Shown: piece by piece, positions 1 to 64,000 of the stretch
Layout of the letters: each line of letters begins with the position of its first letter
Position numbering within the stretch: position 1 is the first letter of the stretch
Assembly (NCBI GenBank): GCA_037893245.1
Contig: JBAIAA010000396.1
Span: 992,001 to 1,056,000, forward strand
Source: Crossaster papposus
Lineage: Eukaryota; Echinodermata; Asteroidea; Velatida; Solasteridae
Direction of reading: 5' to 3'
DNA length: 64,000 nt
Program-made: the position numbers and the translations under genes
Notes under the pieces: model-generated
The model's input: only the letters and a program-made list of their open reading frames with translations
What the model was told of the DNA's origin: nothing
The model's database searches: none

Positions 1-217
1 ATCTGAGCTGCGAACCTCAACGTTGTTCGAGAATGAAGAGACACTCATCAGCTCGACATCTGAGTCAAAATATTGCCAAATTTCTCACTGGAACAAACCT
101 AAACTGAGAGACTCATGCGTCAGGACACTGGCGGCATATGCCTATGTGGCACTACACGTGTACATACAAACACATCAGAAAACATGGCTGCGAATGAGGA
201 TAATGTTCTCGACATAT
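1..217 (+). repeat. Class A monomer (reference unit, 217 bp)
   Basis: This is the commonest class. Landmarks by monomer position: CAACGTTG palindrome at 18-25, an A/T-rich stretch with AAAATATTGCC at about 67-77, the GGAACAAACCTAAAC segment at 90-104, ATGCGTCAGGACACTGGCGG at 115-134, the palindrome GCATATGC at 134-141, the palindrome TACACGTGTA at 153-162, and ACATGGCTGCGAATGAGGAT at 182-201. Minor versions differ in CATCAG or CACCAG near 46-51, in ACTACACG or AATACACG before the palindrome, in ACATACAAAC or ACATGCAAAC after it, in ATGGCTG or ATGCCTG, and in ATAATGTTCTC or ATATTTTTCTC near the end. The start is an arbitrary phase; the window happens to begin exactly there. Confidence 0.95.
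153..162. promoter_or_regulatory. TACACGTGTA palindrome with E-box CACGTG (representative)
   Basis: TACACGTGTA is its own reverse complement over 10 bp and contains CACGTG, the core bound by bHLH proteins of the MYC/MAX/USF type (known for that protein family). It lies at the same place in nearly all full-length monomers of classes A, B and D, giving hundreds of copies spaced 217 bp apart, and it is absent from the short class C. Single-base losses were seen at 28524, 31437, 39722, 53326, 57433 and 59425. Binding is an inference; the palindrome is observed. Confidence 0.55.
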
Positions 218-868
218 ATCTGAGCTGCGAACCTCAACGTTGTTCGATAATGAAGAGACACTAACCAGCTCGACATCTGAGCCAAAATATTCCCAAATTT
301 CTCACTGGAACAAACCTAAACTGAGAGACTCATGCGTCAGGACACTGGCGGCATAGGCCTCTGCGGCAATACACGTGTACACGCATAAACATAAGAAAAC
401 ATGGCTGCGAATGAGGATAATTTTATGAACTTATATCTGAGCTGTGAACCTCAACGTTGTTCGAGAATAAAGAGACACTCACCAGCTCGACATCCGAGCC
501 AAAATATTGCCAAATTTCTCACTGGAACAAACCTAAACTGAGAGACTCATGCGTCAGGACACTGGCGGCATATGCCTATGTGGCACTACACGTGTACATG
601 CAAACACATAAGAAAACATGGCTGCGAATGAGGATATTTTTCTCGACATATATCTGAGCTGCGAGCCTCAACGTTGTTCGAGAATGAAGAGAAACTCACA
701 AGCTCGACATCTGAGCCAAAATATTGCCAAGTTTCTCACTGGAACAAACCTAAACTGAGAGACTCATGCGTCAGGACACTGGCGGCATATGCCTATGTGG
801 CATTACACGTGTACATGCAAACACATCAGAAAACATGGCTGCGAATGAGGATATTTTTCTTGACATAT

Positions 869-1026
869 ATCTGAGCTGCGAGCCTCAACGTTGTTCGAGA
901 ATGAAGAAACACTCACAAGCTCGACATCCGAGCCAAAATATTGCCAAATTTCTCACTGGAAAAAAACACCAAACTGTGAGACTCATGCTTCTGGACACTG
1001 GTGACATGATAATGTTCTCGACATGT
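869..1026 (+). repeat. Class C short monomer (158 bp, 61-bp block missing)
   Basis: Compared with class A this unit jumps from GGACACTGGTGACAT directly to GATAATGTTCTCGAC, so class A positions 138-198 are missing (61 bp). Two extra bases lie in the A-run after CTGG, giving 158 bp. The missing block holds the CACGTG palindrome. Other marks are CACAAGCTCGACATCCGAG and ACTGTGAGACTCATGCTTCTGG. I count 42 short units, starting near 869, 1895, 2704, 3730, 4756, 5130, 6370, 7395, 7769, 9009, 9383, 13227, 13601, 18507, 20188, 29672, 30697, 31719, 33179, 34421, 40873, 42115, 43357, 44816, 46275, 47519, 47893, 48701, 49726, 50751, 51125, 51717, 53610, 53767, 55007, 55818, 57717, 57874, 58682, 59707, 60950 and 62409. 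One shared breakpoint implies a single founding deletion that was then amplified. Confidence 0.94.
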
Positions 1027-1460
1027 ATCTGAGCTGCGAACCTCAACGTTGTTCGAGAATGAAGAGACACTCATCAGCTCGACATCTGAGCCAAAATATT
1101 GCCAACTTTCTCACTGGAACAAACCTAAACTGAGAGACTCATGCGTCAGGACACTGGCGGCATATGTCTATGTGGCACTACACGTGTACATACAAACACA
1201 TCAGAAAACATGGCTGCGAATGATGATATTTTTCTCGACATATATCTGAGCTGCGAGCCTCAACGTTGTTCGAGATTATAGAGACACTCACCAGCTCGAC
1301 ATCTGAGCCAAAATATTGCCAAATTTCTCACTGGAACAAACCTAAACTGAGAGACTCATGCGTCAGGACACTGGCGGCATATGCCTATGTGGCAATACAC
1401 GTGTACATACAAACACATCAGAAAACATGCCTGCGAATGAGGATATTTTTCTCGACAAAT

Positions 1461-1677
1461 ATCTGAGCTGCGAACCTCAACGTTGTTGGAGAATGAAGAG
1501 ACATTCACCACCTCCACATCTGAGCTAACATATCGCCAAAATTCTCACCGGAAGAGAACAAAACTTTGAGACACATGCGTCAGGACACTGGCGGCATAGG
1601 CCTATGCGGCAATACACGTGTACACGCATAAACATACAAAAACATGGCTGCGAATGAGGATAATTGTATGAACTTAT
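1461..1677 (+). repeat. Class B monomer (divergent 217-bp unit)
   Basis: Class B is the most diverged full-length class, with about 30 differences from class A by hand count. Diagnostic parts are GTTGGAGAATGAAGAGACAT, CACCACCTCCACATC, GCTAACATATCGCC, CTCACCGGAAGAG, CATAGGCCTATGCGG, TACACGCATAAACATA and the ending AATTTTATGAACTTA (AATTGTATGAACTTA here). Roughly forty B units or B-front chimeras occur, including starts at 1461, 4322, 5937, 6961, 8576, 11275, 12794, 15493, 17012, 17663, 19537, 21212, 21863, 22948, 23816, 24684, 26203, 27071, 28155, 30046, 32528, 33770, 36318, 37835, 39353, 42923 and 46868. They mark the register of the higher-order repeats. Confidence 0.93.
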
Positions 1678-1894
1678 ATCTGAGCTGCGAACCTCAACGT
1701 TGTTCGAGAATGAAGAGACACTCACCAGCTCGACATCCGAGCCAAAATATTACCAAATTTCTCACTGGAAAAAACCCAAACTGAGAGACTCATGCGTCAG
1801 GATACTGGCGGCATAGGCCTATGTGGCAATACACGTGTACATAAATACACATCAGAAAACATGGCTGCGAATGTGGATATTTTTCTCGACATAT
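1678..1894 (+). repeat. Class D monomer (217 bp)
   Basis: This unit is close to class A but has CACCAGCTCGACATCCGAG, ATATTACCAAATTTC, GGAAAAAACCCAAAC, GGATACTGGCGG and CATAGGCCTATGTGG. The last creates a 12-bp perfect palindrome CATAGGCCTATG where class A has GCATATGC. The TACACGTGTA palindrome is kept. Class D usually follows a class B unit, so a B-D pair is a recurring building block of the larger repeats, for example at 1461-1894, 4322-4755 and 23816-24249. Confidence 0.9.
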
Positions 1895-2861
1895 ATCTGA
1901 GCTGCGAGCCTCAACGTTGTTCGAGAATGAAGAGACACTCACAAGCTCGACATCCGAGCCAAAATATTGCCAAATTTCTCACTGGAAAAAAAACCAAACT
2001 GTGAGACTCATGCTTCTGGACACTGGTGACATGATAATGTTCTCGACATGTATCTGAGCTGCGAACCTCAACGTTGTTCGAGAATGAAGAGACACTCATC
2101 AGCTCGACATCTGAGCCAAAATATTGCCAAATTTCTCACTGGAACAAACCTAAACTGAGAGACTCATGCGTCAGGACACTGGCGGCATATGCCTATGTGG
2201 CAATACACGTGTACATACAAACACATCAGAAAACATGCCTGCGAATGAGGATATTTTTCTCGACATATATCTGAGCTGCGACCCTCAACGTTGTTCGAGA
2301 ATGAGGAGACACTCACCAGCTCGACATCCGAGCCAAAATATTACCAAATTTCTCACTGGAAAAAAACCCAAACTGAGAGACTCATGCGTCAGGATACTGG
2401 CGGCATAGGCCTATGTGGCAATACACGTGTACATACATACACATCAGAAAACATGGCTGCGAATGAGGATAATGTTCTCGACATATATCTGAGCTGCGAA
2501 CCTCAACGTTGTTGGAGAATGAAGAGACACTAACCAGCTCGACATCTGAGCCAAAATATTGCCAAATTTCTCACTGGAACAAACCTAAACTGATAGACTC
2601 ATGCGTCAGGACACTGGCGGCATATGCCTATGTGGCACTACACGTGTACATGCAAACACATCAGAAAACATGGCTGCGAATGAGGATATTTTTCTCGACA
2701 TATATCTGAGCTGCGAGCCTCAACGTTGTTCGAGAATGAAGAGACACTCACAAGCTCGACATCCGAGCCAAAATATTGCCAAATTTCTCACTGGAAAAAA
2801 AAACCAAACTGTGAGACTCATGCTTCTGGACACTGGTGACATGATAATGTTCTCGACATGT

Positions 2862-5159
2862 ATCTGAGCTGCGAACCTCAACGTTGTTCGAGAATGAAGA
2901 GACACTCATCAGCTCGACATCTGAGTCAAAATATTGCCAAATTTCTCACTGGAACAAACCTAAACTGAGAGACTCATGCGTCAGGACACTGGCGGCATAT
3001 GCCTATGTGGCACTACACGTGTACATACAAACACATCAGAAAACATGGCTGCGAATGAGGATAATGTTCTCGACATATATCTGAGCTGCGAACCTCAACG
3101 TTGTTTGATAATGAAGAGACACTAACCAGCTCGACATCTGAGCCAAAATATTGCCAAATTTCTCACTGGAACAAACCTAAACTGAGAGACTCATGCGTCA
3201 GGACACTGGCGGCATATGCCTCTGCGGCAATACACGTGTACACGCATAAACATAAGAAAACATGGCTGCGAATGAGGATAATTTTATGAACTTATATCTG
3301 AGCTGTGAACCTCAACGTTGTTCGAGAATAAAGAGACACTCACCAGCTCGACATCCGAGCCAAAATATTGCCAAATTTCTCACTGGAACAAACCTAAACT
3401 GAGAGACTCATGCGTCAGGACACTGGCGGCATATGCCTATGTGGCACTACACGTGTACATGCAAACACATCAGAAAACATGGCTGCGAATGAGGATATTT
3501 TTCTCGACATATATCTGAGCAGCGAGCCTCAACGTTGTTCGAGAATGAAGAGACACTCACAAGCTCGACATCTGAGCCAAAATATTGCCAAGTTTCTCAC
3601 TGGAACAAACCTAAACTGAGAGACTCATGCGTCAGGACACTGGCGGCATATGCCTATGTGGCACTACACGTGTACATGCAAACACATCAGAAAACATGGC
3701 TGCGAATGAGGATATTTTTCTTGACATATATCTGAGCTTCGAGCCTCAACGTTGTTCGAGAATGAAGAAACACTCACAAGCTCGACATCCGAGCCAAAAT
3801 ATTGCCAAATTTCTCACTGGAAAAAAACACCAAACTGTGAGACTCATGCTTCTGGACACTGGTGACATGATAATGTTCTCGACATGTATCTGAGCTGCGA
3901 ACCTCAACGTTGTTCGAGAATGAAGAGACACCCATCAGCTCGACATCTGAGCCAAAATATTGCCAACTTTCTCACTGGAACAAACCTAAACTGAGAGACT
4001 CATGCGTCAGGACACTGGCGGCATATGCCTATGTGGCACTACACGTGTACATACAAACACATCAGAAAACATGGCTGCGAATGATGATATTTTTCTCGAC
4101 ATATATCTGAGCTGCGAGCCTCAACGTTGTTCGAGATTATAGAGACACTCACCAGCTCGACATCTGAGCCAAAATATTGCCAAATTTCTCACTGGAACAA
4201 ACCTAAACTGAGAGACTCATGCGTCAGGACACTGGCGGCATATGCCTATGTGGCAATACACGTGTACATACAAACACATCAGAAAACATGCCTGCGAATG
4301 AGGATATTTTTCTCGACAAATATCTGAGCTGCGAACCTCAACGTTGTTGGAGAATGAAGAGACATTCACCACCTCCACATCTGAGCTAACATATCGCCAA
4401 AATTCTCACCGGAAGAGAACAAAACTTTGAGACACATGCGTCAGGACACTGGCGGCATAGGCCTATGCGGCAATACACGTGTACACGCATAAACATAACA
4501 AAACATGGCTGCGAATGAGGATAATTGTATGAACTTATATCTGAGCTGCGAACCTCAACGTTGTTCGAGAATGAAGAGACACTCACCAGCTCGACATCCG
4601 AGCCAAAATATTACCAAATTTCTCACTGGAAAAAACCCAAACTGAGAGACTCATGCGTCAGGATACTGGCGGCATAGGCCTATGTGGCAATACACGTGTA
4701 CATACATACACATCAGAAAACATGGCTGCGAATGTGGATATTTTTCTCGACATATATCTGAGCTGCGAGCCTCAACGTTGTTCGAGAATGAAGAGACACT
4801 CACAAGCTCGACATCCGAGCCAAAATATTGCCAAATTTCTCACTGAAAAAAAAACCAAACTGTGAGACTCATGCTTCTGGACACTGGTGACATGATAATG
4901 TTCTCGACATGTATCTGAGCTGCGAACCTCAACGTTGTTCGAGAATAAAGAGACACTCATCAGCTCGACATCTGAGCCAAAATATTGCCAAATTTCTCAC
5001 TGGAACAAACCTAAACTGAGAGACTCATGCGTCAGGACACTGGCGGCATATGCCTATGTGGCAATACACGTGTACATACAAACACATCAGAAAACATGCC
5101 TGCGAATGAGGATATTTTTATCAAAATATATCTGAGCTGTGACCCTCAACGTTGTTCGA
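2862..5159 (+). repeat. HOR of 2861 bp, copy 2 (incomplete)
   Basis: This repeats copy 1 with scattered substitutions. Examples are CACTCATC to CACCCATC near 3930 and ATATGTCTATG to ATATGCCTATG near 4024. The match stops near 5110-5160, where the expected D-A pair is missing and a C' short unit at 5130 follows instead. The right part of this copy is shared with the 2639-bp repeat that starts at 3888, so the later duplication used this copy as its template. Confidence 0.82.
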
Positions 5160-6526
5160 GAATGAAGAGACACTCACAAGCTCGACATCCCAGCCAAATA
5201 TTGCCAAATTTCTCACTGGAAAAAAAAACAAACTGTGAGACTCATGCTTCTGGACACTGGTGACTTGATAATGTTCTCGACATGTATCTGAGCTGCGAAC
5301 CTCAAAGTTGTTCGAGAATGAAGAGACACTCATCAGCTCGACATCTGAGTCAAAATATTGCCAAATTTCTCACTGGAACAAACCTAAACTGAGAGACTCA
5401 TGCGTCAGGACACTGGCGGCATATGCCTATGTGGCACTACACGTGTACATACAAACACATCAGAAAACATGGCTGCGAATGAGGATAATGTTCTCGACAT
5501 ATATCTGAGCTGCGAACCTCAACGTTGTTCGAGAATGAAGAGACACTAACCAGCTCGACATCTGAGCCAAAATATTGCCAAATTTCTCACTGGAACAAAC
5601 CTAAACTGAGAGACTCATGCGTCAGGACACTGGCGGCATATGCCTATGTGGCACTACACGTGTACATACAAACACATCAGAAAACATGGCTGCGAATGAT
5701 GATATTTTTCTCGACATATATCTGAGCTGCGAGCCTCAACGTTGTTCGAGATTATAGAGACACTCACCAGCTCGACATCTGAGCCAAAATATTGCCAAAT
5801 TTCTCACTGGAACAAACCTAAACTGAGAGACTCATGCGTCAGGACACTGGCGGCATATGCCTATGTGGCAATACACGTGTACATACAAACACATCAGAAA
5901 ACATGCCTGCGAATGAGGATATTTTTCTCGACAAATATCTGAGCTGCGAACCTCAACGTTGTTGGAGAATGAAGAGACATTCACCACCTCCACATCTGAG
6001 CTAACATATCGCCAAAATTCTCACCGGAAGAGAACAAAACTTTGAGACACATGCGTCAGGACACTGGCGGCATTGGCCTATGCGGCAATACACGTGTACA
6101 CGCATAAACATAAAACAACATGGCTGCGAATGAGGATAATTGTATGAACTTATATCTGAGCTGCGAACCTCAACGTTGTTCGAGAATGAAGAGACACTCA
6201 CCAGCTCGACATCCGAGCCAAAATATTACCAAATTTCTCACTGGAAAAAACCCAAACTGAGAGACTCATGCGTCAGGATACTGGCGGCATAGGCCTATGT
6301 GGCAATACACGTGTACATACATACACATCAGAAAACATGGCTCGAATGTGGATATTTTTCTCGACATATATCTGAGCTGCGAGCCTCAACGTTGTTCGAG
6401 AATGAAGAGACACTCACAAGCTCGACATCCGAGCCAAAATATTGCCAAATTTCTCACTGGAAAAAAAACCAAACTGTGAGACTCATGCTTCTGGACACTG
6501 GTGACATGATAATGTTCTCGACATGT
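3888..6526 (+). repeat. HOR of 2639 bp, copy 1
   Basis: Ten long and three short units (short ones at 4756, 5130 and 6370) recur exactly 2639 bp further on. Matching landmarks include the GAGATTATAG units (4105 and 6744; 5720 and 8359), the AACATAACAAAACATGG variant (near 4492 and 7131) and the C'-A pair (5130 and 7769). It has private changes, such as TTTTTATCAAAATATATC near 5115 and GTGACTTGATAATG near 5261. Confidence 0.87.
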
Positions 6527-9165
6527 ATCTGAGCTGCGAACCTCAACGTTGTTCGAGAATGAAGAGACACTCATCAGCTCGACATCTGAGCCAAAATATT
6601 GCCAACTTTCTCACTGGAACAAACCTAAACTGAGAGACTCATGCGTCAGGACACTGGCGGCATATGCCTATGTGGCACTACACGTGTACATACAAACACA
6701 TCAGAAAACATGGCTGCGAATGATGATATTTTTCTCGACATATATCTGAGCTGCGAGCCTCAACGTTGTTCGAGATTATAGAGACACTCACCAGCTCGAC
6801 ATCTGAGCCAAAATATTGCCAAATTTCTCACTGGAACAAACCTAAACTGAGAGACTCATGCGTCAGGACACTGGCGGCATATGCCTATGTGGCAATACAC
6901 GTGTACATACAAACACATCAGAAAACATGCCTGCGAATGAGGATATTTTTCTCGACAAATATCTGAGCTGCGAACCTCAACGTTGTTGGAGAATGAAGAG
7001 ACATTCACCACCTCCACATCTGAGCTAACATATCGCCAAAATTCTCACCGGAAGAGAACAAAACTTTGAGACACATGCGTCAGGACACTGGCGGCATAGG
7101 CCTATGCGGCAATACACGTGTACACGCATAAACATAACAAAACATGGCTGCGAATGAGGATAATTGTATGAACTTATATCTGAGCTGCGAACCTCAACGT
7201 TGTTCGAGAATGAAGAGACACTCACCAGCTCGACATCCGAGCCAAAATATTACCAAATTTCTCACTGGAAAAAACCCAAACTGAGAGACTCATGCGTCAG
7301 GATACTGGCGGCATAGGCCTATGTGGCAATACACGTGTACATACATACACATCAGAAAACATGGCTGCGAATGTGGATATTTTTCTCGACATATATCTGA
7401 GCTGCGAGCCTCAACGTTGTTCGAGAATGAAGAGACACTCACAAGCTCGACATCCGAGCCAAAATATTGCCAAATTTCTCACTGAAAAAAAACCCAAACT
7501 GTGAGACTCATGCTTCTGGACACTGGTGACATGATAATGTTCTCGACATGTATCTGAGCTGCGAACCTCAACGTTGTTCGAGAATAAAGAGACACTCATC
7601 AGCTCGACATCTGAGCCAAAATATTGCCAAATTTCTCACTGGAACAAACCTAAACTGAGAGACTCATGCGTCAGGACACTGGCGGCATATGCCTATGTGG
7701 CAATACACGTGTACATACAAACACATCAGAAAACATGCCTGCGAATGAGGATATTTTTCTCGACATATATCTGAGCTGCGACCCTCAACGTTGTTCGAGA
7801 ATGAAGAGACACTCACAAGCTCGACATCCCAGCCAAATATTGCCAAATTTCTCACTGGAAAAAAAAACAAACTGTGAGACTCATGCTTCTGGACACTGGT
7901 GACATGATAATGTTCTCGACATGTATCTGAGCTGCGAACCTCAAAGTTGTTCGAGAATGAAGAGACACTCATCAGCTCGACATCTGAGTCAAAATATTGC
8001 CAAATTTCTCACTGGAACAAACCTAAACTGAGAGACTCATGCGTCAGGACACTGGCGGCATATGCCTATGTGGCACTACACGTGTACATACAAACACATC
8101 AGAAAACATGGCTGCGAATGAGGATAATGTTCTCGACATATATCTGAGCTGCGAACCTCAACGTTGTTCGAGAATGAAGAGACACTAACCAGCTCGACAT
8201 CTGAGCCAAAATATTGCCAAATTTCTCACTGGAACAAACCTAAACTGAGAGACTCATGCGTCAGGACACTGGCGGCATATGCCTATGTGGCACTACACGT
8301 GTACATACAAACACATCAGAAAACATGGCTGCGAATGATGATATTTTTCTCGACATATATCTGAGCTGCGAGCCTCAACGTTGTTCGAGATTATAGAGAC
8401 ACTCACCAGCTCGACATCTGAGCCAAAATATTGCCAAATTTCTCACTGGAACAAACCTAAACTGAGAGACTCATGCGTCAGGACACTGGCGGCATATGCC
8501 TATGTGGCAATACACGTGTACATACAAACACATCAGAAAACATGCCTGCGAATGAGGATATTTTTCTCGACAAATATCTGAGCTGCGAACCTCAACGTTG
8601 TTGGAGAATGAAGAGACATTCACCACCTCCACATCTGAGCTAACATATCGCCAAAATTCTCACCGGAAGAGAACAAAACTTTGAGACACATGCATCAGGA
8701 CACTGGCGGCATTGGCCTATGCGGCAATACACGTGTACACGCATAAACATAAAAAAACATGGCTGCGAATGAGGATAATTGTATGAACTTATATCTGAGC
8801 TGCGAACCTCAACGTTGTTCGAGAATGAAGAGACACTCACCAGCTCGACATCCGAGCCAAAATATTACCAAATTTCTCACTGGAAAAAACCCAAACTGAG
8901 AGACTCATGCGTCAGGATACTGGCGGCATAGGCCTATGTGGCAATACACGTGTACATACATACACATCAGAAAACATGGCTCGAATGTGGATATTTTTCT
9001 CGACATATATCTGAGCTGCGAGCCTCAACGTTGTTCGAGAATGAAGAGACACTCACAAGCTCGACATCCGAGCCAAAATATTGCCAAATTTCTCACTGGA
9101 AAAAAAACCAAACTGTGAGACTCATGCTTCTGGACACTGGTGACATGATAATGTTCTCGACATGT
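6527..9165 (+). repeat. HOR of 2639 bp, copy 2
   Basis: This copy matches 3888-6526 with only a few differences seen by eye. The D unit with the 2-base loss TGGCTCGAATG (near 6340) recurs near 8979. The last part, from 8576, is also the beginning of the 4218-bp repeat, so the two HORs overlap and share a junction. Confidence 0.87.
7769..7924 (+). repeat. Class C' short monomer (156 bp)
   Basis: This subtype of the short class reads GCGACCCTCAACG at the start, CATCCCAGCCAAATATTGCC in place of CATCCGAGCCAAAATATTGCC (one A lost), and is 156 bp. It is followed by a class A unit with CTCAAAGTTGTTCGAG and CTGAGTCAAAATATTG. The same C'-A pair recurs at 5130, 9383, 13601, 18507 and 20188, so the pair has been copied as a block. 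Confidence 0.85.
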
Positions 9166-12100
9166 ATCTGAGCTGCGAACCTCAACGTTGTTCGAGAATG
9201 AAGAGACACTCATCAGCTCGACATCTGAGCCAAAATATTGCCAAATTTCTCACTGGAACAAACCTAAACTGAGAGACTCATGCGTCAGGACACTGGCGGC
9301 ATATGCCTATGTGGCAATACACGTGTACATACAAACACATCAGAAAACATGCCTGCGAATGAGGATATTTTTCTCGACATATATCTGAGCTGCGACCCTC
9401 AACGTTGTTCGAGAATGAAGAGACACTCACAAGCTCGACATCCCAGCCAAATATTGCCAAATTTCTCACTGGAAAAAAACCCAAACTGTGAGACTCATGC
9501 TTCTGGACACTGGTGACATGATAATGTTCTCGACATGTATCTGAGCTGCGAACCTCAAAGTTGTTCGAGAATGAAGAGACACTCATCAGCTCGACATCTG
9601 AGTCAAAATATTGCCAAATTTCTCACTGGAACAAACCTAAACTGAGAGACTCATGCGTCAGGACACTGGCGGCATATGCCTATGTGGCACTACACGTGTA
9701 CATACAAACACATCAGAAAACATGGCTGCGAATGAGGATAATGTTCTCGACATATATCTGAGCTGCGAACCTCAACGTTGTTCGAGAATGAAGAGACACT
9801 AACCAGCTCGACATCTGAGCCAAAATATTGCCAAATTTCTCACTGGAACAAACCTAAACTGAGAGACTCATGCGTCAGGACACTGGCGGCATAGGCCTAT
9901 GCGGCAATACACGTGTACACGCATAAACATAAGAAAACATGGCTGCAAATGAGGATAATTTTATGAACTTATATCTGAGCTGCGAACCTCAACGTTGTTC
10001 GAGAATGAAGATACACTCACCAGCTCGACATCCGAGCCAAAATATTGCCAAATTTCTCACTGGAACAAACCTAAACTGAGAGACTCATGCGTCAGGACAC
10101 TGGCGGCATATGCCTATGTGGCACTACACGTGTACATGCAAACACATCAGAAAACATGGCTGCGAATGAGGATATCTTTCTCGACATGTATCTGAGCTGC
10201 GAACCTCAACGTTGTTCGAGAATGAAGAGACACTCATCAGCTCGACATCTGAGCCAAAATATTGCCAAATTTCTCACTGGAACAAACCTAAACTGAGAGA
10301 CTCATGCGTCAGGACACTGGCGGCATATGCCTATGTGGCACTACACGTGTACATACATACACATCAGAAAACATGGCTGCGAATGAGGATAATGTTCTCG
10401 ACATATATCTGAGCTGCGAACCTCAACGTTGTTCGAGAATGAGGAGACACTCACCAGCTCGACATCTGAGCCAAATTATTGCCAAATTTTTCACTGGAAC
10501 AAACCTAAACTGAGAGACCCATGCGTCAGGACACTGGCGGCATATGCCTATGTGGCACTACACGTGTACATACAAACACATCAGAAAACATGGCTGCGAA
10601 TGAGGATAATGTTCTCGACATATATCTGAGCTGCGAACCTCAACGTTGTTCGAGAATGAAGAGACACTAACCAGCTCGACATCTGAGCCAAAATATTGCC
10701 AAATTTCTCACTGGAACAAACCTAAACTGAGAGACTCATGCGTCAGGACACTGGCGGCATAGGCCTATGCGGCAATACACGTGTACACGCATAAACATAA
10801 GAAAACATGGCTGCGAAAGAGGATAATTTTATGAACTTATATCTGAGCTGCGAACCTCAACGTTGTTCGAGAATGAAGAGACACTCACCAGCTCGACATC
10901 CGAGCCAAAATATTGCCAAATTTCTCACTGGAACAAACCTAAACTGAGAGACTCATGCGTCAGGACACTGGCGGCATATGCCTATGTGGCACTACACGTG
11001 TACATGCAAACACATCAGAAAACATGGCTGCGAATGAGGATATCTTTCTCGACATGTATCTGAGCTGCGAACCTCAACGTTGTTCGAGAATGAAGAGACA
11101 CTCATCAGCTCGACATCTGAGCCAAAATATTGCCAAATTTCTCACTGGAACAAACCTAAACTGATAGACTCATGCGTCAGGACACTGGCGGCATATGCCT
11201 ATGTGGCACTACACGTGTACATACAAACACATCAGAAAACATGCCTGCGAATGAGGATATTTTTCTCGACATATATCTGAGCTGCGAACCTCAACGTTGT
11301 TGGAGAATGAAGAGACATTCACCACCTCCACATCTGAGCTAACATATCGCCACAATTCTCACCGGAAGAGACCAAAACTTTGAGACACATGCGTCAGGAC
11401 ACTGGCGGCATAGGCCTATGCGGCAATACACGTGTACACGCATAAACATAAGAAAATATGGCTGCGAATGAGGATAATTTTATGAACTTATATCTGAGCT
11501 GCAAACCTCAGCGTTGTTCGAGAATGAAGAGACACTCACCAGCTCGACATCCGAGCCAAAATATTACCAAATTTCTCACTGGAAAAAAACCAAACTGAGA
11601 GACTCATGCGTCAGGATACTGGCGGCATAGGCCTATGTGGCAATACACGTGTACATACATACACATCAGAAAACATGGCTGCGAATGAGGATAATGTTCT
11701 CGACATATATCTGAGCTGCGAACCTCAACGTTGTTCGAGAATGAAGAGACACTCACCAGCTCGACATTTGAGCCAAAATATTGCCAAATTTCTCACTGCA
11801 ACAAACCTAAACTGAGAGACTCATGCGTCAGGACACTGGCGGCATATGCCTATGTGGCACTACACGTGTACATACAAACACATCAGAAAACATGGCTGCG
11901 AATGAGGATATTTTTGTCGACATATATCTGAGCTGTGAGCCTCAACGTTGTTCGAGAATGAAGAGACACTCACCAGCTCGACATCCGAGCCAAAATATTG
12001 CCAAATTTCTCACTGAAAAAAACCCAAACTGAGAGACTCATGCTTCAGGATACTGGCGGCATAGGCCTATGTGGCAATACACGTGTACATACATACGCAT

Positions 12101-12793
12101 CAGAAAACATGCCTGCGAATGAGGATAATGTTCTCGACATATATCTGAGCTGCGAACCTCAACGTTGTTCGAGAATGAAGAGACACTCACCAGCTCGACA
12201 TCTGAGCCAAAATATTGCCAAATTTCTCACTGGAACAAACCTAAACTGAGAGACTCATGCGTCAGGACACTGGCGGCATATGCCTATGTGGCAATACACG
12301 TGTACATACAAACACATCAGAAAACATGCCTGCGAATGAGGATATTTTTGTCGACATATATCTGAGCTGCGAGCCTCAACGTTGTTCGAGAATGAAGAGA
12401 CACTCACCAGCTCGACATCCGAGCCAAAATATTGCCAAATTTCTCACTGGAAAAAACCCAAACTGAGAGACTCATGCGTCAGGATTCTGGCGGCATAGGC
12501 CTATGTGGCAATACACGTGTACATACATACGCATCAGAAAACATGCCTGCGAATGAGGATAATGTTCTCGACATATATCTGAGCTGCGAACCTCAACGTT
12601 GTTCGAGAATGAAGAGACACTCACCAGCTCGACATCTGAGCCAAAATATTGCCAAATTTCTCACTGGAACAAACCTAAACTGAGAGACTCATGCGTCAGG
12701 ACACTGGCGGCATATGCCTATGTGGCAATACACGTGTACATACAAACACATCAGAAAACATGCCTGCGAATGAGGATATTTTTCTCGACATAT
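8576..12793 (+). repeat. HOR of 4218 bp, copy 1
   Basis: The unit starts at a class B monomer with ACATGCATCAGGACAC and TAAAAAAACATGG, and carries two short units (9009 and 9383) among about eighteen long ones. Everything up to 12793 recurs 4218 bp downstream. Before 8576 the paired positions stop matching: the upstream unit has GAGATTATAG, its counterpart GAGAATGAAG. Private change: GCGAAAGAGGATAATTTT near 10813. Confidence 0.92.
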
Positions 12794-15700
12794 ATCTGAG
12801 CTGCGAACCTCAACGTTGTTGGAGAATAAAAAGACATTCACCACCTCCACATCTGAGCTAACATATCGCCAAAATTCTCACCGGAAGAGAACAAAACTTT
12901 GAGACACATGCATCAGGACACTGGCGGCATTGGCCTATGCGGCAATACACGTGTACACGCATAAACATAAAAAAACATGGCTGCGAATGAGGATAATTGT
13001 ATGAACTTATATCTGAGCTGCGAACCTCAACGTTGTTCGAGAATGAAGAGACACTCACCAGCTCGACATCCGAGCCAAAATATTACCAAATTTCTCACTG
13101 GAAAAAACCCAAACTGAGAGACTCATGCGTCAGGATACTGGCGGCATAGGCCTATGTGGCAATACACGTGTACATACATACACATCAGAAAACATGGCTC
13201 GAATGTGGATATTTTTCTCGACATATATCTGAGCTGCGAGCCTCAACGTTGTTCGAGAATGAAGAGACACTCACAAGCTCGACATCCGAGCCAAAATATT
13301 GCCAAATTTCTCACTGGAAAAAAAACCAAACTGTGAGACTCATGCTTCTGGACACTGGTGACATGATAATGTTCTCGACATGTATCTGAGCTGCGAACCT
13401 CAACGTTGTTCGAGAATGAAGAGACACTCATCAGCTCGACATCTGAGCCAAAATATTGCCAAATTTCTCACTGGAACAAACCTAAACTGAGAGACTCATG
13501 CGTCAGGACACTGGCGGCATATGCCTATGTGGCAATACACGTGTACATACAAACACATCAGAAAACATGCCTGCGAATGAGGATATTTTTCTCGACATAT
13601 ATCTGAGCTGCGACCCTCAACGTTGTTCGAGAATGAAGAGACACTCACAAGCTCGACATCCCAGCCAAATATTGCTAAATTTCTCACTGGAAAAAAACCC
13701 AAACTGTGAGACTCATGCTTCTGGACACTGGTGACATGATAATGTTCTCGACATGTATCTGAGCTGCGAACCTCAAAGTTGTTCGAGAATGAAGAGACAC
13801 TCATCAGCTCGACATCTGAGTCAAAATATTGCCAAATTTCTCACTGGAACAAACCTAAACTGAGAGACTCATGCGTCAGGACACTGGCGGCATATGCCTA
13901 TGTGGCACTACACGTGTACATACAAACACATCAGAAAACATGGCTGCGAATGAGGATAATGTTCTCGACATATATCTGAGCTGCGAACCTCAACGTTGTT
14001 CGAGAATGAAGAGACACTAACCAGCGCGACATCTGAGCCAAAATATTGCCAAATTTTTCACTGGAACAAACCTAAACTGAGAGACTCATGCGTCAGGACA
14101 CTGGCGGCATAGGCCTATGCGGCAATACACGTGTACACGCATAAACATAAGAAAACATGGCTGCAAATGAGGATAATTTTATGAACTTATATCTGAGCTG
14201 CGAACCTCAACGTTGTTCGAGAATGAAGATACACTCACCAGCTCGACATCCGAGCCAAAATATTGCCAAATTTCTCACTGGAACAAACCTAAACTGAGAG
14301 ACTCATGCGTCAGGACACTGGCGGCATATGCCTATGTGGCACTACACGTGTACATGCAAACACATCAGAAAACATGGCTGCGAATGAGGATATCTTTCTC
14401 GACATGTATCTGAGCTGCGAACCTCAACGTTGTTCGAGAATGAAGAGACACTCATCAGCTCGACATCTGAGCCAAAATATTGCCAAATTTCTCACTGGAA
14501 CAAACCTAAACTGAGAGACTCATGCGTCAGGACACTGGCGGCATATGCCTATGTGGCACTACACGTGTACATACATACACATCAGAAAACATGGCTGCGA
14601 ATGAGGATAATGTTCTCGACATATATCTGAGCTGCGAACCTCAACGTTGTTCGAGAATGAGGAGACACTCACCAGCTCGACATCTGAGCCAAATTATTGC
14701 CAAATTTTTCACTGGAACAAACCTAAACTGAGAGACCCATGCGTCAGGACACTGGCGGCATATGCCTATGTGGCACTACACGTGTACATACAAACACATC
14801 AGAAAACATGGCTGCGAATGAGGATAATGTTCTCGACATATATCTGAGCTGCGAACCTCAACGTTGTTCGAGAATGAAGAGACACTAACCAGCTCGACAT
14901 CTGAGCCAAAATATTGCCAAATTTCTCACTGGAACAAACCTAAACTGAGAGACTCATGCGTCAGGACACTGGCGGCATAGGCCTATGCGGCAATACACGT
15001 GTACACGCATAAACATAAGAAAACATGGCTGCGAATGAGGATAATTTTATGAACTTATATCTGAGCTGCGAACCTCAACGTTGTTCGAGAATGAAGAGAC
15101 ACTCACCAGCTCGACATCCGAGCCAAAATATTGCCAAATTTCTCACTGGAACAAACCTAAACTGAGAGACTCATGCGTCAGGACACTGGCGGCATATGCC
15201 TATGTGGCACTACACGTGTACATGCAAACACATCAGAAAACATGGCTGCGAATGAGGATATCTTTCTCGACATGTATCTGAGCTGCGAACCTCAACGTTG
15301 TTCGAGAATGAAGAGACACTCATCAGCTCGACATCTGAGCCAAAATATTGCCAAATTTCTCACTGGAACAAACCTAAACTGATAGACTCATGCGTCAGGA
15401 CACTGGCGGCATATGCCTATGTGGCACTACACGTGTACATACAAACACATCAGAAAACATGCCTGCGAATGAGGATATTTTTCTCGACATATATCTGAGC
15501 TGCGAACCTCAACGTTGTTGGAGAATGAAGAGACATTCACCACCTCCACATCTGAGCTAACATATCGCCACAATTCTCACCGGAAGAGACCAAAACTTTG
15601 AGACACATGCGTCAGGACACTGGCGGCATAGGCCCATGCGGCAATACACGTGTACACGCATAAACATAAGAAAATATGGCTGCGAATGAGGATAATTTTA

Positions 15701-17011
15701 TGAACTTATATCTGAGCTGCAAACCTCAGCGTTGTTCGAGAATGAAGAGACACTCACCAGCTCGACATCCGAGCCAAAATATTACCAAATTTCTCACTGG
15801 AAAAAAACCAAACTGAGAGACTCATGCGTCAGGATACTGGCGGCATAGGCCTATGTGGCAATACACGTGTACATACATACACATCAGAAAACATGGCTGC
15901 GAATGAGGATAATGTTCTCGACATATATCTGAGCTGCGAACCTCAACGTTGTTCGAGAATGAAGAGACACTCACCAGCTCGACATTTGAGCCAAAATATT
16001 GCCAAATTTCTCACTGCAACAAACCTAAACTGAGAGACTCATGCGTCAGGACACTGGCGGCATATGCCTATGTGGCACTACACGTGTACATACAAACACA
16101 TCAGAAAACATGGCTGCGAATGAGGATATTTTTGTCGACATATATCTGAGCTGTGAGCCTCAACGTTGTTCGAGAATGAAGAGACACTCACCAGCTCGAC
16201 ATCCGAGCCAAAATATTGCCAAATTTCTCACTGAAAAAAACCCAAACTGAGAGACTCATGCTTCAGGATACTGGCGGCATAGGCCTATGTGGCAATACAC
16301 GTGTACATACATACGCATCAGAAAACATGCCTGCGAATGAGGATAATGTTCTCGACATATATCTGAGCTGCGAACCTCAACGTTGTTCGAGAATGAAGAG
16401 ACACTCACCAGCTCGACATCTGAGCCAAAATATTGCCAAATTTCTCACTGGAACAAACCTAAACTGAGAGACTCATGCGTCAGGACACTGGCGGCATATG
16501 CCTATGTGGCAATACACGTGTACATACAAACACATCAGAAAACATGCCTGCGAATGAGGATATTTTTGTCGACATATATCTGAGCTGCGAGCCTCAACGT
16601 TGTTCGAGAATGAAGAGACACTCACCAGCTCGACATCCGAGCCAAAATATTGCCAAATTTCTCACTGGAAAAAACCCAAACTGAGAGACTCATGCGTCAG
16701 GATTCTGGCGGCATAGGCCTATGTGGCAATACACGTGTACATACATACGCATCAGAAAACATGCCTGCGAATGAGGATAATGTTCTCGACATATATCTGA
16801 GCTGCGAACCTCAACGTTGTTCGAGAATGAAGAGACACTCACCAGCTCGACATCTGAGCCAAAATATTGCCGAATTTCTCACTGGAACAAACCTAAACTG
16901 AGAGACTCATGCGTCAGGACACTGGCGGCATATGCCTATGTGGCAATACACGTGTACATACAAACACATCAGAAAACATGCCTGCGAATGAGGATATTTT
17001 TCTCGACATAT
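12794..17011 (+). repeat. HOR of 4218 bp, copy 2
   Basis: This copy is almost identical to 8576-12793. I saw only about half a dozen substitutions, for example ATTGCTAAATTTC near 13675, CCAGCGCGAC near 14025, GGCCCATGCGG near 15633 and GCCGAATTTC near 16871. That is over 99.8% identity by eye. The variant GGAGAATAAAAAGACATTC at its left edge (about 12820) recurs just past its right edge (about 17038), so the crossover lies between roughly 12840 and 12890 in the source. Confidence 0.92.
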
Positions 17012-17545
17012 ATCTGAGCTGCGAACCTCAACGTTGTTGGAGAATAAAAAGACATTCACCACCTCCACATCTGAGCTAACATATCGCCAAAATTCTCACC
17101 GGAAGAGACCAAAACTTTGAGACACATGCGTCAGGACACTGGCGGCATAGGCCTATGCGGCAATACACGTGTACACGCATAAACATAAGAAAACATGGCT
17201 GCGAATGAGGATAATTTTATGAACTTATATCTGAGCTGCAAACCTCAACGTTGTTCGAGAATGAAGAGACTCTCACCAGCTCGACATCCGAGCCAAAATA
17301 TTACCAAATTTCTCACTGGAAAGAACCCAAACTGAGAGACTCATGCGTCAGGATACTGGCGGCATAGGCCTATGTGGCAATACACGTGTACATACATACA
17401 CATCAGAAAACATGGCTGCGAATGAGGATAATGTTCTCGACATATATCTGATCTGCGAACCTCAACGTTGTTCGAGAATGAAGAGACAATCACCAGCTCG
17501 ACATTTGAGCCAAAATATTGCCAAATTTCTCACTGGAACAAACCT
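17012..17545 (+). repeat. Linking monomers between the 4218- and 1681-bp HORs
   Basis: Two and a half ordinary monomers: a class B unit with GAATAAAAAGACATTC, a D unit with GAAGAGACTCTCACC and GGAAAGAACCC, and part of an A/D-type unit with CTGATCTGCGAACC and GACAATCACC. The CTGATCTGC variant, with T in place of G, returns in the D-type units near 18290, 19971, 23382, 24250, 26637 and 28589. Confidence 0.75.
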
Positions 17546-17825
17546 AAACTGAGAGACTCATGCGTCAGGATACTGGCGGCATAGGCCTATGTGGCAATAC
17601 ACGTGTACATACATACACATCAGAAAACATGCCTGCGAATGAGGATATTTTTCTCGACATATATCTGAGCTGCGAACCTCAACGTTGTTGGAGAATGAAG
17701 AGACATTCACCACCTCCACATCTGAGCTAACATATCGCCAAAATTCTCACCGGAAGAGACCAAAACTTTGAGACACATGCGTCAGGACACTGGCGGCATA
17801 GGCCTATGCGGCAATACACGTGTAC

Positions 17826-17830
17826 ACGCA
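17826..17830 (+). repeat. Target-site duplication ACGCA, left copy
   Basis: ACGCA stands directly before the insertion and again directly after it at 18019-18023. The sister HOR copy holds a single ACGCA at 19700-19704. This shows that the five bases were duplicated on insertion and were not part of the element. Confidence 0.8.
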
Positions 17831-17851
17831 CACAAGTGGGTAAATGCCGTC

Positions 17852-17862
17852 AATAGGGGACG
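17852..17862 (+). repeat. Inverted repeat arm inside the insertion (left)
   Basis: AATAGGGGACG pairs perfectly with CGTCCCCTATT at 17994-18004. The arms are subterminal and enclose about 131 bp. Confidence 0.75.
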
Positions 17863-17993
17863 GGGCATTGTCCGACCGTCTTCCCTCTTTTGTTTGTACT
17901 CTAACGTTTTCGGATGATCGCCATAGGATTTGCACACGAGTCTGAATCGGGGACCTTTGCGGAATAGGGGACCCCATTGTTCCCTTTGTCATA

Positions 17994-18004
17994 CGTCCCC
18001 TATT
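17994..18004 (-). repeat. Inverted repeat arm inside the insertion (right)
   Basis: CGTCCCCTATT is the reverse complement of 17852-17862. The direct copies at 17945-17954 (AATCGGGGAC) and 17963-17972 (AATAGGGGAC) make four instances of this ten-base core in 188 bp. Confidence 0.75.
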
Positions 18005-18018
18005 TCAATCAAAAACAA

Positions 18019-18023
18019 ACGCA
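18019..18023 (+). repeat. Target-site duplication ACGCA, right copy
   Basis: Directly follows the insertion and continues into the interrupted class B monomer (ACGCATAAACATAAG). Confidence 0.8.
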
Positions 18024-19419
18024 TAAACATAAGAAAACATGGCTGCGAATGAGGATAATTGTATGAACTTATATCTGAGCTGCAAACCTCAACGTTGTTC
18101 GAGAATGAAGAGACACTCACCAGCTCGACATCCGAGCCAAAATATTACCAAATTTCTCACTGGAAAAAACCCAAACTGAGAGACTCATGCGTCAGGATAC
18201 TGGCGGCATAGGCCTATGTGGCAATACACGTGTACATACATACACATCAGAAAACATGGCTGCGAATGAGGATAATGTTCTCGACATATATCTGATCTGC
18301 AAACCTCAACGTTGTTCGAGAATGAAGAGACACTCATCAGCTCGACATCTGAGCCAAAATATTGCCAAATTTCTCACTGGAACAAACCTAAACTGAGAGA
18401 CTCATGCGTCAGGACACTGGCGGCATATGCCTATGTGGCAATACACGTGTACATACAAACACATCAGAAAACATGCCTGCGAATGAGGATATTTTTCTCG
18501 ATATATATCTGAGCTGCGACCCTCAACGTTGTTCGAGAATGAAGAGACACTCACAAGCTCGACATCCCAGCCAAATATTGCCAAATTTCTCACTGGAAAA
18601 AAAATCAAACTGTGAGACTCATGCTTCTGGACACTGGTGACATGATAATGTTCTCGACATGTATCTGAGCTGCGAACCTCAAAGTTGTTCGAGAATGAAG
18701 AGACACTCATCAGCTCGACATCTGAGTCAAAATATTGCCAAATTTCTCACTGGAACAAACCTAAACTGAGAGACTCATGCGTCAGGACACTGGCGGCATA
18801 TGCCTATGTGGCACTACACGTGTACATACAAACACATCAGAAAACATGGCTGCGAATGAGGATAATGTTCTCGACATATATCTGAGCTGCGAACCTCAAC
18901 GTTGTTCGAGAATGAAGAGACACTAACCAGCTCGACATCTGAGCCAAAATATTGCCAAATTTCTCACTGGAACAAACCTAAACTGAGAGACTCATGCGTC
19001 AGGACACTGGCGGCATAGGCCTATGCGGCAATACACGTGTACACGCATAAACATAAGAAAACATGGCTGCGAATGAGGATAATTTTATGAACTTATATCT
19101 GAGCTGCGAACCTCAACGTTGTTCGAGAATGAAGAGACACTCACCAGCTCGACATCCGAGCCAAAATATTGCCAAATTTCTCACTGGAAAAACAAACAAA
19201 CTGAAGGACTCATGCGTCAGGATACTGGCGGCATAGGCCTATGTGGGAATACACGTGTACATATAATACATACACATCAGAAAACATGGCTGTGAATGAG
19301 GATAATGTTCTCGACATATATCTGAGCTGCGAACCTCAACGTTGTTCGAGAAGGAAGAGACACTCACCAGCTCGACATCCGAGCCAAAATATTACCAAAT
19401 TTCTCACTGGAAAAAACCC

Positions 19420-20870
19420 AAACTGAGAGACTCATGCGTCAGGATACTGGCGGCATAGGCCTATGTGGCAATACACGTGTACATACATACACATCAGAAA
19501 ACATGCCTGCGAATGAGGATATTTTTCTCGACATATATCTGAGCTGCGAACCTCAACGTTGTTGGAGAATGAAGAGACATTCACCACCTCCACATCTGAG
19601 CTAACATATCGCCAAAATTCTCACCGGAAGAGACCAAAACTTTGAGACACATGCGTCAGGACACTGGCGGCATAGGCCTATGCGGCAATACACGTGTACA
19701 CGCATAAACATAAGAAAACATGGCTGCGAATGAGGATAATTGTATGAACTTATATCTGAGCTGCAAACCTCAACGTTGTTCGAGAATGAAGAGACACTCA
19801 CCAGCTCGACATCCGAGCCAAAATATTACCAAATTTCTCACTGGAAAAAACCCAAACTGAGAGACTCATGCGTCAGGATACTGGCGGCATAGGCCTATGT
19901 GGCAATACACGTGTACATACATACACATCAGAAAACATGGCTGCGAATGAGGATAATGTTCTCGACATATATCTGATCTGCAAACCTCAACGTTGTTCGA
20001 GAATGAAGAGACACTCATCAGCTCGACATCTGAGCCAAAATATTGCCAAATTTCTCACTGGAACAAACCTAAACTGAGAGACTCATGCGTCAGGACACTG
20101 GCGGCATATGCCTATGTGGCAATACACGTGTACATACAAACACATCAGAAAACATGCCTGCGAATGAGGATATTTTTCTCGACATATATCTGAGCTGCGA
20201 CCCTCAACGTTGTTCGAGAATGAAGAGACACTCACAAGCTCGACATCCCAGCCAAATATTGCCAAATTTCTCACTGGAAAAAAAATCAAACTGTGAGACT
20301 CATGCTTCTGGACACTGGTGACATGATAATGTTCTCGACATGTATCTGAGCTGCGAACCTCAAAGTTGTTCGAGAATGAAGAGACACTCATCAGCTCGAC
20401 ATCTGAGTCAAAATATTGCCAAATTTCTCACTGGAACAAACCTAAACTGAGAGACTCATGCGTCAGGACACTGGCGGCATATGCCTATGTGGCACTACAC
20501 GTGTACATACAAACACATCAGAAAACATGGCTGCGAATGAGGATAATGTTCTCGACATATATCTGAGCTGCGAACCTCAACGTTGTTCGAGAATGAAGAG
20601 ACACTAACCAGCTCGACATCTGAGCCAAAATATTGCCAAATTTCTCACTGGAACAAACCTAAACTGAGAGACTCATGCGTCAGGACACTGGCGGCATAGG
20701 CCTATGCGGCAATACACGTGTACACGCATAAACATAAGAAAACATGGCTGCGAATGAGGATAATTTTATGAACTTATATCTGAGCTGCGAACCTCAACGT
20801 TGTTCGAGAATGAAGAGACACTCACCAGCTCGACATCCGAGCCAAAATATTGCCAAATTTCTCACTGGAA
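19420..20870 (+). repeat. HOR of 1681 bp, copy 2, with empty insertion site
   Basis: This matches copy 1 from 17546, without the insertion, up to 20870. There copy 1 reads GGAAAAACAAACAAACTG and this copy reads GGAACAAACCTAAACTG. The uninterrupted site TACACGCATAAACATAAG lies at 19697-19714. The short C' unit sits at 20188. After it, no short unit appears again for over 9 kb. Confidence 0.88.
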
Positions 20871-22296
20871 CAAACCTAAACTGAGAGACTCATGCGTCAG
20901 GACACTGGCGGCATATGCCTATGTGGCACTACACGTGTACATGCAAACACATCAGAAAACATGGCTGCGAATGAGGATATCTTTCTAGACATGTATCTGA
21001 GCTGCGAACCTCAACGTTGTTCGAGAATGAAGAGACACTCATCAGCTCGACATCTGAGCCAAAATATTGCCAAATTTCTCACTGGAACAAACCTAAACTG
21101 AGAGACTCATGCGTCAGGACACTGGCGGCATATGCCTATGTGGCACTACACGTGTACATACATACACATCAGAAAACATGGCTGCGAATGAGGATAATGT
21201 TCTCGACATATATCTGAGCTGCGAACCTCAACGTTGTTCGAGAATGAGGAAACACTCACCACCTCCACATCTGAGCTAACATATCGCCAAAATTCTCACC
21301 GGAAGAGACCAAAACTTTGAGACACATGCGTCAGGACACTGGCGGCATAGGCCTATGCAGCAATACACGTGTACACGCATAAACATAAGAAAATATGGCT
21401 GCGAATGAGGATAATTTTATGAACTTATATCTGAGCTGCAAACCTCAGCGTTGTTCGAGAATGAAGAGAAACTCACCAGCTCGACATTTGAGCCAAAATA
21501 TTGCCAAATTTCTCACTGGAATAAACCTAAACTGAGAGACTCATGCGTCAGGACACTGGCGGCATATGCCTATGTGGCACTACACGTGTACATACAAACA
21601 CATCAGAAAACATGGATGCGAATGAGGATATTTTTGTCGACATATATCTGAGCTGCGAGCCTCAACGTTGTTCGAGAATGAAGAGACACTCACCAGCTCG
21701 ACATCGGAGCCAAAATATTGCCAAATTTCTCACTGGAAAAAACCCAAACTGAGAGACTCATGCGTCAGGATACTGGCGGCATAGGCCTATGTGGCAATAC
21801 ACGTGTACATACATACGCATCAGAAAACATGCCTGCGAATGAGGATAATGTTCTCGACATATATCTGAGCTGCGAACCTCAACGTTGTTGGAGAATGAAG
21901 AGACATTCACCACCTCCACATCTGAGCTAACATATCGCCAAAATTCTCACCGGAAGAGACCAAAACTTTGAGACACATGCGTCAGGACACTGGCGGCATA
22001 GGCCTATGCGGCAATACACGTGTACACGCATAAACATAAGAAAATATGGCTGCGAATGAGGATAATTTTATGAACTTATATCTGAGCTGCAAACCTCAGC
22101 GTTGTTCGAGAATGAAGAGACACTCACCAGCTCGACATCCGAGCCAAAATATTACCAAATTTCTCACTGGAAAAAAACCAAACTGAGAGACTCATGCGTC
22201 AGGATACTGGCGGCATAGGCCTATGTGGCAATACACGTGTACATACATACACATCAGAAAACATGGCTGCGAATGAGGATAATGTTCTCGACATAT
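20871..22296 (+). repeat. Monomer stretch between HORs, A, B and D units
   Basis: About six and a half full-length monomers, with class B fronts at 21212 and 21863 (651 bp apart, so B recurs every third unit here). Local variants are GATATCTTTCTAGACATGT near 20975, CTATGCAGCAATACACG near 21356, AAAATATGGCTGCG in B units, and AACTCACCAGCTCGACATTTG near 21470. No foreign DNA is seen. Confidence 0.75.
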
Positions 22297-22947
22297 ATCT
22301 GAGCTGCGAACCTCAACGTTGTTCGAGAATGAAGAGACACTCACCAGCTCGACATTTGAGCCAAAATATTGCCAAATTTCTCACTGGAACAAACCTAAAC
22401 TGAGAGACTCATGCGTCAGGACACTGGCGGCATATGCCTATGTGGCACTACACGTGTACATACAAACACATCAGAAAACATGGCTGCGAATGAGGATATT
22501 TTTGTCGACATATATCTGAGCTGCGAGCCTCAACGTTGTTCGAGAATGAAGAGACACTCACCAGCTCGACATCCGAGCCAAAATATTGCCAAATTTCTCA
22601 CTGGAAAAAACCCAAACTGAGAGACTCATGCGTCAGGATACTGGCGGCATAGGCCTATGTGGCAATACACGTGTACATACATACGCATCAGAAAACATGC
22701 CTGCGAATGAGGATAATGTTCTCGACATATATCTGAGCTGCGAACCTCAACGTTGTTCGAGAATGAAGAGACACTTACCAGCTCGACATCTGAGCCAAAA
22801 TATTGCCAAATTTCTCACTGGAACAAACCTAAACTGAGAGACTCATGCGTCAGGACACTGGCGGCATATGCCTATGTGGCAATACACGTGTACATACAAA
22901 CACATCAGAAAACATGGCTGCGAATGAGGATATTTTTCTCGACATAT

Positions 22948-23815
22948 ATCTGAGCTGCGAACCTCAACGTTGTTGGAGAATGAAGAGACATTCACCACCT
23001 CCACATCTGAGCTAACATATCGCCAAAATTCTCACCGAAAGAGACCAAAACTTTGAGACACATGCGTCAGGACACTGGCGGCATAGGCCTATGCGGCAAT
23101 ACACGTGTACACGCATAAACATAAGAAAACATGGCTGCGAATGAGGATAATTTTATGAACTTATATCTGAGCTGCAAACCTCAACTTTGTTCGAGAATGA
23201 AGAGACTCTCACCAGCTCGACATCCGAGCCAAAATATTACCAAATTTCTCACTGGAAAAAAACCAAACTGAGAGACTCATGCGTCAGGATACTGGCGGCA
23301 TAGGCCTATGTGGCAATACACGTGTACATACATACACATCAGAAAACATGGCTGCGAATGAGGATAATGTTCTCGACATATATCTGATCTGCGAACCTCA
23401 ACGTTGTTCGAGAATGAAGAGACACTCACCAGCTCGACATTTGAGCCAAAATATTGCCAAATTTCTCACTGGAACAAACCTAAACTGAGAGACTCATGCG
23501 TCAGGACACTGGCGGCATATGCCTATGTGGCACTACACGTGTACATACAAACACATCAGAAAACATGGCTGCGAATGAGGATATTTTTCTCGACATATAT
23601 CTGAGCTGCGAGCCTCAGCGTTGTTCGAGAATGAAGAGACACTCACCAGCTCGACATCCGAGCCAAAATATTACCAAATTTCTCACTGGAAAAAACCCAA
23701 ACTGAGAGACTCATGCGTCAGGATACTGGCGGCATAGGCCTATGTGGCAATACACGTGTACATACATACACATCAGAAAACATGCCTGCGAATGAGGATA
23801 TTTTTCTCGACATAT
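22948..23815 (+). repeat. 868-bp tetramer, copy 1
   Basis: Four units in the order B, D, D/A (with CTGATCTGC), A. Class B starts at 22948, 23816 and 24684, exactly 868 bp apart. This copy has CACCGAAAGAGACC and AACTTTGTTCG with AGACTCTCACC. Confidence 0.85.
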
Positions 23816-24683
23816 ATCTGAGCTGCGAACCTCAACGTTGTTGGAGAATGAAGAGACATTCACCACCTCCACATCTGAGCTAACATATCGCCAAAATTCT
23901 CACCGGAAGAGACCAAAACTTTGAGACACATGCGTCAGGACACTGGCGGCATAGGCCTATGCGGCAATACACGTGTACACGCATAAACATAAGAAAATAT
24001 GGCTGCGAATGAGGATAATTTTATGAACTTATATCTGAGCTGCAAACCTCAGCGTTGTTCGAGAATGAAGAGACACTCACCAGCTCGACATCCGAGCCAA
24101 AATATTACCAAATTTCTCACTGGAAAAAACCCAAACTGAGAGACTCATGCGTCAGGATACTGGCGGCATAGGCCTATGTGGCAATACACGTGTACATACA
24201 TACACATCAGAAAACATGGCTGCGAATGAGGATAATGTTCTCGACATATATCTGATCTGCGAACCTCAACGTTGTTCGAGAATGAAGAGACACTCACCAG
24301 CTCGACATTTGAGCCAAAATATTGCCAAATTTCTCACTGGAACAAACCTAAACTGAGAGACTCATGCGTCAGGACACTGGCGGCATATGCCTATGTGGCA
24401 CTACACGTGTACATACAAACACATCAGAAAACATGGCTGCGAATGAGGATATTTTTCTCGACATATATCTGAGCTGCGAGCCTCAGCGTTGTTCGAGAAT
24501 GAAGAGACACTCACCAGCTCGACATCCGAGCCAAAATATTACCAAATTTCTCACTGGAAAAAACCCAAACTGAGAGACTCATGCGTCAGGATACTGGCGG
24601 CATAGGCCTATGTGGCAATACACGTGTACATACATACACATCAGAAAACATGCCTGCGAATGAGGATATTTTTCTCGACATAT
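23816..24683 (+). repeat. 868-bp tetramer, copy 2
   Basis: Same four-unit order as 22948-23815. The first two units have AAAATATGGCTGCG and CCTCAGCGTTGTTCG, like the B-D pairs near 11275 and 21863. Copies 2 and 1 differ mainly in those first two units. Confidence 0.85.
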
Positions 24684-25551
24684 ATCTGAGCTGCGAACCT
24701 CAACGTTGTTGGAGAATGAAGAGACATTCACCACCTCCACATCTGAGCTAACATATCGCCAAAATTCTCACCGGAAGAGACCAAAACTTTGAGACACATG
24801 CGTCAGGACACTGGCGGCATAGGCCTATGCGGCAATACACGTGTACACGCATAAACATAAGAAAATATGGCTGCGAATGAGGATAATTTTATGAACTTAT
24901 ATCTGAGCTGCAAACCTCAGCGTTGTTCGAGAATGAAGAGACACTCACCAGCTCGACATCCGAGCCAAAATATTACCAAATTTCTCACTGGAAAAAAATC
25001 AAACTGAGAGACTCATGCGTCAGGATACTGGCGGCATAGGCCTATGTGGCAATACACGTGTACATACATACACATCAGAAAACATGGCTGCGAATGAGGA
25101 TAATGTTCTCGACATATATCTGAGCTGCGAACCTCAACCTTGTTCGAGAATGAAGAGACACTCACCAGCTCGACATTTGAGCCAAAATATTGCCAAATTT
25201 CTCACTGGAACAAACCTAAACTGAGAGACTCATGCGTCAGGACACTGGCGGCATATGCCTATGTGGAACTACACGTGTACATACACACACATCAGAAAAC
25301 ATTGCTGCGAATGAGGATATTTTTCTCGACATATATCTGAGCTGCGAGCCTCAACGTTGTTCGAGAATGAAGAGACACTCACCAGCTTGACATCCGAGCC
25401 AAAATATTGCCAAATTTCTCACTGGAAAAAACCCAAACTGAGAGACTCATGCGTCAGGATACTGGCGGCATAGGCCTATATGGCAATACACGTGTACATA
25501 CATACACATCAGAAAACATGGCTGCGAATGAGGATAATGTTCTCGACATAT
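24684..25551 (+). repeat. 868-bp tetramer, copy 3, diverging at its end
   Basis: B and D units match copy 2. The third unit has private changes (CCTCAACCTTGTTCG, ATGTGGAACTACACG, ACACACACATC, ACATTGCTGCG), and the fourth reads CACCAGCTTGACATCC and GGCCTATATGGC. It therefore drifted, or was partly replaced from outside the tetramer. Confidence 0.75.
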
Positions 25552-27815
25552 ATCTGAGCTGCGAACCTCAACGTTGTTCGAGAATGAAGAGACACTCACC
25601 AGCTCGACATTTGAGCCAAAATATTGCCAAATTTCTCACTGGAACAAACCTAAACTGAGAGACTCATGCGTCAGGACACTGGCGGCATATGCCTATGTGG
25701 CACTACACGTGTACATACAAACACATCAGAAAACATGGCTGCGAATGAGGATATTTTTGTCGACATATATCTGAGCTGCGAGCCTCAACGTTGTTCGAGA
25801 ATGAAGAGACACTCACCAGCTCGACATCCGAGCCAAAATATTGCCAAATTTCTCACTGGAAAAAACCCAAACTGAGAGACTCATGCGTCAGGATACTGGC
25901 GGCATAGGCATATGTGGCAATACACGTGTACATACATACGCATCAGAAAACATGCCTGCGAATGAGGATAATGTTCTCGACATATATCTGAGCTGCGAAC
26001 CTCAACGTTGTTCGAGAATGAAGAGACACTCACCAGCTCGACATCTGAGCCAAAATATTGCCAAATTTCTCACTGGAACAAACCTAAACTGAGAGACTCA
26101 TGCGTCAGGACACTGGCGGCATATGCCTATGTGGCAATACACGTGTACATACAAACACATCAGAAAACATGCCTGCGAATGAGGATATTTTTCTCGACAT
26201 ATATCTGAGCTGCGAACCTCAACGTTGTTGGAGAATGAAGAGACATTCACCACCTCCACATCTGAGCTAACATATCGCCAAAATTCTCACCGGAAGAGAC
26301 CAAAACTTTGAGACACATGCGTCAGGACACTGGCGGCATAGGCCTATGCGGCAATACACGTGTACACGCATAAACATAAGAAAACATGGCTGCGAATGAG
26401 GATAATTTTATGAACTTATATCTGAGCTGCAAACCTCAACTTTGTTCGAGAATGAAGAGACTCTCACCAGCTCGACATCCGAGCCAAAATATTACCAAAT
26501 TTCTCACTGGAAAAAACCCAAACTGAGAGACTCATGCGTCAGGATACTGGCGGCATAGGCCTATGTGGCAATACACGTGTACATACATACACATCAGAAA
26601 ACATGGCTGCGAATGAGGATAATGTTCTCGACATATATCTGATCTGCGAACCTCAACGTTGTTCGAGAATGAAGAGACACTCACCAGCTCGACATTTGAG
26701 CCAAAATATTGCCAAATTTCTCACTGGAACAAACCTAAACTGAGAGACTCATGCGTCAGGACACTGGCGGCATATGCCTATGTGGCACTACACGTGTACA
26801 TACAAACACATCAGAAAACATGGCTGCGAATGAGGATATTTTTCTCGACATATATCTGAGCTGCGAGCCTCAGCGTTGTTCGAGAATAAAGAGACACTCA
26901 CCAGCTCGACATCCGAGCCAAAATATTACCAAATTTCTCACTGGAAAAAACCCAAACTGAGAGACTCATGCGTCAGGATACTGGCGGCATAGGCCTATGT
27001 GGCAATACACGTGTACATACATACACATCAGAAAACATGCCTGCGAACGAGGATATTTTTCTCGACATATATCTGAGCTGCGAACCTCAACGTTGTTGGA
27101 GAATGAAGAGACATTCACCACCTCCACATCTGAGCTAACATATCGCCAAAATTCTCACCGGAAGAGACCAAAACTTTGAGACACATGCGTCAGGACACTG
27201 GCGGCATAGGCCTATGCGGCAATACACGTGTACACGCATAAACATAAGAAAACATGGCTGCGAATGAGGATAATTTTATGAACTTATATCTGAGCTGCAA
27301 ACCTCAACTTTGTTCGAGAATGAAGAGACTCTCACCAGCTCGACATCCGAGCCAAAATATTACCAAATTTCTCACTGGAAAAAACCCAAACTGAGAGACT
27401 CATGCGTCAGGATACTGGCGGCATAGGCCTATGTGGCAATACACGTGTACATACATACACATCAGAAAACATGGCTGCGAATGAGGATAATGTTCTCGAC
27501 ATATATCTGAGCTGCGAACCTCAACGTTGTTCGAGAATGAAGAGACACTCACCAGCTCGACATTTGAGCCAAAATATTGCCAAATTTCTCACTGGAACAA
27601 ACCTAAACTGAGAGACTCATGCGTCAGGACACTGGCGACATATGCCTATGTGGCACTACACGTGTACATACAAACACATCAGAAAACATGGCTGCGAATG
27701 AGGATATTTTTCTCGACATATATCTGAGCTGCGAGCCTCAACGTTGTTCGAGAATGAAGAGACACTCACCAGCTCGACATCCGAGCCAAAATATTGCCAA
27801 ATTTCTCACTGGAAA
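25552..27815 (+). repeat. HOR of 3255 bp, copy 2 (incomplete)
   Basis: This follows copy 1 with few differences until about 27815. There GGAAAAACCCAAAC has one A fewer, giving a 216-bp unit, and the register shifts by one base. Confidence 0.8.
26203..27070 (+). repeat. 868-bp tetramer inside HOR copy 2, first
   Basis: Units B, D (AACTTTGTTCG, AGACTCTCACC), D/A (CTGATCTGC), A with CCTCAGCGTTG and GAATAAAGAGACAC. The next B unit starts 868 bp later. Confidence 0.8.
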
Positions 27816-27938
27816 AACCCAAACTGAGAGACTCATGCGTCAGGATACTGGCGGCATAGGCCTATGTGGCAATACACGTGTACATACATACGCATCAGAA
27901 AACATGGCTGCGAATGAGGATAATGTTCTCGACATATA
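27071..27938 (+). repeat. 868-bp tetramer inside HOR copy 2, second
   Basis: Same order as 26203-27070, but the third unit has CTGAGCTGC and the A unit ATTGCC. The last unit is one base short (GGAAAAACCC). That lets an open frame run through two monomers (27619-28044), which is an accident of length and not a gene. Confidence 0.75.
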
Positions 27939-30045
27939 TCTGAGCTGCGAACCTCAACGTTGTTCGAGAATGAAGAGACACTCACCAGGTCGACATCTGA
28001 GCCAAAATATTGCCAAATTTCTCACTGGAACAAACCTAAACTGAGAGACTCATGCGTCAGGACACTGGCGGCATATGCCTATGTGGCAATACACGTGTAC
28101 ATACAAACACATCAGAAAACATGCCTGCGAATGAGGATATTTTTCTCGACATATATCTGAGCTGCGAACCTCAACGTTGTTGGAGAATGAAGAGACATTC
28201 ACCACCTCCACATCTGAGCTAACATATCGCCAACATTCTCACCGGAAGAGACCAAAACTTTGAGACACATGCGTCAGGACACTGGCGGCATAGGCCTATG
28301 CGGCAATACACGTGTACACGCATAAACATAAGAAAACATGGCTGCGAATGAGGATAATTTTATGAACTTATATCTGAGCTGCAAACCTCAACGTTGTTCG
28401 AGAATGAAGAGACACTCACCAGCTCGACATCCGAGCCAAAATATTACCAAATTTCTCACTGGAAAAAACCCAAACTGAGGGACTCATGCGTCAGGATACT
28501 GGCGGCATAGGCCTATGTGGCAATACATGTGTACATACATACACATCAGAAAACATGGCTGCGAATGAGGATAATGTTCTCGACATATATCTGATCTGCG
28601 AACCTCAACGTTGTTCGAGAATGAAGAGACACTCACCAGCTCGACATTTGAGCCAAAATATTGCCAAATTTCTCACCTGAACAAACCTAAACTGAGAGAC
28701 TCATGCGTCAGGACACTGGCGGCATATGCCTATGTGGCACTACACGTGTACATACAAACACATCAGAAAACATGGCTGCGAATGAGGATATTTTTCTCGA
28801 CATATATCTGAGCTGCGAGCCTCACCGTTGTTCGAGAATGAAGAGACACCCACCAGCTCGACATCCGAGCCAAAATATTACCAAATTTCTCACTGGAAAA
28901 ACCCAAACTGAGAGACTCATGCGTCAGGATACTGGCGGCATAGGCCTATGTGGCAATACACGTGTACATACATACACATCAGAAAACATGGCTGCAAATG
29001 AGGATAATGTTCTCGACATATATCTGAGCTGCGAACCTCAACGTTGTTCGAGAATGAAGAGACACTCACCAGCTCGACATCCGAGCCAAAATATTGCCAA
29101 ATTTCTCACTGGAAAAAACCCAAACTGAGAGACTCATGCGTCAGGATACTGGCGGCATAGGCCTATGTGGCAATACACGTGTACATACATACGCATCAGA
29201 AAACATGGCTGCGAATGAGGATAATGTTCTCGACATATATCTGAGCTGCGAACCTCAACGTTGTTCGAGAATGAAGAGACACTCACCAGCTCGACATTTG
29301 AGCCAAAATATTGCCAAATTTCTCACTGGAACAAACCTAAACTGAGAGACTCATGCGTCAGGACACTGGCGGCATATGCCTATGTGGCACTACACGTGTA
29401 CATACAAACACATCAGAAAACATGGCTGCGAATGAGGATATTTTTCTCGACATATATCTGAGCTGCGAGCCTCAACGTTGTTCGAGAATGAAGAGACACT
29501 CACCAGCTCGACATCCGAGCCAAAATATTGCCAAATTTCTCACTGGAAAAAACCCAAACTGAGAGACTCATGCGTCATGATACTGTCGGCATAGGCCTAT
29601 GTGGCAATACACGTGTACATACATACGCATCAGAAAACAGGGCTGCTAATGAGGATAATGTTCTCGACATATATCTGAGCTGCGAACCTCAACGTTGTTC
29701 GAGAATGAAGAGACACTCATCAGCTCGACATCTGAGCCAAAATATTGCCAAATTTCTCACTGGAAAAAAAAAAAACTGTGAGACTCATGCTTCTGGACAC
29801 TGGTGACATGATAATGTTCTCGACATGTATCTGAGCTGCGAACCTCAACGTTGTTCGAGAATGAAGAGACACTCATCAGCTCGACATCTGAGCCAAAATA
29901 TTGCCAAATGTCTCACTGGAACAAACCTAAACTAAGAGACTCATGCGTCAGGACACTGGCGGCATATGCCTATGTGGCAATACACGTGTACATACAAACA
30001 CATCAGAAAACATGCCTGCGAATGAGGATATTTTTCTCGACATAT
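27939..30045 (+). repeat. Full-length monomers after the tetramer zone
   Basis: About nine and a half units of A, B and D type. A second 216-bp unit lies near 28898 (GGAAAAACCCAAAC). Private variants: TACATGTGTA near 28524, CTCACCGTTGTTCG near 28823, CGTCATGATACTGTCGGC near 29574 and ACAGGGCTGCTAATG near 29636. The first short unit since 20188 appears at 29672; it is a chimera with a class A front and a run of twelve A. Confidence 0.75.
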
Positions 30046-31284
30046 ATCTGAGCTGCGAACCTCAACGTTGTTGGATAATGAAGAGACATTCACCACCTCC
30101 ACATCTGAGCTAACATATCGCCAAAATTCTCACCGGAAGAGACCAAAACTTTGAGAAACATGCGTCAGGACACTGGCGGCATAGGCCTATGCGGCAATAC
30201 ACGTGTACACGCATAAACATAAGAAAATATGGCTGCGAATGAGGATAATTTTATGAACTTATATCTGAGCTGTGAACCTCAACGTTGTTCGAGAATGAAG
30301 AGACACTCACCAGCTCGACATCCGAGCCAAAATATTACCAAATTTCTCACTGGAAAAAACCCAAACTGAGAGACTCATGCGTCAGGATACTGGCGGCATA
30401 GGCCTATGTGGCAATACACGTGTACTAACATACACATCAGAAAACATGGCTGCGAATGAGGATAATGTTCTCGACATATATCTGAGCTGCGAACCTCAAC
30501 GTTGTTCGAGAATGAAGAGACACTCACCAGCTCGACATTTGAGCCAAAATATTGCAAAATTTCTCACTGGAACAAACCTAAACTGAGAGACTCATGCGTC
30601 AGGACACTGGCGGCATATGCCTATGTGGCAATACACGTGTACATACATACGCATCAGAAAACATGGCTGCGAGTGAGGATAATGTTCTCGACATATATCT
30701 GAGCTGCGAACCTCAACGTTGTTCGAGAATGAAGAGACACTCACCAGCTCGACATCTGAGCCCAAATATTGCCAAATTTCTCACTGGAAAAAAAACCAAA
30801 CTGTGAGACTCATGCTTCTGGACACTGGTGACATGATAATGTTCTCGACATGTATCTGAGCTGCGAACCTCAACGTTGTTCGAGAATGAAGAGACACATC
30901 AGCTCGACATCTGAGCCAAAATATTGCCAAATTTCTCACTGGAACAAACCTAAACTGAGAGACTCATGCGTCAGGACACTGGCGGCATATGCCTATGTGG
31001 CACTACACGTGTACATACAAACACATCAGAAAACATGGTTGCGAATGAGGATAATGTTCTCGACATATATCTGAGCTGCGAACCTCAACGTTGTTCGGGA
31101 ATAAGGAGACACTCACCAGCTCGACATCTGAGCCAAAATATTGCCAAATTTCTCACTGGAACAAACCTAAACTGAGAGACTCATGCGTCAGGACACTGGC
31201 GGCATATGCCTATGTGGCAATACACGTGTACATACAAACACATCAGAAAACATGCCTGCGAATGAGGATATTTTTTCGACATAT
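30046..31284 (+). repeat. HOR of about 2483 bp, copy 1 (B-D-D-C-A-A block)
   Basis: The block recurs at 32528, 2482-2484 bp away. The offset grows by two because this copy has lost two bases in GAGACACATCAGC near 30893. Shared marks are GAGCTGTGAACC, TACTAACATAC or TACAAACATAC after the palindrome, GCCAAAATATTGCAAAATTTC, and ACATACATACGCATC. Confidence 0.75.
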
Positions 31285-31501
31285 ATCTGAGCTGCGAACC
31301 TCAACGTTGTTGGAGAATGAAGAGACATTCACCACCTCCACATCTGAGCTAACAGATCGCCAAAATTCTCACCGGAAGAGACCAAAACTTTGAGACACAT
31401 GCGTCAGGACACTGGCGGCATATGCCTATGTGGCACTACATGTGTACATACAAACACATCAGAAAACATGGCTGCGAATGAGGATATTTTCCTCGACATA
31501 T
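31285..31501 (+). repeat. Chimeric monomer: class B front, class A rear
   Basis: The unit starts as class B (GTTGGAG, CACCACCTCCACATC, CACCGGAAGAGACC, GAGACACATGCG) and switches near GGCGGCATATGCC to class A (CATATGCCTATGTGGCACTAC, ATACAAACACATC, TCGACATAT). The switch lies in the segment that is identical in both classes. Its palindrome is altered to TACATGTGTA. Similar units begin near 37193, 38711, 41487 and 43971. Confidence 0.85.
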
Positions 31502-32527
31502 ATCTGAGCTGCGAGCCTCAACGTTGTTCGAGAATGAAGAGACACTCACCAGCTCGACATCCGAGCCAAAATATTGCCAAATTTCTCACTGGAAAAAAAC
31601 CAAACTGAGAGACTCATGCGTCAGGATACTGGCGGCATAGGCCTATGTGGCACTACACGTGTACATGCAAACACATCAGAAAACATGGCTGCGAATGATG
31701 ATATTTTTTTCGACATATATCTGAGCTGCGAGCCTCAACGTTGATCGAGAATGAAGAGACACTCACAAGCTCGACATCCGAGCCAAAATATTGCCAAATT
31801 TCTCACTGAAAAAAAAAAACAAACTGTGAGACTCAAGCTTCTGGACACTGGTGACATGATAATGTTCTCGACATGTATCTGAGCTGCGAACCTCAAAGTT
31901 GTTCGAGAATGAAGAGACACTCATCAGCTCGACGTCTGAGCCAAAATATTGCCAAATTTCTCACTGGAACAAACCTAAACTGAGAGACTCATGCGTCAGG
32001 ACACTGGCGGCATATGCCTATGTGGCACTACACGTGTACATACAAACACATCAGAAAACATGGCTGCGAATGAGGATATTTTTCTCGACATATATCTGAG
32101 CTGCGAGCCTCAACGTTGTTCGAGATTATAGAGACACTCACCAGCTCGACATCCGAGCCAAAATATTGCCAAATTTCTCACTGGAAAAAAACCAAACTGA
32201 GAGACTCATGCGTCAGGATACTGGCGGCATAGGCCTATGTGGCAATACACGTGTACATACATACACATCAGAAAACATGGCTGCGAATGAGGATAATGTT
32301 CTCGACATATATCTGAGCTGCGAACCTCAACGTTGTTCGAGAATGAGGAGACACTCACCAGCTCGACATCTGAGCCAAAATATTGCCAAATTTCTCACTG
32401 GAACAAACCTAAACTGAGAGACTCATGCGTCAGGACACTGGCGGCATATGCCTATGTGGCAATACACGTGTACATACAAACACATCAGAAAACATGCCTG
32501 CGAATGAGGATATTTTTCTCGACATAT
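31502..32527 (+). repeat. Mixed A, C and GAGATTATAG monomers
   Basis: Contains the first short unit of the AAGCTT subtype (31719, site at 31835-31840) with a run of eleven A, an A unit with CTCAAAGTTG, and a GAGATTATAG unit at about 32100 joined to a D-type rear. A similar order (C with AAGCTT, then A, then other units) recurs 2701-2702 bp downstream at 34421. Confidence 0.72.
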
Positions 32528-33769
32528 ATCTGAGCTGCGAACCTCAACGTTGTTGGAGAATGAAGAGACATTCACCACCTCCACATCTGAGCTAACATAT
32601 CGCCAAAATTCTCACCGGAAGAAACCAAAACTTTAAGACAAATGCGTCAGGACACTGGCGGCATAGGCCTATGCGGCAATACACGTGTACACGCATAAAC
32701 ATAAGAAAACATGGCTGCGAATGAGGATAGTTTTATGAACTTATATCTGAGCTGTGAACCTCAACGTTGTTCGAGAATGAAGAGACACTCACCAGCTCGA
32801 CATCCGAGCCAAAATATTACCAAATTTCTCACTGGAAAAAACCCAAACTGAGAGACTCATGCGTCAGGATACTGGCGGCATAGGCCTATGTGGCAATACA
32901 CGTGTACAAACATACACATCAGAAAACATAGCTGCGAATGAGGATAATGTTCTCGACATATATCTGAGCTGCGAACCTCAACGTTGTTCGAGAATTAAGA
33001 GACACTCACCAGCTCGACATTTGAGCCAAAATATTGCAAAATTTCTCACTGGAACAAACCTAAACTGAGAGACTCATGCGTCAGGACACTGGCGGCATAT
33101 GCCTATGTGGCAATACACGTGTACATACATACGCATCAGAAAACATGGCTGCGAACGAGGATAATGTTCTCGACATATATCTGAGCTGCGAACCTCAACG
33201 TTGTTCGAGAATGAAGAGACATTCACCAGCTCGACATCTGAGCCAAAATATTGCCAAATTTCTCACTGGAAAAAAAACCAAACTGTGAGACTTATGCTTC
33301 TGGACACTGCTGACATGATAATGTTCTCGACATGTATCTGAGCTGCGAACCTCAACTTTGTTCGAGAATGAAGAGACACTCATCAGCTCGACATCTGAGC
33401 CAAAATATTGCCAAATTTCTCACTGGAACAAACCTAAACTGAGAGACTCATGCGTCAGGACACTGGCGGCATATGCCTATGTGGCACTACACGTGTACAT
33501 ACAAACACATCAGAAAACATGGCTGCGAATGAGGATAATGTTCTCGACATATATCTGTGCTGCGAACCTCAACGTTGTTCGAGAATGAGGAGACATTCAC
33601 CAGCTCGACATCTGAGCCAAAATATTGCCAAATTTCTCACTGGAACAAACCTAAACTGAGAGACTCATGCGTCAGGACACTGGCGGCATATGCCTATGTG
33701 GCAATACACGTGTACATACAAACACATCAGAAAACATGCCTGCGAATGAGGATATTTTTCTCGACATAT
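32528..33769 (+). repeat. HOR of about 2483 bp, copy 2
   Basis: Matches 30046-31284. Private changes are GAAACCAAAACTTTAAGACA near 32621, GAAAACATAGCTGCG near 32924, GAATTAAGAGACAC near 32992, ACACTGCTGACATG near 33304 and ATCTGTGCTGCG near 33552. Confidence 0.74.
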
Positions 33770-36497
33770 ATCTGAGCTGCGAACCTCAACGTTGTTGGAG
33801 AATAAAGAGACATTCACCACCTCCACATCTGAGCTAACATATCGCCAAAATTCCCACCGGAAGAGACCAAAACTTTGAGACACATGCGTCAGGACACTGG
33901 CGGCATAGGCCTATGCGGCAATACACGTGTACACGCATAAACATAAGAAAACATGGCTGTGAATGAGGATAATTTTATGAACTTATATCTGAGCTGCGAA
34001 CCTCAACGTTGTTCGAGAATGAAGAGACACTCACCAGCTCGACATCTGAGCCAAAATATTGCCAAAGTTCTCACTGGAACAAACCTAAACTTAGAGACTC
34101 ATGCGTCAGGACACTGGCGGCATATGCCTATGTGGCACTACACGTGTACAAACAAGCACATCAGAAAACATGGCTGCGAATGAGGATATTTTTCTCGACA
34201 TATATCTGAGCTTTGAGCCTCAACGTTGTTCGAGAATGAAGAGACACTCACCAGCTCGACATCCGAGCCAAAATATTGCCAAATTTCTCACTGGAAAAAA
34301 CCCAAACTGAGAGACTCATGCGTCAGGATACTGGCGGCATAGGCCTATGTGGCACTACACGTGTACATGCAAACACATCAGAAAACATGGCTGCGAATGA
34401 TGATATTTTTCTCGACATATATCTGAGCTGTGAGCCTCAACGTTGATCGAGAATGAAGAGACACTCACAAGCTCGACATCCGAGCCAAAATATTGCCAAA
34501 TTTCTCACTGAAAAAAAACCCAAACTGTGAGACTCAAGCTTCTGGACACTGGTGACATGATAATGTTCTCGACATGTATCTGAGCTGCGAACCTCAACGT
34601 TGTTCGAGAATGAAGAGACACTCATCAGCTCGACATCTGAGCCAAAATATTGCCAAATTTCTCAATGGAACAAACCTAAACTGAGAGACTCATGCGTCAG
34701 GACACTGGCGGCATATGCCTATGTGGCACTACACGTGTACATACAAACACATCAAAAAACATGGCTGCGAATGAGGATAATGTTCTCGACATATATCTGA
34801 GCTGCGAACCTCAACGTTGTTCGAGAATGAGGAGACACTCACCAGCTCGACATCTTAGCCAAAATAATGCCAGATTTCTCACTGGAAAAACAAACAAACT
34901 GAGAGGCTCATGCGTCAGTATACTGGCGGCATAGGCCTATGTGGCAATACACGTGTACATACATACACATCAGAAAACATGGCTGCGAATGAGGATAATG
35001 TTCTCGACATATATCTGAGCTGCAAACCTCAACGTTGTTCGAGAATGAAGAGACACTCACCAGCTCGACATCCGAGCCAAAATAATGCCAGATTTCTCAC
35101 TGGAAAAACAAACAAACTGAGAGGCTCATGCGTCAGTATACTGGCGGCATAGGCCTATGTGGCAATACACGTGTACATACATACACATCAGAAAACATGG
35201 CTGCGAATGAGGATAATGTTCTCGACATATATCTGAGCTGCGAACCTCAACGTTGTTGGAGAATGAAGAAACATTCACCACCTCCACATCTGAGCTAACA
35301 TATCGCCAAAATTCTCACCGGAAGAGACCTAAACTGAGAGACTCATGCGTCAGGACACTAGCGGCATATGCCTATGTGGCAATACACGTGTACATACAAA
35401 CACATCAGAAAACATGGCTGCGAATGAGGATATTTTTCTCGACATATATCTGAGCTGCAAACCTCAACGTTGTTCGAGAATGAAGAGACACTCACCAGCT
35501 CGACATCCGAGCCAAAATAATGCCAGATTTCTCACTGGAAAAACAAACAAACTGAGAGGCTCATGCGTCAGTATACTGGCGGCATAGGCCTATGTGGCAA
35601 TACACGTGTACATACATAGACATCAGAAAACATGGCTGCGAATGAGGATATTTTTCTCGACATATATCTGAGCTGCAAACCTCAACGTTGTTCGAGAATG
35701 AAGAGACACTCACCAGCTCGACATCCGAGCCAAAATAATGCCAGATTTCTCACTGGAAAAACAAACAAACTGAGAGGCTCATGCGTCAGTATACTGGCGG
35801 CATAGGCCTATGCGGCAATACACGTGTACACGCATAAACATAGGAAAACATGGCTGCGAATGAGGATCATTTTATGAACTAATATCTGAGCTGCGAACCT
35901 CAACGTTGTTCGAGAATGAAGAGACACTCACCAGCTCGACATCCGAGCCAAAATATTACCAAATTTCTCACTGGAAAAAACCCAAACTGAGAGACTCATG
36001 CGTCAGGATACTGGCGGCATAGGCCTATGTGGCAATACACGTGTACATACATACACATCAGAAAACATGGCTGCGAATGAGGATAATGTTCTCAACATAT
36101 ATCTGAGCTGCGAACATCAACGTTGTTCGAGAATGAGGAGACACTCACCAGCTCGACATCTGAGCCAAAATATTGCCAAATTTCTCACTGGAACAAACAT
36201 AAACTGAGAGACTCATGCGTCAGGACACTGGCGGCATATGCCTATGTGGCAATACACGTGTACATACAAACACATCAGAAAACATGGCTGCGAATGAGGA
36301 TATTTTTCTCGACATATATCTGAGCTGCGAACCTCAACGTTGTTGGAGAATGAAGAGACATTCACCACCTCCACATCTGAGCTAACATATCGCCAAAATT
36401 CTCACCAGAACAGACCAAAACTTTGAGACACATGCGTCAGGACACTGGCGGCATAGGCCTATGCGGCAATACACGTGTACACGCATAAACATAAAAA
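33770..36497 (+). repeat. Mixed monomers with the AAAACAAACAAACTG subfamily
   Basis: Begins with a B unit (33770) and a short AAGCTT unit (34421). It then holds four units with AATAATGCCAGATTTC, GGAAAAACAAACAAACTG, GAGAGGCTCATGCG and CGTCAGTATACTGG, near 34860, 35092, 35514 and 35732. The same linked variants return only at about 53-57 kb. A chimera at 35231-35447 has a class B front and a class A rear, switching at AGAGACCTAAACTGAG. Confidence 0.75.
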
Positions 36498-36533
36498 ACA
36501 TGGCTGCGAATGAGGATAATTTTATGAACTTAT

Positions 36534-38051
36534 ATCTGAGCTGCGAACCTCAACGTTGTTCGAGAATGAAGAGACACTCACCAGCTCGACATCTGAGCCA
36601 AAATATTGCCAAATTTCTCACTGGAACAAACCTAAACTTAGAGACTCATGCGTCAGGACACTGGCGGCATATGCCTATGTGGCACTACACGTGTACATAC
36701 AAACACATCAGAAAACATGGCTGCGAATGAGGATATTTTTCTCGACATATATCTGAGCTGCGAGCCTCAACGTTGTTCGAGATTATAGAGACACTCACCA
36801 GCTCGACATCCGAGCCAAAATATTGCCAAATTTCTCACTGGAAAAAACCTAAACTGAGAGACTCATGCGTCAGGATACTGGCGGCATAGGCCTATTTGGC
36901 AATACACGTGTACATACATACACATCAGAAAACATGGCTGCGAATAAGGATAATGTTCTCGACATATATCTGAGCTGCGAACCTCAACGTTGTTCGAGAA
37001 TGAGGAAACACTCACCAGCTCGATATCTGAGCCAAAATATTGCCAAATTTCTCACTGAAACAAACCTAAACTGAGAGACTCATGCGTCAGGACACTGGCG
37101 GCATATGCCTATGTGGCAATACACGTGTACATACAAACACATCAGAAAACATGCCTGCGAATGAGGATATTTTTCTCGACATATATCTGAGCTGCGAACC
37201 TCAACGTTGTTGGAGAATGAAGAGACATTCACCACCTCCACATCTGAGCTAACATATCGCCAAAATTCTCACCGGAAGAGACCACAACTTTGAGACACAT
37301 GCGTCAGGACACTGGCGGCATATGCCTATGTGGCACTACACGTGTACATACAAACACATCAGAAAACATGGCTGCGAATGAGGATATTTTTCTCGACATA
37401 TATCTGAGCTGCGAGCCTCAAATTGTTCGAGATTATAGAGACACTCACCAGCTCGACATCCGAGCCAAAATATTGCCAAATTTCTCACTGGAAAAAACCT
37501 AAACTGAGAGACTCATGCGTCAGGATACTGGCGGCATAGGCCTATTTGGCAATACACGTGTACATACATACACATCAGAAAACATGGCTGCGAATGAGGA
37601 TAATGTTCTCGACATATATCTGAGCTGCGAACCTCAACGTTGTTCGAGAATGAGGAGACACTCACCAGCTCGACATCTGAGCCAAATTATTGCCAAATTT
37701 CTCACTGGAACAAACCTAAACTGAGAGACTCATGCGTCAGGACACTGGCGGCATATGCCTATGTGGCAATACACGTGTACATACAAACACATCAGAAAAC
37801 ATGCCTGCGAATGAGGATATTTTTCTCGACATATATCTGAGCTGCGAACCTCAACGTTGTTGGAGAATGAAGAGACATTCACCACCTCCACATCTGAGCT
37901 AACATATCGCCAAAATTCTCACCGGAAGAGACCAAAACTTTGAGACACATGCGTCAGGACAACGGCGGCATAGGCCTATGCGGCAATACACGTGTACACG
38001 CATAAACATAAGAAAACATGGCTGCGAATGAGGATAATTTTATGAACTTAT
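36534..38051 (+). repeat. HOR of 1518 bp, copy 1
   Basis: Seven full-length units, one of them with CCTCAAATTGTTCG in place of CCTCAACGTTGTTCG (one base shorter), so the period is 7 x 217 minus 1. Shared marks are AAACTTAGAGACTC, CCTATTTGGCAATAC, GCGAATAAGG, CTCGATATCTGAG and GACCACAACTTTG. The match actually begins about 36 bases earlier, after ACATAAAAAACATGG. Confidence 0.92.
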
Positions 38052-39569
38052 ATCTGAGCTGCGAACCTCAACGTTGTTCGAGAATGAAGAGACACTCACC
38101 AGCTCGACATCTGAGCCAAAATATTGCCAAATTTCTCACTGGAACAAACCTAAACTTAGAGACTCATGCGTCAGGACACTGGCGGCATATGCCTATGTGG
38201 CACTACACGTGTACATACAAACACATCAGAAAACATGGCTGCGAATGAGGATATTTTTCTCGACATATATCTGAGCTGCGAGCCTCAACGTTGTTCGAGA
38301 TTATAGAGACACTCACCAGCTCGACATCCGAGCCAAAATATTGCCAAATTTCTCACTGGAAAAAACCTAAACTGAGAGACTCATGCGTCAGGATACTGGC
38401 GGCATAGGCCTATTTGGCAATACACGTGTACATACATACACATCAGAAAACATGGCTGCGAATAAGGATAATGTTCTCGACATATATCTGAGCTGCGAAC
38501 CTCAACGTTGTTCGAGAATGAGGAAACACTCACCAGCTCGATATCTGAGCCAAAATATTGCCAAATTTCTCACTGAAACAAACCTAAACTGAGAGACTCA
38601 TGCGTCAGGACACTGGCGGCATATGCCTATGTGGCAATACACGTGTACATACAAACACATCAGAAAACATGCCTGCGAATGAGGATATTTTTCTCGACAT
38701 ATATCTGAGCTGCGAACCTCAACGTTGTTGGAGAATGAAGAGACATTCACCACCTCCACATCTGAGCTAACATATCGCCAAAATTCTCACCGGAAGAGAC
38801 CACAACTTTGAGACACATGCGTCAGGACACTGGCGGCATATGCCTATGTGGCACTACACGTGTACATACAAACACATCAGAAAACATGGCTGCGAATGAG
38901 GATATTTTTCTCGACATATATCTGAGCTGCGAGCCTCAAATTGTTCGAGATTATAGAGACACTCACCAGCTCGACATCCGAGCCAAAATATTGCCAAATT
39001 TCTCACTGGAAAAAACCTAAACTGAGAGACTCATGCGTCAGGATACTGGCGGCATAGGCCTATTTGGCAATACACGTGTACATACATACACATCAGAAAA
39101 CATGGCTGCGAATGAGGATAATGTTCTCGACATATATCTGAGCTGCGAACCTCAACGTTGTTCGAGAATGAGGAGACACTCACCAGCTCGACATCTGAGC
39201 CAAATTATTGCCAAATTTCTCACTGGAACAAACCTAAACTGAGAGACTCATGCGTCAGGACACTGGCGGCATATGCCTATGTGGCAATACACGTGTACAT
39301 ACAAACACATCAGAAAACATGCCTGCGAATGAGGATATTTTTCTCGACATATATCTGAGCTGCGAACCTCAACGTTGTTGGAGAATGAAGAGACATTCAC
39401 CACCTCCACATCTGAGCTAACATATCGCCAAAATTCTCACCGGAAGAGACCAAAACTTTGAGACACATGCGTCAGGACAACGGCGGCATAGGCCTATGCG
39501 GCAATACACGTGTACACGCATAAACATAAGAAAACATGGCTGCGAATGAGGATAATTTTATGAACTTAT
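38052..39569 (+). repeat. HOR of 1518 bp, copy 2
   Basis: I saw no difference from copy 1 over the compared lines, and the match continues to about 39627, where CATCTGAG becomes CATCCGAG. This is one of the two youngest-looking duplications in the window, beside the 4218-bp pair. Confidence 0.92.
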
Positions 39570-40655
39570 ATCTGAGCTGCGAACCTCAACGTTGTTCGAG
39601 AATGAAGAGACACTCACCAGCTCGACATCCGAGCCAAAATATTACCAAATTTCTCACTGGAAAAAACCCAAACTGAGAGACTCATGCGTCAGGATACTGG
39701 CGGCATAGGCCTATGTGGTAATACACATGTACATACATACACATCAGAAAACATGGCTGCGAATGAGGATAATGTTCTCGACATATATCTGAGCTGCGAA
39801 CCTCAACGTTGTTCGAAAATGAAGAAACACTAACCAGCTCGACATCTGAGCCAAAATATTGCCAAATTTCTCACTGGAACAAACCTAAACTGAGAGACTC
39901 ATGCGTCAGGACACTGGCGGCATATGCCTATGTGGCACTACACGTGTACATGCAAACACATCAGAAAACATGGCTGCGAATGAGGATATTTTTCTCGACA
40001 TATATCTGAGCTGCGAGCCTCAACGTTGTTCGAGAATGAAGAGACACTCACAAGCTCGACATCCGAGCCAAAATATTGCTAAATTTCTCACTGAAAAAAA
40101 ACCCAAACTGTGAGACTCATGCGTCAGGATACTGGCGGCATAGGCCTATGTGGTAATACACGTGTACATACATACACATCAGAAAACATGGCTGCGAATG
40201 AGGATAATGTTCTCGACATATATCTGAGCTGCGAACCTCAACGTTGTTCGAGAATGAAGAGACACTAACCAGCTCGACATCTGAGCCAAAATATTGCCAA
40301 ATTTCTCACTGGAACAAACCTAAACTGAGAGACTCATGCGTCAGGTCACTGGCGGCATATGCCTATGTGGCACTACACGTGTACATGCAAACACATCAGA
40401 AAACATGGCTGCGAATGAGGATATTTTTCTCGACATATATCTGAGCTGCGAGCCTCAACGTTGTTCGAGAATGAAGAGACACTCACCAGCTCGACATCCG
40501 AGCCAAAATATTACCAAATTTCTCACTGGAAAAAACCCAAACTGAGAGACTCATGCGTCAGGATACTGGCGGCATAGGCCTCTGTGGTAATACACGTGTA
40601 CATACATACACATCAGAAAACATGGCTGCGAATGAGGATAATGTTCTCGACATAT
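39570..40655 (+). repeat. Dimer zone, 434-435 bp period
   Basis: Matching A units with ACTAACCAGCTC and ATGCAAACAC start at 39787, 40222 and 40656, that is 435 and 434 bp apart. The intervening units are D-like with GGTAATACAC. The unit at 40004-40221 is unusual: it has a class C front (CACAAGCTCGAC, ACTGTGAGACTC) but keeps the full rear half, so it is a full-length relative or a recombinant of the short class. The palindrome at 39722 is altered to TACACATGTA. Confidence 0.78.
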
Positions 40656-43139
40656 ATCTGAGCTGCGAACCTCAACGTTGTTCGAGAATGAAGAGACACT
40701 AACCAGCTCGACATCTGAGCCAAAATATTGCCAAATTTCTCACTGGAACAAACCTAAACTGAGAGACTCATGCGTCAGGACACTGGCGGCATATGCCTAT
40801 GTGGCACTACACGTGTACATGCAAACACATCAGAAAACATGGCTGCGAATGAGGATATTTTTCTCGACATATATCTGAGCTGCGAGCCTCAACGTTGTTC
40901 GAGAATGAAGAGACACTCACAAGCTCGACATCCGATCCAAAATATTGCTAAATTTCTCACTGAAAAAAACCCCAAACTGTGAGAGTCATGCTTCTGGACA
41001 CTGGTGACATGATAATGTTCTCGACATGTATCTGAGCTGCGAACCTCAACGTTGTTCGAGAATGAAGAGACACTCATCAGCTCGACATCTGAGCCAAAAT
41101 ATTGCCAAATTTCTCACTGGAACAAACCTAAACTGAGAGACTCATGCGTCAGGACACTGGCGGCATATGCCTATGTGGCACTACACGTGTACATACAAAC
41201 ACATCAGAAAACATGGCTGCGAATGAGGATAATGTTCTCGACATATATCTGAGCTGCGAACCTCAACGTTGTTCGAGAATGAAGAAACACTAACCAGCTC
41301 GACATCTGAGCCAAAATATTGCCAAATTTCACACTGGAACAAACCTAAACTGAGAGACTCATGCGGCAGGACACTGGCGGCATATGCCTATGTGGCACTA
41401 CACGTGTACATGCAAACACATCAGAAAACGTGGCTGCGAATGAGGATATTTTTCTCGACATATATCTGAGCTGCGAGCCTCAACGTTGTTCGAGAATGAA
41501 GAGACATTCACCACCTCGACATCTGAGCTAACATATCGCCAAAATTCTCACCGGAAGAGACCAAAACTTTGAGACACATGCGTCAGGACACTGGCGGCAT
41601 ATGCCTATGTGGCACTACACGTGTACATACAAACACATCAGAAAACATGGCTGCGAATGAGGATATTTTTCTCGACATATATCTGAGCTGCGAGCCTCAA
41701 CGTTGTTCGAGATTATAGAGACACTCACCAGCTCGACATCCGAGCCAAAATATTGCCAAATTTCTCACTGGAACAAACCTAAACTGAGAGACTCATGCGT
41801 CAGGACACTGGCGGCATATGCCTATGTGGCACTACACGTGTACATACAAACACATCAGAAAACATGGCTGCGAATGAGGATAATGTTCTCGACATATATC
41901 TGAGCTGCGAACCTCAACGTTGTTCGAGAATGAAGAAACACTAACCAGCTCGACATCTGAGCCAAAATATTGCCAAATTTCACACTGGAACAAACCTAAA
42001 CTGAGAGACTCATGCGTCAGGACACTGGCGGCAAATGCCTATGTGGCACTACACGTGTACATGCAAACACATCAGAAAACATGGCTGCGAATGAGGATAT
42101 TTTTCTCGACATATATCTGAGCTGCGAGCCTCAACGTTGTTCGAGAATGAAGAGACACTCACAAGCTCGACATCCGAGCCAAAATATTGCCAAATTTCTC
42201 ACTGAAAAAACAAACAAACTGTGAGACTCATGCTTCTGGACACTGGTGACATGATAATGTTCTCGACATGTATCTGAGCTGCGAACCTCAACGTTGTTCG
42301 AGAATGAAGAGACACTAACCAGCTCGACATCTGAGCCAAAATATTGCCAACTTTCTCACTGGAACAAACCTAAACTGAGAGACTCATGGGTCAGGACACT
42401 GGCGGCATATGCCTATGTGGCACTACACGTGTACATACAAACACATCAGAAAACATGGCTGCGAATGAGGATATTTTTCTCGACATATATCTGAGCTGCG
42501 AACCTCAACGTTGTTCGAGAATGAAGAGACACTAACCAGCTCGACATCCGAGCCAAAATATTGCCAAATTTCTCACTGGAACAAACCTAAGCTGAGAGAC
42601 TCATGCGTCAGGATACTGGCGGCATAGGCCTATTTGGCAATACACGTGTACATACATACACATCAGAAAACATGGCTGCGAATGAGGATAATGTTCTCGA
42701 CATATATCTGAGCTGCGAACCTCAACGTTGTTCGAGAATGAGGAGACACTCACCAGCTCGACATCTGAGCCAAAATATTGCCAAATTTCTCACTGGAACA
42801 AACCTAAACTGAGAGACTCATGCGTCAGGACACTGGCGGCATATGCCTATGTGGCAATACACGTGTACATACAAACACATCAGAAAACATGCCTGCGAAT
42901 GAGGATATTTTTCTCGACATATATCTGAGCTGCGAACCTCAACGTTGTTGGAGAATGAAAAGACATTCACCACCTCCACATCTGAGCTAACATATCGCCA
43001 AAATTCTCACCGGAAGAGACCAAAACTTTGAGACACATGCGTCAGGACAATGGCGGCATAGGCCTATGCGGCAATACACGTGTACACGAATAAACATAAG
43101 AAAACATGGCTGCGAATGAGGATAATTTTATGAACTTAT
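40656..43139 (+). repeat. HOR of 2484 bp, copy 1
   Basis: Ten long and two short units (short ones at 40873 and 42115), and 10 x 217 + 2 x 157 = 2484. Short units at 40873, 42115 and 43357 are each 1242 bp apart, so the unit is itself made of two similar halves. Marks are AAATTTCACACTGG, GAAGAAACACTAACC and GAGATTATAG at 41681. Confidence 0.85.
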
Positions 43140-44250
43140 ATCTGAGCTGCGAACCTCAACGTTGTTCGAGAATGAAGAGACACTAACCAGCTCGACATCT
43201 GAGCCAAAATATTGCCAAATTTCTCACTGGAACAAACCTAAACTGAGAGACTCATGCGTCAGGACACTGGCGGCATATGCCTATGTGGCACTACACGTGT
43301 ACATGCAAACACATCAGAAAACATGGCTGCAAATGAGGATATTTTTCTCGACATATATCTGAGCTGCGAGCCTCAACGTTGTTCGAGAATGAAGAGACAC
43401 TCACAAGCTCGACATCCGAGCCAAAATATTGCCAAATTTCTCACTGAAAAAAAACCCAAACTGTGAGACTCATGCTTCTGGACACTGGTGACATGATAAT
43501 GTTCTCGACATGTATCTGAGCTGCGAACCTCAACGTTGTTCGAGAATGAAGAGACACTCATCAGCTCGACATCTGAGCCAAAATATTGCCAAATTTCTCA
43601 CTGGAACAAACCTAAACTGAGAGACTCATGCGTCAGGACACTGGCGGCATATGCCTATGTGGCACTACACGTGTACATACAAACACATCAGAAAACATGG
43701 CTGCGAATGAGGATAATGTTCTCGACATATATCTCAGCTGCGAACCTCAACGTTGTTCGAGAATGAAGAAACACTAACCAGCTCGACATCTGAGCCAAAA
43801 TATTGCCAAATTTCACACTGGAACAAACCTAAACTGAGAGACTCATGCGTCAGGACACTGGCGGCATATGCTTATGTGGCACTACACGTGTACATGCAAA
43901 CACATCAGAAAACATGGCTGCGAATGAGGATATTTTTCTCGACATATATCTGAGCTGCGAGCCTCAACGTTGTTCGAGAATGAAGAGACATTCACCACCT
44001 CCACATCTGAGCTAACATATCGCCAAAATTCTCACCGGAAGAGACCAAAACTTTGAGACACATGCGTCAGGACACTGGCGGCATATGCCTATGTGGCACT
44101 ACACGTGTACATACAAACACATCAGAAAACATGGCTGCGAATGAGGATATTTTTCTCGACATATATCTGAGCTGCGAGCCTCAACGTTGTTCGAGATTAT
44201 AGAGACACTCACCAGCTCAATATCCGAGCAAAAATATTGCCAAATTTCTC
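43140..44250 (+). repeat. HOR of 2484 bp, copy 2 (incomplete)
   Basis: Follows copy 1 until about 44250, where GGAACAAACC becomes GGAAAAAACC. Private changes: GGCTGCAAATGAGG near 43327, ATATCTCAGCTG near 43730, and CAGCTCAATATCCGAGCAAA near 44214. Confidence 0.82.
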
Positions 44251-44972
44251 ACTGGAAAAAACCTAAACTGAGAGACTCATGCGTCAGGATACTTGCGGCA
44301 TAGGCCTATTTGGCAATACACGTGTACATACATACACATCAGAAAACATGGCTGCGAATGAGGATAATGTTCTCGACATATATCTGAGCTGCGAACCTCA
44401 ACGTTGTTCGAGAATGAGGAGACACTCACCAGCTCGACATCTGAGCCAAAATATTGCCAAATTTCTCACTGGAACAAACCTAAACTGAGAGACTCATGCG
44501 TCAGGACACTGGCGGCATATGCCTATGTGGCACTACACGTGTACATACAAACACATCAGAAAACATGGCTGCGAATGAGGATAATGTTCTCGACATATAT
44601 CTGAGCTGCGAACCTCAACGTTGTTCGAAAATGAAGAAACACTAACCAGCTCGACATCTGAGCCAAAATATTGCCAAATTTCACACTGGAACAAACCTAA
44701 ACTGAGAGACTCATGCGTCAGGACACTGGCGGCATATGCCTATGTGGCACTACACGTGTACATGCAAACACATCAGAAAACATGGCTGCGAATGAGGATA
44801 TTTTTCTCGACATATATCTGAGCTGCGAGCCTCAACGTTGTTCGAGAATGTAGAGACACTCACAAGCTCGACATCCGAGCCAAAATATTGCCAAATTTCT
44901 CACTGAAAAAAAAATAAAAATGTGAGACTCATGCTTCTGGACACTGGTGACATGATAATGTTCTCGACATGT
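44251..44972 (+). repeat. Linking monomers with a short unit at 44816
   Basis: A-type units with CCTATTTGGC, AAATTTCACACTGG and GTTCGAAAATGAAG lead to a short unit whose A-run has changed to GAAAAAAAAATAAAAATGTG and whose start reads GAATGTAGAGAC. Nothing else is seen. Confidence 0.72.
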
Positions 44973-45623
44973 ATCTGAGCTGCGAACCTCAACGTTGTTC
45001 GAGAATGAAGAGACACTCATCAGCTCGACATCTGAGCCAAAATATTGCCAACTTTCTCACTGGAACAAACCTAAACTGAGAGACTCATGCGTCAGGACAC
45101 TGGCGGCATATGCCTATGTGGCAATACACGTGTACATACATACACATCAGAAAACATGGCTGCGAATGAGGATAATGTTCTCGACATATATCTGAGCTGC
45201 GAACCTCAACGTTGTTCGAGAATGAGGAGACACTCACCAGCTCGACATCCGAGCCAAAATATTACCAAATTTCTCACTGGAAAAAACCCAAACTGAGAGA
45301 CTCATGCGTCAGGATACTGGCGGCATAGGCCTATGTGGCAATACACGTGTACAAACATACACATCAGAAAACATGGCTGCGAATGCGGATAATGTTCTCG
45401 ACATATATCTGAGCTGCGAACCTCAACGTTGTTCGAGAATGAAGAGACACTCACCAACTCGACATTTGGGCCAAAATATTGCAAAATTTCTCACTGGAAC
45501 AAACCTAAACTGAGAGACTCATGCGTCAGGACACTGGCGGCATATGCCTATGTGGCAATACACGTGTACATACATACGCATCAGAAAACATGGCTGCGAA
45601 TGAGGATAATGTTCTCGACATAT
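44973..45623 (+). repeat. 651-bp trimer, copy 1
   Basis: Three full-length units; the second and third match those 651 bp downstream. Marks are GAATGAGGAGACAC followed by ATTACC, ACAAACATACACATC, GCGAATGCGGATAATG, CACCAACTCGACATTTGGGC and TATTGCAAAATTTC. Confidence 0.83.
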
Positions 45624-46274
45624 ATCTGAGCTGCGAACCTCAACGTTGTTCGAGAATGAAGAGACACTAACCAGCTCGACATCTGAGCCAAAATATTGCC
45701 AAATTTCTCACTGGAACAAACCTAAACTGAGAGACTCATGCGTCAGGACACTGGCGGCATATGCCTATGTGGCAATACACGTGTACATACATACGCATCA
45801 GAAAACATGGCTGCGAATGAGGATAATGTTCTCGACATATATCTGAGCTGCGAACCTCAACGTTGTTCGAGAATGAGGAGACACTCACCAGCTCGACATC
45901 CGAGCCAAAATATTACCAAATTTCTCACTGGAAAAAACCCAAACTGAGAGACTCATGCGTCAGGATACTGGCGGCATAGGCCTATGTGGCAATACACGTG
46001 TACAAACATACACATCAGAAAACATGGCTGCGAATGCGGATAATGTTCTCGACATATATCTGAGCTGCGAACCTCAACGTTGTTCGAGAATGAAGAGACA
46101 CTCAACAACTGGACATTTGGGCCAAAATATTGCAAAATTTCTCACTGGAACAAACCTAAACTGAGAGACTCATGCGTCAGGACACTGGCGGCATATGCCT
46201 ATGTGGCAATACACGTGTACATACATACGCATCAGAAAACATGGCTGCGAATGAGGATAATGTTCTCGACATAT
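45624..46274 (+). repeat. 651-bp trimer, copy 2
   Basis: Matches copy 1, with one cluster of changes (CAACAACTGGACATTTGGGC near 46102). The first unit differs from copy 1 in ACTAACC for ACTCATC and AAATTTC for ACTTTC. Confidence 0.82.
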
Positions 46275-47518
46275 ATCTGAGCTGCGAACCTCAACGTTGT
46301 TCGAGAATGAAGAGACACTCACTAGCTCGACATCTGAGCCAAAATATTGCCAAATTTCTCACTGGAAAAAAAACACCAAACTGTGAGACTCATGCTTCTG
46401 GACACTGGTGACATGATAATGTTCTCGACATGTATCTGAGCTGCGAACCTCAACGTTGTTCGAGAATGAAGAGACACTCATCAGCTCGACATCTGAGCCA
46501 AAATATTGCCAAATTTCTCACTGTAACAAACCTAAACTGAGAGACTCATGCGTCAGGATACTGGCGGCATAGGCCTATGTGGCAATACACGTGTACATAC
46601 ATACACATCAGAAAACATGGCTGCGAATGAGGATAATGTTCTCGACATATATCTGAGCTGCGAACCTCAACGTTGTTCGAGAATGAGGAGACACTCACCA
46701 GCTCGATATCTGAGCCAAAATATTGCCAAATTTCTCACTGGAACAAACCTAAACTGAGAGACTCATGCGTCAGGACACTGGCGGCATATGCCTATGTGGC
46801 AATACACGTGTACATACATACACATCAGAAAACATGGCTGCGAATGAGGATAATGTTCTCGACATATATCTGAGCTGCGAACCTCAACGTTGTTGGAGAA
46901 TGAAGAGACATTCCCCACCTCCACATCTGAGCTAACATATCGCCAACATTCTCACCGGAAGAGACCAAAACTTTGAGCCACATGCGTCAGGACACTGGCG
47001 GCATAGGCCTATGCGGCAATACACGTGTACACGCATAAACATAAGAAAACATGGCTGCGAATGAGGATAATTTTATGAACTTATATCTGAGCTGTGAACC
47101 TCAACGTTGTTCGAGAATGAAGAGACACTCACCAGCTCGACATCTGAGCCAAAATATTACCAAATTTCTCACTGGAAAAAAAACAAACTGAGAGACTCAT
47201 GCGTCAGGATACTGGCGGCATAGGCCTATGTGGCAATACACGTGTACAAACATACACATCAGAAAACATGGCTGCGAATGAGGATAATGTTCTCGACATA
47301 TATCTGAGCTGCGAACCTCAACGTTGTTTGAGAATGAAGAGACACTCACCAGCTCGACATTTGAGCCAAAATATTGCAAAATTTCTCACTGGAACAAACC
47401 TAAACTGAGAGACTCATGCGTCAGGACACTGGCGGCATATGCCTATGTGGCAATACACGTGTACATACATACGCATCAGAAAACATGGCTGCGAATGAGG
47501 ATAATGTTCTCGACATAT
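46275..47518 (+). repeat. Linking monomers, class C unit first
   Basis: A short unit at 46275, then A/D units, a B unit at 46868 with ACATTCCCCACCTCC and TTTGAGCCACATG, and D/A units with ACAAACATAC and TATTGCAAAATTTC. The B variant with CATTCCCCACC recurs near 60345, so this block has relatives about 13.4 kb away. Confidence 0.74.
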
Positions 47519-50500
47519 ATCTGAGCTGCGAACCTCAACGTTGTTCGAGAATGAAGAGACACTCACCAGCTTGACATCTAAGCCACAATATTGCCAAATT
47601 TCTCACTGGAAAAAAAACCAAACTGTGAGACTCATGCTTCTGGACACTGGTGACATGATAATGTTCTCGACATGTATCTGAGCTGCGAACCTCAACGTTG
47701 TTCGAGAATGAAGAGACACCCATCAGCTCGACATCTGAGCCAAAATATTGCCAAATTTCTCACTGGAACAAACCTAAACTGAGAGACTCATGCGTCAGGA
47801 TACTGGCGGCATAGGCCTATGTGGCACTACACGTGTACATGCAAACACATCAGAAAACATGGCTGCGAATGATGATATTTTTCTCGACATATATTTGAGC
47901 TGCGAGCCTCAACGTTGATCGAGAATGAAGAGACACTCACAAGCTCGCCATCCGAGCCAAAATATTGCCAAATTTCTCACTGGAAAAAAAACCAAACTGT
48001 GAGACTCAAGCTTCTGGACACTGGTGACATGATAATGTTCTCGACATGTATCTGAGCTGCGAACCTCAACGTTGTTCGAGAATGAAGAGACACTCATCAG
48101 CTCGACATCTGAGCCAAAATATTGCCAAATTTCTCACTGGAACAAACCTAAACTGAGAGACTCATGCGTCAGGACACTGGCGGCATATGCCTATGTGGCA
48201 CTACACGTGTACATACAAACACATCAGAAAACATGGCTGCGAATGAGGATATTTTTCTCGACATATATCTGAGCTGCGAGCCTCAACGTTGTTCGAGATT
48301 ATAGAGACACTCACCAGCTCGACATCCGAGCCAAAAAATTGCCAAATTTCTCACTGGAAAAAATCCAAACTGAGAGACTCATGCGTCAGGATACTGGCGG
48401 CATAGGCCTATGTGGCAATACACGTGTACATACATACACATCAGAAAACATGGCTGCGAATGAGGATAATGTTCTCGACATATATCTGAGCTGCGAACCT
48501 CAACGTTGTTCGAGAATGAGGAGACACTCACCAGCTCGACATCTGAGCCAAAATATTGCCAAATTTCTCACTGGAACAAACCTAAACTGAGAGACTCATG
48601 CGTCAGGATACTGGCGGCATAGGCCTATGTGGCACTGCACGTGTACATGCAAACACATCAGAAAACATGGCTGCGAATGATGATATTTTTCTCGACATAT
48701 ATCTGAGCTGCGAGCCTCAACGTTGATCGAGAATGAAGAGACACTCACAAGCTCGACATCCGAGCCAAAATATTGCCAAATTTCTCACTGGAAAAAAAAA
48801 CAAACTGTGAGACTCAAGCTTCTGGACACTGGTGACATGATAATGTTCTCGACATGTATCTGAGCTGCGAACCTCAATGTTGTTCGAGAATGAAGAGACA
48901 CTCATCAGCTCGACATCTGAGCCAAAATATTGCCAAATTTCTCACTGGAACAAACCTAAACTGAGAGACTCATGCGTCAGGACACTGGCGGCATATGCCT
49001 ATGTGGCACTACACGTGGACATACAAACACATCAGAAAACATGGCTGCGAATGAGGATATTTTACTCGACATATATCTGAGCTGCGAGCCTCAACGTTGT
49101 TCGAGATTATAGAGACACTCACCAGCTCGACATCCGAGCGAAAATATTGCCAAATTTCTCACTGGAAAAAACCCAAACTGAGAGACTCATGCGTCAGGAT
49201 ACTGGCGGCATAGGCCTATGTGGCAATACACGTGTACATACATACACATCAGAAAGCATGGCTGCGAATGAGGATAATGTTCTCGACATATATCTGAGCT
49301 GCGAACCTCAACGTTGTTCGAGAATGAGGAGACACTCACCAGCTCGATATCTGAGCCAAAATATTGCCAAATTTCTCACTGGAACAAACCTAAACTGAGA
49401 GACTCATGCGTCAGGACACTGGCGGCATATGCCTATGTGGCAATACACGTGTACATACAAACACATCAGAAAACATGTCTGCGAATGAGGATAATGTTCT
49501 CGACATATATCTGAGCTGCGAACCTCAACGTTGTTGGAGAATGAATAGACATTCACCAGCTCGACATTTGAGCCAAAATATTGCAAAATTTCTCACTGGA
49601 ACAAACCTAAACTGAGAGACTCATGCGTCAGGACACTGGCGGCATATGCCTATGTGGCAATACACGTGTACATACATACGCATCAGAAAACATGGCTGCG
49701 AATGAGGATAATGTTCTCGACATATATCTGAGCTGCGAACCTCAACGTTGTTCGAGAATGAAGAGACACTCACCAGCTCGACATCTAAGCCACAATATTG
49801 CCAAATTTCTCACTGGAAAAAAAACCAAACTGTGAGACTCATGCTTCTGGACACTGGTGACATGATAATGTTCTCGACATGTATCTGAGCTGCGAACCTC
49901 AACGTTGTTCGAGAATGAAGAGACACTCATCAGCTCGACATCTGAGCCAAAATATTGCCAAATTTCTCACTGGAACAAACCTAAACTGAGAGACTCATGC
50001 GTCAGGACACTGGCGGCATATGCCTATGTGGCACTACACGTGGACATACAAACACATCAGAAAACATGGCTGCGAATGAGGATATTTTACTCAACATATA
50101 TCTGAGCTGCGAGCCTCAACGTTGTTCGAGATTATAGAGACACTCACCAGCTCGACATCCGAGCGAAAATATTGCCAAATTTCTCACTGGAAAAAACCCA
50201 AACTGAGAGACTCATGCGTCAGGATACTGGCGGCATAGGCCTATGTGGCAATACACGTGTACATACATACACATCAGAAAGCATGGCTGCGAATGAGGAT
50301 AATGTTCTCGACATATATCTGAGCTGCGAACCTCAACGTTGTTCGAGAATGAGGAGACACTCACCAGCTCGATATCTGAGCCAAAATATTGCCAAATTTC
50401 TCACTGGAACAAACCTAAACTGAGAGACTCATGCGTCAGGACACTGGCGGCATATGCCTATGTGGCAATACACGTGTACATACAAACACATCAGAAAACA

Positions 50501-50750
50501 TGTCTGCGAATGAGGATAATGTTCTCGACATATATCTGAGCTGCGAACCTCAACGTTGTTGGAGAATGAAGAGACATTCACCAGCTCGACATTTGAGCCA
50601 AAATATTGCAAAATGTCTCACTGGAACAAACCTAAACTGAGAGACTCATGCGTCAGGACACTGGCGGCATATGCCTATGTGGCAATACACGTGTACATAC
50701 ATACGCATCAGAAAACATGGCTGCGAATGAGGATAATGTTCTCGACATAT
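47519..50750 (+). repeat. HOR of 3232 bp, copy 1
   Basis: Twelve long and four short units (47519, 47893, 48701 and 49726), and 12 x 217 + 4 x 157 = 3232. Its left part recurs at 50751: CATCTAAGCCACAATATTG, TATATTTGAGCTGCGAGCC, GTTGATCGAG, AAGCTTCTGG and GAGATTATAG. Two 1025-bp repeats lie inside it. Confidence 0.85.
48858..49882 (+). repeat. 1025-bp HOR, copy 1 (nested)
   Basis: Four long units and one short unit (49726), 4 x 217 + 157. Marks shared with the next copy are ACACGTGGACATAC, GATATTTTACTC, CCGAGCGAAAATATTG, AGAAAGCATGG, CTCGATATCTGAG and ACATGTCTGCG. Private: CAATGTTGTTCG near 48876 and GAATGAATAGAC near 49538. Confidence 0.9.
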
Positions 50751-50907
50751 ATCTGAGCTGCGAACCTCAACGTTGTTCGAGAATGAAGAGACACTCACCA
50801 GCTCGACATCTAAGCCACAATATTGCCAAATTTCTCACTGGAAAAAAAACCAAACTGTGAGACTCATGCTTCTGGACACTGGTGACATGATAATGTTCTC
50901 GACATGT
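49883..50907 (+). repeat. 1025-bp HOR, copy 2 (nested)
   Basis: Very close to copy 1. I noted CTCAACATATATC for CTCGACATATATC near 50091, AAAATGTCTCACTGG near 50611 and GAATGAAGAGAC near 50563. The last 157 bp also form the left edge of the 3232-bp copy 2. Confidence 0.9.
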
Positions 50908-51749
50908 ATCTGAGCTGCGAACCTCAACGTTGATCGAGAATGAAGAGACACTCATCAGCTCGACATCTGAGCCAAAATATTGCCAAATTTCTCACTGGAA
51001 CAAACCTAAACTGAGAGACTCATGCGTCAGGATACTGGCGGCATAGGCCTATGTGGCACTACACGTGTACATGCAAACACATCAGAAAACATGGCTGCGA
51101 ATGATGATATTTTTCTCGACATATATTTGAGCTGCGAGCCTCAACGTTGATCGAGAATGAAGAGACACTCACAAGCTCGACATCCGAGCCAAAATATTGC
51201 CAAATTTCTCACTGGAAAAAAAACCAAACTGTGAGACTCAAGCTTCTGGACACTGGTGACATGATAATGTTCTCGACATGTATCTGAGCTGCGAACCTCA
51301 ACGTTGTTCGAGAATGAAGAGACACTCATCAGCTCGACATCTGAGCCAAAATATTGCCAAATTTCTCACTGGAACAAACCTAAACTGAGAGACTCATGCG
51401 TCAGGACACTGGCGGCATATGCCTATGTGGCACTACACGTGTACATACAAACACATCAGAAAACATGGCTGCGAATGAGGATATTTTTCTCGACATATAT
51501 CTGAGCTGCGAGCCTCAACGTTGTTCGAGATTATAGAGACACTCACCAGCTCGACATCCGAGCCAAAATATTGCCAAATTTCTCACTGGAAAAAATCCAA
51601 ACTGAGAGACTCATGCGTCAGGATACTGGCGGCATAGGCCTATGTGGCAATACACGTGTACATACATACACATCAGAAAACATGGCTGCGAATGAGGATA
51701 ATGTTCTCGACATATATCTGAGCTGCGAACCTCAACGTTGTTCGAGAAT
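50751..51749 (+). repeat. HOR of 3232 bp, copy 2 (incomplete)
   Basis: Repeats 47519 to about 48517, then departs at GAATGAAGGGACAC. It contains two short units (50751 and 51125), the second with AAGCTT. Confidence 0.83.
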
Positions 51750-52867
51750 GAAGGGACACTCACAAGCTCGACATCCGAGACAAAATATTGCCAAATTTCT
51801 CACTGGAAAAAACCCAAACTGTGAGACTCATGCTTCTGGACACTGGTGACATGATAATGTTCTCGACATGTATCTGAGCTGCGAACCTCAACGTTGTTCG
51901 AGAATGAAGAGACACTCACCAGCTCGACATCCGAGCCAAAATATTGCCAAATTTCTCACTGGAAAAGACCCAAACTGAGAGACTCATGCGTCAGGATTTT
52001 GGCGGCATAGGCCTATGTGGCAATACACGTGTACATACATACACATCAGAAAACATGGCTGCGAATGAGGATAATGTTCTCGACATATATCTGAGCTGCG
52101 AACCTCAACGTTGTTCGAGAATGAAGAGACACTCACCAGCTCGACATCCGAGCCAAAATATTGCCAAATTTCTCACTGGAACAAGCCTAAACTGAAAGAC
52201 TCATGCGTCAGGACACTGGCGGCATTTGCCTATGTGGCACTACACGTGTACATACAAACACATCAGAAAACATGGCTGCGAATGAGGATATTTTTCTCGA
52301 CATATATCTGAGCTGCGAGCCTCAACGTTGTTCAAGATTATAAAGACACTCACCAGCTCGACATCTGAGCTAACATATCGCCAAAATTCTCACCGGAAGA
52401 AACCAAAACTTTAAGACACATGCGTCAGGACACTGGCGGCATAGGCCTATGCGGCAATACACGTGTACACGCATAAACCAAGAAAACATGGCTGCGAATG
52501 AGGATAATTTTATGAACTTATATCTGAGCTGCGAACCTCAACGTTGTTGGAGAATGAAGAGACACTCACCAGCTCGACATCCGAGCCAAAATATTACCAA
52601 ATTTCTCACTGGAAAAAAACCAAACTGAGAGACTCATGCGTCAGGATACTGGCGGCATAGGCCTATGTGGCAATACACGTGTACATACATACACATCAGA
52701 AAACATGGCTGCGAATGAGGATAATGTTCTCGACATATATCTGAGCTGCGAACCTCAACGTTGTTCGAGAATAAAGAGACACTCATCAGCTCGACATCTG
52801 AGCCAAAATATTGCCAAATTTCTCACTGGAACAAACGTAAACTGAGAGACTCATGCGTCAGGATATT
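51750..52867 (+). repeat. Linking monomers
   Basis: A short unit begun at 51717 with CCGAGACAAAATATTG, then D/A units (GGAAAAGACCC, GGATTTTGGCGG, GGAACAAGCCTAAACTG, GGCATTTGCC). A chimera from 52306 starts as a GAGATTATAG-type unit (CAAGATTATAAAGACAC) and turns into class B at CTGAGCTAACATATCG. Nothing foreign is seen. Confidence 0.72.
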
Positions 52868-53609
52868 GGCGGCATAGGCCTATGTGGCAATACACGTGTA
52901 CATACATACACATAAGTAAACATGGCTGCGAATGAGGATAATGTTCTCGACATATATCTGAGCTGCGAACCTCAACGTTGTTCGAGAATGAACAAAAATT
53001 CACCACCTCCACATCTGAGCTAACACATCGCCAACATTCTCACCGGAAGAGACCAAAACTTTGAGACTCATGCGTCAGGACACTGGCGGCATAGGCCTAT
53101 GCGGCAATACACGTGTACACGCATCAACATAAGAAAAAAAAAGGCTGCGAATCAGGATAATTTTATCAACTTATATCTGAGCTGCGAACCTCAACGTTGT
53201 TCGAGAATAAAGAGACACTCACCAGTTCGACATCCGAGCCCAAATATTGCCAGATTTCTCACTGGAAAAACAAACAAACTGAGAGGCTCATGCGTCAGTA
53301 TACTGGCGGCATAGGCCTATGTGGCAATAAACGTGTACATACATACACATCAGAAAACATGGCTGCGAATGAGGATAATGTTCTCCACATATATCTGAGC
53401 TGCGAACCTCAACGTTGTTCGATAAGGAAGAGACATTCACCACCTCCACATCTGAGCTAACACATCGCCAAAATTCTCACCGGAAGAGACCAACACTTTG
53501 AGACTCATGCGTCAGGACACTGCCGGCATAGGCCTATGAGGCAATACACGTGTACATACATACACATAAGAAAACATGGCTGCGAATGAGGATATTTTTC
53601 TCGACATAT

Positions 53610-53923
53610 ATTTGAGCTGCGAGCCTCAACGTTGATCGAGAATGAAGAGACACTCACAAGCTCGACATCCGAGCCAAAATATTGCCAAATTTCTCACTGG
53701 AAAAACAAACAAACTGTGAGACTCAAGCTTCTGGACACTGGTGACATGATAATGTTCTCGACATGTATCTGAGCTGCGAACCTCAATGTTGTTCGAGAAT
53801 GAAGAGACACTCACAAGCCTGACATCCGAGCCAAAATATTGCCAAATTTTTCACTGGAAAAAAAACCAAACTGTGAGACTCAAGCTTCTGGACACTGGTG
53901 ACATGATAATGTTCTCGACATGT
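53610..53923 (+). repeat. Two adjacent class C short monomers
   Basis: Short units at 53610-53766 and 53767-53923 follow each other with no long unit between. Both are of the AAGCTT subtype. The first reads GTTGATCGAG with GGAAAAACAAACAAACTGTG, the second CACAAGCCTGACATCC. The pair is duplicated at 57717-58030. Elsewhere in the window short units are separated by at least one long unit. Confidence 0.86.
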
Positions 53924-55006
53924 ATCTGAGCTGCGAACCTCAACGTTGTTCGAGAATGAAGAGACACTCATCAGCTCGACATCTGAGCCAAAATATTGCC
54001 AAATTTCTCACTGGAACAAACCTAAACTGAGAGACTCATGCGTCAGGACACTGGCGGCATATGCCTATGTGGCACTACACGTGTACATACAAACACATCA
54101 GAAAACATGGCTGCGAATGAGGATATTTTTCTCGACATATATCTGAGCTGCGAGCCTCAACGTTGTTCGAGATTATAGAGACACTCACCAGCTCGACATC
54201 CGAGCCAAAATATTGCCAAATTTCTCACTGGAAAAAACCCAAACTGAGAGACTCATGCGTCAGGATACTGGCGGCATAGGCCTATGGGGCAATACACGTG
54301 TACATACATACACATCAGAAAACATGGCTGCGAATGAGGATAATGTTCTCGACATATATCTGAGCTGCGAACCTCAACGTTGTTCGAGAATGAGAAGACG
54401 CTCACCAGCTCGACATCTGAGCCAAAATATTGCCAAATTTCTCACTGGAACAAACCTAAACTGAGAGACTCATGCGTCAGGATACTGGCGGCATAGGCCT
54501 ATGTGGCACTTCACGTGTACATGCAAACACATCAGAAAACATGGCTGCGAATGATGATATTTTTCTCGACATATATCTGAGCTGCGAACCTCAACGTTGT
54601 TGGAGAATGAAAAGACATTCACCACCTCCACATCTGAGCTAACATATCGCCAAAATTCTCACCGGAAGACACCAAAACTTTAAGACACATGCGTCAGGAC
54701 ACTGGCGGCATAGGCCTATGCGGCAATACACGTGTACACGCATAAACATAAGAAAACATGGCTGCGAATGAGGATAATTTTATGAACTTATATCTGAGCT
54801 GCGAACCTCAACGTTGTTCGAGAATGAAGAGACACTCACCAGCTCGACATCCGAGCCAAAATATTACCAAATTTCTCACTGAAAAAAACCCAAGCTGAGA
54901 GACTCATGCGTCAGGATACTGACGGCATAGGCCTATGTGGCAATACACGTGTACATACATACACATCAGAAAACATGGCTGAGAATGAGGATAATGTTCT
55001 CGACAT

Positions 55007-55164
55007 ATATCTGAGCTGCGAACCTCAACGTTGTTCGAGAATGAAGAGACACTCAACAGCTCGACATCTGAGCCAAAATATTGCCAAATTTCTCACTGGA
55101 ACAAACCTAAACTGTGAGACTCATGCTTCTGGACACTGGTGACATGATAATGTTCTCGACATGT
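55007..55164 (+). repeat. Short monomer with a class A front (chimera)
   Basis: The front half reads CAACAGCTCGACATCTGAG and GGAACAAACCTAAACTG as in class A, then switches to TGAGACTCATGCTTCTGG and the class C deletion junction. At 158 bp it shows that the deletion can be passed to another front half by exchange. Confidence 0.8.
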
Positions 55165-56974
55165 ATCTGAGCTGCGAACCTCAATGTTGGTCGAGAATAA
55201 AGAGACACTCATCAGCTCGACATCTGAGCCAAAATATTGCCAAATTTCTCACTGGAACAAACCTAAACTGAGAGACTCATGCGTCAGGACACTGGCGGCA
55301 TATGCCTATGTGGCACTACACGTGTACATACAAACACATCAGAAAACATGGCTGCGAATGAGGATATTTTTCTCGACATATATCTGAGCTGCGAGCCTCA
55401 ACGTTGTTCGAGATTATAGAGACACTCACCAGCTCGACATCCGAGCCAAAATATTGCCAACATTCTCACTGGAACAAACCGAAAACTGAGAGACTCATGC
55501 GTCAGGACACTGGCGGCATATGCCTATGTGGCAATACACGTGTACATACAAACACATCAGAAAACATGCCTGCGAATGAGGATATTTGTTTCGACATATA
55601 TCTGAGCTGCGAACCTCAACGTTGTTGGAGAATGAAGAGACATTCACCACCTCCACATCCGAGCCAAAATATTACCAAATTTCTCACTGGAAAAAAACCC
55701 AAACTGAGAGACTCATGCGTCAGGATACTGGCGGCATAGGCCTATGTGGCAATACACGTGTACATACATACACATCAGAAAACATGGCTGCGAATGAGGA
55801 TAATGTTCTCGACATATATCTGAGCTGCGAACCTCAACGTTGTTCGAGAATGAAGAGACACTCACCAGCTCGACATCTGAGCCAAAATATTGCCAAATTT
55901 TTCACTGGAAAAAAAACCAAACTGTGAGACTCATGCTTCTGGACACTGGTGACATGATAATGTTCTCGACATGTATCTGAGCTGCGAACCTCAACGTTGT
56001 TGGGAGAATGAAGAGACATTCACCACCTCCACATCTGAGCTAACATATCGCCAATATTCTCACCGGAAGATACCAAAACTTTAAGACACATGCGTCAGGA
56101 CACTGGCGGCATAGGCCTATGCGGCAATACACGTGTACACGCATAAACATAAGAAAACATGGCTGCGAATGAGGATAATTTTATGAACTTATATCTGAGC
56201 TGCGAACATCAACGTTGTTCGAGAATGAAGAGACACTCACCAGCTCGACATCCGAGCCAAAATATTGCCAAATTTCTCACTGGAACAAACCTAAACTGAG
56301 AGACTCATGCGTCAGGACACTGGCGGCATATGCCTATGTGGCACTACACGTGTACAAGCCAACACATCAGAAAACATGGCTGCGAATGAGGATATTTTTC
56401 TATACATATATCTGAGCTACGAGCCTCAACGTTGTTCGAGAATGAAGAAACACTCACCAGCTCGACATCCGAGCCAAAATATTGCCAGATTTCTCACTGG
56501 AAAAACAAACAAACTGAGAGGCTCATGCGTCAGTATACTGGCGGCATAGGCCTATGTGGCAATACACGTGTACATACATACACATCAGAAAACATGGCTG
56601 CAAATGAGGATAATGTTCTCGACATATATCTGAGCTGCGAACCTCAACGTTGTTCGAGAATGAAAATACATTCACCACCTCCACATCTGAGCTAACACAT
56701 CGCCAACATTCTCACCGGAAGAGACCAACACTTTGAGACTCATGCGTCAGGACACTGGCGGCATAGGCCTATGCGGCAATACACGTGTACACGCATCAAC
56801 ATAAGAAAACATGGCTGCGAATGAGGATAATTTTATGAACTTATATCTGAGCTGCGAACCTCAACGTTGTTCGAGAATGAAGAGACACTCACCAGCTCGA
56901 CATCCGAGCCAAAATATTGCCAGATTTCTCACTGGAAAAACAAACAAACTGAGAGGCTCATGCGTCAGTATACT

Positions 56975-58694
56975 GGCGGCATAGGCCTATGTGGCAATAC
57001 ACGTGTACATACATACACATAAGTAAACATGGCTGCGAATGAGGATAATGTTCTCGACATATATCTGAGCTGCGAACCTCAACGTTGTTCGAGAATGAAC
57101 AAAAATTCACCACCTCCACATCTGAGCTAACACATCGCCAACATTCTCACCGGAAGAGACCAAAACTTTGAGACTCATGCGTCAGGACACTGGCGGCATA
57201 GGCCTATGCGGCAATACACGTGTACACGCATCAACATAAGAAAAAAAAAGGCTGCGAATCAGGATAATTTTATCAACTTATATCTGAGCTGCGAACCTCA
57301 ACGTTGTTCGAGAATAAAGAGACACTCACCAGTTCGACATCCGAGCCCAAATATTGCCAGATTTCTCACTGGAAAAACAAACAAACTGAGAGGCTCATGC
57401 GTCAGTATACTGGCGGCATAGGCCTATGTGGCAATAAACGTGTACATACATACACATCAGAAAACATGGCTGCGAATGAGGATAATGTTCTCCACATATA
57501 TCTGAGCTGCGAACCTCAACGTTGTTCGATAAGGAAGAGACATTCACCACCTCCACATCTGAGCTAACACATCGCCAAAATTCTCACCGGAAGAGACCAA
57601 CACTTTGAGACTCATGCGTCAGGACACTGCCGGCATAGGCCTATGAGGCAATACACGTGTACATACATACACATAAGAAAACATGGCTGCGAATGAGGAT
57701 ATTTTTCTCGACATATATTTGAGCTGCGAGCCTCAACGTTGATCGAGAATGAAGAGACACTCACAAGCTCGACATCCGAGCCAAAATATTGCCAAATTTC
57801 TCACTGGAAAAACAAACAAACTGTGAGACTCAAGCTTCTGGACACTGGTGACATGATAATGTTCTCGACATGTATCTGAGCTGCGAACCTCAATGTTGTT
57901 CGAGAATGAAGAGACACTCACAAGCCTGACATCCGAGCCAAAATATTGCCAAATTTTTCACTGGAAAAAAAACCAAACTGTGAGACTCAAGCTTCTGGAC
58001 ACTGGTGACATGATAATGTTCTCGACATGTATCTGAGCTGCGAACCTCAACGTTGTTCGAGAATGAAGAGACACTCATCAGCTCGACATCTGAGCCAAAA
58101 TATTGCCAAATTTCTCACTGGAACAAACCTAAACTGAGAGACTCATGCGTCAGGACACTGGCGGCATATGCCTATGTGGCACTACACGTGTACATACAAA
58201 CACATCAGAAAACATGGCTGCGAATGAGGATATTTTTCTCGACATATATCTGAGCTGCGAGCCTCAACGTTGTTCGAGATTATAGAGACACTCACCAGCT
58301 CGACATCCGAGCCAAAATATTGCAAAATTTCTCACTGGAAAAAACCCAAACTGAGAGACTCATGCGTCAGGATACTGGCGGCATAGGCCTATGGGGCAAT
58401 ACACGTGTACATACATACACATCAGAAAACATGGCTGCGAATGAGGATAATGTTCTCGACATATATCTGAGCTGCGAACCTCAACGTTGTTCGAGAATGA
58501 GAAGACGCTCACCAGCTCGACATCTGAGCCAAAATATTGCCAAATTTCTCACTGGAACAAACCTAAACTGAGAGACTCATGCGTCAGGATACTGGCGGCA
58601 TAGGCCTATGTGGCACTTCACGTGTACATGCAAACACATCAGAAAACATGGCTGCGAATGATGATATTTTTCTCGACATATATCTGAGCTGCGA
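56975..58694 (+). repeat. HOR of 4107 bp, copy 2 (incomplete)
   Basis: Matches 52868-54587 almost base for base, including the odd AAGAAAAAAAAAGGCTGCG tract and the double short units at 57717 and 57874. One difference seen is ATTGCAAAATTTC near 58319 for ATTGCCAAATTTC. It departs at about 58695, where class B follows in copy 1 and a short unit follows here. Confidence 0.9.
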
Positions 58695-61540
58695 GCCTCA
58701 ACGTTGATCGAGAATGAAGAGACACTCACAAGCTCGACATCTGAGCCAAAATATTGCCAAATTTCTCACTGGAAAAAAAACCAAACTGTGAGACTCAAGC
58801 TTCTGGACACTGGTGACATGATAATGTTCTCGACATGTATTTGAGCTGCGAACCTCAATGTTGTTCGAGAATGAAGAGACACTCATCAGCTCGACATCTG
58901 AGCCAAAATATTGCCAAATTTCTCACTGGAACAAACCTAAACTGAGAGACTCATGCGTCAGGATACTGGCGGCATAGGCCTAAGTGGCAATACACGTGTA
59001 CATACATACGCATCAGAAAACATGGCTGCGAATGAGGATAATGTTCTCGACATATATCTGAGCTGCGAACCTCAACGTTGTTCGAGAATGAAGAGACACT
59101 CACCAGCTCGACATCTGAGCCAAAATATTGCCAAATTTCTCACTGGAACAAACCTAAACTGAGAGACTCATGCGTCAGGACACTGGCGGCATATGCCTAT
59201 GTGGCACTACACGTGTACATGCAAACACATCAGAAAACATGGCTGCGAATGAGGATATTTTTCTCGACATATATCTGAGCTGCGAGCCTCAACGTTGTTC
59301 GAGAATGAAGAGACATTCACCACCTCCACATCTGAGCTAACATATCGCCAAAATTCTCACCGGAAGATACCAAAACTTTGAGACACATGCGTCAGGACAC
59401 TGGCGGCATAGGCGTATGCGGCAATACACATGTACACGCATAAACATAAGAAAACATGGCTGCGAATGAGGATAATTTTATGAACTTATATCTGAGCTGC
59501 GAACCTCAACGTTGTTCGAGAATGAAGAGACACTCACCAGCTCGACATCCGAGCCAAAATATTACCAAATTTCTCACTGGAAAAAAACCAACCTGAGAGA
59601 CTCATGCGTCAGGATACTGGCGGCATAGGCCTATGTGGCAATACACGTGTACATGCAAACACATCAGAAAACATGGCTGCGAATGAGGATATTTGTCTCG
59701 ACATATATCTGAGCTGCGAGCCTCAACGTTGTTCGAGAATGAAGAGACACTCACAAGCTCGACATCCGAGCCAAAATTATTGCCAAATTTCTCACTGGAA
59801 AAAAAACCAAACTGTGAGACTCATGCTTCTGGACACTGGTGACATGATAATGTTCTCGACATTTATCTGAGCTGCGAACCTCAACGTTGTTCGAGATTAT
59901 AGAGACACTCACCAGCTCGACATCCGAGCCAAAATATTGCCAAATTTCTCACTGGAAAAAAAACAAACTGAGAGACTCATGCGTCAGGATACTGGCGGCA
60001 TAGGCCTATGTGGCAATACACGTGTACATACATACACATCAGAAAACATGGCTGCGAATGAGGATAATGTTCTCGACATATATCTGAGCTGCGAACCTCA
60101 ACGTTGTTCGAGAATGAGGAGACACTCACCAGCTCGATATCTGAGCCAAAATATTGCCAAATTTCTCACTGGAACAAACCTAAACTGAGAGACTCATGCG
60201 TCAGGACACTGGCGGCATATGCCTATGTGGCAATACACGTGTACATACATACACATCAGACAACATGGCTGCGAATGAGGATAATGTTCTCGACATATAT
60301 CTGAGCAGCGAACCTCAACGTTGTTGGAGAATGAAGAGACATTCCCCACCTCCACATCTGAGCTAACATATCGCCAAAATTCTCACCGGAAGAGACCAAA
60401 ACTTTGAGCCACATGCGTCAGGACACTGGCGGCATAGGCCTATGCGGCAATACACGTGTACACGCATAAACATAAGAAAACATGGCTGCGAATAAGGATA
60501 ATTTTATGAACTTATATCTGAGCTGTGAACCTCAACGTTGTTCGAGAATGAAGAGACACTCACCAGCTCGACATCCGAGCCAAAATATTACCAAATTTCT
60601 CACTGGAAAAAAACCAAACTGAGAGACTCATGCGTCAGGATACTGACGGCATAGGCCTATGTGGCAATACACGTGTACAAACATACACATCAGAAAACAT
60701 GGCTGAGAATGAGGATAATGTTCTCGACATATATCTGAGCTGCGAACCTCAACGTTGTTTGAGAATGAAGAGACACTCACCAGCTCGACATTTGAGCCAA
60801 AATATTGCAAAATTTCTCACTGGAACAAACCTAAACTGAGAGACTCATGCGTCAGGACACTGGCGGCATATGCCTATGTGGCACTACACGTGTACATGCA
60901 AACACATCAGAAAACATGGCTGCGAATGAGGATATTTGTTTCGACATATATCTGAGCTGCGAGCCTCAACGTTGTTCGAGAATGAAGAGACACTCACAAG
61001 CTCGACATCCGAGCCAAAATATTGCCAAATTTCTCACTGGAAAAAAAACCAAACTGTGAGACTCATGCTTCTGGACACTGGTGACATGATAATGTTCTCG
61101 ACATGTATCTGAGCTGCGAACCTCAACGTTGTTCGAGAATGAAGAGACACTCACCAGCTCGACATCCGAGCCAAAATATTGCCCAATTTCTCACTGGAAA
61201 AAACCCAAACTGAGAGACTCATGCGTCAGGATACTGGCGGCATAGGCCTAAGTGGCAATACACGTGTACATACATACGCATCAGAAAACATGGCTGCGAA
61301 TGAGGATAATGTTCTCGACATATATCAGAGCTGCGAACCTCAACGTTGTTCGAGAATGAAGAGACACTCACCAGCTCGACATCCGAGCCAAAATATTGCC
61401 CAATTTCTCACTGGAAAAAACCCAAACTGAGAGACTCATGCGTCAGGATACTGGCGGCATAGGCCTAAGTGGCAATACACGTGTACATACATACGCATCA
61501 GAAAACATGGCTGCGAATGAGGATAATGTTCTCGACATAT
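58695..61540 (+). repeat. Mixed monomers with CCTAAGTGG variants
   Basis: Short units at 58682, 59707 and 60950, and B units near 59274 (chimera front) and 60301. The rare CCTAAGTGGCAATAC variant stands near 58979, 61250 and 61464 and again at 63143. The block around 58930-59650 is repeated 2485 bp downstream. The palindrome at 59425 is altered to TACACATGTA, and CAAAATTATTGCC near 59773 has one extra T. Confidence 0.74.
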
Positions 61541-63216
61541 ATCTGAGCTGCGAACCTCAACGTTGTTCGAGAATGAAGAGACACTCACCAGCTCGACATC
61601 TGAGCCAAAATATTGCCAAATTTCTCACTGGAACAAACCTAAGCTGAGAGACTCATGCGTCAGGACACTGGCGGCATATGCCTATGTGGCACTACACGTG
61701 TACATGCAAACACATCAGAAAACATGGCTGCGAATGAGGATATTTTTCTCGACACATATCCGAGCTGCGAGCCTCAACGTTGTTCGAGAATGAAGAGACA
61801 TTCACCACCTCCACATCTGAGCTAACATATCGCCAAAATTCTCACCGGAAGAGACCAAAACTTTGAGACACATGCGTCAGGACACTGGCGGCATAGGCCT
61901 ATGCGGCAATACACGTGTACACGCATAAACATAAGAAAACATGGCTGCGAATGAGGATAATTTTATGAACTTATATCTGAGCTGCGAACCTCAACGTTGT
62001 TCGAGAATGAAGAGACACTCACCAGCTCGACATCTGAGCCAAAATATTACCAAATTTCTCACTGAAAAAAAACCAAACTGAGAGACTCATGCGTCAGGAT
62101 ACTGGCGGCATAGGCCTATGTGGCAATACACGTGTACATACATACACATCAGAAAACATGGCTGCGAATGAGAATAATGTTCTCGACATATATCTGAGCT
62201 GCGAACCTCAACGTTGTTCGAGAATGAAGAGACACTCACCAGCTCGACATTTGAGCCAAAATATTGCCAAATTTCTCACTGGAACAAACCTAAACTGAGA
62301 GACTCATGCGTCAGGACACTGGCGGCATATGCCTATGTGGCACTACACGTGTACATGCAAACACATCAGAAAACATGGCTGCGAATGAGGATATTTGTCT
62401 CGACATATATCTGAGCTGCGAGCCTCAACGTTGTTCGAGAATGAAGAGACACTCACAAGCTCGACATCCGAGCCAAAATATTGCCAAATTTCTCACTGGA
62501 AAAAAAACCAAACTGTGAGACTCATGCTTCTTGACACTGGTGACATGATAATGTTCTCGACATGTATCTGAGCTGCGAACCTCAACGTTGTTCGAGATTA
62601 TAGAGACACTCACCAGCTCGACATCCGAGCCAAAATATTGCCAAATTTCTCACTGGAAAAAAACCAAACTGAGAGACTCATGCGTCAGGATACTGGCGGC
62701 ATAGGCCTATGTGGCAATACACGTGTACATACATACACATCACAAAACATGGCTGCGAATGAGGATAATGTTCTCGACATATATCTGAGCTGCGAACCTC
62801 AACGTTGTTCGAGAATGAAGAGACACTCACCAGCTCGACATTTGGGCAAAAATATTGTCAAATTTCTCAATGGAACAAACCTAAACTGAGAGACTCATGC
62901 GTCAGGACACTGGCGGCATATGCCTATGTGGCACTACACGTGTACATACAAACACATCAGAAAACATGGCTGCGAATGAGGATATTTTTCTCGACATATA
63001 TCTGAGCTGCGAGCCTCAACGTTGTTCGAGAATGAAGAGACACTCACCAGCTCGACATCCGAGCCAAAATATTGCCAAATTTCTCACTGGAAAAAACCCA
63101 AACTGAGAGACTCATGCGTCAGGATACTGGCGGCATAGGCCTAAGTGGCAATACACGTGTACATACATACGCATCAGAAAACATGGCTGCGAATGAGGAT
63201 AATGTTCTCGACATAT
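61541..63216 (+). repeat. HOR of 1676 bp, copy 1
   Basis: Seven long units and one short one (62409), and 7 x 217 + 157 = 1676. Marks are the CCTAAGTGG unit just before it, GACACATATC, GCGAATGAGAATAATG, and CGACATTTGAGCC. The similarity also extends some 100 bases to the left. Confidence 0.83.
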
Positions 63217-64000
63217 ATCTGAGCTGCGAACCTCAACGTTGTTCGAGAATGAAGAGACACTCACCAGCTCGACATCTGAGCCAAAATATTGCCAAATTTC
63301 TCACTGGAACAAACCTAAACTGAGAGACTCATGCGTCAGGACACTGGCGGCATATGCCTATGTGGCACTACACGTGTACATGCAAACACATCAGAAAACA
63401 TGGCTGCGAATGAGGATATTTTTCTCGACACATATCTGAGCTGCGAGCCTCAACGTTGTTCGAGAATGAAGAGACATTCACCACCTCCACATCTGAGCTA
63501 ACATATCGCCAAAATTCTCACCGGAAGAGACCAAAACTTTGAGACACATGCGTCAGGACACTGGCGGCATAGGCCTATGCGGCAATACACGTGTACACGC
63601 ATAAACATAAGAAAACATGGCTGCGAATGAGGATAATTTTATGAACTTATATCTGAGCTGCGAACCTCAACGTTGTTCGAGAATGAAGAGACACTCACCA
63701 GCTCGACATCTGAGCCAAAATATTACCAAATTTCTCACTGGAAAAAAACCAAACTGAGAGACTCATGCGTCAGGATACTGGCGGCATAGGCCTATGTGGC
63801 AATACACGTGTACATACATACACATCAGAAAACATGGCTGCGAATGAGAATAATGTTCTCGACATATATCTGAGCTGCGAACCTCAACGTTGTTCGAGAA
63901 TGAAGAGACACTCACCAGCTCGACATTTGAGCCAAAATATTGTCAAATTTCTCAATGGAACAAACCTAAACTGAGAGACTCATGCGTCAGGACACTGGCG
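63217..64000 (+). repeat. HOR of 1676 bp, copy 2, cut by the window end
   Basis: Repeats 61541 onward, including GACACATATC near 63427 and GCGAATGAGAATAATG near 63840. Near the end it takes on TATTGTCAAATTTCTCAATGG, which in the preceding copy occurs two to three units further along (near 62855). The array continues past the window. Confidence 0.82.

Follow-up and report, generated by a model that had tools for sequence, protein, structure and literature searches.

A layered patchwork of local higher-order repeats in a sea star satellite on a histone-bearing contig

The CEN178 satellite of Arabidopsis is organized into many short, local higher-order blocks, which are mostly present in few copies and include no dominant unit. 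Satellite 1 of the newt Notophthalmus has a monomer of about 222 bp and is situated between histone clusters. Titles related to the newt satellite are cited in an excerpt of a further paper (PMC5615363). In excerpted text on the orangutan, alpha satellite is described as forming "patchwork-quilt" arrays composed of several independent higher-order repeat (HOR) expansions (PMC12428378). Haplotypes of the histone cluster of Drosophila melanogaster vary in the copy number and order of their units, which is read, in the available part of that paper, as suggesting unequal sister chromatid exchange; the same part states that the histone locus borders pericentromeric heterochromatin (PMC12400953). 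Among the titles and abstract openings of the literature on sea star and echinoderm satellites, none describes the satellite analyzed here.

The window, the 64,000 bp of contig C396 between positions 992001 and 1056000, is a single head-to-tail satellite with all monomers in one orientation. It belongs to an assembly of 1,023,315,904 bases in 1841 contigs. The window has 304 complete monomers. Excluded from this set are the truncated ends of the window and an interval of 410 bp, a C monomer interrupted by 193 bp of foreign sequence. The long monomers (215-223 bp) number 262, of which 236 are exactly 217 bp in length, and the short monomers (156-159 bp) number 42. The long monomers can be divided into subfamilies A (130), B (78), C (33, divergent), D (8) and E (8), with five others. 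The short monomer is without a fixed 61-bp segment that is present in the long ones, and it bears private substitutions. The missing segment contains a ACACGTGT palindrome. Subfamily B is the nearest to the short monomer, with 9 differences in 155 sites. In the 161 kb around the window (C396:945001-1106000), 60 of 71 C monomers have an A monomer before them and 53 of 71 have a B monomer after them, so that an older A-C-B order is still visible.

The 193-bp insertion (Table 1) is the only interruption of the window revealed by the anchor spacing. It may be flanked by a 5-bp target duplication, and its 40-base core is single-copy in the sequence examined. At a threshold of 120 aa, two open frames, each of 141 aa, lie within the satellite of the window. 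No tRNAs were found in the window, and no structured RNA in it reached the Rfam gathering scores. A scan with the CENP-B box consensus gave zero matches with fewer than two mismatches, and nine with two mismatches as against a shuffle mean of 80. A centromeric or pericentromeric location of the array is a guess.

The block structure was examined with an edit-distance matrix of the 304 monomers, a monomer matrix being among the checks that the earlier note on this DNA had proposed. A run was defined as at least four monomers lying off the diagonal at an identity of at least 98%. There are 58 such runs in the window, the longest having 22 monomers, whereas 200 shuffles of the monomer order, in which long and short monomers were dealt separately, gave 0.45 runs on average and never more than 3, none of them longer than 6 monomers. 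The multi-monomer copies are thus far closer to each other than random monomers are, as is characteristic of HORs. The earlier note had described the array as a patchwork of many HOR periods, and 13 of its 15 periods were recovered at this level (Table 1). For the remaining two, 651 and 434 bp, the run limit was lowered to two monomers, since the four-monomer limit misses two-copy cases of such short periods. The 651-bp period was then found where the order of periods in the earlier note implies, as a run of three monomers. The 434-bp period was rejected as a high-identity unit, there being no such run at the place implied for it by that order; the offset occurs elsewhere as weak three-monomer runs (98.5-98.6%) inside both copies of the 4218-bp unit (positions 11709 and 15927). 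Nearly every period had been described as n x 217 plus m x 156-158 bp. Twelve offsets lie no more than 5 bp from a value of n x 217 + m x 157, which is expected because the monomers come in just these two lengths.

Tandem-like runs were defined by an identity of at least 98.8%, a length of at least four monomers and a run length of at least 0.4 of the offset. Fourteen of these have their first copy wholly in the window and comprise 1.41 to 2.75 copies, in agreement with the proposal that most units exist as two copies. The pair of 2861-bp units, which starts upstream of the window, and the 4107- and 3232-bp offsets, which are below the 0.4 limit, are outside the fourteen. Tandem-like blocks cover 60% of the window. 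The arrangement typical of human alpha satellite, one unit repeated over long stretches, is absent from the window at 1.41-2.75 copies; the top copy number is 3.20 in C396:945-1106k and 2.92 in C9:660-740k. The patchwork had been presented as a feature of the window, but it extends beyond it, with longer or higher-copy units beside it. A 5998-bp unit is present in 2.87 copies upstream and a 1085-bp unit in 3.20 copies downstream. In total, 38 tandem-like runs with 29 offsets were found in C396:945001-1106000, and 12 runs with 11 offsets in C9:660001-740000.

Table 1. Repeat units, offsets and the insertion in the window, in window coordinates
Feature	Position	Strand	Copies	Identity	Remarks
2861-bp unit	1-5129	+	2.0	99.21%	first copy begins about 590 bp before the window
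2639-bp unit	3730-9382	+	2.14	99.47%	3888-6526 unpartnered in C9
4218-bp unit	8359-17228	+	2.10	99.61%	
193-bp non-satellite insertion	17831-18023	.			inside a C-type monomer
1681-bp unit	18073-20777	+	1.61	99.90%	
3255-bp unit	22297-27721	+	1.67	99.40%	overlaps the 868-bp unit
868-bp unit	within 22297-27721	+	2.75	99.14%	23382-24249 unpartnered in C9
2482/2484-bp offset	30263-33768	+		98.24%	
1518-bp unit	36101-39569	+	2.29	99.54%	
2484-bp unit	40656-44164	+	1.41	99.02%	
651-bp unit	44973-46274	+	2	99.08% over 3 monomers	run 44973-45623
3232-bp offset	47302-51715	+		99.32%	
1025-bp unit	48858-50907	+	2.0	99.61%	lies within the 3232-offset stretch
4107-bp offset	52956-58681	+		99.94%	1 difference in 1619 bp
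1676-bp unit	61324-64000	+	1.65	99.1-99.3%	second copy overruns the window end by about 84 bp

The patchwork is best explained, with a probability of about 0.8, by repeated in-register unequal homologous exchange, the events being of mixed ages. Monomers that are misaligned but in register would undergo homologous exchange again and again, the partners probably being sister chromatids or parts of one chromatid. Each event would gain or delete a whole number of monomers, amounting to about 0.2 to 15 kb. With no block in the stretches seen amplified enough to dominate, units of about two copies would pile up and overlap. We infer that homologous recombination is the agent and that exchange is between sisters rather than homologues. 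Homologous exchange is favored because blocks have been gained and lost, the monomer lengths are in register, close monomer pairs become rarer with distance and A/C chimeras of both polarities are present.

All 304 complete monomers of the window are either 156-159 or 215-223 bp long. The persistence of just two length classes shows that the exchanges keep the register. Close monomer pairs make up 4.8% of pairs at a distance of 1-5 monomers, 6-7% at 6-25 and about 2% beyond 50, and their frequency at 6-25 monomers is roughly threefold that beyond 100. In the 161 kb, all 16 D monomers switch from an A-like to a C-like sequence between sites 113 and 147. Five of the ten E monomers switch the opposite way within the same sites, two of them carrying an A-like base further left, and the other five switch nearer the monomer start. 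Chimeric copies inside duplicated blocks do not count as independent events. The A and B monomers (496, compared at 9 sites) comprise 250 with a pure pattern and 246 that are mixed or have a third base. The commonest mixed pattern, found in 58 monomers, differs at one site and may be a mutation; mosaic A/B monomers with two switches were also found.

Whole-monomer tandem blocks of many sizes would likewise be expected from rolling-circle or break-induced replication, in which multi-monomer circles are excised and reinserted beside their source. This alternative, the strongest of those considered, is nevertheless improbable. It should yield several identical copies per event, whereas the units of the window have 1.41 to 2.75, and the in-register chimeric monomers, with their two polarities, speak for crossing over or conversion.

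Contig C9 holds another version of the array, which is a large one, satellite matches on C9 extending from 616 kb to 3.30 Mb. The two versions are collinear, 192 of 351 C9 monomers pairing in order with C396 in 28 blocks that are 99.26% identical overall. Beyond 669 kb in C9 the semi-global score is 605.5, whereas none of 30 shuffles exceeded 3.0 and the reversed order gave 2.0. The segment C9:660001-664360 matches C396:947541-951897 at 98.2%, and most of it consists of non-satellite sequence, an interruption of about 3.5 kb that is 99.5% identical between the contigs over 3.3 kb; the 1.9 kb following the segment match at 99.84%. A second interruption, of 3059 bp in C9 and 2051 bp in C396, is common to both at its edges only. 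In sample L015 these two interruptions, near the array edge, are at 3594-7170 and 8692-10000, and the first has two open frames inside. The paired monomers lie beyond the second interruption.

Pairing of the two versions was done monomer by monomer, so that the gaps are whole monomers by construction and only the monomer lengths bear on the register. Between the paired blocks there are extra monomers in one version or the other. The 2639- and 868-bp blocks have one additional copy in C396, with identities to the neighboring copy of 99.66% and 99.77%, respectively. Three gap blocks of C396 are part of the 5998-bp unit and are 99.94-100% identical at a shift of 29 monomers. For the C396 gap blocks of 1085, 431, 1026, 1676 and 2052 bp, the best partners reach only 94.8-97.9% identity, and these blocks are better taken as losses in C9 or as events of greater age. 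The remaining C396 gap blocks are complex. Pairing is poor at 35-41 kb of the window, opposite about 27 kb in C9, and this region was given no weight. C9 has duplications of its own, with an offset of 15,021 bp at 99.84% and units of 1832 and 2326 bp. The two contigs thus differ by gains and losses of blocks, which accords with the earlier proposal of many local unequal exchanges with no unit dominating the array.

These gains and losses also bear on gene conversion between distant monomers, according to which the blocks would be conversion tracts and not duplications. The two-switch A/B mosaics can be explained in this way, as can near-identical runs that lie far apart, at offsets of 35,278 to 40,486 bp. 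However, pure conversion does not produce the differences in block content between C9 and C396, and the longest runs are adjacent tandem units, making conversion a still less probable explanation than excised circles.

The possibility has also to be considered that mis-joined or doubled contigs have yielded false block repeats. The sequence is highly repetitive, many unit copies are less than 1% apart, and any block present in a single contig could have arisen by misassembly. However, the 2861-bp unit recurs in the separately assembled C9 (offset 2859 bp, 2.92 copies), as do the block order and much of the order of short and long monomers. Furthermore, every one of the 58 runs shows at least one difference between its copies, unlike a plainly doubled contig. 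An artifact of this kind is therefore slightly less probable even than conversion.

C9 and C396 may represent two related loci, or else alleles that stayed separate in the assembly through a failure of purging in repeats. They are collinear and share the 3.3-kb stretch, no unique flank was found, and the control gene family is haploid-like. A Pfam search for this family, RNA polymerase subunit 2, gave a single nuclear-type locus on each of C423, C456 and C551, the pattern of a haploid assembly, and one further locus on C8. The argument for exchange holds for alleles and paralogues alike, because it requires only that both versions descend from one array.

The relative ages of the units were estimated by comparing the edits between the C396 copies with the edits from each copy to C9. 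Fourteen units were tried, of which 13 have a C9 counterpart. The copies are clearly nearer each other than C9 in the 4218-bp unit (12 edits between copies as against 31 and 33 to C9, in 1953 bp), the 1681-bp unit (1 as against 11 and 10, in 807 bp) and the 5998-bp unit (13 as against 36 and 32, in 5781 bp). The same order is found in the 2484-bp unit by a slight margin (10 edits as against 14 and 16), in the 4107-bp unit, where the call comes from one monomer, and in the 1518-bp unit, which sits in a poorly paired stretch. In the 2861-, 2639-, 3255-, 868-, 1025-, 3232- and 1614-bp units, one copy is no further from C9 than from its twin; for example, there are 14 edits between the 2639-bp copies as against 11 and 10 to C9, and 11 between the 868-bp copies as against 2 and 11. 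Two of these seven calls are reversed when the edits are counted against one unbroken stretch of C9, namely 2639 (12 as against 30 and 25) and 3255 (13 as against 46 and 51). The exchanges had been called recent in the earlier note, which calls for some qualification, as 6 of the 13 units have copies nearer to one another than to C9 and the other 7 do not. The patchwork is layered, with units of mixed ages, and is not the product of a single burst. Copies that are nearer each other than C9 tend to favor exchange within one chromosome lineage.

Samples taken from C396 at 1-10000 and 500001-510000 contain tandem core histone genes on one strand, in frames that we take, by eye, to be H4, H3, H2B and H2A. 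A U2 snRNA gene lies inside the histone repeat, and two H4 genes are spaced 6243 bp apart. No H1 was recognized among the frames of at least 95 aa in C396:1-10000. Relatives among the 40 candidates scored, of 1698 in total, are situated on C396, C9 and five other contigs. In the sample C396:900001-910000, histone stem-loops extend to 901,365 and parsed monomers begin near 901,780.

An exact tag of the short monomer occurs 697 times genome-wide, compared with 25,635 for a general tag. The short and general tags number 40 and 77, respectively, in the window, 111 and 194 in C396:945001-1106000, and 33 and 71 in C9:660001-740000. In three other samples of C396 the short tag is absent, as against 5, 4 and 2 copies of the general tag. 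The short monomer is thus about twenty-fold enriched here, a rough figure, as exact tags also depend on divergence. In the 161 kb of C396 read, the first short monomer is at 955,961. Among the first 100 short-tag matches on C9, which reach 1,238,123, four successive spacings are 808-809 bp and three are 2328 bp, suggesting further local units; among the same matches, the stretches 755,891-914,396 and 1,067,310-1,238,123 are without short tags. A 199-bp interval between monomer anchors is seen once in C396:900001-910000 and three times in C396:1200001-1210000, and its recurrence suggests that a further length variant exists where short monomers are lacking.

With a low probability, the short-monomer patchwork might be a distinct border domain of unusually frequent exchange between the histone/U2 array and a more uniform core, to which the spread of short monomers, from a single origin and by block duplication, was mainly confined. 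Such a border could record exchange events around histone arrays. It is very improbable that the blocks represent a selected functional unit, with a binding site present or absent in alternate monomers and short monomers placed by selection, since the short monomers are irregularly spaced and no CENP-B box was found, even though the segment bearing the ACACGTGT palindrome is missing from them and they are strongly enriched here.

Other parts of the assembly were characterized in passing. Perfect TTAGGG runs are located well inside contigs (C7:289371, C7:2138048 and C11:365444), and a TTAGGG 48-mer has 39,023 overlapping exact matches in the assembly as against 36 for a control. C1841 (16,330 bp) is the mitochondrial genome. 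Its cytochrome oxidase match has 13 TGA codons, and under translation table 9 (AAA = asparagine) COX1 is a full-length frame of 517 aa. The minus-strand frames before COX1, recognized by eye, are presumably ND1 and ND2; the code is presumably of the echinoderm type and the gene order of the sea star type, and the animal is most likely a sea star. The region C8:2872001-5210009, on a contig of 5.3 Mb, has oxidase frames together with an RNA polymerase beta frame that runs without interruption for 1364 aa, and C8 is probably a bacterial chromosome within the assembly.

The satellite is new, but its behavior is of a known kind. The contrast with known satellites drawn in the earlier note was overstated, as local HOR patchworks have already been described in the orangutan and are also a feature of Arabidopsis CEN178. 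The comparison with CEN178 is one of organization and not of sequence: the plant monomer is unrelated, whereas the present satellite has monomers of two lengths and shares its contig with a histone/U2 array. The newt satellite resembles the present one in having a monomer near 220 bp close to histone genes, a likeness of size and setting. In the orangutan, as here, independent HOR expansions lie side by side; there, according to the excerpt, three to four blocks have 80-90% identity, whereas here more than a dozen offsets are found in 64 kb (PMC12428378). In Drosophila the repeat is the histone unit itself, as given in the available part of the paper, whereas here it is a satellite on a histone contig (PMC12400953). 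Two assembled versions of one array allow the births and losses of blocks to be dated against each other, which gives an unusually clear view of satellite change. The presence of the satellite on a contig with histone and U2 genes may be relevant to the location of histone arrays near heterochromatin, and recalls the arrangements in Drosophila and in newts.
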